Shown: positions 1 to 64,000 of the stretch, piece after piece
Layout: the number at the start of each line of letters is the position of its first letter
Position numbering within the stretch: the first letter of the stretch is position 1
NCBI GenBank assembly: GCA_017474385.1
Contig: JAFVHU010000155.1
Coordinates: 81,057 to 145,056 of the forward strand
DNA length: 64,000 nt
Direction: 5' to 3'
DNA from: Afipia sp.
GTDB taxonomy: Bacteria; Pseudomonadota; Alphaproteobacteria; Rhizobiales; Xanthobacteraceae
Notes under the pieces: model-generated
What the model saw: the letters and a program-made list of their open reading frames with translations, nothing else
Databases searched by the model: none
What the model was told of the DNA's origin: nothing
Program-made: the position numbers and the translations under genes

Positions 1-1
1 C

Positions 2-457
2 ATCGCGCTCGATCCGAATGAAGTGAAGGCGCGCTATTTCTCCGGCGTCGCTGCCGAGCAGGACGGCCGCAAGGACGATGCCGTTACCATCTGGCGCGCG
101 ATGCTGGCGTCGGCGCCCGCCGATGCGCCGTGGCGTCCGCTGGTACAGGGCGCGCTGGCGCGCGTCGGGGTCGTTGCGCCCAAACTGTCCGACGACACCA
201 TCGCAGCCGCCAAGGATATGACCGAGGGCGATCGCAACACCATGATCCGCGGCATGGTGGATCGTCTCGCAACGCGGCTGAAGGACAATGGCAACGATGT
301 CGAGGGCTGGTTGCGGCTGGTGCGGGCATATATGGTTCTCGGCGAACGCGACAAGGCGCAAGCCGCGCTGATCGATGCGCGAGGCGCTGTCGGCAATGAT
401 GCCGGACGATTGCAGCAGTTGAACGACGGTCTTAAGAGCCTTGGGTTGGACGGATAG
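2..457 (+). CDS. ccmI: Cytochrome c biogenesis protein CcmI, C-terminal part
   Basis: The frame is open from the first bases, so the gene starts upstream and only about the last 151 residues are here. CcmI (CycH in rhizobia) is the periplasmic apocytochrome-binding chaperone of cytochrome c maturation system I. The visible part is Ala/Leu-rich helical repeat sequence of TPR type (for example GWLRLVRAYMVLGERDKA), as expected of its C-terminal domain. Identity rests mainly on position: ccmE, ccmF and ccmH follow on the same strand in the order of the rhizobial cycHJKL operon. The first in-frame start codon inside the window (GTG at 23) is internal and should not be taken as the start. Confidence 0.85.
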   Translation: MALDPNEVKARYFSGVAAEQDGRKDDAVTIWRAMLASAPADAPWRPLVQGALARVGVVAPKLSDDTIAAAKDMTEGDRNTMIRGMVDRLATRLKDNGNDVEGWLRLVRAYMVLGERDKAQAALIDARGAVGNDAGRLQQLNDGLKSLGLDG

Positions 458-499
458 GCGATACGATGCTCGCTGTTTCACATGAATCGTCTTTCATCA

Positions 500-611
500 C
501 CTCTCCCCGTTGGGGAGAGGTCGGATTGCGAAGCAATCCGGGTGAGGGGGATCGATTTCAGCGTTTGATACCGCACCCCCTCACCCCAACCCTCTCCCCA
601 ACGGGGAGAGG
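500..611. repeat. Intergenic long inverted repeat, REP/BIME-like
   Basis: Two arms of the form CCTCTCCCCGTTGGGGAGAGG followed by GGTGAGGGGG face each other (500-550 and 576-611). Each arm is itself a palindrome, and the left arm carries an extra 20-base palindromic insert with the core CGGATTGCGAAGCAATCCG. The element fills most of the ccmI-ccmE gap. An open frame through it (466-672) is repeat-derived and not a gene. Such palindromes are typical of Bradyrhizobium-group genomes; transcribed, it would form a long hairpin inside the ccm mRNA. Confidence 0.85.
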
Positions 612-661
612 GAGCTCATCTGTTTCGTGGCGGCAACCGCGCTCCAACTGGAACAATCCGC

Positions 662-1159
662 ATGACACGTAAGCAGCGGCGATTGACATTGATCGGGTGT
701 TCGCTGGCGGTGCTGGCGATTGCGGCGGCGCTCGTTCTCAACGCGCTGCGCGATTCCATCCTGTTCTTCTCGACGCCGACCATGGCCGCCGAAAAGCATA
801 TCCAGCCCGGCCAGCGCTTCCGCCTTGGCGGCATGGTGCGCGAAGGTTCGCTGGTGCGCGGCGAGCAGCTTAAAGTGAAATTTGAGGTCACCGATGGAAA
901 CGCAATTCTGCCGGTGACTTATCAGGGCATTCTTCCAGACCTGTTCCGCGAGGGGCAGGGCATCATTTCCGAGGGTGCACTCGACGCGCAGGGCGTGTTC
1001 AAGGCCGACACGGTGCTCGCCAAGCACGACGAAACCTACATGCCCAAGGCCGTCGCGGACGAGTTGAAAAAGACCGGCCACTGGAAGGACGACTACGACA
1101 AGAAGCCGCAAAAGACGCCTGGTGTGCAGGGTAGTGTTTCGGAAGGAATTCGGAAGTGA
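662..1159 (+). CDS. ccmE: Cytochrome c maturation haem chaperone CcmE
   Basis: 165 residues, the usual length for CcmE (CycJ). An N-terminal membrane anchor (about residues 8-29, [20 protein letters not shown]) is followed by a periplasmic OB-fold domain. The haem-binding signature is present as [10 protein letters not shown] near residue 120, with the His that binds haem covalently and the following Tyr. CcmE takes haem from CcmC and passes it to CcmF/CcmH for attachment to apocytochrome c. The 3' end overlaps ccmF by four bases (GTGA), so translation is probably coupled. The start ATG lies just past the palindromic repeat. Confidence 0.96.
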
Positions 1160-3147
1160 TCGCCGAGGCGGGACATTACGCGCTGGTGCTGGCGCTGGTT
1201 CTGGCGCTGATCCAGTCGGTGGTGCCGGTGATCGGCACGCGTCTGCGCGATCCGGCGCTGATGAATGTCGCGCGCTCCACGGCGCTGACGCAGTTCGTGT
1301 TTGCCGCGCTGTCGTTCGCGGCGTTGACCTGGCTGCATGTCACGTCGGATTTCTCGGTCGCGAACGTCTATGAGAACTCCCATTCGCTCAAACCGATGAT
1401 CTACAAGATCACCGGCGTCTGGGGAAACCACGAAGGCTCGATGCTGCTGTGGGTGCTGATCCTGGCGCTGTTCGGCGCGCTGGTGGCGGCCTTCGGCAAC
1501 AACCTGCCGCGCACGTTGCGTGCGCTCGTATTGGCGGTGCAGGCGTGGATCGGCGCGGCGTTCTATCTGTTCATTCTCGCGACCTCGAATCCGTTCGCGC
1601 GGATCGCCAATCCGCCGATCGAAGGCCGCGACCTCAATCCGATCTTGCAGGACATCGGCCTCGCGATCCATCCGCCGATGCTCTACCTCGGCTATGTCGG
1701 ATTCTCGATTTCGTTTTCGTTCGCCGTCGCCGCGCTGATCGAAGGCCGCATCGATGCCGCGTGGGCGCGATGGGTGCGGCCATGGACGCTGATGGCGTGG
1801 ATATTCCTGACGCTCGGCATCGCGATGGGTTCATACTGGGCCTATTACGAACTCGGCTGGGGCGGCTGGTGGTTCTGGGACCCGGTGGAGAATGCCTCGC
1901 TGATGCCATGGCTCGCCGGCACCGCGCTGCTTCATTCCGCGGTGGTGATGGAAAAGCGTGATGCGCTGAAGGTCTGGACCATCCTGCTTGCGATCCTGAC
2001 ATTCTCGCTGTCGCTGCTCGGCACCTTCCTGGTGCGCTCCGGCGTGCTGACCTCAGTGCACACCTTCGCCAGCGATCCGGCGCGCGGCGTGTTCATTCTG
2101 ATGATCCTGTGCCTGTTCATCGGCGGAAGTCTCGGCCTTTATGCGTGGCGCGCCTCGGCATTGAAACAGGGCGGTTTGTTCGCGCCAATCTCGCGCGAGG
2201 GTGCTCTGGTGCTGAACAACCTACTGCTCACCACGGCCTGCGCCACCGTGTTCGTCGGCACGCTGTATCCGCTGGCGCTTGAAGTACTCACCGGCGACAA
2301 GATTTCGGTCGGCGCGCCGTTCTTCAATCTGACATTCGCGCCGCTGTTCTTGCCATTGCTGCTGGCGGTGCCGTTCGGCCCGCTGCTGGCGTGGAAGCGC
2401 GGCGACATCGTCGGCGCATCGCAGCGCCTGACCGCGGCGGGTATCGTTGCGCTGGTGACCATGGCGGTGCTGTGGGCGTGGACCAAGGGCGGTGGCGCGT
2501 TTGCGCCATTGATGATCGGCGTCGCAGCGTTCGTGGTGCTGGGCGCGCTCACCGACATTGTCGAGCGCACGCAACTGTTCCGCGCTCCGCTGCCGACATC
2601 GCTCAGCCGTGCACGTGGATTGCCGCGTTCGACCTGGGGGTCGGCGTTCGCGCATGCCGGACTTGGCATCGCGCTTATCGGGATTGTTTGCGAGACGACG
2701 TGGAACAGCGAGAGCATCGCGTCGATGCAGCCGAAGGATGTTGTCACCGTCGGCGGTTATCAGGTGCGACTCGATGACGTGACGCAACAGCAGGGCCCGA
2801 ATTACCGCGAGGCGATTTCGCATTTCACGGTGATGCTCGACGGCAAGACGGTCGGCATCCTGTCGCCGTCGAAGCGCAACTTCGCGACGCGCAACATGTC
2901 GACCACGGAGGCTGCACTGCTGACGCGCGGCGCGAGCCAGATCTACATCTCGCTCGGCGATGCTCACGCCGACGGATCGATTGCGGTGCGCATCTATCAC
3001 AAACCGCTGGTGCTGCTGATCTGGTTCGGGCCGGTGCTGATGGCATTCGGCGGGTTGCTGTCGCTGACCGACCGGCGGCTGCGCGTCGGCGCGCCGAAGC
3101 CTGCCAAGGCGAACAAGGCATCCGGCGCATTGCAGGCGGCGGAGTAG
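1156..3147 (+). CDS. ccmF: Haem lyase subunit CcmF
   Basis: 663 residues, normal for CcmF (CycK), a polytopic inner-membrane protein that, with CcmH and CcmI, attaches haem to apocytochrome c at the periplasmic face. Visible family marks are the WGNHEGS segment near residue 88 and the tryptophan-rich WWD motif [15 protein letters not shown] near residues 237-251. About 15 hydrophobic segments run through the protein, and a large periplasmic region precedes the last membrane segment (about residues 612-635). GTG is the start; the four-base overlap with ccmE supports it. Confidence 0.97.
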
Positions 3148-3157
3148 GGCGATCGTT

Positions 3158-3811
3158 ATGCTGGAAAGCACACAAAGATCGTCGTCCCCGCGAAAGCGGG
3201 GACCCATAACCACCGAACTCTCGGCGGAAGTGGTTGCGCAGCCTCGAATCAAATCGAGCGACAGGGAGTATGGGTCCCCGCTTTCGCGGGGACGACATTG
3301 GATATGGGGTGAACGGCTGCGTGCCGCCATAACAGTCCTCTGGCTCGGTCTCGCATTCACATCGCCCACTTATGCCGTGCAGCCCGACGAGATCATGTCC
3401 GACCCCGCGCAGGAGGCGAGGGCGCGCAACCTGTCGCGCGAGTTGCGCTGCATGGTCTGTCAGAACCAATCGATCGACGATTCCGATGCGCCGCTGGCGC
3501 GCGATCTGCGCCTGCTGGTGCGCGAGCGCATCGCGGCCGGTAACACCGATCAGCAGGTGATGGACTTTCTCGTCGCGCGCTACGGCGAGTTCGTACTGCT
3601 CAAGCCGCGCGTGGAAAGCCGGACGCTGTTGCTGTGGCTGATTCCCCCGCTGGTCCTGGCCGGAGGCGGGCTGGCGCTCTGGTTCGGCAACCGCCGCCGC
3701 AACCGCGCCGCTTTGAACGAGGAGGGTGCGTCATTCCAACTCACCCCCGAGGAAGAGGCCCGGCTGGAGAAGCTGATTGCCAGTGAGGAACCGCCGAAAA
3801 AGCCCGTTTAG
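3158..3811 (+). CDS. ccmH: Cytochrome c maturation protein CcmH with repeat-encoded N-terminal extension
   Basis: CcmH (CycL) is the membrane-anchored thiol oxidoreductase that keeps the apocytochrome CxxCH cysteines reduced for haem ligation. The redox motif RCMVCQNQ lies near residues 97-104, followed by a C-terminal membrane helix (LLLWLIPPLVLAGGGLALWF) and an acidic tail. Oddly, the frame from ATG 3158 first reads about 50 residues through an inverted repeat before reaching a good signal sequence (RLRAAITVLWLGLAFTSPTYA). No ATG lies between the repeat and the signal; a GTG inside the repeat and a CTG at its end are the only in-frame alternatives. The core identity is secure, the start is not. 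Confidence 0.93.
   Translation: MLESTQRSSSPRKRGPITTELSAEVVAQPRIKSSDREYGSPLSRGRHWIWGERLRAAITVLWLGLAFTSPTYAVQPDEIMSDPAQEARARNLSRELRCMVCQNQSIDDSDAPLARDLRLLVRERIAAGNTDQQVMDFLVARYGEFVLLKPRVESRTLLLWLIPPLVLAGGGLALWFGNRRRNRAALNEEGASFQLTPEEEARLEKLIASEEPPKKPV
3181..3296. repeat. Palindromic repeat pair inside the 5' end of ccmH
   Basis: Two perfect 26-base inverted copies (3181-3206 and 3271-3296) each contain the hairpin GTCCCCGC-GAAA-GCGGGGAC. They enclose 64 bases of spacer. This is the common Nitrobacteraceae repeat that in frame encodes SSPRKRGPI. It sits between the end of ccmF and the signal sequence of ccmH and is in frame with ccmH. Confidence 0.9.
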
Positions 3812-3856
3812 CGGGCGTTTCGAGAGGCGGTTCCGGTCGGTATTTCGCGCCGGTTT

Positions 3857-3884
3857 CAGGGGCCGCTTGGGCCCTGTTTTTATT
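3857..3884 (+). terminator. Rho-independent terminator after ccmH
   Basis: A GC-rich hairpin with arms CAGGGGCC and GGCCCTG (one bulged G) and a short loop is followed at once by TTTTTATT. It lies 45 bases after the ccmH stop, before degP, and would end the ccmIEFH transcript. Confidence 0.75.
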
Positions 3885-4005
3885 ACAAAACATTAATTCC
3901 CCCGTCAGAGCGCGGTAAGGCCGCGTCCCCCATCTTCCAGAGCACAGGTGCACACTTGCACCGCGAGATTCGCCCCCCGTTTTCGCGCCCTCTTGGAGAT
4001 TGTTC

Positions 4006-5598
4006 ATGACCGACCGCCCCACCGATCTTTCCAAACTTCCATCCTACGTCGCTCCCCGCCGTTCCGTTTTCTCCGCGCGCAAGTTCGCGCTGATGGCCTC
4101 GGTGGTCGCGGGTTTCGGCGTCGCCGCCTATGGCTTCAGCCCCTCGAACAACTTCGACCTGCTCACCACGACCGCGCATGCGCAGGTCAACAAGGAAGTC
4201 CGTCAGGTTCAGCAGCCGATCGGCTTTGCCGACATCGTTGAGCGCGTGAAGCCGTCGGTGGTTTCGGTGCGCGTCAAGATCGCTGAGAAGGCAACCACTG
4301 GTGAAAACGCGAGCCCGGAAGACAATCCGTTCCCGCCGAACTCGCCGATGGAGCGCTTCTTCCGCCGCTTCGGCGGTCCGGATGGATTCCCCGGTGGCCG
4401 TGGTGGCCGCGGTGGTCGTGGCGGTGGTCAGATGACCGGGCAGGGCTCGGGCTTCTTCATCTCGGCTGACGGTTTCGCCGTGACCAACAATCACGTGGTC
4501 GATGGCGCCGACAAGGTCGAAGTCACCGCAGACGACGGCAAGGTTCACACGGCGAAGGTGATCGGAACCGATCCGCGCACCGATCTCGCGCTGATCAAGG
4601 TCGATGGCGTCAGCAACATGCCGTTCGCTAAATTGTCTGACGGTCAGCCGCGGATCGGCGACTGGGTGCTTGCGGTCGGCAATCCGTTCGGCCTCGGCGG
4701 CACCGTGACCGCTGGCATCGTTTCGGCCCGCGGCCGTGACATCGGCAACGGTCCGTATGACGACTTCATCCAGATCGACGCGCCAGTGAACAAGGGCAAC
4801 TCGGGTGGTCCGACCTTCAACACCGAAGGCGATGTTGTCGGCGTGAACACTGCGATTTATTCGCCGTCGGGCGGCAGTGTCGGCATTGCCTTCGCGATCC
4901 CGGCCTCGACCGTGAAGAGCGTTGTGCAGCAGCTCAAGGACAAGGGCACGGTCAGCCGCGGCTGGATCGGCGTTCAGATCCAGCAGGTGACGCCCGAGAT
5001 CGCAGAGAGCCTCGGCCTGAAGAAGACCGAAGGTGCGCTGGTTGCAGAGCCGCAGGCCAATGGTCCGGCCGCAAAGGCGGGCGTTGAATCCGGTGACGTC
5101 ATCACGCGGGTCAACGACCAGCCGGTGAAGGATGCGCGCGAACTCGCCCGCACCATCGGCAGCATGGCGCCGGGCCAGACGGTCAAGCTGGTCGTGGTCC
5201 ACAAGGGCCAGGACAAGATCCTCAGCATGACGCTCGGCGAATTGCCGAACGCCAAGGCTGCAAGTGCCGATACCGACCAGAAGGACAGCGGCAAGTCGAG
5301 CCGCGGCAACGTCACCGTGCCGAACCTCGGTCTGACGCTGGCGCCGGCGAACAGCGTTGCCGGTGCGGGCAAGGAAGGCGTGGTCGTGACCGACGTCGAT
5401 CCGAACAGCCCGTCGGCTGAGCGCGGCTTCAAGGAAGGCGACGTCATTCTCGAAGTCGCCGGCAAGCTGGTTTCGAACCCGGCTGAAGTCCGCGAGGCGA
5501 TCAACACCGCGCGCAACGAGAACAAGAACAGCGTTCTGGTTCGCGTGAAGTCCGGAGACTCGTCGCGCTTCGTCGCGATGCCGATCGCCAAGGGCTGA
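4006..5598 (+). CDS. degP: DegP/HtrA-type periplasmic serine protease (Do family)
   Basis: 530 residues from ATG 4006, which has GGAG seven bases upstream; the in-frame TTG at 4000 lacks spacing. A membrane or signal segment lies at about residues 26-46, then a Gly/Arg-rich linker (about 125-145) and a trypsin-like domain with the complete triad: His163 in NNHVVDG, Asp193 in RTDLALI, Ser266 in NKGNSGGP. Two PDZ domains follow (about 300-395 and 430-525). The family degrades or refolds damaged envelope proteins. Placement between ccm genes and a two-component pair matches the rhizobial order as I recall it. Confidence 0.95.
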   Translation: MTDRPTDLSKLPSYVAPRRSVFSARKFALMASVVAGFGVAAYGFSPSNNFDLLTTTAHAQVNKEVRQVQQPIGFADIVERVKPSVVSVRVKIAEKATTGENASPEDNPFPPNSPMERFFRRFGGPDGFPGGRGGRGGRGGGQMTGQGSGFFISADGFAVTNNHVVDGADKVEVTADDGKVHTAKVIGTDPRTDLALIKVDGVSNMPFAKLSDGQPRIGDWVLAVGNPFGLGGTVTAGIVSARGRDIGNGPYDDFIQIDAPVNKGNSGGPTFNTEGDVVGVNTAIYSPSGGSVGIAFAIPASTVKSVVQQLKDKGTVSRGWIGVQIQQVTPEIAESLGLKKTEGALVAEPQANGPAAKAGVESGDVITRVNDQPVKDARELARTIGSMAPGQTVKLVVVHKGQDKILSMTLGELPNAKAASADTDQKDSGKSSRGNVTVPNLGLTLAPANSVAGAGKEGVVVTDVDPNSPSAERGFKEGDVILEVAGKLVSNPAEVREAINTARNENKNSVLVRVKSGDSSRFVAMPIAKG

Positions 5599-5628
5599 TC
5601 CCGAAAAGTGGGTACCGGTTTTCGGATC
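5597..5628 (+). terminator. Hairpin overlapping the degP stop, GATCCCGAAAA repeat
   Basis: Arms GATCCCGAAAA and TTTTCGGATC (one bulged C) flank GTGGGTACCGG. The hairpin begins inside the degP stop codon. The sequence is a widespread rhizobial intergenic repeat and probably ends the degP transcript, although no long T run follows. Confidence 0.55.
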
Positions 5629-5724
5629 AGATCAGCCCACTTAGATAGCTAACCATCCGCGCAAGCGGATGAGGAATGGGGAGTTGTCGCCGGCAAAGTA
5701 GCCCCCGCCGACGGCTCCTTCCCG

Positions 5725-5747
5725 GGGACGGGCCAAAAGCCCGTCCC
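5725..5747. terminator. Perfect 9-bp hairpin
   Basis: GGGACGGGC and GCCCGTCCC are exact complements around the five-base loop CAAAA. TTG follows, but not a full T tract, so it may be a second degP terminator or only a structural repeat. Confidence 0.45.
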
Positions 5748-5897
5748 TTGTAATCAAGGCATGATGTGACTTTCTGCATCATGCAGGAATGCTTTCGATG
5801 GAAAACGCCCCCCTCCGTCGAAAGCGGCACGATCGCACTCCAGTCGGTCGTGCAATGCGGGCGGTGAAGTCCCCCAGCTTCGCCGCCCGTTCTCTTG

Positions 5898-5976
5898 CTA
5901 GTGGAGTGGATTTGACATTCGCTGCGCAACGAACAGCGAGTCCGCAAAGCGAATGTCAAATCCAAAACTCCACTAG
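5898..5976. repeat. MITE-like element 1 with CTAGTGGAG ends
   Basis: Left arm CTAGTGGAGTGGATTTGACA continuing to TTCGCT (5898-5923); right arm is its reverse complement (5948-5976) apart from a three-to-four-base insertion. The loop is about 24 bases. Ends are CTAG...CTAG. Confidence 0.8.
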
Positions 5977-5989
5977 AAACTTATATTTG

Positions 5990-6065
5990 CTAGTGGTCCG
6001 TCGATTCTAACATTCGCAAAGACGCCCGCTGAAATGGGGTGCGAATGTTAGAATCGGACCACTAG
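5990..6065. repeat. MITE-like element 2 with CTAGTGGTCC ends
   Basis: Left arm (5990-6018) begins CTAGTGGTCC and ends ACATTCGCA; right arm (6040-6065) is its reverse complement with a three-base difference. It lies 13 AT-rich bases after element 1 and shares its CTAGTGG ends and internal CATTCGC, so the two are related. Confidence 0.8.
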
Positions 6066-6168
6066 GGGGCTGGCCGCCGCGGGCACGTCATTCGCTGCCT
6101 TGCATGAGGACGATCATCGCGCCATGGTGACACAAAGCTCCGCTGCTCAGACCCAGACCGAATCACAG

Positions 6169-6849
6169 ATGCGACTGCTTATCGTTGAAGACGACCGCGA
6201 GTCGGCGGACTATCTCGTGAAGGCATTTCGCGAGGTCGGCCATATTGCCGACCATGCCAGCGACGGCGAAGAAGGCCTCGCGCTGGCCGAGTCCGGTGAC
6301 TACGACGTACTCGTGATCGACCGCATGCTGCCGAAGCGCGACGGGCTGTCGATCATCGGGACCCTGCGCGGCAAGGGCAATCACACACCGGCGCTGATCC
6401 TGTCGGCGCTCGGCCAGGTCGATGACCGCATCAAGGGACTTCGTGCCGGCGGCGACGACTATCTGCCGAAGCCATATTCATTCGCGGAACTGCTGGCTCG
6501 CGTCGAAGTTCTGTCGCGGCGTCACGGCGGCCCGTCCGAAGAAACGACCTATCGCGTCGGCGATCTCGAACTCGACCGGCTCTCGCATCAGGTCAAGCGC
6601 GGCGCCACCGAGATTACATTGCAGCCGCGTGAATTCCGGCTGCTGGAATATTTGATGAAGCATGCCGGGCAGGTCGTCACCCGCACCATGCTGCTCGAAA
6701 ACGTGTGGGACTATCACTTCGATCCGCAGACCAACGTGATCGATGTGCATATCTCGCGGCTGCGCTCCAAGATCGACAAGGGGCACGACAAGCCGCTGCT
6801 GCACACCATTCGTGGTGCCGGATACATGGTCCGTGACGGCATTCGGTAA
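6169..6849 (+). CDS. Two-component response regulator, OmpR/PhoB family
   Basis: Receiver domain followed by a winged-helix DNA-binding domain. From ATG 6169 (MRLLIVEDD) the acidic pocket is at residues 8-9, the phosphorylated Asp is Asp51 in LVIDRMLPK, and the switch Lys is in LPKPYSF; the usual Thr position is Ser (LILSALG). The DNA-binding half ends with HISRLRSKID and IRGAGYMV, typical of the family. Upstream in-frame starts exist (ATG 6124, TTG 6100), but none has a good ribosome site; I chose the one that begins at the domain. The sensor kinase overlaps the end by 17 bases. Confidence 0.93.
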   Translation: MRLLIVEDDRESADYLVKAFREVGHIADHASDGEEGLALAESGDYDVLVIDRMLPKRDGLSIIGTLRGKGNHTPALILSALGQVDDRIKGLRAGGDDYLPKPYSFAELLARVEVLSRRHGGPSEETTYRVGDLELDRLSHQVKRGATEITLQPREFRLLEYLMKHAGQVVTRTMLLENVWDYHFDPQTNVIDVHISRLRSKIDKGHDKPLLHTIRGAGYMVRDGIR

Positions 6850-8263
6850 ACTGATACGAACGACAGCGTTCCGGCTGACGCTGGTTTACCTGCTTCTGTT
6901 TGCGCTGTTTGCGGCGTCGCTGCTGGGCTACTTCGCCTGGAACACGCGGCGCATGATCACCGAACAGATCACCGACACCGTCAATTCCGAACTGAGCGAG
7001 CTGACCGAACAATACACAAAGGGCGGCCTGCGCGGGCTTGTCGCCGCGGTCGAGGGTCGCGCGTTGCGTCCGGGCGCCAATCTCTATCTTGTCACCACGC
7101 CGCAGGGGCAGGGCGTTGCGGGCAACGTCGCCTCGCTCGAACCGGGTGTGATGGATCATCCAGGCTGGGCCGAGACCTTTTACAAACGGCTGGAAGAGAC
7201 TGACACCAAGAACCATTTCGCGCTGGTGCGCGTGTCGCAGTTGTCCGGCGGCTTCCGGATACTGGTCGGGCGAGACCTTGAAGAGCGGCGGCGGCTGTTC
7301 GGCATCGTCGCCAAGGCCGCGCAATGGTCGGTGTTGATCGTGGTCGTGCTCGGTCTCGGTGGCGGCGTGTTCGTTGCGCGCCGTGTGCTGCGCCGGATCG
7401 ACGCCATGACCGGCACCACCCAGCGCATCATGGCCGGCGACCTGTCCGAGCGATTGCCGGTGGGGCGAAGCGGCGACGAGATCGACCGGCTCGCGGAAAA
7501 TCTCAACGCCATGCTGGAGCGCATCGAGGCGCTGATGGTCGGGCTCAAGGAGGTGTCCGACAATATCGCCCACGATCTCAAGACGCCGTTGACGCGGCTT
7601 CGCAACCGCGCCGAGGACGCACTGGCGAAATCCAGCAATGAAGGCGAATACCGCGCGGCGCTGGAACGCACCATCGAGGAATCCGACGGTCTGATCCGGA
7701 CCTTCAATGCGCTGCTGATGATCGCGCGCGCAGAATCCGGCCAGGCGCGCGACAACATGACTGATTTTGACGCGGCCGAAGTCGCTCACGGCATCCACGA
7801 ACTGTATGAGCCGCTGGCGGAAGACAAAGGCCTGACCCTTGAGGTCGCAGCCGACCCCGCCACAATTCACGGCAACCGCGAACTCATCAGCCAGGCGCTG
7901 GCCAATCTGGTCGAGAACGCCATCAAGTATGGCCAGCCGGTTGCTGTATCCGCATCTGCGGACGCCAATGCCGCCGCAAAATCCCCCGATATCCTGATCG
8001 AGGCGCGACGGCACGGGGACAATGTTCTTCTCAGTGTCACAGACCACGGGCCTGGCATTCCAGAGGCCGACCGTCAGCGCGCGGTCGAGCGGTTTGTCCG
8101 GCTGGAAGCCAGCCGCACCCAGCCCGGCTCCGGGCTCGGTTTGAGTCTGGCATCGGCTGTCGCAACGTTGCATGGTGGCGACCTGCGACTCGCCGACGGC
8201 CAGCCGGGGCTGTGCGTGACGCTTGTGATCCCGAGCCGGGGTGTGGAACAGAAGACTGTATGA
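6833..8263 (+). CDS. Sensor histidine kinase, HAMP type
   Basis: 476 residues from GTG 6833, overlapping the regulator gene. Two membrane helices (about residues 12-34 and 163-185) enclose a small periplasmic domain. A HAMP segment follows, then the HisKA box with the phospho-acceptor His247 in NIAHDLKTPLTRL, the N box LVENAIKYG, G1 DHGPGIP and G2 GSGLGLSLA. It is the partner of the adjacent OmpR-type regulator. Signal unknown; position next to degP would suit an envelope stress sensor, which is inference. The stop overlaps the glnE start (ATGA). Confidence 0.94.
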   Translation: MTAFGKLIRTTAFRLTLVYLLLFALFAASLLGYFAWNTRRMITEQITDTVNSELSELTEQYTKGGLRGLVAAVEGRALRPGANLYLVTTPQGQGVAGNVASLEPGVMDHPGWAETFYKRLEETDTKNHFALVRVSQLSGGFRILVGRDLEERRRLFGIVAKAAQWSVLIVVVLGLGGGVFVARRVLRRIDAMTGTTQRIMAGDLSERLPVGRSGDEIDRLAENLNAMLERIEALMVGLKEVSDNIAHDLKTPLTRLRNRAEDALAKSSNEGEYRAALERTIEESDGLIRTFNALLMIARAESGQARDNMTDFDAAEVAHGIHELYEPLAEDKGLTLEVAADPATIHGNRELISQALANLVENAIKYGQPVAVSASADANAAAKSPDILIEARRHGDNVLLSVTDHGPGIPEADRQRAVERFVRLEASRTQPGSGLGLSLASAVATLHGGDLRLADGQPGLCVTLVIPSRGVEQKTV

Positions 8264-11232
8264 GTTCACCTGAGATGGGCCGCGTTGACCGGCCCACCCT
8301 GGCGGCCCGCTTCGTGGCCGGACCGAAATTGTTTTCACCGCAGGACGCCGAGCGGCGGCTCGCCGACTGGCTGGGCGACCTGCCGCCTGAGGCCGCGAAC
8401 GCGCTCAGGGAGGTGTCCGGTTCCTTCCAGCATGCGAAAGCGATTCTTGAGGGCATCGCGGAAGCGTCGCCCTATCTGTTCGACCTGATGCGCGCGGACG
8501 CTGTCCGTGTCGTGCGGCTCTTTCAGCGTGATCCCGACAGCCATCTTGCGGCGCTGATCGACAAGGCGGTGGCCGATGTCGCCGCCGCTGCGAGCGAAGC
8601 CGACGTCATGACGGTGCTTCGCCGGATGAAATCCGAAGCCGCATTGATGATCGCGCTGTGCGACATCGGCGGCGTCTGGCCGGTGATGCGTGTGACACGG
8701 GCCCTGACCGACATTGCGGTGACATCCGTTCAATGCGCCATCCGTTTTCTGCTCAAGCAGGAAGCGGCGCGTGGACGCCTGCTGCCGCCCGATGCCGAAC
8801 ATCCCGAAATCGGCAGCGGCCTCGTCGTGCTCGCCATGGGCAAGATGGGCGCGGGCGAGCTGAACTACTCCAGCGATATCGACCTGATCGTGTTCTACGA
8901 ACTGGAAGCGCCGACGCTGGCCGAGGGCATCGAGCCGTCGCCGTTCTTCGTCAAGATCGCGCAGGGGCTGTCGCGCCTGCTGCAACAGCGCACCGCCGAT
9001 GGCTACGTGTTTCGCGTCGATCTGCGGCTGCGGCCCGATCCAGCCTCGACGCCGGTGGCGATCTCGACTGCGGCGGCGCTGCATTACTATGAGCGCGAGG
9101 GCCGCACCTGGGAGCGGGCCGCGATGATCAAGGCGCTGCCTTGCGCGGGCGACCAGGACGCCGGCAACGCATTGCTCGGCGAGATTGCCCCGTTCGTCTG
9201 GCGCAAGCATCTGGATTTCGCGGCACTCGCCGACGTCCACGATATGAAGCGGCAGATGCAGACGTTTCGCGGCCAGAACGAGATTTCCGTCGAAGGCCAT
9301 AACGTCAAGGTCGGCCGCGGCGGCATTCGCGAGATCGAATTCTTCGCCCAGACCCAGCAACTGATCGCGGGCGGCCGGCATCCCGAATTGCGTGTGCGTC
9401 CGACGCTGGAAGCGCTGAACATTCTCGCCGCCAGCAACTGGATCACCATCGAGGCGCGTGATGAGCTGACCTCGGCCTATGACTTCCTGCGGCGGGTCGA
9501 GCATCGCCTGCAAATGATCGCCGATGAGCAGACCCACACGTTGCCGACCGAAGCGGAGGCCGTCGAACGCTTCGCGCGGTTCTTCGGATACGATGATCGT
9601 GCTGCTTTCGCGAAGGATCTGCTGGCGCATCTGAACTGCGTGCAAAACCACTACAGCCGGCTGTTCGAGGGCGATCCGACCGGCACAGAGAAGTTGCCGG
9701 ACATCGACTACAGCAAGGGCGCCGACGACAACCGGCTGCTCGAACATCTTCTGACGCTGGGTTTCAAGAAGCCGAAGATGGTGGCGGAAACCGTCCAGCG
9801 CTGGATGAACGGCGAGTATCGCGTGTTCAAGGTCGAGGCGACGCGCCAGGCCTTCAACGAATTCGTTCCCGATCTGATGCGCGGGCTGTCGCGCGCCGAG
9901 GAGCCGGACGACGCGGTGACGGCGTTCGACCGTTTCCTTCAGGCCTTGCAGCGGGGCGGGCGGCTGATTTCGCTGCTCAGCCAGAACAAGGATCTGGTTG
10001 CGCTGGTCGCACTGGTGCTTGGCGCTGCGCCACGCCTGAGCGACATGCTGGCACGGCAGCCGCAGATCATGGACGGCCTGATCGATCCGCGCTTCTTCGG
10101 CGCGATGCCGGACCAGAATGAATTGTCGGCACGGCTCGAATCCACATTGTCCGACGCGAATTCATACGAAGAATTTCTGGATCGACTGCGGCTGTTCGGA
10201 CAGGAAAGCCTGTTCCTGATCGGCACGCGTATCCTGTCCGGTACGGTGTCGGCGCAGCACGCCAGCGTCGCCTTTGCCGATGTGGCCGAGGGCATCGCGC
10301 ATACGGTGCACGGCCTCGTGACGGACCAGTTCGCGGAGCAGCACGGCCGGATCAAGGATCAGGAAACCGCCATCGTTGCGATGGGCAAGCTCGGCAGCCG
10401 CGAGATGACGGCGTCCTCCGATCTCGATCTGATCCTGATCTACGATTTCGATCACGAGGCTCCGGAGTCCGATGGCAACCGCCCGCTGGAGGGATCGCAG
10501 TATTTTGCGCGGCTGACCCAGCGCCTGATCAGCGCCTTCACCACGCGCACCAACTACGGCGTACTCTATGAAGTCGATATGCGGCTGCGGCCGTCGGGCC
10601 GCGCCGGGCCGCTGGCCTCGCGCATCGATTCCTTCGCCGAGTATCAGGAACACGAAGCCTGGACATGGGAGCACATGGCGCTGACGCGCGCCCGCGTCAT
10701 TTCAGCGTCGCCGGCGTTTCAGGCCAAGATCGAGGCCGTCATTCGCGATGTGCTGACGCGCAAGCGCGAGACCGGCATCATTGCCAACGACGTTCTCGAA
10801 ATGCGCCGCGCTATCGCCGAGGAAAAAGGCGAGAGCGACATCTGGGATCTGAAGAATGCCGCCGGCGGCATGGTGGATATCGAGTTCGTCGCGCAGTATC
10901 TTCAGCTCATCCACGCGGCGGCCAAGCCCGAAATTCTGAACGTCAGCACGGTGCAGGTGCTGGACAACGCCGCGCGGCTCGGGGTGTTGCCGCAGTCCGA
11001 TGCCGATATTCTGCGCGCGGCATCACGGCTCTATCATGATCTCACGCAGATCATCCGGCTTTGCGTGATCGGGAAGTTCAAACCAGAGACAGCTGGGGAG
11101 GATCTCCTGCGGGTGCTGACGCGGGCTGGGGACGCGCCGGATTTTTCGGCGCTTGAGGCGCGGGTGCGCGAGACGCAGAACGAGGTGCGCGAGGTTTTCC
11201 TGAAGCTGCTTGAGGGGTCGCCTCGGCAATAA
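8260..11232 (+). CDS. glnE: Bifunctional glutamine synthetase adenylyltransferase/deadenylase
   Basis: 990 residues from ATG 8260, which overlaps the kinase stop by four bases. GlnE attaches and removes AMP on glutamine synthetase under the control of PII. Both nucleotidyltransferase active sites are visible: GKMGAGELNYSSDIDLIV near residues 190-210 (deadenylase half) and GKLGSREMTASSDLDL near 708-725 (adenylylase half), each with the DxD metal pair. Length and domain order are normal. The last 155 bases are also read in antisense by the end of the convergent pleC-like gene. Confidence 0.97.
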   Translation: MSSPEMGRVDRPTLAARFVAGPKLFSPQDAERRLADWLGDLPPEAANALREVSGSFQHAKAILEGIAEASPYLFDLMRADAVRVVRLFQRDPDSHLAALIDKAVADVAAAASEADVMTVLRRMKSEAALMIALCDIGGVWPVMRVTRALTDIAVTSVQCAIRFLLKQEAARGRLLPPDAEHPEIGSGLVVLAMGKMGAGELNYSSDIDLIVFYELEAPTLAEGIEPSPFFVKIAQGLSRLLQQRTADGYVFRVDLRLRPDPASTPVAISTAAALHYYEREGRTWERAAMIKALPCAGDQDAGNALLGEIAPFVWRKHLDFAALADVHDMKRQMQTFRGQNEISVEGHNVKVGRGGIREIEFFAQTQQLIAGGRHPELRVRPTLEALNILAASNWITIEARDELTSAYDFLRRVEHRLQMIADEQTHTLPTEAEAVERFARFFGYDDRAAFAKDLLAHLNCVQNHYSRLFEGDPTGTEKLPDIDYSKGADDNRLLEHLLTLGFKKPKMVAETVQRWMNGEYRVFKVEATRQAFNEFVPDLMRGLSRAEEPDDAVTAFDRFLQALQRGGRLISLLSQNKDLVALVALVLGAAPRLSDMLARQPQIMDGLIDPRFFGAMPDQNELSARLESTLSDANSYEEFLDRLRLFGQESLFLIGTRILSGTVSAQHASVAFADVAEGIAHTVHGLVTDQFAEQHGRIKDQETAIVAMGKLGSREMTASSDLDLILIYDFDHEAPESDGNRPLEGSQYFARLTQRLISAFTTRTNYGVLYEVDMRLRPSGRAGPLASRIDSFAEYQEHEAWTWEHMALTRARVISASPAFQAKIEAVIRDVLTRKRETGIIANDVLEMRRAIAEEKGESDIWDLKNAAGGMVDIEFVAQYLQLIHAAAKPEILNVSTVQVLDNAARLGVLPQSDADILRAASRLYHDLTQIIRLCVIGKFKPETAGEDLLRVLTRAGDAPDFSALEARVRETQNEVREVFLKLLEGSPRQ

Positions 11233-13537
11233 TGCTGGGGGCGGGCTGTTCGCTGTGTCCGCAGGGCAGCGTCACGCAGACGATGGTGCCCACGCCAAGT
11301 TTCGAGCGCAGCTTCATCGAGCCGCCGTGCAGGTTGGCAAGCGACTTTGCGATGGCAAGTCCAAGGCCGGAGCCGTGATAGCTCTTGGTGAGCTGGCTTT
11401 CGACCTGCTCGAACGGCCGGCCGAGTTTCGCCAGCGACTGGCGCGCGATTCCGATGCCGCTGTCGGCGATGGTGAGCACGATCGAACCGTTGCGCATCCG
11501 GCTGCGCACCGTGATCTTGCCGTTGTCGGGAGTGAACTTCACCGCGTTGGACAGAAGATTGACCGCGATCTGCTTCATGGCGCGGCGGTCGGCAACGATC
11601 GGGATCGCACCGCGGATATCCGCATTCACGGTCAGGTTCTTGTTCTCGGCCCGGCCGGAGACGACGCGCAGGGACTCGGTGAGGGTCTGCGCCAGGTCGA
11701 GTGGCTCGTAATCGAGCTTCATGCGTCCGGCTTCGATCTTCGACATGTCGAGAATGTCGTTGATGACGTCCAGCAGGTAGTTTCCGCTGGTCATGATGTC
11801 GGTGCAGTATTCCTGATATTTTTCGGAGCCGAGCGCGCCGAACATGCCGCTGCCCATCACTTCCGAGAACCCGATGATGGCATTCAGCGGGGTGCGCAGT
11901 TCGTGGCTCATGTTGGCAAGGAATTTCGACTTGGTCTGGTTGGCTTCCTCGGCCCGCGTCTTTTCCTCGGCATATTTCTGCGCGAGTTCCGCGAGCAACT
12001 GGGCCTGCCGTTCAAGCTCCGCCTGCGAGCGCTTGAGATCGATCACATTGGCGGTGAGGCGAAGGTCGTTGTCGATCAGCTTCTGTTCGTGCAGCTTGAT
12101 CTGGGTAATGTCGGTGCCGACCGAAACGTAGCCGCCATCCTTGGTGCGGCGCTCGCTGATGTTGAGCCAGCTTCCGTCTTCCAGTTGGGCCTCGAAGGTG
12201 CGGGCGCCGGGGGCGAGGGAGTTCGGCAGCCGGGTGCGGATTTCCGGCATGCTGCCGACTTCGATCACGGTCTCGTAGGAGGTGCCTTGCTTGACGGCGG
12301 AGTCGGGAAGCTTGTGCAGACGCTTGAAGTGCGAATTGCAGAGCACCAGACGGTTGTCGGCGTCCCACAGCACGAAGGCTTCCGGAATTGTCTCGATAGC
12401 GTCGCGCAGCCGCAGGTCGGCTTCGACGGTCTTCTCGGCGAGGCTCTTCTGCTCGGTGATGTCGACCGCGATGCCGATCAGGTGGCAGCCGCTGTCGTTC
12501 TGGCCCTGGCTGAGTTCGCAGCGCACGCGCAGCCAGATCCAGTGGCCGTTGGCATGGCGCATGCGGAAGGTCTGGTCGATGTGATCGAGTTTGCCGGAGA
12601 CGAGCTGGTCGGCGATATGGAAGAGGTCGATGTCGTCGGTTTTGACCAGCGCATTGATTTCGCCGAACGTCAGCAGGTCGCTGCGGCTTTCGAGGCCAAG
12701 CAGTTCGAACATCGACTGCGACCAGAAGATCCGCCCGCGCGACAGGTCCCAGTCCCACAATCCGCAACGGCCGCGGTTCAGCGCGGTGTCGATCCGCGCA
12801 CGCACGGCGTCGTTGATCAGGTCGCCTTCACGAGCGCGGGTCGATTGCCAATGGAACGCGAAGCCGAGGATCAGCACGACGAAACCGGTAGTGGCGGACA
12901 GCGTGATCTGCAAGGCGGCATCCGAGCGCCATGGGGATTCGATCTGTTCCTGAACCACAACGACCTGACCGGGCATCGATTTGACGATGCGCTGGGCGGC
13001 GAGGGCGCGTGAGGTGTTCGGAAGGTTGACTTCGACAACGCCGGTTTGCGTTCCCTGCAAGGTCAGCAGTTGCGTGGCGCTGAGAACGTCGATCAGGCGG
13101 CTGGTGTCGTCGTTAGCCACATCGATGGACACCCGCGCGATGATGCGCTGGTCGGGGCTGGTCACGATGATATGGCGGCCGGCGGCGGTGCCCCATGAAG
13201 GCACCAAGCCGGGCAACAGGCTCTGAAGCCGCTCGGCCGATGCCGCACGGTCCTGACGCGTCAGGACAATGCGGTCGAGACGTTCCGCCAGCACATCTGC
13301 CAGCGCTGAGATGTCGCGTTTGACCGAAGCGCGCTTTTGCCGGGTCTGGTCGAGGACCTGGACGAAGGCGCCGATGCAGATAGTGATGAGAAAGGCGATG
13401 ATCAGGGTGGGAACGGCGCGCCGCAGCGTCGGCTCCGCGATCAGCAGCCGGTGATATGCCGGCTTCGCGATCGACTGTGCCAATCCCTTGATAGAATCGG
13501 ATTGGACACACGTAGCCGCTGCGTGCGAACGCGCCAT
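11078..13537 (-). CDS. pleC: PleC-like PAS sensor histidine kinase/phosphatase
   Basis: 819 residues from ATG 13537 (GAGG ten bases upstream); an in-frame ATG at 13603 is less well supported. A membrane helix (PTLIIAFLITICIGAFV), a periplasmic domain of about 180 residues and a second helix (SATTGFVVLILGFAF) precede two PAS domains. HisKA has His545 in NMSHELRTPLNAIIGFSEV; N box NLLSNAVKFTPD and G2 GSGLGLAIAKSL are intact. The box sequence and the position beside glnE match alphaproteobacterial PleC, which controls DivK and cell polarity. The C-terminal tail of about 50 residues is Pro/Ala-rich and is read antisense to glnE. Confidence 0.8.
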   Translation of the reverse strand: MARSHAAATCVQSDSIKGLAQSIAKPAYHRLLIAEPTLRRAVPTLIIAFLITICIGAFVQVLDQTRQKRASVKRDISALADVLAERLDRIVLTRQDRAASAERLQSLLPGLVPSWGTAAGRHIIVTSPDQRIIARVSIDVANDDTSRLIDVLSATQLLTLQGTQTGVVEVNLPNTSRALAAQRIVKSMPGQVVVVQEQIESPWRSDAALQITLSATTGFVVLILGFAFHWQSTRAREGDLINDAVRARIDTALNRGRCGLWDWDLSRGRIFWSQSMFELLGLESRSDLLTFGEINALVKTDDIDLFHIADQLVSGKLDHIDQTFRMRHANGHWIWLRVRCELSQGQNDSGCHLIGIAVDITEQKSLAEKTVEADLRLRDAIETIPEAFVLWDADNRLVLCNSHFKRLHKLPDSAVKQGTSYETVIEVGSMPEIRTRLPNSLAPGARTFEAQLEDGSWLNISERRTKDGGYVSVGTDITQIKLHEQKLIDNDLRLTANVIDLKRSQAELERQAQLLAELAQKYAEEKTRAEEANQTKSKFLANMSHELRTPLNAIIGFSEVMGSGMFGALGSEKYQEYCTDIMTSGNYLLDVINDILDMSKIEAGRMKLDYEPLDLAQTLTESLRVVSGRAENKNLTVNADIRGAIPIVADRRAMKQIAVNLLSNAVKFTPDNGKITVRSRMRNGSIVLTIADSGIGIARQSLAKLGRPFEQVESQLTKSYHGSGLGLAIAKSLANLHGGSMKLRSKLGVGTIVCVTLPCGHSEQPAPSIIAEATPQAASGKPRAPRSASRAPAPQAPKNPARPQPASAPAGDPPQLSLV

Positions 13538-13739
13538 TCCTTGCCCCTCGAATTTTCTTGTCTCCACCCCGTTCGGGAGGTTTTCCCCAACCCTCCGAAT
13601 CAATGCGATTTGAATCCAGTTTTCGGGGGCTGTCGAGAGTCAACGAATCGTTAACGCAAAATAAATCTTGTCCCAAAGAGAATCGGACTCGTCTCGACGA
13701 TGAAAGTTGAGTCCGAAACGAGAACGAAGGAGCTGATCC

Positions 13740-15107
13740 TCAGCGCGCGGGCTCGGCGTGGCTGATGACGCGCTTCACCGACGGAAAAGCACTGCGCAGG
13801 GTGCGTTCGATCTCGTCGACCTTCTCATGAACGTAGATGACGCTCATCGACGGCACCGCGCGGCAGTGGAAGTTCACGATCTCGCCGGCATCGGTATCGC
13901 GCACCCGCACATTATGCACGTCATGGATCGCACCGCTGTCCGCTGCATAGCGCGACAGCGCCTTCTGGATAGCCTCGACGCGGTCCGCGCTGGCGTCGGT
14001 GCCGTGGGGAAGCTCAGGTTCGAGCGGCTCGATATGGGTATCGACCTCGACATCGGCGCCGAATTCATCGCGGATGGCATGTTCAAGCCGGTGCGCGATG
14101 TCATGGGCCTCGTTCAGCGGCATGTCGCCATCGACTTCGAGGTCGATGCTGACGGTCAGTTTCCCGCCGAGATCGTGCACGGTCACATGGTGAATCGCCA
14201 GACCTGAGTTGCGCGCGATCACCATGATCCGCTCGCGCACGCTTTCATTGCTGCGGGCCACGGGTACTGCAGTGAAGGTCAGATCCGCGTCGTGAAGCGC
14301 TGTGGTCACCGCGTCCTGCGCCTTGCGCTTGATGCCGTCGATACGGTCGATGGGATAGGTGCGGGGCACCTGCACGGTCGCGTCGACAAAATGCCGCGCG
14401 CCGACCATCCGCACGCGCAGCCGCTCGACATCGACCACGCCGGGAATGGCGCGGATCGCTTCCTCGGCCTTCTCAGACGCGCCTTCGGGCGCGCGATCCA
14501 GCAGCGTCTCGATGGTGGATTTTCCGAGCCGCAATCCCAGGATGGAAATCAGAACCGCGACCGCGATCGCCGCGGCTGCATCGCCCCATGCATATCCGAG
14601 GGCGATCAGCCCAAGGCCGACGATGACTGCGGAGGAGCCGAGCACGTCTGACGCGAAATGCAGGGCATCGGCCTCGAGCGCGTGGCTTTTGGTCTCCATC
14701 GCCGTTCGATGAAGCGCCCGTGCGCGCCAGAAATTCACGATAATGTCCACCACAAGGACAACAAAGGGGAGCGCGGACAGCGTCGGCGGCGGTGCGCCCT
14801 CTCGCAGCCGGCCGTAAGATTCGACGAGGATGCCGCCGGCGAGAATGTAGAGCAGGGCAATGATGCCTAGCGCCGAAAGGCTTTCGATCTTGCCGTGACC
14901 GTAATGATGCTCCGCGTCAGCGGGCTTGTCGGCAATCCGCACCACGATCCATGTGATGACGGTGGCGACGAGATCCACGGAGGAATGCAGCGCCTCGGAG
15001 ATCAGCGCGATACTGCCGATGGCCACGCCCACGACGAATTTGATCGCGGCCATGCTGGCGCTGGCGGCGATCGATATCGCGGCTACTCGTTGCTTGACTG
15101 CGCTCAT
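13740..15107 (-). CDS. Cation diffusion facilitator metal exporter
   Basis: 455 residues, well above the usual 300 for CDF proteins. Six membrane segments with the metal sites HSSVD (near residue 41) and EHHYGHGK (near residue 66) identify a divalent-cation/proton antiporter (zinc, iron, manganese or cobalt; specificity not readable). The long cytoplasmic part contains the normal ferredoxin-like dimer domain (about 205-285) and what look like further repeats of it rich in His and Asp (for example HVTVHDLGGKLTVSIDLEVD), which may add metal sensing. Start ATG 15107 has GAGG upstream. Confidence 0.9.
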   Translation of the reverse strand: MSAVKQRVAAISIAASASMAAIKFVVGVAIGSIALISEALHSSVDLVATVITWIVVRIADKPADAEHHYGHGKIESLSALGIIALLYILAGGILVESYGRLREGAPPPTLSALPFVVLVVDIIVNFWRARALHRTAMETKSHALEADALHFASDVLGSSAVIVGLGLIALGYAWGDAAAAIAVAVLISILGLRLGKSTIETLLDRAPEGASEKAEEAIRAIPGVVDVERLRVRMVGARHFVDATVQVPRTYPIDRIDGIKRKAQDAVTTALHDADLTFTAVPVARSNESVRERIMVIARNSGLAIHHVTVHDLGGKLTVSIDLEVDGDMPLNEAHDIAHRLEHAIRDEFGADVEVDTHIEPLEPELPHGTDASADRVEAIQKALSRYAADSGAIHDVHNVRVRDTDAGEIVNFHCRAVPSMSVIYVHEKVDEIERTLRSAFPSVKRVISHAEPAR

Positions 15108-15207
15108 CGGTTCCTCAATGCGCGCGTCTTGTCACGCCCTTTGCAGCGAACGTCAATGCATGAGTTCGCGATTCAAAATGCGTATCATTCGCAGGAAGGA
15201 GTGTAGG

Positions 15208-16176
15208 TCAGAGCTTGAGGACAATCTTGCCGAAATGCCTGTTCGCGGACATGTAGTCCACAGCCTGCGCAATGTCGCCGAACGGGAATACGCGGTCGAT
15301 TGGCAGTTTGAGCTCGCCGGATTCCACGGCGGGCCAGATGTCCTGTTTTACGGCTGCGAAGATGTCGCGGATTTCCTCGATCGAACGCGAACGGAATGTC
15401 ACGCCGATATAATGGATGCGGCGCGCGGCATGCAGATCGAAATCGAATTCGCCGTGGGTGCCGCCAAGCCGCCCCAAGTTGATGATGCGCCCGAGTACTT
15501 TGGTCGCGGCGAGATTCTGGTTTACAAGCTTGCCGGACACCTGATCGATGATGATGTCGATGCCCGCGCCGCCGGTGGCCTTCAACACCTGATCGACCCA
15601 TGCCGGATCGTTCGAGTCGATCGCGAGATCAGCACCCCAATCGGGGAGCTGTGCGCGGCGCTTCGGATCGGTGGACGAGCCGATCACAAGCTTCGCACCT
15701 TTGAGCTTGGCGATCTGCTGCGCCATCAGCCCGACGCCTGAACTCGCGCCCTGTACGAGCAGGTTCTGGCCGGGCTGAAGCGCGCCGTTGGTCACGACCG
15801 CGTTGTGCATGGTGGTCAACGCCAGCGTCAGCGATGCGGCCCGTTCGAAATCCATCGATGTCGGAATGGGAAACAGGCGGCCGTAATCGGTGACTGCATA
15901 CTCGGCGTAACCGCCGGGACCGGAGCCCATCACGCGGTCGCCAACCTTCACACCCTTTGCCTCAGGGCCGAGTTCGACGATCTCGCCGGCCCATTCCATG
16001 CCGAGCACGGTGCCGATGCCGCCGGCCGCGCCGTGGACATGGCCCTTGATCATGCCGAGATCGGCCCGGTTCATGCCGCAGGCGCGAACCTTCACCAGAA
16101 CCTGCGGGCCCTTTGGGGCGGGCTTCGGGACATCGGTGATCGCGGCGCCGTTCGCGCCGTAGACATAGGCTTTCAT
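15208..16176 (-). CDS. Zinc-free quinone oxidoreductase, MDR superfamily
   Basis: 322 residues. The GroES-like N-terminal half (MKAYVYGANGAAI, VRACGMNRADL) and the Rossmann half with VQGASSGVGLMAQQIAKLKG are those of NADPH:quinone reductase/enone reductase enzymes. The catalytic-zinc Cys/His ligands of alcohol dehydrogenases are not conserved. The substrate cannot be read. It stands alone, separated by 100 bases from the CDF gene on the same strand; a shared transcript is possible. Confidence 0.85.
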   Translation of the reverse strand: MKAYVYGANGAAITDVPKPAPKGPQVLVKVRACGMNRADLGMIKGHVHGAAGGIGTVLGMEWAGEIVELGPEAKGVKVGDRVMGSGPGGYAEYAVTDYGRLFPIPTSMDFERAASLTLALTTMHNAVVTNGALQPGQNLLVQGASSGVGLMAQQIAKLKGAKLVIGSSTDPKRRAQLPDWGADLAIDSNDPAWVDQVLKATGGAGIDIIIDQVSGKLVNQNLAATKVLGRIINLGRLGGTHGEFDFDLHAARRIHYIGVTFRSRSIEEIRDIFAAVKQDIWPAVESGELKLPIDRVFPFGDIAQAVDYMSANRHFGKIVLKL

Positions 16177-16357
16177 GACATTGTTCTTTCGATCATGCGG
16201 GCTGGAATAAGGTTCTCAGGTATAGCAGTAGTTATATCGGCTCACAAAGCAGCCGGTGGGGATGTGATTAGCGATCAAGAGCGGGCGTTCTGGTAACGCC
16301 GTGCTCATCAAATTCTGTCACAGCTTAGTCACCCGAATTAGCGGCCTTGCGGAAGAG

Positions 16358-17455
16358 ATGATGATTCTTCGAATAGCCTGTCTGGCGCTCATGTGGTTGT
16401 TCGTCGTGCCGTTGGCACACGCGCAGAAGGCGGTGCCTGTGAAGCGCGAGCTTGTGGTCGGCGTCAACAACGCGCCGCCGTTTGCGATGAAAGGATCCGA
16501 CGGCGCGTGGTCTGGTCTCAGCATCGAGCTTTGGCGGCAAGTCGCGAAGGCGACGAACCGGACGTTTCGTTTCGTTGAAATCCGGGACGTGCCCGAGTTG
16601 ATCCAGGAAACCGCTGCCGGAAATCTCGATGTCGCCGTCGGCGCCATCACCGTCACCGTTGAGCGCGAGAAGGCTCTCGACTTCACGCAGTCCTATTATT
16701 CGACAGGCACGGGCATCGCCGTTCCCGTCGTCAGCGTGATGAACTGGGCAACACTCCGCCGTGCGATGACGTCATTCAATTTCATACAGGCCGTCGCTGC
16801 GCTGATCGGACTGACGCTGGTGGCCGGCGTTCTTGTCTGGTTGCTGGAGCGGCGGCAGAACGAATATTTCGGCGGCAGCATCACCAAGGGCATCAGCTCC
16901 AGCGTATGGTGGTCGACGCTGGCGATGACGCAGCGTTCGTCAGCGGAGAAGGGGCCGCAGACCATTCTGGGCCGAAGCGTCGCGACCATCTGGCTGGTGG
17001 TGTCGGTCATTACCATCGCTGTTTTCACCGCCGGCGTGACCTCGGTGCTGACCACCTCGCAGATCCAGGGCACGATCTACAGCGCCTCCGATTTGGGATC
17101 GGTGCGCGTCGGCACCGTCAAAGGGACATCATCCGAAGGCGACCTTCTGCGGCGCAAGCTCACGTTTCAGCCCTATGAAACGCTCAGCGACGGACTGAAG
17201 GCTTTGCGCGCAGGCCGCATCGATGCGTTCGTTTACGACAAGCCGCTGCTGACATGGGCCATTCGCCAGGGCTTTGCATCGCGGCTCAAGGTGCTCGACA
17301 TTTCCATCGAGGCGCAGAACTACGCGTTCGCGTTGCCGCCCGACAGCCCGCTGCGGAAATCGCTGTCGATCGCAATTCTCGACGCGATACAGAAAGAGAC
17401 ATGGACCGAGGCGCGAATCCGCTATCTCGGTGAGGACTCGCTGAGTTCGCCCTGA
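16358..17455 (+). CDS. Glutamate-receptor-like ligand-gated ion channel (GluR0 architecture)
   Basis: About 365 residues. Start ATG 16358 or 16361 follows GGAAGAG; an ATG at 16301 is less likely because the signal peptide (ILRIACLALMWLFVVPLAHA) begins at the later site. A solute-binding-protein half-domain (VVGVNNAPPFAMK to TQSYYSTGTGIAV) is interrupted by a membrane helix (about 155-178), a pore segment (WWSTLAMTQRSSAEKGPQT) and a second helix (TIWLVVSVITIAVFTAGVTSV), then the binding domain resumes (VGTVKGTSSEGDLL). This is the S1-M1-P-M2-S2 plan of bacterial ionotropic glutamate receptors. The potassium-filter TVGYGD is replaced by AMTQRSS. Confidence 0.85.
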   Translation: MMILRIACLALMWLFVVPLAHAQKAVPVKRELVVGVNNAPPFAMKGSDGAWSGLSIELWRQVAKATNRTFRFVEIRDVPELIQETAAGNLDVAVGAITVTVEREKALDFTQSYYSTGTGIAVPVVSVMNWATLRRAMTSFNFIQAVAALIGLTLVAGVLVWLLERRQNEYFGGSITKGISSSVWWSTLAMTQRSSAEKGPQTILGRSVATIWLVVSVITIAVFTAGVTSVLTTSQIQGTIYSASDLGSVRVGTVKGTSSEGDLLRRKLTFQPYETLSDGLKALRAGRIDAFVYDKPLLTWAIRQGFASRLKVLDISIEAQNYAFALPPDSPLRKSLSIAILDAIQKETWTEARIRYLGEDSLSSP

Positions 17456-17462
17456 GGGCGTT

Positions 17463-17768
17463 TCAGAACAACTCGACCGAAGCGACGCGATTCAGAGCCT
17501 GGATTTGCTGCGGGGCCGGGGCTTGCTTTGAATTCTCCGCTTCCGCGACGATATCCCTGAGCTTTCTGTACGCACGCTCGGCGGTGTCCACCGGCAGCGG
17601 CGCTTCGTCGAAGGATTCGATGTACCGGCCGGCCATCGCCGCGAGCAACTGGTACAGCGCGCGATGTTCTGAATCCGAGGCGGAAAGCTGGAGGGTTTTG
17701 GTGCGGAAGGCCTTGTAAGTATGAAGGCCGGGATGCTGGCTCGAAAGCCACGTACTAAGTTCACCCAA
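17463..17768 (-). CDS. Conserved small protein of unknown function
   Basis: I do not recognise the family. From TTG 17768, which has AGGGAG seven bases upstream, it is 101 residues: soluble, helical, with no signal or membrane segment (for example ALYQLLAAMAGRYIESFDEA and ERAYRKLRDIVAEAE). A longer frame to 17846 has no ribosome site and an unlikely Cys/Gly-rich start. It converges with the channel gene at eight bases and is divergent from the MFS gene. The 254 bases between it and the MFS start must contain both promoters. Confidence 0.6.
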   Translation of the reverse strand: MGELSTWLSSQHPGLHTYKAFRTKTLQLSASDSEHRALYQLLAAMAGRYIESFDEAPLPVDTAERAYRKLRDIVAEAENSKQAPAPQQIQALNRVASVELF

Positions 17769-18022
17769 GATGTTTCTCCCTTGGAGCAAGAGGAAACAAC
17801 CGCTTTTAATCGGGTGGCGCTGTCCGCACAACCCTCGCCCGATCACGGCCGCTTGAGCAGAAATGCATCCCTAGCCGCTTGTTTCGGGCCGTAGCGCAAT
17901 TCTTCGCGAAAATTTCACACGGCGTGCATATGCCGCATGCAGTGCCGCCAGTGCAGGTTGGCACCTATTCCGGCTACATACCCACCTCACAACGCGCGAA
18001 CCGCCTCAGGACACTTCGCGAA

Positions 18023-19396
18023 ATGGACGCTATTTCGGCGAAGCTGCCTCCCGTGACCGATGGTCTTCCACCGGAAACCAGACGTTGGGCGGTGCTTGCG
18101 ATCTTCACCGCGCTTGCGATGTCGGCGCTCGACACAGCCATCGCCAATATCGCGCTTCCCGCAATCGCGGCTGACCTGCACACGACGCCCGCCGACGTAA
18201 TCTGGGTCGTGAATGTTTATCAGATTGCCATGGTCGCGACACTGCTGCCGCTGGCGGCGCTCGGCGAAATCGTCGGCCACCAACGCATCTACCTCGGCGG
18301 ACTGCTGCTGTTCACGATCGCGTCGCTGGCCTGCGCCCTGGCGTGGTCATTGCCCACGCTGCTGATCGCGCGCGTGCTGCAAGGTTTGGGAGCCGCCGGT
18401 GTGATGAGCGTCAACACGGCTCTCGTCCGGTTCGTTTATCCCTCAAGGCTTCATGGACGCGGCTTCGGCAACAATGCGCTGGTGGTCGCAACAGCGTTCA
18501 CGCTCGGCCCGGCGCTCGCTTCGGGCATCCTGTCGGTCGCATCGTGGCCGTGGCTGTTCGCGATCAACATTCCATTCGGTGTGGCTGCGATGCTGATCGG
18601 CATCAAGACGCTGCCGGAGACGCCGCGCGCGGCCCACGCCTTCGACTTTCCCGGTGCGCTGCTGACGTCGATCAGCCTCTGTCTCTTTATTCTCGGAATC
18701 GGCAGCGCCGCCCACAAGGCGCCAGTGGGCATTGTCGCTGTTGAGCTTGTCGGGGCGGTGATCTTCGGCGCGTGGCTGCTGCGCAGGCAGGCGGATCATC
18801 CGGCTCCAATGCTGCCGATCGATTTGTTTCGCAGGCCGATGTTCTCCCTGTCGGTTGCGACCGCGGTCTGCTCGTTCGCAGTGCAGGGGCTCGCGTTCGT
18901 TTCGCTCCCGTTCTACTTCGAGGATGTTCTCCACCGCACTCAGGTCGAGACCGGATTCTTCATGACGCCGTGGTCGATTGTGGTCGCCATCATGGCGCCC
19001 ATCGCGGGGCGGCTGTCGGATCGCCATCCCGCCGGTGTGCTGGGCGGACTGGGACTTCTTATGCTTGGAATCGGAATGGCGCTGCTTGCCATGTTACCGG
19101 CTTCGCCCAGCGTCGCCGATATTGTCTGGCGCATGGCGATCTGCGGCTGCGGTTTCGGCTTCTTCCAATCCCCAAACATGAAGGCCATCATGAACAGCGC
19201 ACCGGCCGGGCGCAGTGGTGGCGCGAGTGGCATCGTCGCGACCGCACGCCTGATCGGGCAGACTCTGGGAGCGGCATTGGCTGCGCTATGTTTCGCACTC
19301 GCTGGCCATCAGGGCGCGACCTTCGCGCTGGCGCTGGGCGCTGGTTTCGGTGCGCTTGGCTGCATCATGAGTTTCCTGCGCCTCACTGTACGTTGA
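18023..19396 (+). CDS. MFS drug/metabolite exporter, DHA2 (EmrB/QacA-like)
   Basis: 457 residues from ATG 18023; the frame stays open upstream to 17879, but that extension is not hydrophobic and looks untranslated. The first helix carries LDTAIANIALPAI, the mark of the 14-helix DHA2 proton antiporters, and the motif C-like stretch FTLGPALASGILSV lies in helix 5. These proteins export hydrophobic compounds across the inner membrane. No membrane-fusion partner is next to it, so it probably works alone. Substrate unknown. Confidence 0.88.
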   Translation: MDAISAKLPPVTDGLPPETRRWAVLAIFTALAMSALDTAIANIALPAIAADLHTTPADVIWVVNVYQIAMVATLLPLAALGEIVGHQRIYLGGLLLFTIASLACALAWSLPTLLIARVLQGLGAAGVMSVNTALVRFVYPSRLHGRGFGNNALVVATAFTLGPALASGILSVASWPWLFAINIPFGVAAMLIGIKTLPETPRAAHAFDFPGALLTSISLCLFILGIGSAAHKAPVGIVAVELVGAVIFGAWLLRRQADHPAPMLPIDLFRRPMFSLSVATAVCSFAVQGLAFVSLPFYFEDVLHRTQVETGFFMTPWSIVVAIMAPIAGRLSDRHPAGVLGGLGLLMLGIGMALLAMLPASPSVADIVWRMAICGCGFGFFQSPNMKAIMNSAPAGRSGGASGIVATARLIGQTLGAALAALCFALAGHQGATFALALGAGFGALGCIMSFLRLTVR

Positions 19397-19449
19397 CGCT
19401 CTGAATTTTCCGGCTTACCGATTGTTCAAAGAAATAATCGTTAAGGGAG

Positions 19450-20244
19450 ATGTCAGTGTCAGATCAGCCGGTGCTTCTGAAAGTCGATGGACCGATTGCG
19501 CGCATCGTTTTCAATCGTCCCAAAGTCCTGAACGCGCTGAGCGTCGAAGCCGCGGACGCGTTTCTTGGCGCCTGCAAAAGCGTCGCTGCGGATAAAGGAA
19601 ATCGCGTCGTCATTATCGCGGGCGAGGGCCGCGCCTTTATGGCCGGTGGCGACATTTCCGCGTTCGAGGGGCCGGCTGCCGAAGTAAAACTGCGTGTGCC
19701 GACGATCATGGAGCCGCTGCATGAGGGGCTTGAAATTCTGGCAGGGCTGCCGCAGCCGGTGATCGCGAGTCTGCAAGGCGCTGTCGCCGGAGCGGGCATG
19801 AGCATAGCGCTCTCGACTGATCTCGCGATTGCTGCCGACAACGCGATTTTCACACTGGCTTATTCGAAACTCGGCACCAGCCCGGACGGATCGTCATCAT
19901 GGACGCTCCCGCGGCTGGTGGGCCTGCGCAAGGCAATGGAGATCGCGCTGCTGTCGGATGTTTACGATGCGCCCGAAGCACTACGGCTCGGTCTCATTAA
20001 TCGCATCGTGCCAGCGGCTGATCTGGCGAGTGAAACCGACACGCTCGCACGCCGTCTCGCGGACGGGCCAACCTTCGCTTTCGGCAGGACCAAGGCGCTG
20101 CTGCGCGGATCGCTGGACAATTCGTTGCATGATCAGCTCGCCGCCGAGGCCGCGGGTTTCGGCGCGTGCATCGGCACCAAGGATTTTGCCGAGGGTGTCA
20201 GCGCGTTTCTCGCCAAACGCCAGCCGACGTTTATCGGCAAGTGA
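19450..20244 (+). CDS. Enoyl-CoA hydratase/isomerase (crotonase) family protein
   Basis: 264 residues. The oxyanion-hole sequences GRAFMAGGDISAF and QGAVAGAGMSIAL are typical of the crotonase fold. At the usual second glutamate the sequence reads LGTSPDGSSSWTLPRLVG, so an Asp is there, as in isomerases of the PaaG type rather than true hydratases. ATG 19450 directly abuts the AAGGGAG ribosome site; GTG 19456 has the better six-base spacing and may be the real start. An AhpD-like gene follows after 15 bases, likely in one operon. Confidence 0.88.
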   Translation: MSVSDQPVLLKVDGPIARIVFNRPKVLNALSVEAADAFLGACKSVAADKGNRVVIIAGEGRAFMAGGDISAFEGPAAEVKLRVPTIMEPLHEGLEILAGLPQPVIASLQGAVAGAGMSIALSTDLAIAADNAIFTLAYSKLGTSPDGSSSWTLPRLVGLRKAMEIALLSDVYDAPEALRLGLINRIVPAADLASETDTLARRLADGPTFAFGRTKALLRGSLDNSLHDQLAAEAAGFGACIGTKDFAEGVSAFLAKRQPTFIGK

Positions 20245-20259
20245 CTAGGGAGAGAACTG

Positions 20260-20718
20260 ATGAAACAGAGACTGGCTCCTTACAAGATTGCACCTGACCT
20301 CATGAAGGCGATGGGCGCGCTTGAAGCCGCCGTTGTGGCCAGCGGGCTGGAGAAATCCCTGATCGAACTGGTCAAGACCCGCGCGTCGCAGATCAACGGC
20401 TGTGCTTTTTGCGTTCACATGCACACCAAGGATGCGCGTGCGCTCGGAGAAACAGAGGAGCGGCTCTATCTGCTCAGCGCCTGGCGTGAATCGCCGCTCT
20501 ATACCGATCGCGAACGGGCGGCGCTTGTCTGGACTGAATCCGTGACGCTGATCTCACAGACCAACGTTCCCGACGATGTTTACGAGCAGGTTCGCGGCAG
20601 CTTCTCGGATGAGGAGATCGTCAAGCTGACCATGCTGGTGGCGACCATCAACGCGTGGAACCGGATCGCGGTCAGCTTCAGGTTTATCCACCCAGTGAAG
20701 GCGGCGGCTGTCGCTTAA
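20260..20718 (+). CDS. Carboxymuconolactone decarboxylase/AhpD-like protein
   Basis: 152 residues. The AhpD signature is present: ASQINGCAFCVHMH, with a CxxC redox pair and the following His. Members are alkylhydroperoxidase partners or small thiol oxidoreductases; the carboxymuconolactone lactonase proper lacks the CxxC. Co-transcription with the crotonase gene upstream is likely from the 15-base gap. It ends three bases before the stop of the convergent acyltransferase gene. The physiological substrate is not evident. Confidence 0.88.
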   Translation: MKQRLAPYKIAPDLMKAMGALEAAVVASGLEKSLIELVKTRASQINGCAFCVHMHTKDARALGETEERLYLLSAWRESPLYTDRERAALVWTESVTLISQTNVPDDVYEQVRGSFSDEEIVKLTMLVATINAWNRIAVSFRFIHPVKAAAVA

Positions 20719-20721
20719 CCG

Positions 20722-21846
20722 CTACGCCGCCGGCGATGCAGCCACTGCGGGTTTCTGCGGCGGTCCGATCAGCAGCTTCGTCAGCCAGCGCCGGGCCGGA
20801 TTCTCAACCGTTGCGTAGGATACGCGGCCCACAGCAAGCACCAGCAGCGAAATCGCAGCCACCAGCAAAAGCTGCGGTATGAGGCCGATGGTCTTCGAGA
20901 CCTGCGAGATGAAGATCATCCCGATCGCGTAATGGTAAAGGTAGATCGAGTAACTGCACTCGCCGATCCAGACCAGCGGGCGGACTTCAAAGATTCTCAT
21001 CGGTGTCGGTTTTGTCGCCAGGAACCAGAACAGCGTCAGAAAAACCAGCGCAGTGGTGCTGGCGAAGACCGGGTCGCGCCCGATCATCGCGTAGTTTGTA
21101 CTGACTCGCGCGATCAGCACATACATGACGGCGAGCATCACCAGCGCCGCGCTTTTCGCAAGCCGATCCTTGTAAAGCTCATAGAATATCGCGCCCGCCG
21201 CGAACCACGGCATGTAGTCGGGAATGAACAGCGCGTCATAGACGCCGTTGTATCCTGGCATCGCGCGCCGCAGCAGCGCGCGGCCGATGTAGATGACGAG
21301 CGTGAAGATGACGAGATTGCGCGCGAGTTTCTCCCGCGAGAACAGCCAGAACAGGATTACTGCGATCATGTAGAACCGGATCTCGACCACCAGCGACCAG
21401 TAGACGCCGGTAACGTAATCCACCTTGGGAAACCAGCCGGACCACAGCGATGGCGGCGTCAGCGTCAATGATGGCAGGAAGTTCGGCCAGAACTGGCGGC
21501 GGGTGAGGGCGAACGGCGAGTCGGACCAGTTCAGCAGGAAGAACGTGAGGACTGCGGAGACGATCAGCGCTGGCCAGATGCGGACGAACCTGCGGATCAC
21601 GAAATCCAGCACCGATCGCGACGATTCCAATGTCATCGCGATCACGAAGCCCGAGATGATGAAGAAAAGTTCGACGCCCATGTAGCCGTACTTGAAGATC
21701 AGGACGTTGCTGAACGTCTCGCCGTACGGGTACAGCGTCGATTTATAGTAGAACGACTCGAGGTGATAAAAATAATGAAAGCCCATCACCAGCAGGATCG
21801 CCACGCCGCGCAATCCGTCCAGAGCACGGAGTCGGTGGCTGGCCAT
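20722..21846 (-). CDS. Membrane acyltransferase, family 3 (OafA/YrhL-like)
   Basis: 374 residues with about ten membrane helices. The N-terminus LRALDGLRGVAILLVMGFHY carries the conserved Arg and His of acyltransferase family 3, and the lipid-facing YSIYLYHYAIGMIF segment is near residue 310. These enzymes O-acylate exported sugars, lipopolysaccharide, exopolysaccharide or peptidoglycan. No glycan gene cluster surrounds it, so its acceptor is unknown. It is transcribed away from the GntR gene across a 419-base gap. Confidence 0.9.
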   Translation of the reverse strand: MASHRLRALDGLRGVAILLVMGFHYFYHLESFYYKSTLYPYGETFSNVLIFKYGYMGVELFFIISGFVIAMTLESSRSVLDFVIRRFVRIWPALIVSAVLTFFLLNWSDSPFALTRRQFWPNFLPSLTLTPPSLWSGWFPKVDYVTGVYWSLVVEIRFYMIAVILFWLFSREKLARNLVIFTLVIYIGRALLRRAMPGYNGVYDALFIPDYMPWFAAGAIFYELYKDRLAKSAALVMLAVMYVLIARVSTNYAMIGRDPVFASTTALVFLTLFWFLATKPTPMRIFEVRPLVWIGECSYSIYLYHYAIGMIFISQVSKTIGLIPQLLLVAAISLLVLAVGRVSYATVENPARRWLTKLLIGPPQKPAVAASPAA

Positions 21847-22131
21847 GGGTTATCCGCTCTGCTGATCGGGCGATGGGGCAAAGTAACGGGCGGGTTCTAA
21901 CCTTGCCGCGTTCGGCTGCCGATTGTGTTGACGTCACGTGCTTTGTCAATTTGCGCGGGTGCAAAGGTGCCAACTGGATTCCGATTTGCCCGCATCAATT
22001 TTTGCGGAGGGCAGATCGCAGCGCGCTCGCTCGTTTTGCGGCGGGCGCTGTGAAATCCGGACGCCACATTCAGCAGCAACTGCAATGGGATTGAGCCGAT
22101 CTGGTCGACGCATTCGACCCGATAGCTTCCA

Positions 22132-22142
22132 TTGTCGGACAA
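22132..22142. promoter_or_regulatory. Putative GntR operator 1
   Basis: TTGTCGGACAA, a perfect five-base-arm palindrome with one central base. The same arms recur 107 bases downstream, just before the GntR gene. Confidence 0.55.
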
Positions 22143-22238
22143 GGTGACAAGAGAAATTCGTCTCATAAAATTTGCGCAATGCAGCATAAGTTAAGCTGTT
22201 TAAAGGCTATTGACGACCTCGTTTTGTCGCCCTAGCAA

Positions 22239-22249
22239 TTGTCCGACAA
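22239..22249. promoter_or_regulatory. Putative GntR operator 2
   Basis: TTGTCCGACAA, 16 bases upstream of the GntR start codon and overlapping a possible -10 region. Short TTGT...ACAA palindromes are the usual targets of FCD-type GntR regulators, so self-repression is plausible. Confidence 0.6.
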
Positions 22250-22265
22250 ACAACATTGAGCGTCC

Positions 22266-23042
22266 ATGTCGTCGACTTCCCCGAATTTCAAACGCATCGA
22301 GGTCGCGCCCGCCTATCAAAAGGTGGCTGACGCGATCGAGCGTGAGATCGTCAACGGCCGGATCAAGCCCGATGATCCGATCGGCACCGAGTCCGAGCTG
22401 GTTCAGCAATTCGGCGTCAATCGTTCGACGGTTCGCGAGGGGATCAGGGTTCTCGAGGAAAGCGGATTGATCCGGCGGGATTCAAGCCGCCGCCTTTATG
22501 CGTGCCTGCCGCGTTACAACAAGCTGGCAAGCCGGTTGAGCCGCGCGCTTGTGCTGCACGAAGTCACGTTCCGGGAATTGTATGAGACCGCGATGATCCT
22601 CGAGGTTGCAGCCATCGAATATGCGGTGGACCACGCAACCGATGAGGACATCGCCGAGGTTGCACTCAATATCGAGAAGACCGAGCAGGCCGTTCACAAT
22701 CCGGCAGCATTCGCCGAACTCGACGCCGAGTTTCATATCCTGATTGCAAAAGCGTCACACAACCGGGTGCTGCAACTCGCGCGCGAACCGGCCGGTCTGC
22801 TGTTCTTTCCGACCACCGAAATGGTCGTGCGCAATGTTGCAGAAGGCATGCCGCGTCTCATCGCCGCACACCATCATCTGCTCGACGCGATCCGAAAGCG
22901 CGACAAGCAAGAGGGGATGATCTGGATGCGGCGGCATGTCGAAGACTGGCGTCGCGGCTTCGAGCGGGCAGGCAACTCGCTCGATCGGCCTGTTGAGCGG
23001 ATGTACATGGAACACGCGCTGATGGCGCAACAGAAACGATGA
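22266..23042 (+). CDS. GntR-family transcriptional regulator, FadR/FCD type
   Basis: 258 residues. An N-terminal winged helix (residues 10-75, GTESELVQQFGVNRSTVREG) is followed by an all-helical FCD ligand-binding domain with the metal-ligand pattern of the subfamily (AELDAEFHILIAKASHNR, RLIAAHHHLLDAIRKRD). Such proteins respond to small carboxylates or acyl-CoAs. It precedes the liv-type transporter operon on the same strand by about 70 bases to the leader frame, so it most likely controls that operon and itself. Confidence 0.9.
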   Translation: MSSTSPNFKRIEVAPAYQKVADAIEREIVNGRIKPDDPIGTESELVQQFGVNRSTVREGIRVLEESGLIRRDSSRRLYACLPRYNKLASRLSRALVLHEVTFRELYETAMILEVAAIEYAVDHATDEDIAEVALNIEKTEQAVHNPAAFAELDAEFHILIAKASHNRVLQLAREPAGLLFFPTTEMVVRNVAEGMPRLIAAHHHLLDAIRKRDKQEGMIWMRRHVEDWRRGFERAGNSLDRPVERMYMEHALMAQQKR

Positions 23043-23110
23043 GGACAGTGGCTTAAAACAATTCGCCACAAGAGCGCTGAATGCGCCGGGCAATAAAAGG
23101 GGAGGTTGTG

Positions 23111-23176
23111 GTGACAGGGTTGGGGAATCCGGTGCGTCCGGATATCGATGGGTTGATCGCGTGGTGCGCGGCATGA
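23111..23176 (+). CDS. Possible 21-residue leader peptide coupled to livG
   Basis: GTG 23111 (or 23108) follows a strong ribosome site, AGGGGAGG. The frame runs 21 codons (VTGLGNPVRPDIDGLIAWCAA) before a stop that overlaps the livG start as ATGA. LivG itself has no ribosome site of its own at ATG 23173, so translation coupling from this leader is a reasonable reading. No homology is claimed. Confidence 0.4.
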   Translation: MTGLGNPVRPDIDGLIAWCAA

Positions 23177-24012
23177 CGATGCGGGATCGTGATCCACTGT
23201 CGTCGGCCGAGCTGAACGTCAGCAATCTGTCATTGGCTTTCGGCGGCCTGAAGGCGCTGACGAATGTTTCGTTTTCAGTCGCGCCGGGATCGATCACGGC
23301 GGTGATCGGGCCGAACGGCGCGGGCAAGACATCCCTGTTCAATTGCATCTCGGGCTTCTACAGACCGTCCACCGGCATCATTGCATTCGGCGGCGAGGAC
23401 ATCAGCAAGCTGCATCCGCCGGCGCGGGCCAAGCTTGGCCTGGCGCGTACGTTCCAGAACATTGCGCTGTTTCGCGGCATGACCGTGCTCGACAACATCA
23501 AGCTCGGCCGCCACGCCCACATGGAGACGAATGTATTCGACGCGCTCTGGTATTTCGGCCGGGCGAGGCGCGAAGAACTTGAACTGCGCTCCGAGATCGA
23601 GCGGCGGGTTCTCGACTTCCTTGAAATGGAACATATCCGCGATCAGCCGGTCGCTTCGTTGTCCTACGGCCTGCGCAAGCGCGTCGAACTGGCGCGCGCG
23701 CTCGCCATGCGTCCGCGCATCCTGATGCTCGATGAGCCGGTCGCAGGCATGAACCGCGAAGAGACCGAGGATATGGCCCGCTTCATTCTCGACGTGAAGG
23801 AGGAGTGGGGCGTCACCATCCTGATGGTCGAGCACGACATGGGCTTGGTCATGGATATTTCGGACCATGTCGTGGTGCTGAATTTCGGACAGGTGATCGC
23901 GGCCGGCAAGCCGGCGGAGATCCAGAACAACCCCGATGTCATCTCCGCCTATCTGGGGTCGGGCGATGTCGGCGAACTGTCGCGGCGCATCGCGGGCGAG
24001 AAGGCAGCGTGA
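23173..24012 (+). CDS. livG: Branched-chain amino acid-type ABC transporter, ATPase LivG
   Basis: 279 residues from ATG 23173; an in-frame GTG at 23161 is the alternative. ABC signatures are complete: Walker A GPNGAGKTSLFN, Q-loop RTFQNIALF, signature LSYGLRKRVELARAL, Walker B ILMLDEPVAGMN and the H-loop VEHDMGLVM. The C-terminal YLGSGD is typical of LivG. The stop overlaps the livH start by one base. Order livG-H-M-K-F is a typical HAAT transporter operon. With an acyl-CoA ligase at its end, the cargo is more likely an aromatic or aliphatic acid than an amino acid. Confidence 0.93.
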   Translation: MTMRDRDPLSSAELNVSNLSLAFGGLKALTNVSFSVAPGSITAVIGPNGAGKTSLFNCISGFYRPSTGIIAFGGEDISKLHPPARAKLGLARTFQNIALFRGMTVLDNIKLGRHAHMETNVFDALWYFGRARREELELRSEIERRVLDFLEMEHIRDQPVASLSYGLRKRVELARALAMRPRILMLDEPVAGMNREETEDMARFILDVKEEWGVTILMVEHDMGLVMDISDHVVVLNFGQVIAAGKPAEIQNNPDVISAYLGSGDVGELSRRIAGEKAA

Positions 24013-24890
24013 TGGATTGGCTCTTTCTCACCGAGATCGTGCTGTCGGGCCTCGGATCTGGCGCATTGCTGGCGCTGACCGGCATCGCCTTCGTGCTGAT
24101 CTACAAAGCGACAAAAGTGTTGAATCTCGCGGTCGGCGAAATGCTGATGCTGTGCGCGTATTTCTTCTTCGGGCTGACAGCCGCGTTCGCGCTGCCGGTC
24201 TGGCTCGCGATTATCCTGACGGTGATCGGCGGCGGCATTCTCGGCGGCGTCATCGAGCGTATTCTGATCCGGCCGATGCTCGGCGAGAGTCCGATCTCGG
24301 TGTTCATGGTGACGGTCGGCCTGAGCTCCGTTCTGATCGGATTCGTCGAATTCGTCTGGGGAAGCGATCCCGCAACGCTGCCGAATTTCCTTCCATCGAA
24401 GCCCGTGTTTATCGGCAGTGCGTACGTCTCGCCAAAAATCGCTGTCAGTTTCGCCGTGGCGACGGTTCTGATTGCTGCCTTCCTGCTGGTCTTCCGGACA
24501 TGGCGTGGCGGCGTTGCGCTGCGCGCCACCGCCACCGATCAGGGCGCCGCATTTTCCTGCGGCATCAATGTCCCGGCTGTGTTCTCCGTCTCGTGGATCG
24601 TCGCGGGCATGGCGGCCGCGGGGTCCGGCATTCTGATCGGTTCGATCGGTGGCATCTCGCCGACCATGGGGGTGTTCGGCCTGTCGGTGCTGGTCGCCGT
24701 CATTGTCGGCGGTCTGGACTCGATTGCCGGCGCGCTTGTTGCGGGTCTGGCGATCGGCGTTGTCGAGGCGCTGGTCGGCACTTATCTGGGCGGCGAGTTC
24801 AAGCTGCTCGTCACTTTCATCATTCTTGTGGTTGCGCTCATGATCCGTCCATACGGATTGTTCGGCACCGTTGAAATCGAGCGACTCTGA
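24012..24890 (+). CDS. livH: Branched-chain amino acid-type ABC transporter, permease LivH
   Basis: 292 residues, about eight membrane helices. The opening LSGLGSGALLALTGIAFVLI and the LNLAVGEMLMLCAY segment match LivH. The cytoplasmic coupling loop RATATDQGAAFSCGINV near residue 175 corresponds to the RAxAqd...a.lmGInv signature. It forms a heterodimer with LivM as the inner-membrane channel. One-base overlaps on both sides show tight coupling with livG and livM. Confidence 0.93.
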   Translation: MDWLFLTEIVLSGLGSGALLALTGIAFVLIYKATKVLNLAVGEMLMLCAYFFFGLTAAFALPVWLAIILTVIGGGILGGVIERILIRPMLGESPISVFMVTVGLSSVLIGFVEFVWGSDPATLPNFLPSKPVFIGSAYVSPKIAVSFAVATVLIAAFLLVFRTWRGGVALRATATDQGAAFSCGINVPAVFSVSWIVAGMAAAGSGILIGSIGGISPTMGVFGLSVLVAVIVGGLDSIAGALVAGLAIGVVEALVGTYLGGEFKLLVTFIILVVALMIRPYGLFGTVEIERL

Positions 24891-25930
24891 TGCGTATCGG
24901 CGCCGTCCATCAAACCTACGCACAGGCAGAAGCGCTGTTCGACACCAGCGTGCAGCGGTTCATGCTGCTGGTGCTGTTCGCGGGGCTGGTGCTGTTTCCG
25001 TTCTTCGCCGATCAGTACTGGATCTATCTGGCCTGTCTTGTCCTGATCCATATCGTCAGCACGACCGGGCTCAACATTCTCACCGGCTATACCGGTCTCG
25101 TCAGTCTTGGTCAGGCGGCCTTCATGTCGGTCGGCGCCTACACCGTCGCCATTCTGGAAATACGCGTCGGCACGCCGTTCATCATCAATCTCATCGTCGC
25201 GGGATTTGTAGCGGCAGGCGTCGGCATGGTTGTCGGCATTCCGAGCTTGCGCGTGAAGGGGCTTTACCTCGCGATCGCCACCATCGCAGCATCCTTTATC
25301 CTGCACTTCCTGTTCGCCAACGGGCCTGCCATTCTCGGCGGAACGCAGGGGCTCAACATGCCGCCGGCGCGGCTGTTCGGGTACGACCTCGCGCGTCCGT
25401 TCCAGTTGTACTGGTTGTTCATGCCGCTCACGGCGCTGTCGGTCCTCGCGGCCGCCAACCTGTTCCGGACCCGCATCGGCCGCGCCTTCATCGCGATCCG
25501 CGACCGCGATATTTCCGCGGAAGTGCTGGGCATTCCGCTGCTGAAGTACAAGCTGCTCTCGTTTGCGCTGTCGTCGTTCTATGCGGGCGTCGCCGGCGGG
25601 ATGTGGGCGTACTTCTTCCGCGTCGTCACGCCGGAAAGCTTCCCGCTGATCTATTCGGTGTTTTTCCTCGCCGCCGTGATCGTCGGCGGGATGGGCACCA
25701 TTCTCGGTGCGATCCTCGGCGCGATCTTCATGACCATGGTGCCGGAATTCCTGAAGATCGCGGTTTCCTACATGACCTTCATTCCGAATGCGGTGGCGCA
25801 ACTGTCACCGATCCGGACAATCGTTTTCGGCTTGCTCATCATCGGGTTCCTGCTGTTCGAGCCGCAGGGCCTTGCCGAAATCTGGCGTCGCGTGCGGCGC
25901 TTCTTCCATCTGTGGCCGTTCAAAAAGTAA
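24890..25930 (+). CDS. livM: Branched-chain amino acid-type ABC transporter, permease LivM
   Basis: 346 residues with about ten membrane helices. NILTGYTGLVSLGQAAFMSV near residue 60 is the LivM signature (GyaGqlSlGqaaF), and the coupling loop AFIAIRDRDISAEVLGI is near residue 196. An N-terminal cytoplasmic stretch of about 20 residues precedes the first helix. It pairs with LivH. The binding-protein gene follows after 19 bases. Confidence 0.93.
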   Translation: MRIGAVHQTYAQAEALFDTSVQRFMLLVLFAGLVLFPFFADQYWIYLACLVLIHIVSTTGLNILTGYTGLVSLGQAAFMSVGAYTVAILEIRVGTPFIINLIVAGFVAAGVGMVVGIPSLRVKGLYLAIATIAASFILHFLFANGPAILGGTQGLNMPPARLFGYDLARPFQLYWLFMPLTALSVLAAANLFRTRIGRAFIAIRDRDISAEVLGIPLLKYKLLSFALSSFYAGVAGGMWAYFFRVVTPESFPLIYSVFFLAAVIVGGMGTILGAILGAIFMTMVPEFLKIAVSYMTFIPNAVAQLSPIRTIVFGLLIIGFLLFEPQGLAEIWRRVRRFFHLWPFKK

Positions 25931-25949
25931 TATGCAGGGAGAAACAACA

Positions 25950-27128
25950 ATGAGTATCTTTCCAACGCGGCGGAAGCTGCTGTCGTACGCAGCCGCCGGC
26001 TGTCTCGCTCTCGGAATCCAGACATCGGCGCGCGCCGCCGATGACATCGTGATCGGTGCATCGATGCCGATGACCGGCGTGTTCGCCTTCGCAGGCATCG
26101 CACTGAACAACGCGTTCCAGGATTACGTCAAGATCGTGAACGATGCCGGCGGCATCAATGGCCGCAAGGTCAAGTATGTCGCGGAAGACACCGGCTACAA
26201 GGTCGATAACTCAGTGGCGGTGTTCAACCGCATCACCAGTCAGGAGAAGGTGAGCCTCTATTACGGAGACTCCACGGCGTTCTCCAAGACCATCAACGCC
26301 GAGCTCAATCGCCGCGGCGATATCATGCTGGCGGGAGCATCCTTCGCGACGGAACTGAACGACCCGAAGAACTTCCCAAATCAGTTTATCGCCGGTCCGG
26401 ATTACTCGGAAATGATCGGCATTCTGCTGGAGTACATCGCCAAGACGAAGCCGGGCGCCAAGATCGCTCTGGTCAACTCCGATACCGAATTCGGACGCGA
26501 TCCGATTGCGCCGACCGAGAAGCGGGCAGCAGAGCTTGGCCTCAAGGTGGTTGAGAAAATCGCCACGCCGCCGACCAGCGTCGACGTCTCCACCGAAGTT
26601 CTCAAGCTGCGCCGCGCCGATCCCGATTACACGATCTTCCACGGCTACATTCTGGCGCCGCTGCCGGAATTCATGACCCAGGCGAAGCAGCTCGGCCTCA
26701 AGACCAAGTTCATGGGCACGTTCTGGTCGATGGACAATGCCATCTGGGCGAAGTCTGCCGATGTCGCCGATGGTTTCATGGGCGTGATGCCGTACCGCTA
26801 CTATTTCGACACGGAAGGCAAATCGCCGATGCTGGAGAAGATCCGGCAGATCCGTCCGGAGTATCAGTCGACCGGCTACATGCAGGGTTTCCTGACCGCG
26901 ATGCTCATGACCGAAGCCGCCAAACGCACGCTTGACGCCAAGAAGGAACTCACCGCGGCCAACATGAAGGCTTCGCTGAATTCGATCAAGGATTTCGACA
27001 CCGGCGGCATCATCGGCGTGCCGATCTCGATTCCCGGCAACACCGTTCCTGTCGGCCGCGTCTATCAATATGACGGCGCGAACAAGACCATGAAGCCGGT
27101 ATCCGACTGGATCAAGATCGCGAAGTAA
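25950..27128 (+). CDS. ABC transporter substrate-binding protein, LivK type
   Basis: 392 residues from ATG 25950, with AGGGAG nine bases upstream; the frame continues upstream only as a shadow of livM. The N-terminus TRRKLLSYAAAGCLALG has twin arginines and ends at SARAA, so export may be by Tat. The mature part is a type I periplasmic binding fold (IGASMPMTGVFAFAGIALNN, DDAGGINGRKV-like region, VNSDTEFGRD). It captures the substrate for LivHM. Ligand unknown. Confidence 0.92.
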   Translation: MSIFPTRRKLLSYAAAGCLALGIQTSARAADDIVIGASMPMTGVFAFAGIALNNAFQDYVKIVNDAGGINGRKVKYVAEDTGYKVDNSVAVFNRITSQEKVSLYYGDSTAFSKTINAELNRRGDIMLAGASFATELNDPKNFPNQFIAGPDYSEMIGILLEYIAKTKPGAKIALVNSDTEFGRDPIAPTEKRAAELGLKVVEKIATPPTSVDVSTEVLKLRRADPDYTIFHGYILAPLPEFMTQAKQLGLKTKFMGTFWSMDNAIWAKSADVADGFMGVMPYRYYFDTEGKSPMLEKIRQIRPEYQSTGYMQGFLTAMLMTEAAKRTLDAKKELTAANMKASLNSIKDFDTGGIIGVPISIPGNTVPVGRVYQYDGANKTMKPVSDWIKIAK

Positions 27129-27133
27129 CGACA

Positions 27134-27946
27134 ATGACCGCGGAAGCACTTCTCTCAGTCAATAACATCGAGGTCGTCTATAACAAGACGGTCCAGGTGC
27201 TCCGCGGCCTGTCGCTGAAAGTCGACAAGGGAGCGGTGGTCGCGTTGCTTGGCTCGAACGGCGCCGGCAAATCGACCACGCTCAAGGCCGTCTCCAATCT
27301 TCTCGAACTGGAAGACGGCAAGGTCACGACCGGCGAAATCCTGTTCAAGGGCGACGCCATCTCACGCTTCGCTCCGCATCAACTGGTGCGGAGCGGCCTT
27401 TTCCATGTGATGGAGGGACGCAGGATTTTTGAAGACCTGACGGTCGAGGAAAATCTCACTGCTGCGACCTACGCAATGACGGGCCGGGCAGGCGGCAAGA
27501 CGCCGTTCGATCTCGTCTACACTTACTTCCCGCGCCTGTTCGAGCGGCGCACGGGACGTGCCGGATATCTGTCAGGAGGCGAGCAGCAAATGCTGGCAAT
27601 CGGGCGCGCGCTGATCGCGCAGCCCGAACTGATGCTGCTGGATGAGCCGTCGCTGGGCCTGTCACCGAAACTGGTGGAAGAGATTTTCACTATTATTGCC
27701 CGCATCAACCGCGAGCAGGGCGTCTCGATGCTGCTGGTGGAGCAGAACGCGGCGGTCGCCTTCGCGGTCTCGACCTATGGATACATCATGGAGTCGGGAA
27801 AGATCGTGACCGACGGGCCGACAGAACAATTGATCCGCGATCAGGATGTCCGCGAATTCTATCTGGGCGTCGGCGCGGCCAATGCTGAGACAAAAGGCTT
27901 TCGCGGCATCAAGCACTACAAGCGCCGCAAGCGCTGGCTGTCCTGA
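27134..27946 (+). CDS. livF: Branched-chain amino acid-type ABC transporter, ATPase LivF
   Basis: 270 residues. Walker A is LGSNGAGKSTTLK, signature YLSGGEQQMLAIGRAL, Walker B LMLLDEPSLGLSP, and VEQNAAVAF is the LivF-type switch (Gln replaces the usual Asp after the Glu). The C-terminus is longer than usual and basic (KHYKRRKRW). Five bases separate it from the binding-protein gene. It forms a heterodimer with LivG. Confidence 0.93.
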   Translation: MTAEALLSVNNIEVVYNKTVQVLRGLSLKVDKGAVVALLGSNGAGKSTTLKAVSNLLELEDGKVTTGEILFKGDAISRFAPHQLVRSGLFHVMEGRRIFEDLTVEENLTAATYAMTGRAGGKTPFDLVYTYFPRLFERRTGRAGYLSGGEQQMLAIGRALIAQPELMLLDEPSLGLSPKLVEEIFTIIARINREQGVSMLLVEQNAAVAFAVSTYGYIMESGKIVTDGPTEQLIRDQDVREFYLGVGAANAETKGFRGIKHYKRRKRWLS

Positions 27947-27967
27947 TCGAGGCGATGTGAGGCGGGC

Positions 27968-29770
27968 ATGACCGACAGATTTCCCCAGATGACGTTGCCG
28001 CAGGCGCTGCGAGAGAACGCGCGCCGCCATCCCGATCGTGTCGCGATCCGGCAGAAGGAATACGGAATCTGGAATCCGTGTACCTGGAAGAACTATTATG
28101 CCCGTGCCTGCCATGTCGGACTCGGCTTTCGCGCGCTGGGGCTGAGCGCAGGCGGACACGTCGCCATTCTGTCCGAGAACCGGATCGAATGGGTTCTTGC
28201 GCAGCTCGGCGCGAATATTGTCGATGGCGTCGCCGTCGGCGTTTATCCAACCAGCCCGGCCAACGAAGTCGCCTATGTGCTGGCGCATTCCGAATCCGAG
28301 ATCATCGTGTGCGAGGATCAGGAACAGGTCGACAAGGTTCTGGAGCGGCGCGATGAGTTGCCGAAGCTGCGGAGCATCATTGTCCTCGAAACCAAGGGCC
28401 TCAGGGATTACCCGCCGGATCAGGTCATGTCGTTCGAGGCCCTCGAAGCGCTCGGCGTCGAGTTCGAGGCAAGCCATGCCGGACTCACCGACGGCACCGT
28501 GGACCGGCAGCAGCTCTCGCAGATCGGACTGGTGATCTACACCTCCGGCTCGACAGGGAAGCACAAGGGCGCGATGCTCAGCTACAAGAACATCCGCGCG
28601 CAGGCGATCGCGTCGGCGGACCGGCTGAATCTCGATGCCTCGGAAAGTCTTCTGTCCTATCTGCCGCTGTGCCACGTTGCGGAGCAAATGACGACGGTGA
28701 TGGTGCCGGTTTATCTGGGCTCACTGGTCAACTTCGGGGAATCGATCCGAACCGTGCAGGAGGACCTCCGGGAGGTCGCACCGAGCATGTTTCTCGGCGT
28801 GCCGCGCATCTGGGAAAAGCTTCATTCGGCGATCCACATCAAGTTGCTCGAGGCAGGGCGCATTCGCCGCGCACTCTTCAACCGGGCTTATGCCGCATGT
28901 GAGCCGTTTGCCGAGAAGAGCGCCGACAGCCGCACACTCTCGGAACGCGTCACGTTCACGGTTTGCTATTGGCTGATCTTTCGCGCCCTGCAGAATTTCA
29001 TCGGGCTGCGGAAAACCCGTATCGCGATGACAGGTGCGGCGCCGATTTCCGGCTCGATCGTTCATTTCTTTCGCACACTCGGCGTGCCGCTCATTGAAGT
29101 CTATGGGCTGACGGAAAGTTCGGGGATCGCCCTCGGACAGATGCTGTCCGACCGCCGTGTCGGAACGGTGGGGCCCGGCATCGCCCGCATGGAGGTGAAG
29201 CTCGGTGACTCAAACGAGCTTCTCATTCGCGGCGACACGGTGTTTGCGGGTTACTACCGCAACGAGGAAGCAACCAAGGCCGCAATCCGCGACGGCTGGC
29301 TGCACACCGGCGATGTCGCCGAATTTACGGATGGTCACTTCCGTATCGTCGATCGTCTCAAGGACATCATGATCACGGCCGGCGGAAAGAACCTCAGCCC
29401 GTCCGAGATCGAGAACACCGTCAAGTCGAGTCCGTTCATCAAGGAATGCATCGTTATCGGCGAAGCCCGCAAATTCGTCTCGGCCTTGATTCAGATCGAC
29501 TACGATCTCGCAGGGAAGTGGGCCGAAGAAGAAGGCATTGCCTATACGAATTTCAAGAATCTGACCGAGAACGCAAGCTTGCGTGAATTGATTCAGTCCG
29601 AGATCGACAGCGCCAACGCGAAACTTGCGCAGGTCTCACAGATCCGGCGTTTCTACCTGCTCACCAAGGAACTGGACCACGACGATGACGAAGTCACGGC
29701 GACAATGAAGGTCCGCCGGGCAAACGTGCACAAAAAGTACGAGACCGAGATCGAAAGCCTTTACCGATAG
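27968..29770 (+). CDS. Long-form acyl-CoA synthetase (AMP-dependent ligase)
   Basis: 600 residues, the length of the long-chain type with an extended C-terminal domain. The P-loop VIYTSGSTGKHKGAML is near residue 190, the ITAGGKNLSPSEIENTVK hinge region near 475, and VYGLTESSGI marks the adenylate site. These enzymes make acyl-CoA from a free acid, ATP and CoA. It follows livF by 21 bases and closes the operon, so it probably traps the imported acid. The acid is not identifiable from sequence. Confidence 0.9.
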   Translation: MTDRFPQMTLPQALRENARRHPDRVAIRQKEYGIWNPCTWKNYYARACHVGLGFRALGLSAGGHVAILSENRIEWVLAQLGANIVDGVAVGVYPTSPANEVAYVLAHSESEIIVCEDQEQVDKVLERRDELPKLRSIIVLETKGLRDYPPDQVMSFEALEALGVEFEASHAGLTDGTVDRQQLSQIGLVIYTSGSTGKHKGAMLSYKNIRAQAIASADRLNLDASESLLSYLPLCHVAEQMTTVMVPVYLGSLVNFGESIRTVQEDLREVAPSMFLGVPRIWEKLHSAIHIKLLEAGRIRRALFNRAYAACEPFAEKSADSRTLSERVTFTVCYWLIFRALQNFIGLRKTRIAMTGAAPISGSIVHFFRTLGVPLIEVYGLTESSGIALGQMLSDRRVGTVGPGIARMEVKLGDSNELLIRGDTVFAGYYRNEEATKAAIRDGWLHTGDVAEFTDGHFRIVDRLKDIMITAGGKNLSPSEIENTVKSSPFIKECIVIGEARKFVSALIQIDYDLAGKWAEEEGIAYTNFKNLTENASLRELIQSEIDSANAKLAQVSQIRRFYLLTKELDHDDDEVTATMKVRRANVHKKYETEIESLYR

Positions 29771-29789
29771 AGGGCCGGCGCTCTGATCC

Positions 29790-30578
29790 TCAATCTGCTT
29801 GCTCAAACTCGCTTGGTGCCGGCCGCGCCGATTGTGAGATCGCGCTCAGATCGAATGCCTCTCCGCGCAACTGAGACAGGGATTCCAGCGCCCGGTCGCG
29901 ATCTTCCTCAAGCAGCTTCCCGTGGCTCGCCGCCGCTGCCTCGGGGTCTCTCCGCTTGATGGACTCCAGTGTCGACATCATCAGATCGGTCGCCATCCGT
30001 CGCAGGTCGCGCGTCTGATAGTCGAGCGGCGATTTCCAGATCGTGGCCCAGACGGTCTGATTGGCGAGGTCGGTCAGGAGTTCGACCAGAAGTTCGTTGC
30101 CGGAGCCGCGCGCGACAGTCTTTACCGCGCGCGTCGTGACACGTGCGAATGCGATCGGATCACCGGTCTCGACCAACTCCTCCAATTCCGCGCAGCGCCG
30201 TGCAAGCGTCTCGACATAGCTCTCGATCGGTGCGGTCGCCATCGCGCGCACCGCCAGCATCGAAAGCGCCATGCGGACATTGAACAGATCGGCGATAGAT
30301 TTCAACGACAGCGGTCGAACATAGGCGCCACGCCGCGGCAGCAGTTCGACGAGGCGCCGTCGTTCGAGAATGCGAATGGCCTCGCGGATCGGGCCGCGGC
30401 TGACACCGAAATCCCGCGCGAGATCAAGTTCGACCAGGCGGTCGCCGGCCTTGCGGCGGCCGGCAACGATCTCGGCGCCGAGCTCTTCGGCGACCTGATC
30501 CGGAATTGTTCTCGGCGCGAACTTTCTCTCGAGGTCGGTGTCGCTCGTTGCCTTCGGCTTCCGAAGAGGCTCGGCCAT
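29790..30578 (-). CDS. GntR-family transcriptional regulator, FCD type
   Basis: 262 residues. Winged helix at about residues 20-90 (LARDFGVSRGPIREAIRIL) and a helical C-terminal domain of FCD type. It lies between two transport/activation modules: convergent with the liv operon, divergent from the peptide-type ABC operon. A strong palindrome with nine-base arms stands 61 bases upstream of its start and overlaps a candidate promoter for the divergent operon, so it most likely regulates the 31-41.6 kb genes. Confidence 0.9.
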   Translation of the reverse strand: MAEPLRKPKATSDTDLERKFAPRTIPDQVAEELGAEIVAGRRKAGDRLVELDLARDFGVSRGPIREAIRILERRRLVELLPRRGAYVRPLSLKSIADLFNVRMALSMLAVRAMATAPIESYVETLARRCAELEELVETGDPIAFARVTTRAVKTVARGSGNELLVELLTDLANQTVWATIWKSPLDYQTRDLRRMATDLMMSTLESIKRRDPEAAAASHGKLLEEDRDRALESLSQLRGEAFDLSAISQSARPAPSEFEQAD

Positions 30579-30981
30579 GGCATTTGCTCCTGGTCAGGCA
30601 TTCGCAAATCGATGCCTTCCATCCGTTTTACCGTTAAAGTCAATTGTTGACAATTGACAACTGATAACCTTTTATGAGCCGCACGTCACCCCGAAACGCG
30701 AGCAACCGCTCGTTTTGCGGGAAAAACGCCTTGCTCGAGCGCGGATTCGACCGGTTTGAGCAAAACAAGAGCGGACGATCGCCATCCCCGGCAGCAAGAC
30801 CGGGCAAGGGCAGCAAGGGAGCAGAGTGATGAAGGCGCCGCGCGCGACGTTAATCCTGCCTGATTTAGCGACAGGACGTTTTTGTCGTATTGACCGGCGC
30901 GCGTCGGCCGCCGCCGTGCCGCTGCTCTCGAAGTCTCGCTCGATCCTGCCGTTCGCTTGACGTGACCGCGTGATGGTCACC
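30579..30981. other. Divergent intergenic region
   Basis: About 400 bases between the GntR gene and the first ATPase gene. Apart from the palindrome and promoter at 30639-30675 I see nothing that looks functional; open frames on the minus strand here continue as antisense of the ATPase gene. Confidence 0.6.
30639..30675 (+). promoter_or_regulatory. GntR operator overlapping a candidate promoter
   Basis: GTCAATTGT and ACAATTGAC are exact inverted arms separated by two bases (30639-30658). The same bases contain TTGACA (30647-30652), followed after 17 bases by TTTTAT (30670-30675), a fair sigma-70 pair reading toward the ABC operon. A regulator bound here would cover the -35 element. Confidence 0.6.
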
Positions 30982-32016
30982 ATGACGGACTTGTCCGCCC
31001 CCACTACGACGCGCCTGCAGGCTGTACCCGCGCAGCGGTTGCTCGACGTGCGCGGCCTTTCGCTGTCCTTCGTTACCGGCGACGGCGAGTTGCCGATCAC
31101 CAAGAATGTGAACTTCTCGATCGCGCCGGGCGAGCGCGTCGGCATTGTCGGCGAGAGCGGCTGTGGCAAGACGGTGACGGGGCTTTCGCTGCTTCGGCTG
31201 CTGCCACCGCAATCCGCGCGCGTGAAGGGCGAAATCCTGTTCGAGGGCGTCGATCTGGCGGGGCTCTCGCCGCGACGGATGCGAGCCGTGCGCGGCCGCG
31301 ACATCGCGATGATCTTTCAGGAGCCGATGAGCGCGCTCGATCCGGTTTTTACCGTTGGCGATCAGATCAGCGAGGCTTATCGCGCGCACTTTCCGGTCAG
31401 CCGCGCGGAAGGGCGCGAACGCGCCATTGCCGCTCTTGCAGAAGTCGGCATTCCGGCGCCGGAGCGGCGCTGCGACGAATATCCGCACCAACTGTCCGGC
31501 GGTATGCGCCAGCGCGTGATGATCGCGATGGCGCTGATCTGCAAGCCGAAGCTATTGATCGCGGACGAGCCGACCACAGCGCTCGACGTCACGGTGCAGG
31601 CCCAGATCACCGATCTCCTGCGCTCGCTGAGCGAGCGGACCGGGACGGCGCTCATTTTCATCACGCACGATCTCGGTGTGGTCGCCGAAATCTGCACCCG
31701 CATGATCACCATGTATGCAGGTGAAGTGGTGGAAGACGCGCCGGTCGATGACGCGCTGATGCGTCCGCGCCATCCCTATACGTCAGGGCTTCTGCGCTCG
31801 TTGCCCGGTCTCAGTCAGCGCCGCGGCGTGCTGCCGTCGATTCCAGGCCGCGTTCCGCCGCCGAACGGCATGCCTGCGGGTTGTCGTTTTCGTCCGCGCT
31901 GTAGTCATGCAGTCGCCGGCTGCGAGCGCGAACAGCCGATGATCGACGTCGAGCCCGGGCGCCGCGCGCGCTGCTGGCGCTCGCCCGATCTGATCTTGCC
32001 GGGAGCAGTGAATTGA
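30982..32016 (+). CDS. Peptide/opine-type ABC transporter ATPase, DppD-like
   Basis: 344 residues from ATG 30982 (other in-frame starts at 30970 and 30973). Walker A is [12 protein letters not shown], signature [15 protein letters not shown], Walker [14 protein letters not shown], and the C-terminal oligopeptide-type domain has the Cys-containing [16 protein letters not shown]. It pairs with the next gene, whose start overlaps its stop by one base. Family substrates are peptides, opines, nickel or glutathione; here a carboxylated compound is likely from the ligase and carboxylase in the same run. Confidence 0.92.
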
Positions 32017-33026
32017 TGGCCGCGGCGAAAAGCATTCTGGCGGTGCGCGATCTGCGCATCCTGTTTCCGACCCGCGATGGCCGCGACACGGTGAAGGCCA
32101 TCGACGGAATGGATTTTGAGGTCCGCGCCGGCGAGACCTTCGGTGTGATCGGTGAATCCGGATCGGGCAAGACGACGCTGGGCCGCGCGCTGGTGTCACT
32201 GATCGCGCCCACGCACGGAAACATCCTGCACGACGGAACCGATCCGGCGTCGCTCAGCACTGGCCAGTTCAGGAAACACCGGCGCGACTATCAGATCATC
32301 TTTCAGGATCCGAACGCCGCGCTCAATCCGCGCATGACCATTATCGACAGTGTGATCGAGCCGCTGGAGGTCATGCGCGAAGGCAACGATGCGTCGCGCC
32401 GCAAGCGCGGAGTCGAGGCGCTGGAGCGGGTCGGGCTCTCGCCCGAAACCGCCGGCCGGTATCCTCACCAGCTCTCAGGCGGCCAGAAACAGCGCGTCAA
32501 CATTGCACGCGTTCTGACGCTGCGTCCCAAAGTGATCGTGTGCGACGAAGTTGTGGCCGCGCTCGACGTGTCGATCCGTGGCGATGTGCTCAATCTCTTC
32601 ACTGACCTGCAACGCGAATTCGGACTAACCTACGTTTTCATCACCCACGACATTTCCGTCGTTTCCCATGTGTCCGATCGCGTCGCCGTGACCTATCTCG
32701 GCAAGCTGATGGAGCTTGGCCCGACCGAAGACGTCATCGAGCAGCCGCTCCATCCCTACACGCGAGCATTGTTGTCGGCGGAGCCGATCCCGCTGCCGTC
32801 CACGATGCGCGTCGACAAGCGGATCATTCTTGAGGGTGAAATCCCAAGCCCGGTCGCGCCGCCGTCAGGCTGCCGGTTTCGCACCCGCTGTCCATCGGTG
32901 CAGCCGCGCTGCGCAGCCGAAGTGCCCGCGTGGCGCGAACTGAAACCAGGACACGCGGTTGCCTGCCATTTCGCCACTCCTGACGGGCCACCACCAAACA
33001 ATCAAAAAGCGCCGGCCGCGCCATAA
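32016..33026 (+). CDS. Peptide/opine-type ABC transporter ATPase, DppF-like
   Basis: 336 residues. Walker A GESGSGKTTLGRAL, signature LSGGQKQRVNIARVL, Walker B VIVCDEVVAALDV. In place of the usual DEPxSALD the sequence has DEVVAALD; the catalytic Glu is kept. The C-terminal domain has GCRFRTRCPSVQPRC. One-base overlap with the upstream ATPase gene. Together the two ATPases drive the permeases encoded at 34.7-36.5 kb. Confidence 0.92.
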   Translation: MAAAKSILAVRDLRILFPTRDGRDTVKAIDGMDFEVRAGETFGVIGESGSGKTTLGRALVSLIAPTHGNILHDGTDPASLSTGQFRKHRRDYQIIFQDPNAALNPRMTIIDSVIEPLEVMREGNDASRRKRGVEALERVGLSPETAGRYPHQLSGGQKQRVNIARVLTLRPKVIVCDEVVAALDVSIRGDVLNLFTDLQREFGLTYVFITHDISVVSHVSDRVAVTYLGKLMELGPTEDVIEQPLHPYTRALLSAEPIPLPSTMRVDKRIILEGEIPSPVAPPSGCRFRTRCPSVQPRCAAEVPAWRELKPGHAVACHFATPDGPPPNNQKAPAAP

Positions 33027-33044
33027 CAACGGAAGGGAACGAGA

Positions 33045-34598
33045 ATGCGGAAGTTCGATCACATGATAGGCGCATTGCACCGTCGCGAGATGTTGGCGCT
33101 GATGGGAGGCGTAGCCGCCGCCGGAGCATTTGGCCTGCCGGCTTTCGCTGAGGCCCAGAAGAAAGGCGGCATCCTGAAGGTTGCGGCTCCGGCCAATCCG
33201 TCCTCGCTCGATCCGGCCACGGGCGGCGCGGGTTCCGACCACAGCATTCTGTGGACCATGTACGACACTCTGGTCGAATGGGACTATGAGACGCTCAAGC
33301 CGAAGCCCGGCCTCGCCAAATGGACCTATCCTGATCCCAAGACTCTGGTGTTTGATATCCAGAGCGGCATCAAGTTTCACGATGGCACGCCGCTCGATGC
33401 TGAAGCCGTCAAGTTCAACATCGATCGCTGCCGTCAGGACCAGCGTTCGAACGTGAAGGCGGACCTTACCAGCGTCGAGGCGGTCGATGTGACCGGCCCG
33501 TTGCAGGTGACGCTGAAGCTGAAAAACGCGGATAGCGCATTGCCGGCGATTTTCTCCGATCGTGCCGGCATGATGGTGTCGCCGACCAACATCAAGGCGC
33601 TCGGCAACGAAACCGACCGCAAGCCGGTGGGCGCCGGGCCATGGAAATTCGTGCGATGGGCCGACAACGAAATCATCGTGGTGACCCGCCACGAAAACTA
33701 CTGGCGTCCGGGTCGGCCGTATCTCGACGGCATTGAATTCAACATCATCCCGGAACTGGCGACCGCGCTGCGTTCGGTGGTTGCAGGCCAGAACGACATG
33801 TCATTCGCGCTGCCCGCGCGCCTGAAGCCGGTCATCGACCGCGCGAAGAATCTGACAAACGTGACATCGCCAACATTGTATTGCGTGCAACTCTACATCA
33901 ACCATGGCCGTGCGCCGCTCGACAACGTCAAGGTCCGGCAGGCGATCAATTTCGCGCTGGACCGCGATGCCTTCGTCAAGGCGACGATGAATGGACTCGG
34001 CGAACCGGCGAGAATGACATTACCCAGCACGCACTGGGCTTACGACAAATCCATCGCCAATCTTTATCCGCATGATCCTGACAAGGCGCGCAAGCTGTTG
34101 GCGGAAGCGGGCTTCAAGGATGGCCTCGAACTGACCATCGGCGGCTATGTAGATCAGGATTCGGTTCGCCGCGGCGAGGTGATTCAAGATCAGCTCGGCA
34201 AGGCCGGCATCCGGCTCAAGTTCACGCGCGGCACCATCGCCGAAATCAGCGCACAGTTCTTCGCGACGGAGAAAAAGTTCGACCTGCTGGTGTCGGCATG
34301 GACAGGGCGGCCAGACCCGAGCATGACCTACGCGCTCGGTTTCGATAAGGGCGCTTACTACAACGCCAGCCGTCTCGCGTCCCCCGAATTGTCCGCGTTG
34401 ATACAGGAAAGCCGCGAAAGCGAAGACCTGACCAAGCGTGCTGCCGTGTTCGCGAAAATTCAGCGTCTCACGATGGAAAATGCGCTGTCGGCTCCGCTCG
34501 CATTCCAGTTCGAACTCGATGCGCTGTCCGAGAAGGTCAAGGGCTTCAAGCCGAACCTGCTCGGCAAGCCGAAGTTCGAAAACATCTCGCTTGGATAA
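33045..34598 (+). CDS. ABC transporter substrate-binding protein, family 5 (peptide/opine type)
   Basis: 517 residues. The N-terminus LHRREMLALMGGVAAAGAFG has a twin-arginine motif, so Tat export is likely. The mature part has family 5 marks: SSLDPATGGAGSDHSI, the FHDGTPLDAEAVKFN segment near residue 115, and VRQAINFALDRDAFVK near 300. It lies 18 bases after the second ATPase gene. Family members bind peptides, opines, haem, nickel chelates or sugars; the ligand here is unknown. Confidence 0.92.
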   Translation: MRKFDHMIGALHRREMLALMGGVAAAGAFGLPAFAEAQKKGGILKVAAPANPSSLDPATGGAGSDHSILWTMYDTLVEWDYETLKPKPGLAKWTYPDPKTLVFDIQSGIKFHDGTPLDAEAVKFNIDRCRQDQRSNVKADLTSVEAVDVTGPLQVTLKLKNADSALPAIFSDRAGMMVSPTNIKALGNETDRKPVGAGPWKFVRWADNEIIVVTRHENYWRPGRPYLDGIEFNIIPELATALRSVVAGQNDMSFALPARLKPVIDRAKNLTNVTSPTLYCVQLYINHGRAPLDNVKVRQAINFALDRDAFVKATMNGLGEPARMTLPSTHWAYDKSIANLYPHDPDKARKLLAEAGFKDGLELTIGGYVDQDSVRRGEVIQDQLGKAGIRLKFTRGTIAEISAQFFATEKKFDLLVSAWTGRPDPSMTYALGFDKGAYYNASRLASPELSALIQESRESEDLTKRAAVFAKIQRLTMENALSAPLAFQFELDALSEKVKGFKPNLLGKPKFENISLG

Positions 34599-34620
34599 CG
34601 CCAAACCCCGGCGTCGTGCA

Positions 34621-34662
34621 ATGAGCGCGGCGCCGGCCATCGAAGGCCTGGTTCGTTCATGA
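34621..34662 (+). CDS. Possible 13-residue coupling frame before the permease gene
   Basis: ATG 34621 opens MSAAPAIEGLVRS and its stop overlaps the permease start as ATGA. There is no clear ribosome site in front of it, so it may be chance. It parallels the better-supported leader before livG. Confidence 0.2.
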   Translation: MSAAPAIEGLVRS

Positions 34663-35612
34663 TCACTGCCGCCAAACTCAGCATCATCGGCCGCCGTCTG
34701 CTTCAGACGGTGCCGGTCATTGTGCTGTCGACCTTCATCGTCTTCGGCTTGCTCAAGCTGGTGCCGGGTGATGTTGCGGTGACGCTGGCAGGCGACAATG
34801 CGTCGGAGCAGCGGATCACAGAAATTCGCGAAATCTACGGTCTCGACCGGCCGTTCTTCGTGCAATACGGCAAGTGGCTGTGGAAGGCCGCGCACGGTGA
34901 TCTTTCAAACTCGCTGGTTTCGAGCGAAGCGGTTCTCACCTCGATCAAGCGATGTCTTCCGCACACGCTCCTGATCGTAGCCCTCGCGTTGCTGCTGGCG
35001 TTGCTCGTCGGAATCCCGCTCGGCATTGCGGCAGCCAGCAGACCCGGATCGTGGATCGACAGTTTCGTGATGGCCATCGCATCGCTCGGTGTGGCGGTGC
35101 CGAACTTCTGGCTCGGCATGTTGCTGGTGGCATTCTTCGCGCTGGAAATGAACTGGCTGCCGGCCACGGGAGCGGTGGCATTCTCGCAGGATCCATGGGG
35201 CGCCTTACGTCACGCGATCCTGCCAGCCGTCGCGCTGGCTTCGGGCGGGATCGCCGAGGTCGCACGGCAGTTGCGCTCATCGCTGGTCGAAATCCTGTCC
35301 TCGCAGCAGGTACGCACGCTGCACGCCAAGGGTCTGCCGCCGTCGTCGATCCTGTGGCGGCACGGACTGAAGAATGTCAGCGTAAATCTCCTGACCGTGG
35401 TGAGCCTGCTCGCCAATCGTATGCTGGCCGCAACGGTCGTCGTGGAGGCTGTGTTTGCCATTCCCGGAATGGGTAGTCTCATCGTCAACGCCGCAATGAA
35501 CCGGGATTTTCCGGTGGTGCAGGGCGTGGTCTTCGCGATGGTTCTGATCGTGGTCACGCTCAACCTGCTGACCGACATTCTCTACAGCGTTCTCGACCCG
35601 AGGATTTCCTGA
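34659..35612 (+). CDS. Peptide/opine-type ABC transporter permease, DppB-like
   Basis: 317 residues, six membrane helices. LLQTVPVIVLSTFIVFGLLK at the N-terminus, the IREIYGLDRPFFVQYGKWL segment after helix 1, and the EAA-type loop (VRTLHAKGLPPSSILWRHGLK, split over about 225-245) are standard for DppB/OppB. It forms the channel with the next gene's product. No ribosome site is seen before the ATG. Confidence 0.92.
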   Translation: MITAAKLSIIGRRLLQTVPVIVLSTFIVFGLLKLVPGDVAVTLAGDNASEQRITEIREIYGLDRPFFVQYGKWLWKAAHGDLSNSLVSSEAVLTSIKRCLPHTLLIVALALLLALLVGIPLGIAAASRPGSWIDSFVMAIASLGVAVPNFWLGMLLVAFFALEMNWLPATGAVAFSQDPWGALRHAILPAVALASGGIAEVARQLRSSLVEILSSQQVRTLHAKGLPPSSILWRHGLKNVSVNLLTVVSLLANRMLAATVVVEAVFAIPGMGSLIVNAAMNRDFPVVQGVVFAMVLIVVTLNLLTDILYSVLDPRIS

Positions 35613-35613
35613 G

Positions 35614-36489
35614 ATGGCGGACACAGTTGTCATCGCGGAGCGCAGGCCAAGCTGGTTCGCCGGTTTCGGCCGCTGGTTCCGTTCCGATCTGCGGGGCGCC
35701 TTGAGTCTTTCGTTTCTGGTGATCCTCATCCTGATTTCGGTCCTGGGCCCATGGATTTCTCCTTACTCGCCGACACAGCAGGATCTCGATGCCGCGCTGT
35801 CGCCGATGACGGCGAAGCATTGGCTCGGCGCTGACGATCTTGGGCGCGATACGCTGAGCCGGTTGATCTACGGCGGCATGGCGTCGCTCTATGCAAGTTT
35901 TCTGGCGGTCGCTATCGCTGTTGCGATCGGCGTTCCGGTCGGTGTGCTGGCCGGCTATCTCGGCGGATGGGTCGATGAAGCGATCAGCCGCGTCGTCGAC
36001 AGCTTTTTGTCGTTTCCCGCGATTGTGCTGGCGATCGCGGTGACCGGCGCGCTCGGCATCGGCCTGACCAACGGCATGATTTCCGTCGGCATTGTATTTG
36101 CCCCGCAATTGGCGCGACTGGTCCGGGCGCGGACGTTAGTGGTGCGCAACGAGCTCTATGTCGACGCTGCACGCTGTTTCGGTGTGACCACCGGCCGCAT
36201 TCTGTGGCGTCACGTTCTGCCGAATGCGATCCAGCCGGTGATCGTGCAGGTCACGCTGTTGCTGGCAGCCGCGCTGCTCGCCGAAGCGAGCCTCAGCTTT
36301 CTCGGTCTCGGCATCCAGCCGCCGGACCCGAGCTGGGGCGCGATGCTGGCGCGCGCCTACCAGAACATGGAGATCGCGCCCGAGCAGATGTATCCGCCGG
36401 GACTTGCGATTTTGTTCACGGCGCTCGCGTTCAACACGCTGGGCGAATCGATGCGCGTCGCGCTCGATCCGACCATGAAGCGCCGCTGA
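35614..36489 (+). CDS. Peptide/opine-type ABC transporter permease, DppC-like
   Basis: 291 residues. LRGALSLSFLVILILISVLG is the first helix, HWLGADDLGRDTLSRLIYG is the DppC/OppC signature after it, and the EAA loop reads YVDAARCFGVTTGRILWRH near residue 185. One base separates it from the DppB-like gene. The acyl-CoA ligase follows after 35 bases on the same strand. Confidence 0.92.
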   Translation: MADTVVIAERRPSWFAGFGRWFRSDLRGALSLSFLVILILISVLGPWISPYSPTQQDLDAALSPMTAKHWLGADDLGRDTLSRLIYGGMASLYASFLAVAIAVAIGVPVGVLAGYLGGWVDEAISRVVDSFLSFPAIVLAIAVTGALGIGLTNGMISVGIVFAPQLARLVRARTLVVRNELYVDAARCFGVTTGRILWRHVLPNAIQPVIVQVTLLLAAALLAEASLSFLGLGIQPPDPSWGAMLARAYQNMEIAPEQMYPPGLAILFTALAFNTLGESMRVALDPTMKRR

Positions 36490-36524
36490 CGTTTGGTTTC
36501 TGAAGAATAGGAAGGAAGACGGGA

Positions 36525-38243
36525 ATGGCCGCGCGCCTCAGTGAAAAAGAATACATGGAGCAGTTGCACGCGCTGTGGAACAAGACGTGGCCAAAAGGGA
36601 TCGCGCGCACGCCACAGTACCCGCACGGCGAGGTCGCGCTGACCGAATATCTGCGTGCCTGGGCAAAGCAGCGGCCGCAGCGGCCAGCGGTGATTTTCTA
36701 CGGCCATGTCACCACCTATGCCGATCTCGATCAGCAGAGCGATCGTTTCGCGGCTTTGTTGCAGGCCAAGGGCGTGCGCAAAGGCGATCGCGTTGCGGTG
36801 TTCCTTCCGAATTGTCCGCAGTTCCACATCGTGTTCTTTGGCATTCTCAAGCTCGGTGCGATCCATGTGCCGGTCAGTCCGCTGTCGCGGGCTTTCGAGC
36901 TTGCCTATGAATTGAACGATACCGACGCCGAGGTCATCGTTGCGCTCGACCAGCTCGCTGCGACGGTCGATCAGGTGCGCGGCGAAACCAAGCTGCGCGA
37001 GGTCATTGTCACAAGCTTTGCGGACGTCATTCCGGCGGAGCCATCCATTCCGACTCCGGATTCGATCAGGACGCCGCGTCTGGCGGTTCCTGGCGCGACC
37101 GATTTGTTGCCCGCTCTTGCAGCGATGCCTGTACCTGTCCCGCTGCCGCCCGCGAATCCTAATGACATTGCGGCGCTCAACTACACCGGCGGCACTACCG
37201 GCATGCCGAAAGGCTGCGTCCATACGCAGGGCGACATGGTCTATACGGCGGCAGCCAACCACGGCATTTCGGTCGCGGCCGACGAGGACAGCATCTTTCT
37301 GTCGTTCTTCCCGGAATTCTGGATCGCGGGCGAAAACTTTGGACTGATCTTCCCGTTGTTTGCGGGCGCAGCGCTGGTGTTGCTGGCGCGGTGGGATGCG
37401 GTGAGCACGCTTGCGGCCATCGACAAGTATAAAGTGAACATCACGGCGATGCCGGTCGATGGCGCTGTCGAGCTGATGGATCATCCGCGATTCAAGGAGT
37501 TCGATCTGTCGTCGCTCACCCAGGTGCGCGTGGTTTCATTCGTCAAGAAGCTCAATCCGGATTACCGCAAGCGCTGGAAGGACCTCACGGGAACGATCCT
37601 GACCGAGGCGTCGTATGGAATGACCGAAACTCATACGTCGAACACTTTCACGGCAGGCTTTCAGGACGGCGATTTCGATCTGATCTCGCAGCCGATCTTC
37701 GTCGGGCTTCCGGTGCCGGGCGCTGAGTTCAAGATTACCGACTTCGAGACCGGCGAATTGGTGCCGTTCGGAAGCGAGGGCGAAATCCGCGTCCGGACGC
37801 CGTCGCTGCTCAAGAGCTACTGGAACAAGCCTGAAGCGACGGCGGAATTGCTGGTCGATGGCTGGCTGCGCACCGGGGATATCGGAAGCATCGACACGGA
37901 CGGATTTCTGCATTTTCTCGGCCGCCGCAAGGAGATGCTGAAGGTCAAGGGGATGAGCGTATTCCCGCCGGAGATCGAGGCGCTGCTGGGGCAACATCCG
38001 GCTGTGCTGGGATCGGGTGTTGTCGGACGTGACGATCCCGACAAGGGGCAAGTGCCGGTGGCGTTCATTCAACTAAAGCCCGAAGCGATCGGAACCAAGC
38101 CGGAAGACATCCGTGCGTGGTGCGCCGAGCGGATGGCCGTCTACAAGGTGCCGGAAGTGCGGATCATCACGGCATTGCCTATGACCGCGACCGGCAAGGT
38201 CAAGAAGCAGGAGCTGGACGTGAAGACGCCCGCCGCTTCGTGA
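36525..38243 (+). CDS. Acyl-CoA synthetase (AMP-dependent ligase)
   Basis: 572 residues. The P-loop NYTGGTTGMPKGCVH lies near residue 219, the adenylate motif EASYGMTETHTS near 365, the hinge FLGRRKEMLKVKGMSVFPPE near 465 and the catalytic Lys region PMTATGKVKKQEL at the C-terminus. It activates a carboxylic acid to its CoA thioester. Position after a peptide-type transporter and before an acyl-CoA carboxylase suggests uptake, activation and carboxylation in sequence. The SD is GGAAGG. Confidence 0.9.
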   Translation: MAARLSEKEYMEQLHALWNKTWPKGIARTPQYPHGEVALTEYLRAWAKQRPQRPAVIFYGHVTTYADLDQQSDRFAALLQAKGVRKGDRVAVFLPNCPQFHIVFFGILKLGAIHVPVSPLSRAFELAYELNDTDAEVIVALDQLAATVDQVRGETKLREVIVTSFADVIPAEPSIPTPDSIRTPRLAVPGATDLLPALAAMPVPVPLPPANPNDIAALNYTGGTTGMPKGCVHTQGDMVYTAAANHGISVAADEDSIFLSFFPEFWIAGENFGLIFPLFAGAALVLLARWDAVSTLAAIDKYKVNITAMPVDGAVELMDHPRFKEFDLSSLTQVRVVSFVKKLNPDYRKRWKDLTGTILTEASYGMTETHTSNTFTAGFQDGDFDLISQPIFVGLPVPGAEFKITDFETGELVPFGSEGEIRVRTPSLLKSYWNKPEATAELLVDGWLRTGDIGSIDTDGFLHFLGRRKEMLKVKGMSVFPPEIEALLGQHPAVLGSGVVGRDDPDKGQVPVAFIQLKPEAIGTKPEDIRAWCAERMAVYKVPEVRIITALPMTATGKVKKQELDVKTPAAS

Positions 38244-38322
38244 GTTGATCGCCGAATTTTCATCCGGTGCGGTGTCACAAATATCCGCGCCGGAGTGACG
38301 TTGTTTCGCGACGGAGAGAGTT

Positions 38323-41300
38323 ATGTCATTTCGCAAGCTGCTGATCGCCAACCGCGGCGAGATCGCCATTCGTATCGCGCGCGCCGCCGCAGACGCCGGG
38401 CTCGCAACGGTTGCGATCTACCCGGCTGACGACGCGTTGTCGCTTCATGTCCGCGCGGCGGACAAGGCCTGCGAAATTCCGGGACGCGGCGCGCGCGCCT
38501 ATCTCGATATTGAAGGTGTGATCTCGGCGGCGAAGTCCACCGGGTGTGATGCGTTGCATCCGGGTTACGGATTTCTCAGCGAGAACGCCGTGCTGGCGCG
38601 GCGCTGCGCCGAAGAAGGGATCGTGTTCGTCGGGCCGTCGCCTGAGGCGCTCGATCTGTTCGGTGACAAGGTCGCGGCAAAGGCGCTGGCCAAACGCTGC
38701 AACGTGCCCGTAATCGAGGGCACTGTCGGGCCAACCACGCTGGAGGAAGCCAAAACCTTCTTCGCATCGCTCGGCAAGGGCGGTGCGGTCATGGTCAAGG
38801 CGATGGCCGGGGGTGGCGGCCGCGGCATGCGCGCTGTCGAAAGAGCACCCGATCTGGAGGAGGCTTATGCGCGCTGCCAGTCCGAGGCGAAAGCGGCATT
38901 CGGCAGCGACGGCGTTTATATCGAGCGGCTCATTCGCAAAGCACGTCATATCGAAGTGCAAATCATTGGCGACCGGCACGGCGCGATCAGCCATCTGTGG
39001 GAGCGCGAGTGCACGATTCAGCGCCGCAATCAGAAGCTGATCGAGGTTGCGCCAAGCCCCTCGCTCAGCGATGGCCTTCGTACGCGCATCGTTGAAGCGG
39101 CAAAACAATTGGCCGCAGCGGCGAAATACGACAGTCTCGGCACCTTTGAGTTTCTCGTAGATGGGGAAGCCGGCGAGGGCGATGGGGCTTTTGCCTTCAT
39201 CGAGGCCAATCCGAGGCTTCAGGTCGAGCATACGGTTACCGAAGAAGTGCTGGGCGTCGATCTCGTGAAGTCCCAGTTGGCAGTCGCAGACGGCGCGACG
39301 CTGGGTTCGCTCGGGCTCGCGCAATCCGATATCCCGTCGCCGCGCGGCTTTGCGATTCAATCGCGCATCAACATGGAAGTGATGGACGAGAGCGGAGCGA
39401 CAAAACCAACCGGCGGGGTGCTGGCGGTGTTCGAGCCCCCATCCGGGCCCGGCGTGCGCGTCGATACGTTCGGTTATGCGGGCTACAAGACGAGTGCTGC
39501 CTTCGACTCGCTGCTGGCCAAGGTGATCGTTCACACGCCATCGGCACGCTGGCCCGATGCGGTTGCGAAGGCTGCGCGCGCGCTGCGCGAGTTTCGTATC
39601 GATGGTGTTGCGACCAACATCCCGTTCATCCAGGCATTGTTGGCAAATCCCGATTTCGTCGCCAACCGGATCAGCACGAATTTTGTCGATACCAATGTCG
39701 CCGCGCTTGTTGGCGCCACGAAGGAAGCCGCGCCGCCACTGTTCTTTACAAGCACTGGAGAAGATAAAGCGGGTACGGCCGCCAAGAGCGATGGCGCGAC
39801 AAGCGGACCGGCCGGATCCGTCGCGGTGGCCGCGCCACTGCAAGGCACGGTGGTTGCGATCCCGGTGGCCGAGGGCGATGTGGTTCATCCCGGGCAACAA
39901 CTCGCGATCATCGAATCCATGAAGATGGAGCATCTGGTGACCGCCCAGCAGGGCGGAAAGATCACCAGAATCGTTGCCGCTGACGGCGTCACGCTGATGC
40001 AGGGCGAAGCCATTCTCTATATCGAGCCGCAGGAGATGGCCGGGCAGGAGATGGTGGAGGAAGCGGAGGTCGATCTCGATTTCATTCGTCCCGATCTCGC
40101 CGAGATGATCGCACGCCAGGGCAACACGCTGGACGAAAACCGGCCGCAGTCGGTGGAGCGCCGCCGCAAGACGAACCAGAGGACAGCGCGGGAGAATATC
40201 GCGCAACTCGTTGACGACGGATCGTTCATGGAATACGGCTCGCTGGCGATCGCGGGCCAGCGCCGCCGGCGGGCGCTCGATGATCTGATCAAGAACACGC
40301 CAGCGGATGGTCTCGTGGCCGGCGTCGCCACCGTGAATGCGGCGAAACTCGGCGAGCAGGATGCGCGCTGCATGGTGATCTCTTACGATTACACCGTTCT
40401 GGCCGGCACTCAGGGCCATATGAATCACAAGAAGATCGATCGCATGCTCAGCCTTGCCGAGCAATGGCGCATGCCGCTGGTGTTTTATGCGGAAGGTGGG
40501 GGCGGGCGGCCGGGCGACACCGATCGGCTTGGCATGACCGGCCTCGACGGGCCGTCCTTTGTGCAGTTCGCGCGTCTGTCCGGACTCGTGCCGGTGGTCG
40601 GCGTGGTCTCCGGCTATTGCTTCGCGGGCAACGCCGCGATGCTCGGCTGCTGTGACGTCATCATTGCCACCGAGAATGCGTCGATCGGCATGGGCGGACC
40701 GGCGATGATCGAAGGCGGCGGCCTCGGCGTCTATCATCCGGCGGAAGTGGGACCTGTGTCGTTCCAGTCGCCGAATGGCGTCGTCGATATTCTGGTCGCG
40801 GACGAAGAGGCCGCGACGGCTGCCGCGCAAAAATATCTGTCATATTTTCAGGGCGCGATCTCGGACTGGAAAGCGCCTGACCAGCGGCTGTTACGCCGCG
40901 CGATTCCTGAAAACCGGTTGCGGGTCTACGACATCCGCTCGGTGATCGATCTGGTGGCGGACGAGGGGTCGGTGCTTGAGATACGGCGCGATTTCGGCGT
41001 CGGCATGATCACGGCGTTCATCCGCGTCGAGGGCAAGCCGTTCGGCCTGATCGCGAACAATCCGAAGCATCTCGGCGGCGCCATCGACGCCGACGCCGGC
41101 GACAAGGCGGCGCGATTCCTGCAGCTGTGCGACGCATACGACATTCCGATCGTGTCACTGTGCGACACACCGGGCTTCATGGTCGGGCCGGAGGCAGAGA
41201 AGACCGCGATCGTGCGTCACGTCGCGCGAATGTTCGTGACCGGCGCAAGCATCACGGTCCCGCTGTTCGGTATCGTGCTGCGCAAGGGTTATGGCCTCGG

Positions 41301-41640
41301 CGCGCAATCGATGATCGGCGGCGGTTTCCATGCGTCGTTCTTCACGGCAGCGTGGCCGACCGGCGAATTCGGCGGCATGGGGCTGGAAGGTTATGTCCGG
41401 CTCGGATTCCGCAAGGAGATGGAAGCGATCCCGGATCCGGTCGAGCGGGAGAAATATTACAAAGCCAAGGTCGCCGAACTCTACGCCAACGGCAAGGCCA
41501 CCTCGATCGCGTCGGTGTTCGAGATCGACAATGTGATCGATCCGGCGGCAACGCGAAGCTGGATCATGGCCGGGCTGCGCTCGGTGCCGAAGCCTGCCAA
41601 GCGCGAGCATCGCAAGCGGCCATGCGTCGATACCTGGTAA
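38323..41640 (+). CDS. Single-chain multidomain acyl-CoA carboxylase (LCC type)
   Basis: 1105 residues in one chain. Biotin carboxylase comes first (MSFRKLLIANRGEIAIRIAR; ATP grasp MVKAMAGGGGRGMR; ERECTIQRRNQK; about 1-445), then the biotin carrier with ESMKMEH (biotinylated Lys534), then the full carboxyltransferase with N and C halves (about 600-1090; GHMNHKKIDRML, GGGFHASFFTAAWPTGEFGG). Most bacterial propionyl- or acetyl-CoA carboxylases are split; this order is that of the single-chain long-chain acyl-CoA carboxylases. Chain-length preference cannot be read. GGAGAGAG precedes the start. Confidence 0.93.
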   Translation: MSFRKLLIANRGEIAIRIARAAADAGLATVAIYPADDALSLHVRAADKACEIPGRGARAYLDIEGVISAAKSTGCDALHPGYGFLSENAVLARRCAEEGIVFVGPSPEALDLFGDKVAAKALAKRCNVPVIEGTVGPTTLEEAKTFFASLGKGGAVMVKAMAGGGGRGMRAVERAPDLEEAYARCQSEAKAAFGSDGVYIERLIRKARHIEVQIIGDRHGAISHLWERECTIQRRNQKLIEVAPSPSLSDGLRTRIVEAAKQLAAAAKYDSLGTFEFLVDGEAGEGDGAFAFIEANPRLQVEHTVTEEVLGVDLVKSQLAVADGATLGSLGLAQSDIPSPRGFAIQSRINMEVMDESGATKPTGGVLAVFEPPSGPGVRVDTFGYAGYKTSAAFDSLLAKVIVHTPSARWPDAVAKAARALREFRIDGVATNIPFIQALLANPDFVANRISTNFVDTNVAALVGATKEAAPPLFFTSTGEDKAGTAAKSDGATSGPAGSVAVAAPLQGTVVAIPVAEGDVVHPGQQLAIIESMKMEHLVTAQQGGKITRIVAADGVTLMQGEAILYIEPQEMAGQEMVEEAEVDLDFIRPDLAEMIARQGNTLDENRPQSVERRRKTNQRTARENIAQLVDDGSFMEYGSLAIAGQRRRRALDDLIKNTPADGLVAGVATVNAAKLGEQDARCMVISYDYTVLAGTQGHMNHKKIDRMLSLAEQWRMPLVFYAEGGGGRPGDTDRLGMTGLDGPSFVQFARLSGLVPVVGVVSGYCFAGNAAMLGCCDVIIATENASIGMGGPAMIEGGGLGVYHPAEVGPVSFQSPNGVVDILVADEEAATAAAQKYLSYFQGAISDWKAPDQRLLRRAIPENRLRVYDIRSVIDLVADEGSVLEIRRDFGVGMITAFIRVEGKPFGLIANNPKHLGGAIDADAGDKAARFLQLCDAYDIPIVSLCDTPGFMVGPEAEKTAIVRHVARMFVTGASITVPLFGIVLRKGYGLGAQSMIGGGFHASFFTAAWPTGEFGGMGLEGYVRLGFRKEMEAIPDPVEREKYYKAKVAELYANGKATSIASVFEIDNVIDPAATRSWIMAGLRSVPKPAKREHRKRPCVDTW

Positions 41641-41646
41641 GGCGAG

Positions 41647-41673
41647 AGCCCTGTCCCTTGCGAGGGCAGGGCT
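41647..41673. terminator. Hairpin between convergent genes
   Basis: AGCCCTG-T-CCCT and AGGGCAGGGCT pair with one bulged T around TGCG. It fills the 46-base gap between the carboxylase and the VWA gene and could end both transcripts, though it lacks a T run. Confidence 0.55.
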
Positions 41674-41686
41674 GTCAGCTCGTGTT

Positions 41687-43057
41687 CTACTGGTAAGACG
41701 CTACGATGTCCGAAATGGCGCGTTCGAGTTGCCGTGCCGTAGAGCATTGGCGCACGACGCTGCAATACGTTGCGTATCGCGGCATCTCGGAATCGCCCAT
41801 GCCCCAGATCATGCGCCCTTCGGGATTGAGCCAAACAACCCGCTTCGACCTCTCCGAGATACGGCGCAGGATGTCCGCACGCGGGTTGAGATTGTTCGTG
41901 CGTGCGTCACCTAGCACGATGACTGTGGTTTGCGGTGTCACATGCCGCATCCATTGCGCTTCGAAATCCGCCAGCGATTTTCCGTAGTCGGACGATCCCA
42001 AGCCAACCAGCGACATGATATCCGCCATCGCGGCTTCGGGCGATTTCGAATCCAGAATGTCGCTGACCTCGACCAGGTGACCTGAGAACGCGAACGACCG
42101 GACGTCGGACACGACTTCGTTCAGGCTGTAGATAAGCAGCAGGAAGAAGTCGGACACCTTGGCGACGGAGCCGCTGACGTCACAGATGGCTACAATCTTG
42201 GGTTTGTCGCGGTGGCGGCGTTTCCATGTCGTCAGGAAAGGAACGCCACCCCACGCGGCATTGCGCCGAATGGTCCGGCGCACGTCGAGATGCCCACGCC
42301 GCTGGCGCTTGCGGGGCCTGCTGTAGCGCTCGCGAAGCCGCCGCGCCATGGTGCGGATGAGCGTGCGCATCTGGTCGGCCTGCCGCCGGTCGAGCTGGGA
42401 GAGGGGCGCGTTCTTCAGGATTTCGTTGCGCAGATTCTCGGTTTCTTCGCGCCCATAAAGAAGGAGTGCCTGTGAGACGCGATCGCGAACGTTTTCGCGC
42501 AAGGCCTCAGTCGCCGCGGCCAGCCGCTCGGCTTCGGAAGGATTGGTCTGGGCCAGTTGCTCCAGATCGTCGCGCAATTGCTGAATTCCGAGAAGGTCGA
42601 GAATCCTGCTGGAGAAAACGCCGCGTTGAGTGAAAAACCGGATGTCGGACAGGGAAGCGGCGTTGGCAGCATTGGCAATGGCCGCTTCCATCTCGGCGCG
42701 ATCCTGCGAGAGAAGCGTTTGCGCCAGTTGGCCGAGACCCGCGGAAGGCGCGCCGGTTGCGGATTCGGCCTGCCCAGACTCTGAAGCTTCTTCCGGATTG
42801 CTCGATGCACTCGAATCGTCATCGGCCAGGGGTTGGCTCAACTCGGGATGATCGAAGAACACATCAAAGCAGTCGCTGAGCAGCCGCTTTTCTTCCTGGC
42901 TCTTGGCGAGCGTCACAAGGAAGGTGTCGCGCAGAACGGACCGGTCGTAAAAGCCGATATCAGCCACAGCCCTCATCGCATCCATGCTCTCGGACGGCGA
43001 GATGCGAACACCAGCGCCCCGAGCAGCACGAAAGAAGCGATGAAGGTTTTCCCTCAT
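41687..43057 (-). CDS. VWA-domain protein, CoxE-like
   Basis: 456 residues. A C-terminal von Willebrand A domain has the metal site DVSGSV near residue 290 and the GLGSSDYGKSL and VIVLGDARTNN segments; the N-terminal half is helical with an acidic Ser/Glu stretch (about 95-120). Its gene follows a MoxR AAA+ gene by four bases, the CoxD-CoxE arrangement known from carbon monoxide dehydrogenase maturation. No cox structural genes are in the window, so its client is another enzyme or complex. Confidence 0.88.
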   Translation of the reverse strand: MRENLHRFFRAARGAGVRISPSESMDAMRAVADIGFYDRSVLRDTFLVTLAKSQEEKRLLSDCFDVFFDHPELSQPLADDDSSASSNPEEASESGQAESATGAPSAGLGQLAQTLLSQDRAEMEAAIANAANAASLSDIRFFTQRGVFSSRILDLLGIQQLRDDLEQLAQTNPSEAERLAAATEALRENVRDRVSQALLLYGREETENLRNEILKNAPLSQLDRRQADQMRTLIRTMARRLRERYSRPRKRQRRGHLDVRRTIRRNAAWGGVPFLTTWKRRHRDKPKIVAICDVSGSVAKVSDFFLLLIYSLNEVVSDVRSFAFSGHLVEVSDILDSKSPEAAMADIMSLVGLGSSDYGKSLADFEAQWMRHVTPQTTVIVLGDARTNNLNPRADILRRISERSKRVVWLNPEGRMIWGMGDSEMPRYATYCSVVRQCSTARQLERAISDIVASYQ

Positions 43058-43061
43058 TTAA

Positions 43062-44039
43062 TTATCCGAAGACGTTTTGACGGCCAGCCTTGGCCACGAA
43101 AGCGCTGACTTGCGGCAGCGTGGTCTCGATGTCGGCTTCGTACTTCAGGAGAACATTCAGCGTTTCCTTGACGGTCTCGCTGTCGAGTTCCGATGATTCC
43201 AGAAGGACGAGGACCCGTGCCCAGTCGATGGTCTCGCTGACCGAGGGCAGCTTTTTCAGATCGAGCGTGCGGACTTCATTGATGAAACTAACGATCTGCT
43301 TGCGCAGGGATTGCGAGATTCCTGGAACGCGGCCTTCGATAATGCGCTCTTCGAGCTTCTGATCGGGAAATCCGATGTGAAGATGAAGGCAGCGCCGCTT
43401 GAGTGCGTCGCCAAGGTCACGCTCGCCGTTGGATGTCAGAATGACGGTCGGCGGCACGATAGCGGAGATCGTCCCAAGCTCGGGAATGCTGATCTGGAAA
43501 TCAGACAGAATCTCCAAAATAAGTGCCTCGAATTCGGCGTCGGCCTTGTCGATTTCGTCGATCAGCAACACGCAGCCGTTGGTCTGTTGCAGCGCCTGCA
43601 ACAGGGGGCGCGGCTCGACGAACTCGCGGGAGAAGAAGACGTCGCCAAAATCGTGCAGGCGGCTCAAGGCGGCGGGAAGTGTTTCAGCCCCGCCGAGAAC
43701 TTCGCCGACCTTGTCTTTCAGTATCTGCGTATAGAGAAGCTGCTTGGCGTATTTCCACTCGTAGAGCGCCTTTGCCTCATCAAGGCCCTCATAACACTGC
43801 AAGCGGATCATCGAGAGGTTGCGCGAGGCGGCGATAGCTTTGGCAAGCTCGGTTTTGCCGACGCCCGCCGGGCCTTCGACGAGGATGGGCTTTTCAATTC
43901 GCTGCGCGAGAAAGACCGCGGTCGCAATCTGGCGGCTGGCGATATAGCCGGCCGAAGCGAGGCTTTTTTCGACGGCCTCAATTGAAGCTGTCGGCAGATG
44001 TTCGGTCACGGTCGATAACTCCGGCTGTTGTTGGATCAC
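43062..44039 (-). CDS. MoxR-family AAA+ ATPase, CoxD-like
   Basis: 325 residues. Walker A VEGPAGVGKTELAKA is near residues 52-66, Walker B CVLLIDEIDKAD near 155, sensor 1 VILTSNGERDLGDALKRRC near 213. MoxR proteins act as chaperones that insert metals or remodel complexes together with a VWA partner, here the next gene. Start ATG 44039; upstream lie 240 bases with no gene before the divergent ABC-F gene. Confidence 0.9.
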   Translation of the reverse strand: MIQQQPELSTVTEHLPTASIEAVEKSLASAGYIASRQIATAVFLAQRIEKPILVEGPAGVGKTELAKAIAASRNLSMIRLQCYEGLDEAKALYEWKYAKQLLYTQILKDKVGEVLGGAETLPAALSRLHDFGDVFFSREFVEPRPLLQALQQTNGCVLLIDEIDKADAEFEALILEILSDFQISIPELGTISAIVPPTVILTSNGERDLGDALKRRCLHLHIGFPDQKLEERIIEGRVPGISQSLRKQIVSFINEVRTLDLKKLPSVSETIDWARVLVLLESSELDSETVKETLNVLLKYEADIETTLPQVSAFVAKAGRQNVFG

Positions 44040-44280
44040 CCTAAACCGGAGGCAGCCAGCCAGCGAGGGCGTATGAACGCATTGCTACGATGCTGTTTGG
44101 CTGGCGTCCATATTGCTCTAATAATTCCGCATAAGCCATTGATATAAATGAGTTATAGCCGCCGTGCGAAACTCTAAGTTTCTGGGGTCGTAATCACGTG
44201 GTCTGGTGCTGATACGCACCCTTCCGTGGCCGCGCCACATGGCATAAGACGGCGCAACTTTTCCCCTGACTCGTGTGCAA

Positions 44281-45903
44281 ATGATCCGTCTCGACAATAT
44301 CAGCAAGCAGAATGGCCATCAGATTCTCTTCATCGAAGCCTCCGCGGCGCTTCAAAGGGGGGAAAAGGTTGGTCTCGTCGGTCCTAACGGGTCGGGCAAG
44401 ACGACACTGTTCCGGATGATCACCGGCCAGGAACTTCCCGATGAGGGGCAGGTGGCCGTCGATCGCGGTGTGACCATCGGCTACTTCAGTCAGGACGTCG
44501 GTGAGATGTCGGGCCGCAGCGCTGTGTCCGAGGTGATGGACGGCGCCGGGCCGGTAAGCTCCGTGGCTGCCGAGTTGAAGGAACTCGAGGCCGCAATGGC
44601 GGATCCGGACAAGGCGGACGAGATGGATGCCATCATCGAGCGCTATGGAGAGGTGCAGCACCGCTTCGAGGAACTGGACGGCTACGCACTGGAGGGTCGC
44701 GCGCGCGAAGTCCTCGCGGGTCTGAGCTTCAGTCAGGAAATGATGGACGGTGATGTCGGCGCGCTGTCGGGCGGCTGGAAAATGCGCGTGGCGCTTGCCC
44801 GTATCCTGCTCATGCGGCCTGACGCGATGCTGCTAGACGAACCGAGCAACCATCTGGATCTCGAGAGTCTCATCTGGCTGGAGGAATTCCTGAAAGGTTA
44901 TGAGGGCATGCTGCTGATGACTTCGCATGATCGCGAGTTCATGAACCGCATCGTGACCAAGGTGGTGGAGATCGACGGCGGCTCGTTGACGTCGTACTCG
45001 GGCAACTACGAATTCTACGAGCAGCAGCGTGCGCTGAGCGAAAAGCAGCAGCAGGCGCAGTTCGAACGCCAGCAGGCGATGCTGGCCAAGGAGATCAAGT
45101 TCATTGAGCGGTTCAAGGCGCGTGCCTCGCATGCTGCGCAGGTGCAGAGCCGCGTCAAGAAGCTGGACAAGATCGAACGTGTCGAGCCGCCCAAGCGCCG
45201 CCAGACCGTGGCGTTCGAGTTTCTGCCGGCGCCGCGTTCCGGCGAAGACGTCGTGAGCTTGAAGAACGTACACAAGGGGTACGGCAGCCGCAGCATTTAC
45301 GAAGGGCTGGATTTCTCGGTGCGGCGCAGGGAACGCTGGTGTGTCATGGGCATCAATGGCGCGGGCAAGTCCACGCTGCTGAAGTTGGTCGCGGGCTCCA
45401 CAGAGCCGGACAATGGCATGGTGAACCTGGGTGGCAGCGTGAAGATGGGTTACTTCGCGCAGCACGCCATGGATCTGCTCGACGGCGAACGCACCGTGTT
45501 CGAAGAACTGGAGTATTCGTTTCCTCAGGCAGGGCAGGGCTCTTTGCGTGCGCTGGCCGGATGCTTTGGATTCTCCGGCGACGATGTCGAGAAGAAATGC
45601 CGGGTTCTGTCAGGCGGCGAGAAGGCGCGGCTGGTGATGGCGAAGATGCTGTTCGATCCGCCGAACTTTCTGGTGCTGGACGAGCCCACGAACCATCTCG
45701 ACATGGCGACGAAGGAAATGCTTATCGAAGCGCTGTCGCAATATGAAGGCACCATGCTGTTCGTCTCGCATGACCGGCATTTCCTCGCCGCGTTGTCCAA
45801 CCGGGTGCTTGAGCTGACACCTGAGGGTATTCACCAGTATGGCGGCGGCTACACGGAGTATGTGGCGCGGACAGGGCACGAGGCGCCTGGCCTGCGAAGC
45901 TGA
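44281..45903 (+). CDS. ABC-F family ATPase
   Basis: 540 residues from ATG 44281 (GTG 44275 is an alternative). Two ABC cassettes without membrane parts: GPNGSGKTTLFRM, LSGGWKMRVALARIL, LLDEPSNHLDLES, then GINGAGKSTLLKL, LSGGEKARLVMAKML, LVLDEPTNHLDMA. Between them is the basic linker RFKARASHAAQVQSRVKKLD, the P-site tRNA interaction motif of ribosome-associated ABC-F proteins. Likely a translation factor of the YbiT/Uup/EttA group rather than a transporter. Confidence 0.93.
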   Translation: MIRLDNISKQNGHQILFIEASAALQRGEKVGLVGPNGSGKTTLFRMITGQELPDEGQVAVDRGVTIGYFSQDVGEMSGRSAVSEVMDGAGPVSSVAAELKELEAAMADPDKADEMDAIIERYGEVQHRFEELDGYALEGRAREVLAGLSFSQEMMDGDVGALSGGWKMRVALARILLMRPDAMLLDEPSNHLDLESLIWLEEFLKGYEGMLLMTSHDREFMNRIVTKVVEIDGGSLTSYSGNYEFYEQQRALSEKQQQAQFERQQAMLAKEIKFIERFKARASHAAQVQSRVKKLDKIERVEPPKRRQTVAFEFLPAPRSGEDVVSLKNVHKGYGSRSIYEGLDFSVRRRERWCVMGINGAGKSTLLKLVAGSTEPDNGMVNLGGSVKMGYFAQHAMDLLDGERTVFEELEYSFPQAGQGSLRALAGCFGFSGDDVEKKCRVLSGGEKARLVMAKMLFDPPNFLVLDEPTNHLDMATKEMLIEALSQYEGTMLFVSHDRHFLAALSNRVLELTPEGIHQYGGGYTEYVARTGHEAPGLRS

Positions 45904-45924
45904 ACCGGGCAGAAACGGTCTGGC

Positions 45925-47265
45925 TTACTTCTTCGTCGCACGCGCCAGGAACTGCACCAGCGCATTGCGGTCTTCAGGCGAGCCGATCAGTTGCTCCGGC
46001 ATTTTCGTGCCCGGCGTGTAGGCCGCCGGGCCCACCTCGAAAAGTTTCGATACTGTTTCCGGTGTCCAGACGATATCGAGCTTCTTCAGCGGCTCGGAGA
46101 AATTGTAGCCCGGTAACGTTGCGATCTTGCGTCCGAAAATTCCCGACAGCGTCGGACCGGCCTTGTTGCCTTGGTCGGGTGTAAGCGTGTGACACGCCAC
46201 GCAGGCCCGAAAAATTTCGGCGCCACGATCACCTGCAAAGGCGGCGAGCGGGTCGTTCGGATTCTCCTGAATCGTCGCTCCGACCGGCTCCCCGGTGTTT
46301 GCGTTCCAGCGCCGGATCACGCTGTCGGCGCCCCCAGTCAGAAGTGTGCCGTTGTCCGGCATGAATGCCACCGACCACACCGGAAGTCCCGGTCCAACCA
46401 GCCTGCGGGCGAGCGTACGTGCCTTGCGATCGATGATCGCGACCGAGCCCCGAACATCCGCAGCCGCGAGCAATGCACCGTCCTTCGATGCTGCCATTGC
46501 GATCACCGGGATCGGTCCTGCGGCAGCTTCGCCATCCGGTTTGCCTGCGCCGTTGAGGAAATAGACATTGCCATCTGCGCCGGCAGTGGCGATCTCGCCG
46601 TCATTGGACACGATCACCGCATTTAGCGGCGCGGGCAGGGTAACGATGGCTGGCGAAGCGGTGCTGTCGAGCGGCCAGATGCGAACCGTCAGGTCATAGC
46701 TGACACTGACGAGAAATTTGCCATCGGGGCTGAACGCGACACCATTCACGTTCTGTGTATGACCTTCCAGCACGCGCGCCGTGCCGCCGGCGAGCGGCCA
46801 GAGCCGCACAGTATGGTCCCATGCTGCTGAGGCGAGGGTTGCGCCATCCGGGGACAGCGCCAGCGCTGCGATCGGTGCAGTGTGGCCTTCAAGTACGGTG
46901 TCGGGCTGTTGCTTGCCCGGACTCCAGATCGCGATGCGGCCGTCAGCGCCCGCGGTCGCAACGCGATTGTCCTTGAGCAGTGCGATTGCATTAACGGCAT
47001 CGGCGTGAAATCGCAGAACTTGCTCGGCGGCGTCGCGGCCAAGCGACCAGCGAATCGCGCTGCCATCGAAGCTTCCCGAGAGCAGCGTTTGTCCGTCAGA
47101 TGATATCGCGAGCGCCCGAACCGGCCCGCCATGGCCGCGCAACTGAGCGATGGCAGGAACTGCACCAATTGCCGCGGTGAGCACACCGACTGCGAGCAAC
47201 AGGCGCAACCGGTACCTTATATTGCGATACTCAACGCCTCGCACCGCGGCTTCCTCTGAATGCAT
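45925..47265 (-). CDS. Periplasmic WD40 repeat-cytochrome c fusion
   Basis: 446 residues. An N-terminal signal or anchor (LLLAVGVLTAAIGAVPAIAQ) precedes six to seven WD40 repeats (for example GHTAPIAALALSPDG, DHTVRLWPLAGG) to about residue 335. The C-terminus is a class I cytochrome c: haem-binding Cys355-x2-Cys358-His359 (CVACHTL) and the axial Met422 in TPGTKMP. So a beta-propeller platform carries an electron-transfer haem in the periplasm. The partner is unknown. Start ATG has GGAG upstream. It depends on the ccm system encoded at the start of the window. Confidence 0.9.
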   Translation of the reverse strand: MHSEEAAVRGVEYRNIRYRLRLLLAVGVLTAAIGAVPAIAQLRGHGGPVRALAISSDGQTLLSGSFDGSAIRWSLGRDAAEQVLRFHADAVNAIALLKDNRVATAGADGRIAIWSPGKQQPDTVLEGHTAPIAALALSPDGATLASAAWDHTVRLWPLAGGTARVLEGHTQNVNGVAFSPDGKFLVSVSYDLTVRIWPLDSTASPAIVTLPAPLNAVIVSNDGEIATAGADGNVYFLNGAGKPDGEAAAGPIPVIAMAASKDGALLAAADVRGSVAIIDRKARTLARRLVGPGLPVWSVAFMPDNGTLLTGGADSVIRRWNANTGEPVGATIQENPNDPLAAFAGDRGAEIFRACVACHTLTPDQGNKAGPTLSGIFGRKIATLPGYNFSEPLKKLDIVWTPETVSKLFEVGPAAYTPGTKMPEQLIGSPEDRNALVQFLARATKK

Positions 47266-47413
47266 TCATCTCCGAAGGGCAGCGAAGCATGAAACTTATG
47301 CTCAATAAAGGCATCGCGTCAGTGCGCCGCGGCGGTTGCGACGGAACAATAGCGGTACCAGGGCGTTTGCCACGTTCGGATGCTTGATATTTTCCGCCTA
47401 CAGGAGCCTCAAA

Positions 47414-47704
47414 ATGATTAATCGTTTCACAGCAGCGATTCTTGTGGGCGTATTCACAACCACGCCAGTCTTCGCACAGACCGCGGCACCGTCGGCTGAC
47501 AAGCCGGAAACCAGTTGCAACACGTCTCCCGGCGCGACGACGGGCAAAGCAGCTTCACCCTCGACGAACTCCATGGCGATGGAAAAGAGCGCCATTCTAC
47601 CGTCGGCAGGAGGTCACGCAAATTCGGCGGCGCCAACTGTTCAAAGCGACGGCAAGCCGATGCAGGTGAGCCCGGATTGTCCGCCGGACACCAAAACGAA
47701 ATAA
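47414..47704 (+). CDS. Small exported protein of unknown function
   Basis: 96 residues from ATG 47414, which has AGGAG nine bases upstream. The signal peptide is INRFTAAILVGVFTTTPVFA, cleaved before QTAAPS. The mature part is low complexity, rich in Ser, Ala, Pro and Thr with two Cys (TSCNTSPG and SPDCPP). Its codon use looks like its neighbours. I do not recognise a family. It is divergent from the WD40-cytochrome gene and convergent with the HTH-PBP regulator. Confidence 0.65.
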   Translation: MINRFTAAILVGVFTTTPVFAQTAAPSADKPETSCNTSPGATTGKAASPSTNSMAMEKSAILPSAGGHANSAAPTVQSDGKPMQVSPDCPPDTKTK

Positions 47705-47716
47705 CGGTTCAGCTCA

Positions 47717-48610
47717 TCACCCAAAAAAGCGAACCGTCCCGGCGGGCGAAACGTCGTAACCGGTAAGGTCGGTTGCGCGCTGTCTGAGCCGCTTTTTCGA
47801 AATGAACCCCATCAAGGCTTGCAGCGCTGGTTTGAAGTAAGAGCGCTGCCGCATCACCAGATCGAAATTTTCCCAAAGCAGCGGTACGAAATCGAGACCC
47901 GCTGCCTTTGCGGCAGCCCGCGTCGCAATGCCGCAATCGGCTTCGCCGGCGCGTATGGCCGCTGCGAGATCGGGTCCGGTTAAACAGGGTGGATCGAGCC
48001 GCCGGAGATCTTTCGGTTTCGCGCCATGCTGTTTCAGAAGAACGTCCAGCAGCATTTGAGCACCTGCACCGGGCTGCCGCACGGCCATGGTTGCGCCGCG
48101 CGTGAGCACATCGGCGAGCCCGGTGAGGTTTTTCGGATTTCCCGGCGCGAGCAGGAGGCCCTGTTCGCGCCGCACGAAGCCGATCAGCGCGGCATCGTGC
48201 AGACCGGCCATGGCGCGCACCGCGGCGACATTGGCATCCTCGCCTGAGCCATTCACCTCATTATCAGTGTGAAAATGAATCGCAGCGGCGATGGCTTCGC
48301 CGCGCAAGACGCGGCCGACGCCGCTTTCGGTCCCTTCAACAAGGGTCGCGAGTCCGGAGCCGGATTCGCGCAGGCACCATTCGAGCAGGGCATCTTGGCT
48401 TCCGCCAACGATTAACGGCGGATCGGCCGTCATCATTCCGGACGGTCGCATCAGGCCTGACAGCATCCAGCGGTCGAGTTCATCACGCGGGAAAAGCCAC
48501 TTGCCGGTGACCTTGGTGCAGGGGATCGCGCCCTCGGCGACCAGCTCATAGAGCTTGCGTTCGCCGAGACGAAGGTAATCGGCTGCCTCACTGGTCGTCA
48601 GCATCTCCAT
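47717..48610 (-). CDS. HTH regulator with periplasmic-binding-like domain (probable tungstate/molybdate sensor)
   Basis: 297 residues from ATG 48610; the open frame to 48637 would run into the operator, and ATG 48604 is a further option. The N-terminus is an excisionase-type HTH (LTTSEAADYLRLGERKLYEL, VTGKWLFPRDELDRWM). The rest is a PBP-like domain resembling oxyanion-binding proteins (IVGGSQDALLEW, RQPGAGAQMLLDVLL, GEADCGIATRAAAKAAGL). It is divergent from tupBCA and a near-palindrome lies in between, so it probably senses tungstate or molybdate and controls the transporter. Confidence 0.85.
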   Translation of the reverse strand: MEMLTTSEAADYLRLGERKLYELVAEGAIPCTKVTGKWLFPRDELDRWMLSGLMRPSGMMTADPPLIVGGSQDALLEWCLRESGSGLATLVEGTESGVGRVLRGEAIAAAIHFHTDNEVNGSGEDANVAAVRAMAGLHDAALIGFVRREQGLLLAPGNPKNLTGLADVLTRGATMAVRQPGAGAQMLLDVLLKQHGAKPKDLRRLDPPCLTGPDLAAAIRAGEADCGIATRAAAKAAGLDFVPLLWENFDLVMRQRSYFKPALQALMGFISKKRLRQRATDLTGYDVSPAGTVRFFG

Positions 48611-48619
48611 CCTGCATTT

Positions 48620-48639
48620 ATATGCATAATTCTGCATAT
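48620..48639. promoter_or_regulatory. Near-palindromic operator between the regulator and tupB
   Basis: ATATGCATAATTCTGCATAT reads almost the same on both strands: seven-base arms ATATGCA/TGCATAT and a central AATT, with one mismatched pair. It is 10 bases from the regulator start and 60 from tupB. A further TATGCA half-site occurs at 48667-48672. Confidence 0.65.
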
Positions 48640-48698
48640 TTTCAATTCATTGACACTGTCGAAAAGTATGCAGGACAACGCATGAGGAGGAAAACGGA

Positions 48699-49391
48699 AT
48701 GCTGGACGGGCTCAATGCCTGGCAACTGATCGTGAGCGGCGATGCGACGCTGTTTGCCATCGTCAAATTATCGCTGGCCGTCAGCCTTGCAGCGGTTGTG
48801 CTAGCGGCCTGCATTGGCTTGCCACTCGGAGCTGTCCTGGCGCTCACCCACTTTCCCGGACGCAATATCATCGTCGTCGTCCTCAACGCCTTCATGGGAT
48901 TGCCGCCGGTTGTTGTCGGTCTCGCGGTCTATCTTCTTCTTTCCCGCTCGGGGCCGCTCGGCGATCTCGGCATCCTGTTCACGCCATCCGCCATGGTGAT
49001 CGCGCAGGCCATCCTGATCGTGCCGATCATCGCCGCACTCACACGCCAGACCATCGAAGACCTTTGGGCCGAGTATCGCGACGAACTGTCGGCGATGGAC
49101 GTCGGTCCGCTTGGCCGTATGGCGACGCTGTTGTGGGATGCGCGTTTCAGTCTGCTGACAGCGTTGCTTGCCGGTTTCGGCCGGGCCGCGGCGGAAGTCG
49201 GCGCCGTCATGATCGTCGGCGGCAACATCGATGGCTTCACCCGGACCATGACCACGGCGATTGCGCTTGAGACTTCGAAAGGCAATCTGCCGCTCGCATT
49301 GGGACTCGGCTTGATTCTCGTCGCTCTGGTTTTTGCGATCAACGCCGCCGCATGGGGCGCGCGTATCTGGTCGGAACGGCAGGCGGGGTGA
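48699..49391 (+). CDS. tupB: Tungstate-type ABC transporter permease TupB
   Basis: 230 residues, five to six membrane helices. The coupling loop DVGPLGRMATLLWDARFSLL and the GRAAAEVGAVMIVGGNIDGF segment with GGNI are those of the tungstate transporter permease, distinct from ModB. A strong ribosome site GAGGAGG precedes the ATG. The stop is within three bases of the tupC start. It forms the channel for TupA-delivered oxyanion. Confidence 0.9.
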   Translation: MLDGLNAWQLIVSGDATLFAIVKLSLAVSLAAVVLAACIGLPLGAVLALTHFPGRNIIVVVLNAFMGLPPVVVGLAVYLLLSRSGPLGDLGILFTPSAMVIAQAILIVPIIAALTRQTIEDLWAEYRDELSAMDVGPLGRMATLLWDARFSLLTALLAGFGRAAAEVGAVMIVGGNIDGFTRTMTTAIALETSKGNLPLALGLGLILVALVFAINAAAWGARIWSERQAG

Positions 49392-49393
49392 TC

Positions 49394-50116
49394 ATGCGGG
49401 CGCCGGTCACCGATCTTCCCGTGGTGCTCGATCGTGTTTCCGTTCGCGCGGGCGCGATGACAATTATCGACCGTTTGAGTCTGACGCTCGCATCCGGTGC
49501 GCCGACCGTGGTGGTCGGGCCGAACGGAGCGGGCAAGAGCACGCTGCTGCGCCTCTGCATGGGGCTCTCGGTGCAAACCGAAGGCGCGATCACCTGGGGC
49601 GGACGCGCGGATGTCAAACCAACACGGCGTGCATTCGTGTTCCAGCGCCCTGTCATGCTGCGCCGGACCGCTGCCGCTAACATTGCGTATGGATTGACGC
49701 ATGCGGACTACCCGCACGAGAAGATCGCCGCACGTACCGCGGAATTGCTCGAACGCGTCGGTCTCGCTGAACTCGGCATGCGTCCCGCCCGTCGTTTGTC
49801 CGGCGGCGAACAGCAGCGGCTCGCCTTGGCGCGGGCGCTGGCGCGGGACCCGGAATTGCTTCTGCTCGACGAGCCAACCGCCAGTCTCGATCCGGCGGCC
49901 ACGCGCAGCGTCGAGGAAATAGTGCGCGCTGCCGCGCAGTCCGGGATCAAGATCGTCATGTCATCGCACGATCTAGGCCAGGTGCGGCGGCTTGCCGGCG
50001 ACGTTGTTTTCATGGTGCGCGGCACCGTTCGCGAACAGACGCCTGCCGAAGACTTCCTCAAGAACCCGTCGACGCCGGAGGCTGCGGCCTTCGTGCGCGG
50101 CGATCTCGTCGTTTGA
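49394..50116 (+). CDS. tupC: Tungstate-type ABC transporter ATPase TupC
   Basis: 240 residues from ATG 49394; GTG 49388 overlaps the tupB stop and is also possible. Walker A GPNGAGKSTLLRL, signature RLSGGEQQRLALARAL, Walker B LLLLDEPTASLDP, H-loop MSSHDLGQV. It lacks the C-terminal oxyanion-binding (TOBE) domain of ModC, as expected of TupC. It energises TupB. The binding-protein gene follows after 19 bases. Confidence 0.9.
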   Translation: MRAPVTDLPVVLDRVSVRAGAMTIIDRLSLTLASGAPTVVVGPNGAGKSTLLRLCMGLSVQTEGAITWGGRADVKPTRRAFVFQRPVMLRRTAAANIAYGLTHADYPHEKIAARTAELLERVGLAELGMRPARRLSGGEQQRLALARALARDPELLLLDEPTASLDPAATRSVEEIVRAAAQSGIKIVMSSHDLGQVRRLAGDVVFMVRGTVREQTPAEDFLKNPSTPEAAAFVRGDLVV

Positions 50117-50135
50117 ACACTCACAAGGACATGTC

Positions 50136-50966
50136 ATGACACATCGATATGCTTATGCTCTCGTCGTCTCGCTGCTTGCGGCGGCGTTCGCGACGCCAGT
50201 CTCCGCCCAGGACAAGTCCATCGTTGTCGCCTCGACGACATCGACGCAGGATTCCGGCTTGTTCGGTTACATCCTGCCGCTGTTCAAGGCCAAAACCGGC
50301 ATCGATGTGAAAGTGATTGCGCAGGGCACCGGGCAGGCGCTCGATACCGCGCGGCGCGGCGATGCCGACGTCGTCTTCGTGCATGCCAAGGCGCAGGAAG
50401 AAAAGTTCGTCAGTGAAGGTCAAGGCGTGAAACGTTTCGATGTCATGTACAATGATTTTGTCCTGATCGGCCCCAAAACCGATCCCGCAGGCGTCAAGGG
50501 CAAGGACATCGTCGTTGCGCTGAAGACGATTCAGGAAAAGACCGCTCCGTTCGTCTCACGCGGCGACAAGTCCGGCACCCACTCGGCTGAGCTTGCCTTG
50601 TGGAAGCAGGCCGGGGTCGATCTCGAAACCGCCAAGGGCCCATGGTACCGCGAGATCGGGCAGGGCATGGGCGCCGCACTCAACACCGCGGGCGCGATGA
50701 ATGCCTATGTCGTTTCCGATCGGGGCACCTGGCTGTCGTTCAAGAATCCTGGCGACCTCGCAATCGTGGTCGAAGGCGACAGGCGGCTTTTCAACCAGTA
50801 CGGCGTTATCCTCGTGAACCCTGAAAAACACCCCACGGTGAAAAAGGACCTCGGCCAGAGTTTCATCGACTGGCTGATTTCATCCGAGGGTCAAGCAGCC
50901 ATCGCGGCCTACCAGGTCAACGGCAAGCAACTGTTCTTCCCCAACGCCGAAAAGAAGGCGTCCTGA
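50136..50966 (+). CDS. tupA: Tungstate-type ABC transporter binding protein TupA
   Basis: 276 residues from ATG 50136 (an ATG at 50131 is out of frame). The signal peptide ends at ATPVSAQD. The ligand motif VASTTSTQDSGLF and later SRGDKSGTHSAE match the TTTS...SGL and SGT.. signatures of tungstate-binding TupA proteins. Whether it prefers tungstate over molybdate cannot be proved from sequence. Order tupB-C-A is unusual only in having the binding protein last. Confidence 0.9.
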   Translation: MTHRYAYALVVSLLAAAFATPVSAQDKSIVVASTTSTQDSGLFGYILPLFKAKTGIDVKVIAQGTGQALDTARRGDADVVFVHAKAQEEKFVSEGQGVKRFDVMYNDFVLIGPKTDPAGVKGKDIVVALKTIQEKTAPFVSRGDKSGTHSAELALWKQAGVDLETAKGPWYREIGQGMGAALNTAGAMNAYVVSDRGTWLSFKNPGDLAIVVEGDRRLFNQYGVILVNPEKHPTVKKDLGQSFIDWLISSEGQAAIAAYQVNGKQLFFPNAEKKAS

Positions 50967-50980
50967 CGAGCTTTCGGGCT

Positions 50981-51018
50981 GGCCATCCGGCGGTTGCTAA
51001 GCTGCCGCCAGATGGTCC
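50981..51018 (+). terminator. Imperfect hairpin after tupA
   Basis: GGCCATC-C-GGCGG pairs with CCGCC-A-GATGGTCC around TTGCTAAGCTG, with a small bulge. No T run follows, so it may attenuate rather than stop transcription into the moeA-like genes 10 bases later. Confidence 0.4.
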
Positions 51019-51028
51019 ACCATCAGGC

Positions 51029-52159
51029 ATGATTCAGACACAGCGTTTGACGGCGGCGCTCACACCGCTCGATGTTGCGCTCAGGTTGCTGTGCGGCGAC
51101 CTGAAACCAGTCGATGCCATTGAAGTGTCGCTGGCGGAGGCGATCGGTCGTGTCGCAGCCGAGACTTCTCCGTTGAAAGCGGCGTTGCCCGCTTTCAACA
51201 CGGCAACGACTGACGGATGGGCGCTGCGAGCGTACGACATTGTGGGTGCATCGTCCTATTCGCCGCTTCAGCTTGCGAAATCGCTGCGTTGGGTCGAGGC
51301 GGGCGAGCGTCTTCCAGACGATTGTGACTGCGTGCTGGACGCCGATTTGGTCGAACAGGCGGGGCCGTTGTTTCAGGTTCTGGCGGAAGCAGTTCCCGGT
51401 CAGGGAATCCATAGGGCGGGGGATGACATCGCTGCGGGATGCTCAATCGTTGAAGCGGGGCGGCGGATCGATGCGGTCGATGCGCTTGCTATTCGCGCGG
51501 CTGGAGTTGAGCGCGTGGCGGTTCGATTGCCGCATGTTCGCGTGATTGATGTGCGCGCCGCGGACGGCAGCGCGGCAACGTCACAGTTCACTTTCGACTT
51601 CGCGAAGGCCGCGGGCGCTCGCGTAACGATGTCTCAAACGAGCGGGCGCGACGTCGCATCCATATCTTCTGTCTTAGGCGCGGAGGCGTGCGATTTGCTG
51701 GTGACCGTCGGTGGCACGGGTGGCGGCCGGATGGATGCGACGATACACGCGATCAAGGAGCGCGGCATGCTGTTGGCACACGGACTTGCGCTACAGCCGG
51801 GGCGCACGGCGGGTGTCGGCAAAATCGGCGCGACGCCGGTGGTCGCGGTGCCCGGCTTGCCCGATCAGGCGTTAAGCGCTTGTCTGGCGCTGGTTCAACC
51901 GGTGCTGGACCAGCTCACAGCGCGACTGCCGCGGCAGGAAATGATCCGCCCCCTTGCGCGCAAGATTTCTTCCGCTATCGGTGTTGCCGAAATCGCGCTG
52001 CTGAAAATGTCGGATCAGGCCTGGATGCCGCTTGCGACAGGACAGCTTTCGCTCGATGCCATTGTCAGCGCCGACGCCTGGCTTGCCGTGCCGGGAAACA
52101 GCGAGGGCTATGCCGCCGGAACGCCTGTGGGCGCTTTCCCCCTTCGCGAGATGTCATGA
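51029..52159 (+). CDS. MoeA-like molybdopterin-binding protein
   Basis: 376 residues, a MoeA architecture: N-terminal domain with PAFNTATTDGWALRAYD (the DGxA site), and the MPT-binding fold with DLLVTVGGTGGGRMDATI near residue 222 and VVAVPGLPDQALSA. Sequence is divergent from housekeeping MoeA: the usual GGxSxGxxD is GGTGGGRMD. MoeA inserts the metal into adenylylated molybdopterin. A MoeA-PBP gene follows after 10 bases, so two MoeA-type proteins are made together. Confidence 0.85.
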   Translation: MIQTQRLTAALTPLDVALRLLCGDLKPVDAIEVSLAEAIGRVAAETSPLKAALPAFNTATTDGWALRAYDIVGASSYSPLQLAKSLRWVEAGERLPDDCDCVLDADLVEQAGPLFQVLAEAVPGQGIHRAGDDIAAGCSIVEAGRRIDAVDALAIRAAGVERVAVRLPHVRVIDVRAADGSAATSQFTFDFAKAAGARVTMSQTSGRDVASISSVLGAEACDLLVTVGGTGGGRMDATIHAIKERGMLLAHGLALQPGRTAGVGKIGATPVVAVPGLPDQALSACLALVQPVLDQLTARLPRQEMIRPLARKISSAIGVAEIALLKMSDQAWMPLATGQLSLDAIVSADAWLAVPGNSEGYAAGTPVGAFPLREMS

Positions 52160-52169
52160 GTTCTGTGAA

Positions 52170-54119
52170 ATGAACAAGTCGGACCCAACTTCAAATCGCG
52201 ATGGCGCGGATCAGGATCAGTTTCTGACGATCCAATCGCGCGAGGAAGCGCTCGCGCGATTCGAGGCTGCGCTTTTTCCTCGCGATCTGGCGGTTGAGGA
52301 ACGCGCACTTTCAGACGCGCTCGGTCTGGCTTTGGCGAATGATGTCGTGGCGGCGATGGATGTGCCGCCATTCGACCGTTCCAACGTTGACGGGTTTGCC
52401 GTTCGCTCCGCAGATCTGGCGACTGCGGGCGAAGCATCGCCGGTTCAACTGCGCTTGAATGACGAGACAATCGCCTGCGGCACTGCGCCGGAATTGCCGG
52501 TGGTGCAGGGCTCGGCGACGCCGATCGCGACCGGAGGTCCGATTCCGCGCGGCGCAGATGCCGTGGTGATGATCGAGCACACGCAGCCAATAAGTAACGA
52601 CGCGATCGAGATCAGACGTGCTGTCTCGCCGGGCCAGTTCGTCTCATATGCGGGCTCGGATATCGCGCGGGGGGAGATTCTGCTGCGCGCGGGCACGCTG
52701 GTCGGCTCGCGTGAAATCGGCATGCTTGCCGCATCGGGTATCGCGCGCGTTCCGGTGACGAAGAAACCGCGCGTTGCGATCATCTCAACCGGCGACGAGC
52801 TTGTTCAACCCGGCTTGCCACTGCGTCCGGCTGCGATCTATGACACCAACGGCGCGATCGTCGCGGCTGCTGTCTCCGAAAACGGCGGCGAGGCCGTCTT
52901 TCTCGGTGCGTTCCCGGACGAGGAGGACAAGCTCGAAGCTGTGATGCGCGAGGCGCTGGCAACCAGCGACATGCTTCTCCTGTCCGGCGGCACATCGAAG
53001 GGTGAGGGTGACGTTTCCCATCGCATTGTGGCGCGGCTCGGCAAACCGGGTATCGTCGCGCATGGTGTTGCGCTGAAGCCGGGAAAGCCGCTGTGCCTCG
53101 CGGTGTGCGATGGCAAGCCTGTCGTTATCCTGCCGGGGTTTCCCACTTCGGCGATGTTCACGTTTCACGATATGATCGTGCCGGTGTTGCGCCGCCTCGC
53201 GGGATTGCCGCCGCGCAACGACGCGCGCGTGACAGCGAAGGTGCCGGTGCGCATTGCATCGGAGCTTGGCCGTACCGAATTCGTCATGGTGTCGCTGGTG
53301 GAAGGCGATGATGGATTGATTGCCTATCCATCGGGCAAGGGCCCCGGTGCGATCACGTCGTTCGCTCAGGCCGACGGATTTCTGAAGATCGATGCGCTCG
53401 CGGACCAGATGCCGGCAGGCACGGACGCAGAGGTTACGCTGTTTACACCGCATGTCCGCGTGCCTGATCTGGTGATTGTCGGCAGCCATTGCACGGGACT
53501 CGATGTTGTCACTGCGCCGCTGGCGCGAACTGGCTTGTCCGTCCGTTCGATCTCGGTGGGAAGCCTTGGCGGACTGGCCGCGGCCCGGCGCGGCGAATGC
53601 GATCTCGCACCAATCCATCTCTTTGATGAAAAGACCGATACGTACAACACGCCGTTTCTTGTCTCGGGTCTTGAACTCGTGCCGGGATATCGGCGCATGC
53701 AGGGGATCGTCTTTCGTGCAGGCGACAAGCGCTTCGAGGGTCTCAGTGCCGAAGATGCTGTGCGTGCGGCGCTGAAAGATCCTTCATGTCTGATGGTCAA
53801 CCGCAATCAGGGCGCGGGCACGCGCATTCTGATCGACCGTTTGCTTGGAGAAGCACGGCCCGACGGTTACTGGAACCAGCCGCGCTCGCACAATGCCGTC
53901 GCGGCTGCCGTTGCGCAGAACCGCGCCGATTGGGGCATGACCATCGCACCGGTGGCGCGTGCAGCCGGGCTGGGCTTCATTCCGTTCGCTGAAGAGCACT
54001 ATGATTTTGCGCTCGTGACCGCGCGAAAGCAGCGTCCCGCCGTGCAGGCTTTTCTGGACTCGCTAACGTCACCGGAAACGCGTGCTGCACTGGAGCGGGC
54101 AGGATTCCGCCCGGCATAA
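52170..54119 (+). CDS. MoeA fused to a periplasmic-binding-like (PBP) domain
   Basis: 649 residues from ATG 52170; the frame extends upstream only inside the previous gene. Residues 1-410 are MoeA: PPFDRSNVDGFAVR, ISTGDELVQPG, LLLSGGTSKGEGDVSH and LPGFPTSAMFTF are all conserved, so catalysis is likely intact. Residues about 430-649 are a PBP-like domain without signal peptide (VNRNQGAGTRILIDRLL, NRADWGMTIAPVARAAGL), similar to the C-terminal domain of the tup regulator. It may bind the oxyanion or a cofactor intermediate in the cytoplasm and hand it to the MoeA active site. Confidence 0.92.
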   Translation: MNKSDPTSNRDGADQDQFLTIQSREEALARFEAALFPRDLAVEERALSDALGLALANDVVAAMDVPPFDRSNVDGFAVRSADLATAGEASPVQLRLNDETIACGTAPELPVVQGSATPIATGGPIPRGADAVVMIEHTQPISNDAIEIRRAVSPGQFVSYAGSDIARGEILLRAGTLVGSREIGMLAASGIARVPVTKKPRVAIISTGDELVQPGLPLRPAAIYDTNGAIVAAAVSENGGEAVFLGAFPDEEDKLEAVMREALATSDMLLLSGGTSKGEGDVSHRIVARLGKPGIVAHGVALKPGKPLCLAVCDGKPVVILPGFPTSAMFTFHDMIVPVLRRLAGLPPRNDARVTAKVPVRIASELGRTEFVMVSLVEGDDGLIAYPSGKGPGAITSFAQADGFLKIDALADQMPAGTDAEVTLFTPHVRVPDLVIVGSHCTGLDVVTAPLARTGLSVRSISVGSLGGLAAARRGECDLAPIHLFDEKTDTYNTPFLVSGLELVPGYRRMQGIVFRAGDKRFEGLSAEDAVRAALKDPSCLMVNRNQGAGTRILIDRLLGEARPDGYWNQPRSHNAVAAAVAQNRADWGMTIAPVARAAGLGFIPFAEEHYDFALVTARKQRPAVQAFLDSLTSPETRAALERAGFRPA

Positions 54120-54129
54120 TCGCTCCGAC

Positions 54130-54759
54130 TCAGGCGCCATCGAGCGCTGCGAGTTGCTCGGCCTCTGCAACGTCCTCGACGGTGTTGGCGTTGAAGAACG
54201 GATCGACCCGTTTGTCCGGCCACGTCACCGTCGCCAGTTTGTATCGCGCGGTCCAGCGGTCGATCTTGCGCATGTCTTCCACGACCAGTGCGTGCCGCAG
54301 TTCGCCGCGCAGCGCGACGTTCCAAAGTCCGATCACCGGATGGGTCTGATCGCCGGAAGCTGCGACCGCGAGTTGTGCGCCTTCTTCGATCCGCGCGCGC
54401 TGCAATCGCGCAACCAGATCGCGCGGCAGGAACGGGCAGTCCGTCGCCGCGCTGAGGACCCATTCGACATCAGGCCTGTGTGCGGCCGCCCAGTCGAGAG
54501 CTGCGAGCACGCCGGCGAGGGGACCTGCAAATCCTTCGACAGTGTCTGCGACGACTGGAAGCCCGAAAGAAGCGAACCGCGCAGGGTCGCCATTCGCATT
54601 GAGAATGAGCCCGTCGCATTGCGGCGCAAGCCGCGCAATCACGCGCTCGAGGATGGTGCGCCCGCCGATGGTTTTCATCGGCTTGTCGCCGCCGCCCATG
54701 CGGCGTGCCAGTCCGCCTGCGAGGAGAACACCGAGTGTCGATGGCCGGTCCTCAGTCAT
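54130..54759 (-). CDS. mobA: Molybdenum cofactor guanylyltransferase MobA
   Basis: 209 residues from ATG 54759, overlapping the fdhD stop by eight bases; a longer frame to 54852 lies inside fdhD. The nucleotide-binding motif [16 protein letters not shown] and the Mg site TDCPFLP are those of MobA, which joins GMP to the pterin to make the bis-MGD cofactor that formate dehydrogenase needs. Lengths match the family. It is the last gene of the minus-strand run FeS protein-mrp-fdhD-mobA. Confidence 0.92.
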
Positions 54760-55666
54760 CGTCGCTGCCCTTGCGCCGATGCCGCGCGGATTCCTCAGCG
54801 ACAAACTCCAGACTTTGGTCGAAGACGATCCGTTCCTGACCTGACAGCGCAATGAACCGCTTGCCTTTGGTCCGGCCGATCAGCGTCAGGCCCACTTGCC
54901 GCGCTAACTCAACGCCCCACGCGGTGAAGCCGGAGCGCGACACCAGAATGGGAATGCCCATTCGTACTGTCTTGATTACCATTTCGGAGGTGAGGCGTCC
55001 GGTGGTGTACATGATCTTGTCGGCGACATCGACCTTGTGCCGCCAGGCCCAGCCCGCGATCTTGTCGACCGCATTATGCCGTCCGACGTCTTCCATGTAG
55101 CAGACCGGTTCGCCCTCCTTGCAAAGCACACAGCCATGGATGGCACCGGCTTCGAGATAGAGCGAGGGCGCTGTGTTGACGGCATGGGTCATCTGATAAA
55201 GCCACGATGTGCGTAACTCCGCCTTGGGCAGGGTCACACCTTCGATCGCCTCCATAAGGTCGCCGAAGGCTGTGCCTTGTGCGCAGCCGGAGGTGAGCGT
55301 TTTCTTCTTCAGCTTCTCTTCAAAGTTGGTGCCGCGCTCGGTGTAGACGACCACGACCTGGAGATCGTCGTCGTAGACCACCTCGGTCACGATATCGTCG
55401 AGCTTCAGCATATTCTGGTTAAGGAGATAGCCGAGCGCGAGATATTCCGGATAGTCGTTGATCGTCATCATGGTGACGATCTCTTGCGAGTTCAGATAGA
55501 GGGTCAGCGGACGCTCGACCGGTACGCTGATCTCGACCGGAGCGCCGGTCTGGTCGATCCCCATGACGCGCTCGGTGAGGCGTGGGTTCTTCGGATACGG
55601 CATTACGCGCGGTGCGAGCTGATCGCTCTTCGCAGTTTTCGACCTGGTTTGAATTGTTTCCGTCAT
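54752..55666 (-). CDS. fdhD: Formate dehydrogenase sulfurtransferase FdhD
   Basis: 304 residues. FdhD transfers sulfur from a cysteine desulfurase to the molybdenum or tungsten of bis-MGD. Family marks are [36 protein letters not shown] and [14 protein letters not shown]. The sulfur-carrying loop, CxxC in E. coli, here reads TSGCAQGT: Cys128 is kept but the second Cys is missing. A separate GCVLC pair is present near residue 179. It starts three bases after the upstream mrp stop. Confidence 0.95.
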
Positions 55667-55669
55667 GGC

Positions 55670-56521
55670 TCACTCGATCACGATACGCGGCGCGGGTCTG
55701 GCCGCGGCGCCGGTGGTGATGGACGTCCAGAGCTGGCGCGCGATGCCGATATAGTGCTTCGCATGAACGCCTTCAGGATCAGTGGCGACGATCGGGCGGC
55801 CGTCATCGGATGTTTGGCGTATCGCCATATCCAGCGGGACTTCGCCGAGAAACGGGATGCCGCGCTTTTCCGCGTCAAGCCGCGCGCCGCCGTGGCCGAA
55901 GATCGGCGTGACATGGTTGCAGGCCGGGCAGCAGAAACTCGCCATGTTCTCGATCAGGCCCAGTATCGGAATGTTGACCTTCTTGAACATCTCGATACCG
56001 CGGCGCGCGTCGATCAAAGCGATATCCTGCGGCGTCGAGACGATAACCGCGCCTGCCAGTGGTGTCTGCTGCGCCATTGTGAGTTGTGCGTCGCCGGTGC
56101 CCGGCGGAAGATCGACGACGAGAATGTCGAGATCATTCCACGCGACCTCGCGAAGCATCTGCGTGATGGCCGAAATCACCATCGGCCCGCGCCAGACCAT
56201 GGCGTTGTCTTCCTCGACCAGAAATCCGATCGACATGACCTTGACGCCGAAGCGCTCCAGCGGCTCCAGCATGCGTGGCCCGAGCAGGCGGGGCTTGCCG
56301 CGCAGACCGAACAGTTTCTGCTGCGACGGGCCATAGATATCCGCATCGAGAATGCCGACTTTCAGTCCCAGCGCCGCGAACCCGAGTGCGAGGTTGCACG
56401 AGGTCGTCGATTTGCCGACGCCGCCTTTGCCGGAGGCCACGGCAATGACGTGCTTCACGCCTGGAATGCCTGCGGCCTTCGATGTCGCGGGAGCGTTCGG
56501 GGTGGCATGGGTAACTGACAA
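55670..56521 (-). CDS. Mrp/NBP35-type Fe-S carrier ATPase
   Basis: 283 residues. Deviant Walker A SGKGGVGKST near residue 31, switch segments DADIYGPSQ and VVDLPPGTGD, and the cluster-binding CCPAC near 195 identify a P-loop Fe-S cluster carrier (ApbC/Mrp). It lacks the N-terminal DUF59 domain of most Mrp proteins, which fits a dedicated copy. It lies between fdhD and the multi-ferredoxin gene, so it may deliver Fe-S clusters to formate dehydrogenase or to its ferredoxin-type neighbour. Confidence 0.92.
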   Translation of the reverse strand: MSVTHATPNAPATSKAAGIPGVKHVIAVASGKGGVGKSTTSCNLALGFAALGLKVGILDADIYGPSQQKLFGLRGKPRLLGPRMLEPLERFGVKVMSIGFLVEEDNAMVWRGPMVISAITQMLREVAWNDLDILVVDLPPGTGDAQLTMAQQTPLAGAVIVSTPQDIALIDARRGIEMFKKVNIPILGLIENMASFCCPACNHVTPIFGHGGARLDAEKRGIPFLGEVPLDMAIRQTSDDGRPIVATDPEGVHAKHYIGIARQLWTSITTGAAARPAPRIVIE

Positions 56522-56560
56522 ATTCGATCTCCCGACCGATCGCGCTCACAGCGCGCCGGC

Positions 56561-58600
56561 TCATTGCGATCCGAAAGGATCGTTCTTCTTGATTTCCCGC
56601 GCGCGCAGATAATCCTCGGTGGACATCACGGGCGGTCGTTGAGGCGCAGCGTGAGGATCGAAACTCTCATTGACGACGGCCTCGACACGGCAGTCCGCAC
56701 ACATCTTGATAACGTCAAGCCGCCGTGCGTTGGCGCCTTCGAACATCCAGTGCTTTTCCTGCAACTTCGACAGCACGCGCTCGATCGAGCTTCTGGTCCC
56801 GAACGGCGTGCCGCAGGCGATGCAATGGACTGGTTCTTCTTCCTTCAGCACGCGCAGCGGTGCATTCCACGCCCGGAAGTCGAGCCGAGGTTCCAATGTG
56901 ATGACATCTTCAGGGCAGGTTGCTTCGCAAAGCCCGCATTGAACGCAGAGGCTTTCGGTGAATCGCAACATCGCCCGGTCGGGATTGTCGGAGAGCGCGT
57001 TCGTGGGACAGGCGGTAACGCACGCATGGCAGAGCGTGCAGCCTTCGACGTTCACCTGAACAGTGCCGAACGGCGCGCCGGCCATCAGTGGAACGACATC
57101 GACAGGAGCAGGGGCCGCAAGATGCAGTTCGCGGAACATGGTCTCCAGCACGCCGCGCTTGGCGCCACGCGGGACCAGGCTCGCCGGATTCGATGAAGCA
57201 ACCCCGGACGGCATGGCGTCGAGCATCGCGCGCAGCTGATCTGGATCGTCGGTTTCCAGAACGCGGACGAGGCCATCGCCGAAGCCGAGCGCTGCGGCGA
57301 TCGTCCCTGACATATCGGCGGCGCGGCGCAATCCGGCCGTTTCGTGCCGGGGCTGCGCGCGCAGCAGAAGCGCGACACCTGTACCGCCATAGGCAAAGAC
57401 CGCCGCGAGAGATTCCGGTCCGAGCTGCGTGACTTCGTTGACGCGAACCGGAAGCACGTTGGCGGGCAAGCCGTCACCAAACCGTGCCAGTGCATCGATC
57501 AATGGTTCGCCATGGTCGCCGTCATGAAACAGGACAACCGCCTGTTCGCCGCCGGCCTTGCGATAGGTTTGCAGCAATGTCCGCAGACGGCGCATCAGCG
57601 CGTCCGCACTCGGCAGCGAATAGGATGCCGCGCCGGTCGGGCAGACCGATGCGCATGAGCCGCAGCCGGCGCATATGTTGGGATCGATCGCGACGGCATT
57701 GCCGTTCGGCGTGATCGCACCGGTTGGGCACAGATCGAGACAGCGCGTGCAGCCGGTAATGTTCGAGCGCGAATGCGCGCAGAGCGATTCTTCGAAATGA
57801 ATGAAGCGCGGTTTGTCGAACGTGCCGACGAGGTTGCCGGCTTCCGCAATCGCGCGCTCGACGGCGGCGCGGTCGCGCGGATCGGCGCGCAGATAGCCGG
57901 GCCGCAATTCGTGCGCCGGAAACAACGGCAGGCCGCCGCTGAGATCGAGGATGAGATCGCAGGTCGAAGTCGCGCCATCGCGCGAAGCACCGAACACGAG
58001 CTTGCTCCGCGAGGAGGGCGCCGGCAAAGCGTAGTCGTCGATCGCGAGTTCGAAATTTCCGAGATATCCGCGCGCATTGCGGATCGTGCCTTTCAGCACG
58101 GGAAATTCATTGACCGCCCGCGGTGTGATGTCGCCGGGCTTGGTGAGAATGACGGTAATGTCGAGGCGATCGGCGACGCGCTTGGCCGCGTCGATGGCAA
58201 CATCGTCATGGCCATAGATCAGCGCGACACCGCCGCTTTCCAGCGTGACCAGGGAGATCGGCGGCATCTCTTCCGAGGCTGCGGCTATCAGCGCCGCGGC
58301 TTTCGGGCCAGCTGCCGCTGCATCCTTCGACCATCCGCCGGTTTCGCGAATGTTCACGAAGGTGAGAGGGACGTCGGGAAATTCCTCGGCGACTTCCTTG
58401 AATAGCGGCGCTTCCTGCGTACACGCCACCGTGATCGGTTCGCCCTCAGTGAGCGCAGCCTTGAATTGGGCGAGATCCAGACCGCAAAGCTGGTTGGCCT
58501 GCGTCATATGAGCCGCGCACCCGCGCCCGATTGCCTGCGCATCGAGCGGCATGGTCTTTTCGCAACTGCAAACCAGAAGGCGGGATTTTGCGCTGTTCAT
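56561..58600 (-). CDS. Large multi-ferredoxin iron-sulfur protein
   Basis: 679 residues from ATG 58600; the frame to 58678 has no ribosome site. Four classical 4Fe-4S motifs occur in two pairs: CTRCLDLCP and CAGCGSCASVCP (about residues 300-345), CTLCHACVTACP and CVQCGLCEATCP (about 555-600). Additional Cys pairs are CSCEK at the N-terminus, CIACG and CADC near the C-terminus. No signal or membrane segment, so it is cytoplasmic. I do not know a named function; context suggests electron transfer to or from formate dehydrogenase or its maturation. Confidence 0.85.
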   Translation of the reverse strand: MNSAKSRLLVCSCEKTMPLDAQAIGRGCAAHMTQANQLCGLDLAQFKAALTEGEPITVACTQEAPLFKEVAEEFPDVPLTFVNIRETGGWSKDAAAAGPKAAALIAAASEEMPPISLVTLESGGVALIYGHDDVAIDAAKRVADRLDITVILTKPGDITPRAVNEFPVLKGTIRNARGYLGNFELAIDDYALPAPSSRSKLVFGASRDGATSTCDLILDLSGGLPLFPAHELRPGYLRADPRDRAAVERAIAEAGNLVGTFDKPRFIHFEESLCAHSRSNITGCTRCLDLCPTGAITPNGNAVAIDPNICAGCGSCASVCPTGAASYSLPSADALMRRLRTLLQTYRKAGGEQAVVLFHDGDHGEPLIDALARFGDGLPANVLPVRVNEVTQLGPESLAAVFAYGGTGVALLLRAQPRHETAGLRRAADMSGTIAAALGFGDGLVRVLETDDPDQLRAMLDAMPSGVASSNPASLVPRGAKRGVLETMFRELHLAAPAPVDVVPLMAGAPFGTVQVNVEGCTLCHACVTACPTNALSDNPDRAMLRFTESLCVQCGLCEATCPEDVITLEPRLDFRAWNAPLRVLKEEEPVHCIACGTPFGTRSSIERVLSKLQEKHWMFEGANARRLDVIKMCADCRVEAVVNESFDPHAAPQRPPVMSTEDYLRAREIKKNDPFGSQ

Positions 58601-58646
58601 GACCTGCAACCTTGACCCTTGGCGTCTGCTCAGAGTGGCTATTTCA

Positions 58647-58680
58647 ATTATATGGTGCGGCGGCAACGGCTTGCGCAAGC
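58647..58680 (-). promoter_or_regulatory. Promoter with overlapping palindrome, multi-ferredoxin operon
   Basis: On the minus strand a perfect TATAAT (58652-58647) lies 47 bases before the ATG. No good -35 element stands at 16-18 bases; instead the perfect palindrome GCTTGCGCAAGC (58669-58680) covers that position, which suits an activator-dependent or repressed promoter. It is in the 147-base divergent gap with the ligase-like gene. Confidence 0.5.
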
Positions 58681-58747
58681 ACCCCGCCGCCTTGACCGGG
58701 ATAGCATAGACTGCCCAAATACAAAGAGCTTAGGGAAATTTTCTACG

Positions 58748-59500
58748 ATGATGGTTTCGCGTACGGCGCAAGCGGAACAGCCGCTCGATCTGCCTCCGGG
58801 GTACACGCTCGTATCGCTTCGCGAGTATGGCGATGCGTTTGCGCACGGCTGCAGCATTGCAGCCGAAGCCGGTGCGGGAACACTGGTCTGGGTCCGGCGC
58901 TACGATCTGGTCGAGTTCGCCGTTGTACTCGAGCCGGACGAGCCGCTCGCGTCGGCGCGCCGCGCCTTCTTTGCGGGCATGACTGCCATCGGGGACGCTA
59001 TCGCGGTGCATTGCCCGCCGGAGCGGGAGGTGCAGTTCACGTGGCCGGATACGATTCTGTTCGACGGCGGTGTGCTGGGTGGCGGGCGGCTTGGCTGGCC
59101 GAAGGACTGCCGCGAGGATGAAGTTCCGGATTGGTTGGTGTTCGGCGTCATTCTGCGCGCCGCGGACATGGCGCATGTCGAGGAAACCGTTGCGGCGGGC
59201 GGCGTCGCCCTGCTCAACGAAGGGTTCGAAATGGTCGAGACCGAGGCGATCATCGGCAGTTTCGCCCGTCATTTCATGGCGGCGTTCGATCGGTGGAACG
59301 AGCGAGGTTTCGAGCCGATCGCGCGCGATTATCTGGAGCGACTCACGAAGCAGATGGCCAGCCAGCGGCGCGGAATCGACGTCAACGGCGATCTGCTCGT
59401 CAGTGCGGCGAAGGGGCCGCCGGAGCGGAACAGCTTGCTCGACGGGCTGGCCAAGGTTGCATGGTATGATCCCGAATACCGCGCCCCGAAACTTGGGTGA
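58748..59500 (+). CDS. Biotin/lipoate protein ligase-like protein
   Basis: 250 residues from ATG 58748 or 58751; the upstream open frame is non-coding leader. The body resembles the biotin/lipoate A/B protein ligase fold, including FTWPDTILFDGGVLGGGRLG where ligases have KWPND(D/I)xxxxxKxxG. The catalytic Lys of true ligases is not evident in that loop, so it may have another role. It is the first of a five-gene run leading toward formate dehydrogenase; eight bases separate it from the next gene. Confidence 0.75.
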   Translation: MMVSRTAQAEQPLDLPPGYTLVSLREYGDAFAHGCSIAAEAGAGTLVWVRRYDLVEFAVVLEPDEPLASARRAFFAGMTAIGDAIAVHCPPEREVQFTWPDTILFDGGVLGGGRLGWPKDCREDEVPDWLVFGVILRAADMAHVEETVAAGGVALLNEGFEMVETEAIIGSFARHFMAAFDRWNERGFEPIARDYLERLTKQMASQRRGIDVNGDLLVSAAKGPPERNSLLDGLAKVAWYDPEYRAPKLG

Positions 59501-59507
59501 GGCGGAG

Positions 59508-60065
59508 ATGCTGAAACTGCCGCGCACCATCAGGCTTGATCCATCGGACACATTCGTGTTCGAGCGCGCTGCCGAGCCCGGCGAATGGGCGGTGTCCGGT
59601 GCGTTTGTGTTCTGGGACAGCGATACCGCGACGCTTGGACAGAAACAGCGGGTCGCGCTGCGGTCCGGTTTTCTTGGAATCGACAGTCTCGGCTGGTCGA
59701 CGCTTGCTGTCGTAACCGAGGCATCCGAGGCCGAGCGGCAAAGCGTGATCGATCGGCTGGCTGCGCAATTATTGGCGAAGTTCGGAGCGCCGGATATCGA
59801 AGCCGCGCGCGCTGCGGCGGAGGAAGAAGTCGCGTTTGCGGCTTCGCTGTGCGATCACGAGCCACAAACGTTGCTGGCGGTCGCCCGGAGCGTCGAGAAT
59901 GGAGAAATCCGCGAGCGCTTCCGGACGTTGAAGCCGCGCGCGATCGAACCGGGCGGGGATCGATTGCACACCCATGCACGCGCCTTTACCTTTCATGAGG
60001 TCGAAGGCGACGAACCGGCCGAGGAAGTCGATCTTCTTGGGCTCACAAAGACGGATCGGACATGA
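59508..60065 (+). CDS. Conserved protein of unknown function (DUF6505-like)
   Basis: 185 residues from ATG 59508, with GGCGGAG directly upstream. No signal, membrane helix or Cys motif; it has one Cys (SLCDHEPQ). An N-terminal beta-rich part (IRLDPSDTFVFERAAEPGEW) is followed by an acidic/Ala helix (about 100-125). I link it to DUF6505 from memory of formate dehydrogenase neighbourhoods, not from a search. The stop overlaps the next start as ATGA, so the two are coupled. Confidence 0.7.
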   Translation: MLKLPRTIRLDPSDTFVFERAAEPGEWAVSGAFVFWDSDTATLGQKQRVALRSGFLGIDSLGWSTLAVVTEASEAERQSVIDRLAAQLLAKFGAPDIEAARAAAEEEVAFAASLCDHEPQTLLAVARSVENGEIRERFRTLKPRAIEPGGDRLHTHARAFTFHEVEGDEPAEEVDLLGLTKTDRT

Positions 60066-61081
60066 GAGAATTCTGGGTTGCTTCAGGTCATCATCTTACG
60101 CGCCGGGCCGATCACGGCGGGCTGATTGCGACGCCGGAGCTGATCATGGCTTACCTAGCGCGGCCGGAACTGATGCCGCCCGATGATGCATGCGACGCTG
60201 AGCGGGATCTGCATGCGAGTCTGCTGGCGGACCCGCTTCGTCCGGTATCCAAGGCCGACATTGCGACGCTGGCCGACGCTGACGCGCGCGAAAACTGGAC
60301 GTTCATGACGGCGTTTCGCGATCGGTTGATGGCGGCGCCATCGCTGGAGGCCGTGTACGTGGCTTTGGCGCGCAAGGGCGCCGGCGATCTGCCGCCGATC
60401 TTTCTCTCGCAGCTGTGTCATCTGATCCTGCGCAACGCACTTGAAGGCTGCGACGATCCGTATGTGTTGCGCGCGGCCGAATTGTTCTATCGGAGCCAGA
60501 AAGCCACGATTCACGACGGCGCGCTGCTGCTTGCCGATGCCGAAATCGTCGAGGCGCAGCATCATGCACAGCATGATCTTCATACCGCTCCGCTGACCGC
60601 CATGCTCCAGCCGCAGGCCTTCGGCGAAATGGACGTGATGGACGACGAGAATGCCTGGACCTATTGGTCGCGATCCGACGCGCACGCGATGGTCATGAAT
60701 CTCGGCGGCAATCCGAAAGCACGCAATGCGCTGTGCCGGGTGATCGAACGCTGGATCGCCCATCTTCTGGGTGTCGCTGTGAAGGTGGAGCCCGTCGCGT
60801 CGATCGAGGATCGCGACTGGCGGTGGTTCGTCGGCCTCGACAGCGAAGGAACGCGGATCGGTAACGCGCTCTGGAATGGAGATACGCCAGGCGCAGATGC
60901 AGCCGAGCGGATCGTTGCGCTGATGCGCATGACGTTCGAAGATTCGCGTTTCGTGGATGAACGCGTCGGCAACAAGCCCGTTTATCTCATTCTGGCGATG
61001 GGCGCGGACAAGGTGGTGCGCCTGAAGCCGCAGAATCTTGTCGCGGGCTTGCCGCTTGCGTCAGCGGCGAACGTTGCGTGA
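60062..61081 (+). CDS. Conserved protein of unknown function (DUF6352-like)
   Basis: 339 residues, soluble, start coupled to the previous gene by ATGA. It opens MREFWVASGHHLTRRADHGG and contains two His-rich spots (AQHHAQHDLHTAP near 165) and acidic DVMDDENAWTYWSRSDAHAM near 195, which could be a metal site. I associate it with DUF6352 from memory. Nothing in it shows an activity. It is part of the formate dehydrogenase maturation run. Confidence 0.72.
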   Translation: MREFWVASGHHLTRRADHGGLIATPELIMAYLARPELMPPDDACDAERDLHASLLADPLRPVSKADIATLADADARENWTFMTAFRDRLMAAPSLEAVYVALARKGAGDLPPIFLSQLCHLILRNALEGCDDPYVLRAAELFYRSQKATIHDGALLLADAEIVEAQHHAQHDLHTAPLTAMLQPQAFGEMDVMDDENAWTYWSRSDAHAMVMNLGGNPKARNALCRVIERWIAHLLGVAVKVEPVASIEDRDWRWFVGLDSEGTRIGNALWNGDTPGADAAERIVALMRMTFEDSRFVDERVGNKPVYLILAMGADKVVRLKPQNLVAGLPLASAANVA

Positions 61082-61106
61082 TTTACCGGTAACGGGAGGT
61101 TCAGAC

Positions 61107-61616
61107 ATGACCGAAGCGTCCCGTGAAGTCGGCGTGGTATTGCGTCGCCGCGCGATCGACAATCCATGGATCGACCACATGTGGTCGCCTGTCACGATCC
61201 TTGAGACTGTGCCCGCAACCGCGCCCTGGACGGTGTTGTCGCAGGAGGCCGATGCGACGCTGTATTACGCTGGCGCTGCGTTCATCGATCTGTTCAGCGC
61301 CGAGACGGCCAATTACCGCGACAATCTTGTCGACGGTTCGCCGCAAATATGGATCGCGCTGCGGCGTCAGGACGGTGGACCGGAACTTGAACTGACCAAG
61401 GTCACCGCCGATCCGACCGAAGGTGAGGCGATGTTTGAAAGCGGCACCGACGTCATCGGCGCCGTGCCGATGCCATCGGAGATCGCGGCATGGATCGCGG
61501 CTTTCGTTGATGAGTTTCACGTCGAGCAGGTGTTCCACAAGCGCAAACGCGATCGTGCGAATGTCGATCGTAAGCCCGACTACGACCCATCCGGCGGACG
61601 AAAGGATGACGTATGA
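61107..61616 (+). CDS. DUF3305 protein
   Basis: 169 residues from ATG 61107, preceded by GGGAGG. The sequence (WIDHMWSPVTILETVP, LYYAGAAFIDLFSAET, QVFHKRKRDRANVDRKP) is that of the DUF3305 family, regularly encoded just upstream of DUF3306 near formate dehydrogenases. Function unknown; no signal or cofactor motif. The stop overlaps the next start (ATGA). Confidence 0.82.
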   Translation: MTEASREVGVVLRRRAIDNPWIDHMWSPVTILETVPATAPWTVLSQEADATLYYAGAAFIDLFSAETANYRDNLVDGSPQIWIALRRQDGGPELELTKVTADPTEGEAMFESGTDVIGAVPMPSEIAAWIAAFVDEFHVEQVFHKRKRDRANVDRKPDYDPSGGRKDDV

Positions 61617-62317
61617 GCGGGGACGAGAAGGACGAGAAGAGTTTCCTCTCACGCTGGTCGCAGCGCAAACAGGATGCGAAGCAGTCAGAGGCCGACAGCA
61701 CGGCTGAAAGATCGGCTGAAGAGGCCGAAGCTGCTCCCGCGCCTGTTGTTGAAAGCGATGCCGACGAGCAGTTTGATCTCTCAAGCCTGCCGAAGCTGGA
61801 AGAGATCACGGAAACTACCGATATAACCGGCTTCCTGCGCACGGGTGTGCCCGAAAGTTTGCGGAATGCAGCCTTGCGGAAGTCCTGGGCGCTCGATCCC
61901 GCGATCCGCAACTATGTCAATCCGGCGCTGGACTATGCGTATGACTGGAACACGCCGGGGGGTGTGCCGGGGAACAGCGAGATCGCGGCCGGCACTGATA
62001 TTGCGAAAATGGTTTTGCAGATCATGGGCGGCGAATCGTCCGGCGCTCCGCAATCGCCCGACGCCCTGCCGCATAGTGACGCAGCCGATACGGCAACAGG
62101 TGGTTCCGGTATTGATGCGCCGCAAAATTTGGCAGCGAATCTGCCACTCCAGCAGGTGAGATTGTCCGACGCATCGACGATCGCAACGCCTGTTGCCACT
62201 GATTTCAGGCAAGCAGAGCAGGCTCGGATCGAGAGCGGACAGGCCGTCGACGAAAACAAGTCTAGTGCGTCGCAACACCAGATGCGGCGACATGGTTCTG
62301 CAAAACCAAGGATTTAG
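61613..62317 (+). CDS. DUF3306 protein
   Basis: 234 residues. The N-terminal FLSRWSQRKQDAKQ and the core DLSSLPKLEEITETTDITGF with LRKSWALDPAIRNYVNPALD are typical of DUF3306. The C-terminal third is low complexity and poorly conserved in type. No signal peptide. It is coupled to DUF3305 and precedes the HTH-TorD gene by 112 bases, so the operon may end here: an AGAC-AAAA-GTCT hairpin overlaps the stop. Confidence 0.82.
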   Translation: MSGDEKDEKSFLSRWSQRKQDAKQSEADSTAERSAEEAEAAPAPVVESDADEQFDLSSLPKLEEITETTDITGFLRTGVPESLRNAALRKSWALDPAIRNYVNPALDYAYDWNTPGGVPGNSEIAAGTDIAKMVLQIMGGESSGAPQSPDALPHSDAADTATGGSGIDAPQNLAANLPLQQVRLSDASTIATPVATDFRQAEQARIESGQAVDENKSSASQHQMRRHGSAKPRI

Positions 62318-62333
62318 ACAAAAGTCTTTGAGG

Positions 62334-62380
62334 CATAGGACGAACCTATGGTACTAATTGGAACTAGAATAATTCCAGTT
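62334..62380. promoter_or_regulatory. Two inverted repeats upstream of the HTH-TorD gene
   Basis: CATAGG-ACGAA-CCTATG (62334-62350) is a perfect six-base-arm repeat; AATTGGAACT and AATTCCAGTT (62356-62380) form an imperfect one. The stretch is markedly AT-rich against its surroundings. Plausible operators for the HTH protein encoded 50 bases downstream. Confidence 0.5.
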
Positions 62381-62429
62381 AATCAGATGCCTGATTTGAA
62401 GGCACGGGTGGGGGAACTCGGTTCGTATC

Positions 62430-63218
62430 ATGCGGGACTCAGGACTAGAGCAGGCAATCAAGGCAGCAGGCGGCGTCGCTTCCCTGGCGAGAGCCATTGG
62501 AATTGCACAGCCTTCGGTTTCGGCATGGTCACGTATTCCGGCTGAGAGAGTTCTCGCCGTTGAGACTTTGACACAGGTCCCCCGTTTCGTTCTCCGCCCC
62601 GACCTCTACGGATCAGCCGGGGATCATATGTCAGCGAAATCAGACATCGACGAAATCGATCAGCTTCGCGCCGCGGAGTACGGCTTGTTGTCGTTGCTGC
62701 TGGGCAAGGCGCCGACGGCGGACACGTTGTCCAAGGTCGCGATGCTAAAAGGCGACGCGTCCGATCTCGGCATGGCGCATGTCGAACTCGCTACAGCGGC
62801 GACGGAGTTCGACGAGCGCGCGGTCGCCAAGGAATTTTTCGATCTGTTCATCGGACTGGGGCGAGGGGAGCTGTTACCCTATGCCTCGTATTATCTCACG
62901 GGCTTCCTGCACGAGCGGCCGCTCGCACGCGTCCGTGAAGATTTCGATGTCCTGGGAATCGAGCGAGCCGGACCGGCGCGTGAGCCGGAAGATCACATCG
63001 CAATTCTGCTCGAGGTGATGGTTGGTCTTGCGCGCGGCGACTTCGACACGGACTTCGCGGCGCAGGCGCGGTTCTTCGAGCGGCATCTGAAGCCATGGGC
63101 TGCGCGGATGTTCGCCGACCTCGAAATTTCGCAATCGGTCAAGTTCTATCGCGCTGTCGGGCGCGTCGGCCGCATCTTCATGGAATTGGAATCAGAGGCT
63201 TTCACGCTGTCCGAGTGA
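62430..63218 (+). CDS. HTH domain fused to a TorD-type chaperone
   Basis: 262 residues from ATG 62430. Residues 1-60 are a YdaS/Cro-like HTH (LEQAIKAAGGVASLARAIGI, QPSVSAWSRIPAERVLAVE). Residues about 72-255 are the all-helical TorD/DmsD/NarJ-type chaperone (IDQLRAAEYGLLSLLLGK, LLPYASYYLTGFLHERPLA) that binds Tat signal peptides and holds apo-molybdoenzymes. The formate dehydrogenase catalytic subunit with its Tat signal lies 285 bases downstream. Chaperones of this family normally lack a DNA-binding domain. Confidence 0.88.
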   Translation: MRDSGLEQAIKAAGGVASLARAIGIAQPSVSAWSRIPAERVLAVETLTQVPRFVLRPDLYGSAGDHMSAKSDIDEIDQLRAAEYGLLSLLLGKAPTADTLSKVAMLKGDASDLGMAHVELATAATEFDERAVAKEFFDLFIGLGRGELLPYASYYLTGFLHERPLARVREDFDVLGIERAGPAREPEDHIAILLEVMVGLARGDFDTDFAAQARFFERHLKPWAARMFADLEISQSVKFYRAVGRVGRIFMELESEAFTLSE

Positions 63219-63259
63219 CGTGAAAGCCGAACTGGAAAAATGACTGGAAGGAGACCGCG

Positions 63260-63490
63260 ATGAGCAAGCCGTCAAAGAGCAAGGCATCTCCAGAGAAGCC
63301 GCAGGATGCGAAGGGCCTGGATCGTCGCCGGTTCTTCATAATGGGCGGATCGGCCGTCGCTGCGGCCGCGACTGCTGTGCCGCTGGCAACCGAGGCGGAA
63401 GCGGACGAGTCGCAGGCAGAGCGCGTCAAGGCTCGCTACAAGGCGGATTCGCCAGACGTCAAAAACTACTATCGCGTCAACCGCTATTGA
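63260..63490 (+). CDS. Small Tat-signal protein of the formate dehydrogenase region
   Basis: 76 residues. Twin-arginine signal LDRRRFFIMGGSAVAAAAT followed by a short mature tail (KARYKADSPDVKNYYRVNRY). It matches the small Tat-targeted family found just upstream of formate dehydrogenase alpha subunits. Function unknown; a subunit or maturation role for the periplasmic enzyme is likely. GGAAGGAGA precedes the start, and the catalytic-subunit gene begins 13 bases after the stop. Confidence 0.85.
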   Translation: MSKPSKSKASPEKPQDAKGLDRRRFFIMGGSAVAAAATAVPLATEAEADESQAERVKARYKADSPDVKNYYRVNRY

Positions 63491-63503
63491 TGGAAGCACG
63501 CAC

Positions 63504-64000
63504 ATGTTGATCAAGAGAAAAGAAGGAATCGCCGGCCGCGCGCGCTTGCAGGGCGTTGCCGCGAGCCTCGCATCCGGCGTTCTCGATCGCCGAACCTTCC
63601 TGCGCCGCTCAGGCCTCGTTGCGGGCGCTGGCGCGGCTATTGGATTGATGCCGCTCGGATCGGTGCGCAAGGCGCAGGCCGGGCCGAAAATCGTCGGTGC
63701 GCCGACGGAAATCAAAAAGAACATCTGCACGCATTGTTCGGTCGGATGCACGGTCATCGCCGAAGTGCAGAACGGCGTTTGGGTCGGTCAGGAACCGGCT
63801 TGGGACAGTCCGATCAATCGCGGATCGCACTGCGCAAAGGGCGCTTCGGTACGTGAACTGGTGCACGGCGATCGCCGCCTGAAGTACCCGATGAAGCTGG
63901 TCAACGGCGAGTGGCAGAAGATCGAATGGGATCAGGCCATCAACGAGATCGGCGACAAGATGCTCGAGATCCGCGCCAAGTCCGGCGCCGACTCGGTCTA
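63504..64000 (+). CDS. Formate dehydrogenase catalytic (alpha) subunit, N-terminal part
   Basis: The gene runs off the end; 165 residues are visible from ATG 63504. A Tat signal (LDRRTFLRRSG, residues 27-36, then a hydrophobic stretch) directs export. The 4Fe-4S cluster ligands follow the spacing Cys75-x2-Cys78-x3-Cys82-x27-Cys110 (CTHCSVGC ... HCAKGA), typical of formate dehydrogenases, with the Lys after the last Cys. The metal may be tungsten or molybdenum; tup genes nearby favour tungsten but do not prove it. The active-site Sec/Cys lies beyond the window. Confidence 0.92.
   Translation, partial: MLIKRKEGIAGRARLQGVAASLASGVLDRRTFLRRSGLVAGAGAAIGLMPLGSVRKAQAGPKIVGAPTEIKKNICTHCSVGCTVIAEVQNGVWVGQEPAWDSPINRGSHCAKGASVRELVHGDRRLKYPMKLVNGEWQKIEWDQAINEIGDKMLEIRAKSGADSV

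Follow-up and report, generated by a model that had tools for sequence, protein, structure and literature searches.

The window, i.e., the whole stretch of 64,000 bases that was analysed, ends in a run of genes leading into a putative periplasmic formate dehydrogenase (FDH) of the FDH3 type. Between positions 47717 and 64000, all the listed genes are open and tightly packed (with gaps of -40 to 147 bases), and the gene list of the first-pass annotation was borne out by the open frames as well as by the Pfam/NCBIfam identities. The features are the following:

47717..48637, minus strand: putative oxyanion sensor, HTH_17 plus PBP_like (Pfam PF12728, PF12727)
48699..49391, plus strand: TupB-like permease (NF041773, 176.4 bits, cut-off 320; NF038017, 251 bits, cut-off 100)
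49352..50116, plus strand: TupC-like ATPase (ABC_tran; position)
50136..50966, plus strand: TupA-like tungstate-binding protein (NF041772, 245.3 bits, cut-off 400)
51029..52159, plus strand: degenerate MoeA-like protein of 376 aa, with QPGR/GLPDQ and without the MoeA_C domain
52170..54119, plus strand: MoeA-PBP fusion with a Mo-type Lys/Ser pocket (NF011068, 791.8 bits, cut-off 534)
54130..54759, minus strand: MobA (TIGR02665, 218 bits, cut-off 151.85)
54752..55666, minus strand: FdhD (PF02634, 248 bits; TIGR00129, 136.3, slightly under the cut-off of 140.9)
55670..56521, minus strand: Mrp/ApbC-type Fe-S carrier (PF10609)
56561..58600, minus strand: multi-4Fe-4S ferredoxin protein (Fer4 models)
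58748..59500, plus strand: BPL/LplA-like protein (BPL_LplA_LipB_2, PF16917, 184.6 bits; relative of 3bfm)
59508..60065, plus strand: DUF6505 protein (PF20115)
60062..61081, plus strand: DUF6352 protein (PF19879)
61107..61616, plus strand: DUF3305 protein, start ATG (PF11749; similar to the C-terminal portion of the family NF011058, MobA-DUF3305)
61613..62317, plus strand: DUF3306 protein (PF11748)
62334..62350, no strand: inverted repeat CATAGG-N5-CCTATG, candidate operator from its position upstream of HTH-torD
62430..63218, plus strand: HTH (Cro/YdaS-like)-TorD chaperone fusion (PF15943, 1.6e-15; PF02613, 1.7e-29)
63260..63490, plus strand: small Tat protein, presumably fdhX-like (TIGR02811, 25.4 bits, cut-off 48.45; twin arginine in the translation)
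63504..64000, plus strand: FDH3 alpha, N-terminal 165 codons (twin-arginine signal RRTFLRRSG; continues on contig C109)

The gene of the HTH-PBP sensor, whose PBP_like part we take to be of the COG1910 type, is divergent from tupB (tupBCA) in 16 loci including the window, and visual inspection of the intergenic region in these 16 loci showed no conserved palindrome. In addition, an Rfam search of positions 44000-64000 gave three matches, all below gathering scores (E 2.4 to 4.1), and no known riboswitch was seen. The best substrate-specific NCBIfam models for the binding protein and the permease are those of TupA and TupB, both reached under their curated cut-offs, and the best PDB match of TupA is a tungstate-binding protein (3lr1). 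Among the TupA marks given in PMC5517513 (TTTS motif, His59, Arg118, Thr124 and Asp170), equivalents of the four residues are retained by eye in the window, with STTS in place of TTTS.

The contig (C74) stops at window base 64000 and cuts FDH3 alpha to its first 165 codons. A second contig, C109 (locus L003), shares a 187-base overlap with C74 with 1 mismatch and bears the remainder of fdhA, together with fdhB, fdhC, mobB, moeA1 (a third MoeA) and the FDH1 beta and alpha genes. The beta and gamma subunits that the first-pass annotation proposed to look for downstream are thus present past the contig end, as fdhB and fdhC. The joined gene order was confirmed in 5/5 Afipia genomes with a close arrangement in the downstream 20 kb (a sixth, L090, is arranged differently downstream), on which basis a second fdhA copy at the junction was rejected. 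A Tat-signal alpha, a beta and a cytochrome b gamma subunit in one gene run, in an order shared with these five genomes, indicate an FDH3-type enzyme; its beta subunit exceeds the NF038355 cut-off (333.3 vs 240) and the gamma subunit that of TIGR01583 (160.4 vs 115.85), with alpha below the general TIGR01591 cut-off (425.9 vs 666.25). The C109 FDH1 is, as judged from its sequence, the orthologue of the Methylorubrum tungsten enzyme FDH1, the best solved relative of its alpha subunit being MeFDH1 alpha (7vw6_A, 1707 bits) and the next distinct enzyme scoring 576 bits. Therefore, the earlier view that the island supplies one enzyme was wrong, since the same island also holds FDH1. Concerning the putative maturation genes, PDB sequence comparison up to E 5 gave no relative for DUF6352 and only matches of E 0.25 or worse for DUF6505, and their AlphaFold models were too poor for a fold search (mean pLDDT of 35.7 with 7 sequences and 46.6 with 6 sequences, respectively).

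The three MoeA proteins of the island differ in their insertion pocket. MoeA1 of C109 displays KPGR/GNPVA, i.e., the W-type Arg and Ala replacing Lys and Ser, and this pair is absent from both MoeA proteins of the window (K/S in MoeA-PBP and R/Q in the 376-aa protein). Indeed, the MoeA-PBP pocket is K/S in 84/84 copies (loci L005-L144), and MoeA-PBP was rejected as the W insertase. That the supply line is self-contained, as had been proposed, is doubtful, since mobB and the probable W insertase are both located beyond 47717..64000. Two more MoeA genes, on other contigs of the same genome, carry Lys where MoeA1 of C109 has Arg (L183, K/A; L193, K/S). At loci L180-L182, the MoeA are all Lys/Ser. 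An Arg/Ala MoeA is encoded in 24/24 FDH3 genomes checked (12/12 in one set and 12/12 outside the order, one each) and in 1/20 Tup-less genomes, but the latter (the first 20 of 75 listed) all lack FDH1 and FDH3 as well, so this comparison cannot separate the effects of TupA, FDH1 and FDH3. Ala alone is not specific (Lys/Ala in 4/23 MoeA of Tup-less genomes), and one genome (G056) carries the Arg/Ala signature with TupA, FDH1 and FDH3 all undetected. In Methylorubrum extorquens, moeA1, mobB and fdhD are each described as essential for W loading of FDH1, R291K and A312S as letting Mo in, and moeA3 and moeA5 as dispensable for FDH1 (PMC13197769). Note that the experimental basis of the Arg/Ala signature is a single study. 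Because moeA3 and moeA5 are dispensable, deletion of moeA-PBP could well leave formate dehydrogenase unaffected, where the equation of these two genes with the MoeA proteins of the window has gene order as its sole basis.

Altogether, we favour a composite tungsten island that serves two formate dehydrogenases, FDH1 and FDH3, with a probability of roughly 0.7. TupABC would import tungstate, perhaps under the control of the HTH-PBP sensor, and the Arg/Ala-type MoeA and MobB of C109 would put tungsten into the pterin. MobA would then add GMP and FdhD would sulfurate and deliver the cofactor, its recipients being the soluble FDH1 and FDH3, a Tat-exported FdhABC complex. Before export, TorD would hold the apo-alpha subunit of FDH3, with the ferredoxin, the BPL-like protein and the DUF proteins contributing to its maturation. 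Gene content and order, the nesting, the co-occurrence and the insertase signature are observed, and the metal used by FDH3, the sequence of these steps and the parts played by the DUF proteins are inferred.

Gene order among relatives bears on a narrower explanation, which we consider unlikely, that the tungsten line serves FDH1 only and that FDH3 is a Mo enzyme sharing MobA and FdhD, made a neighbour by chance rearrangement. In Bradyrhizobium (L038 left out of one block search), the genes fall into two blocks lying apart, one joining the cofactor genes, in some cases tup as well, to FDH1, and the other holding FDH3 and its maturation genes; the moeA-mobA-fdhD-mobB-moeA1 block adjoins FDH1 and not FDH3, as this explanation would have it. 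The break-up that the first-pass annotation named as grounds for refutation is seen there, since the enzyme is kept and the block is split, yet FDH3 genomes still carry TupA. Among the best 80 of 248 relatives (matches covering <15% of the query excluded), fdhD occurs in 55/80 loci; the island gene that follows it is mobB in 47 and belongs to the FDH3 block in 7, the remaining locus ending there. This also fits a line built for FDH1, as does the report that FDH1 of M. extorquens, unlike its Mo-FDHs, requires MoeA1 (PMC13197769). The FDH3 block is nested inside the FDH1-type block, between fdhD and mobB, in seven Afipia records and is not nested in two others (L047 and L071). The FDH3 block is without tup, mobA and fdhD in 10/10 non-Afipia close-FDH3 loci (a count that leaves out an eleventh genome, G019), and in G351, a single contig, FDH3 and TupA are about 1.76 Mb apart. 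However, all 11 FDH3-positive genomes without detected FDH1 carry both TupA and an Arg/Ala MoeA, and in four of them (L109, L110, L113 and L114; matches covering <25% of the query excluded), fdhABC is followed by mobB, moeA1, mobA, fdhD and tup, which argues against a line reserved for FDH1. Moreover, TupA lies ≤25 kb from FDH3 in 25 of the 57 order-sample genomes having both, so that the statement that most genomes scatter these functions was too strong, and ≤25 kb from FDH1 in 5/57.

The tungsten supply line itself is supported by the co-occurrence of FDH3 with TupA and by the Arg/Ala signature, from which tungsten use by FDH3 seems probable. In the order sample (n=150), TupA was found in 57/57 FDH3-positive genomes (11 of them without FDH1) and 57/59 FDH1-positive genomes, and among the 91 FDH1-negative genomes in 11/11 with FDH3 vs 7/80 without; in the phylum sample (n=299), it was found in 53/54 FDH3-positive genomes, including 39/39 outside the order, the exception (G407) having no TupA at threshold; these genomes are interrelated and Fisher values overstate their independence. 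In Campylobacter jejuni, FDH activity likewise depends on a TupABC-like transporter (PMC4178425). The control with the Mo enzyme NapA was less clean than hoped (TupA in 24/28 genomes of the phylum sample, and in 5/9 of those without FDH1/FDH3), and therefore part of the TupA association may reflect lifestyle. This NapA link, together with TupA and TupB scores under the NCBIfam cut-offs, would suit a dual Mo/W importer feeding bis-MGD enzymes generally, with no metal specialisation. We regard this as quite improbable, since TupA retains most oxyanion-site residues and the two Lys-type MoeA genes elsewhere in the genome fit the prediction of two parallel branches. In Mo-grown M. extorquens without FDH1, Mo-FDH activity is reported to need MoeA2 and not MoeA1 (PMC13197769); if FDH3 of that organism contributes to this activity, FDH3 can take Mo.

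The chaperone adds a further element to the proposed tungsten island. It had been annotated as a TorD-type chaperone, and the TorD domain is indeed present (PF02613, 103 bits vs 22.2, as in the TorD/NarJ class; the NCBIfam TorD model NF003442 is not reached, 56.8 vs 132), but the N-terminal HTH had been overlooked. The HTH is under strong purifying selection (dN/dS of 0.056, vs 0.376 for the linker and 0.096 for TorD). CATAGG-N5-CCTATG has its only perfect copy here in the genome searched, and ATAG-N7-CTAT was found upstream of fused HTH-torD in 35/37 loci vs 0/43 for unfused torD, where 4/40 loci without a TorD match were dropped in one set and L124 and L262, from the same genome, were counted once (43, not 44). 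Excluding L257/L258, which are 95% identical to L094/L095, the second set gives 6/7 fused loci with the repeat. TorD fused to a DNA-binding domain with a co-occurring inverted repeat appears to be a new observation, as a literature search judged by titles and abstracts gave no report of such a chaperone-regulator. Tentatively, HTH-TorD might be a client-sensing regulator tying FDH3 synthesis to tungsten-cofactor supply. Unfinished FdhA would be bound by its TorD part, and the ATAG-N7-CTAT repeat that precedes torD-fdhX-fdhABC by its HTH part; a chaperone occupied by unfinished enzyme would then bind DNA differently, so that FDH3 synthesis follows cofactor supply. This raises a testable question, namely whether a Tat chaperone can report an unfinished metalloenzyme to a promoter.

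Our results provide a comparative-genomic case for the periplasmic FDH3 of Pseudomonadota as a tungsten enzyme, and add independent support for the two-residue marker of tungsten insertases. Compared with known systems, the island shares tupBCA, MobB, an Arg/Ala MoeA, FdhD, an orthologous FDH1 and more MoeA paralogues nearby (p3047, p3048 and p3050) with the W branch described for M. extorquens, where moeA1-mobB-tupBCA form a cluster (PMC13197769); in Afipia, the same island also takes in mobA, fdhD and the genes of FDH1, along with an entire FDH3 block. With the known FDH3 (PMC4464133; NF038355), it has in common the subunits, TorD, the small Tat protein, the ferredoxin and DUF3305/3306; in contrast, the Afipia TorD bears a DNA-binding domain (the main text of PMC4464133 is without 'helix-turn-helix'), and the Afipia block adds BPL-like, DUF6505, DUF6352 and Mrp proteins and is nested in a tungsten block. 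The membrane-bound FDH of C. jejuni is similarly tied to a Tup transporter, but is described as a selenocysteine enzyme (PMC4178425). Finally, the MoeA-PBP fusions of PMC11733289 show the same architecture and the same partner, TupA; that source suggests the fusion to be W-specific, whereas in the Afipia island Lys/Ser is retained in the fusion and the Arg/Ala pair resides in another MoeA.

The first-pass annotation had listed the components of a metal-to-enzyme island between 47717 and 64000, and profile searches bear this list out, with 18 genes of the families described separated by gaps of -40 to 147 bases. The window's final base is also the final base of its contig, C74, so fdhA is truncated after 165 codons, but an overlapping contig (C109; 187 bases, one mismatch) carries the remainder of the FDH3 alpha subunit (884 aa). 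The beta and gamma subunits expected downstream are both present there, the former exceeding its own NCBIfam cut-off and the latter of the cytochrome b type. The FDH3 subunits of this periplasmic enzyme are followed by mobB, a canonical 418-aa MoeA (moeA1) and a second, two-subunit formate dehydrogenase, FDH1, with a diaphorase-type beta subunit and an alpha subunit that scores 1707 bits against the solved tungsten enzyme FDH1 of M. extorquens (next enzyme, 576). When the next 20 kb were compared in six Afipia-titled genomes, the order fdhABC-mobB-moeA1-fdh1B-fdh1A was exactly reproduced in five (L085-L089); in the sixth, a groundwater MAG (L009/L090), the upstream locus is without tup genes, mobB is displaced and no FDH1 was found in the 20 kb downstream.

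Mapping the island proteins onto the best 80 of 248 named relatives, ranked by MoeA-PBP protein, indicated that this arrangement consists of two blocks, one nested in the other. In Bradyrhizobium the genes usually run (tup) moeA-like, moeA-PBP, mobA, fdhD, mobB, moeA1, fdh1B, fdh1A. Among these best 80, fdhD was present in 55 loci, tupA in 28 and FDH1 alpha in 34, with contig ends cutting many loci. The next island gene after fdhD was mobB in 47/55 and the FDH3 block, starting at mrp, in seven, all Afipia-titled, while one Afipia locus (L044) ended there; L047 and L071 are Afipia-titled yet not nested. Eleven non-Afipia genomes have a close FDH3 alpha (94-96%), and all ten compared (nine Bradyrhizobium-titled and one Hyphomicrobiales MAG) keep the block of ferredoxin, BPL-like, DUF6505, DUF6352, DUF3305, DUF3306, TorD, small Tat protein and fdhABC, which begins at mrp in nine and at the ferredoxin gene in L100, at a contig start. 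In none of the ten were tup, mobA or fdhD found in the 20 kb compared, and in G351, a single contig, FDH3 (95%) lies ~1.76 Mb from TupA. The proposed island for one enzyme therefore breaks apart in relatives that keep this enzyme; it is the linkage that breaks, and not the co-occurrence of FDH3 with TupA.

Indeed, in an order sample of 150 genomes (E 1e-200 for formate dehydrogenases, 1e-40 for TupA), FDH3 was detected in 57 genomes spread over 29 families, FDH1 in 59 and TupA in 75, and TupA accompanied FDH3 in 57/57 and FDH1 in 57/59 genomes, counts that ignore kinship. TupA was found in 11/11 FDH3-positive versus 7/80 other genomes when FDH1 was absent, and in 11/13 FDH1-positive versus 7/80 others when FDH3 was absent. 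No more than 25 kb separate TupA from FDH3 in at least 25 of the 57 genomes, representing 12 families, and from FDH1 in at least 5/57, draft contigs making both lower bounds. In an overlapping phylum sample of 299 genomes, TupA was present in 53 of 54 FDH3 genomes (exception, G407), including 39/39 outside the order, and occurred without FDH3 in nine. The control was less clean, since TupA was found in 24/28 genomes with the molybdenum enzyme NapA and in 5/9 NapA genomes lacking both formate dehydrogenases; a logistic fit, which ignores kinship, ranked FDH3 (3.2) over FDH1 (2.6) and NapA (1.7).

According to a 2026 study (PMC13197769), tungsten loading of M. extorquens FDH1 requires MoeA1, MobB and FdhD, R291K and A312S in MoeA1 admit molybdenum, and moeA5 and moeA3 are dispensable for this enzyme. 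Arg and Ala occupy these two positions in the C109 MoeA (KPGR, GNPVA) and in 73 of its 76 closest genes, the other three being second genes with Lys/Ser, each adjoining an Arg/Ala one. MoeA-PBP is Lys/Ser in the window and in 84/84 copies of L005-L144, and the degenerate 376-aa MoeA-like protein has the Arg and not the Ala. One Arg/Ala MoeA occurs with Lys-type ones in 12/12 genomes (that of the window and 11 with FDH3 and without FDH1), and likewise in 12/12 FDH3 genomes outside the order, versus 1/20 Tup-less genomes; Ala by itself is not specific (Lys/Ala in 4/23 MoeA of Tup-less genomes). The exception, G056 (L145), has an Arg/Ala MoeA, yet no TupA, FDH1 or FDH3 was detected in it. This distribution argues that a tungsten branch would accompany FDH3 itself, and the residues argue for a putative tungsten insertase outside 47717-64000. 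The tungsten specificity proposed for MoeA-PBP in PMC11733289 is not favoured by these residue counts. Since the L124 order (moeA-like, moeA-PBP, mobB, moeA1, tup) equals that given by locus numbers in PMC13197769 (moeA5, moeA3, mobB, moeA1, with tup in the same cluster), moeA-like and moeA-PBP may be moeA5 and moeA3, on gene order only.

Two proteins are of further concern:
62430-63218, HTH-TorD, an N-terminal Cro/YdaS-like HTH (PF15943, 1.6e-15) in frame with a TorD domain
45925-47265, minus strand, a WD40 and cytochrome c protein

Pooled dN/dS against 16 orthologues (six Afipia, ten of L091-L100) is 0.056 for the HTH (linker, 0.376; TorD, 0.096), which marks this domain as a conserved portion of the TorD protein. 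The strongly conserved 112-bp gap 5' of the gene contains CATAGG-N5-CCTATG, the sole perfect copy in its own genome (84% complete). Its core, ATAG-N7-CTAT, was found within 250 bp upstream of 27/28 HTH-fused torD loci versus 0/17 unfused ones, and, among 40 further FDH3 upstream regions (four without TorD left out), in 8/9 fused versus 0/27 unfused; two of these nine share 95% identity with loci of the first set (6/7 without them), giving 35/37 versus 0/43 distinct loci. Note that same-clade loci are kin and count as few events, and that unfused loci are mostly more distant relatives. Within family f39, genus g65 has both fusion and repeat and g76 has neither, and letter shuffles gave the motif in 0.2% of regions. 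The half-site centres are spaced by 11 bp, or one DNA turn, like the sites of dimeric HTH proteins; the right arm could also be part of a -10 element, i.e., a promoter sequence. Positions 62351-62407, next to the first repeat, hold another palindrome (several Bradyrhizobium, CTGGAATAATTCCAG; two Afipia, ACTAGAACAGTTCTAGT; the window's version is imperfect) and a TGCC/GGCA stem; the arms covary from genus to genus. A second FDH3 copy (L268 of G340, 72% identity) has no TorD match in 4.6 kb upstream.

Relatives of the WD40-cytochrome c protein, a possible electron partner of FDH3, occur in 18/24 FDH3 loci of L105-L133 (20 kb each, partly picked for Tup proximity) and in only 4/20 of L085-L104, WD40 cross-matches being possible. 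Where the ferredoxin and BPL-like genes diverge (intergenic 58601-58747), GATAGCATA or ATAGCATA is kept across Afipia and Bradyrhizobium.

Altogether, tungstate would be imported through Tup, inserted by the Arg/Ala MoeA with MobB, and the cofactor finished and delivered by MobA and FdhD, and TorD would retain apo-FdhA up to the point of loading and Tat export. DUF3305 (61107-61616) matches, below cut-off, the C-terminal part of the MobA-DUF3305 fusion family NF011058, a hint of partnership with MobA, because of which we place its putative action at the MobA hand-off. Boldest of all is the possibility that HTH-TorD signals unfinished FdhA to the promoter of its own gene.

Neither the components nor the two sub-clusters are new in kind: PMC4464133 and PMC4178425 already describe TorD with FDH operons and DUF3305/3306, and the Tup-FDH link in Campylobacter, respectively. 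As far as the literature searched shows, with most subscription journals outside its scope, three things are new: the nesting that puts two enzymes in one island, the association of FDH3 with Tup, nearly free of exceptions and accompanied by the insertase signature, and the fusion of an HTH to TorD together with the repeat.
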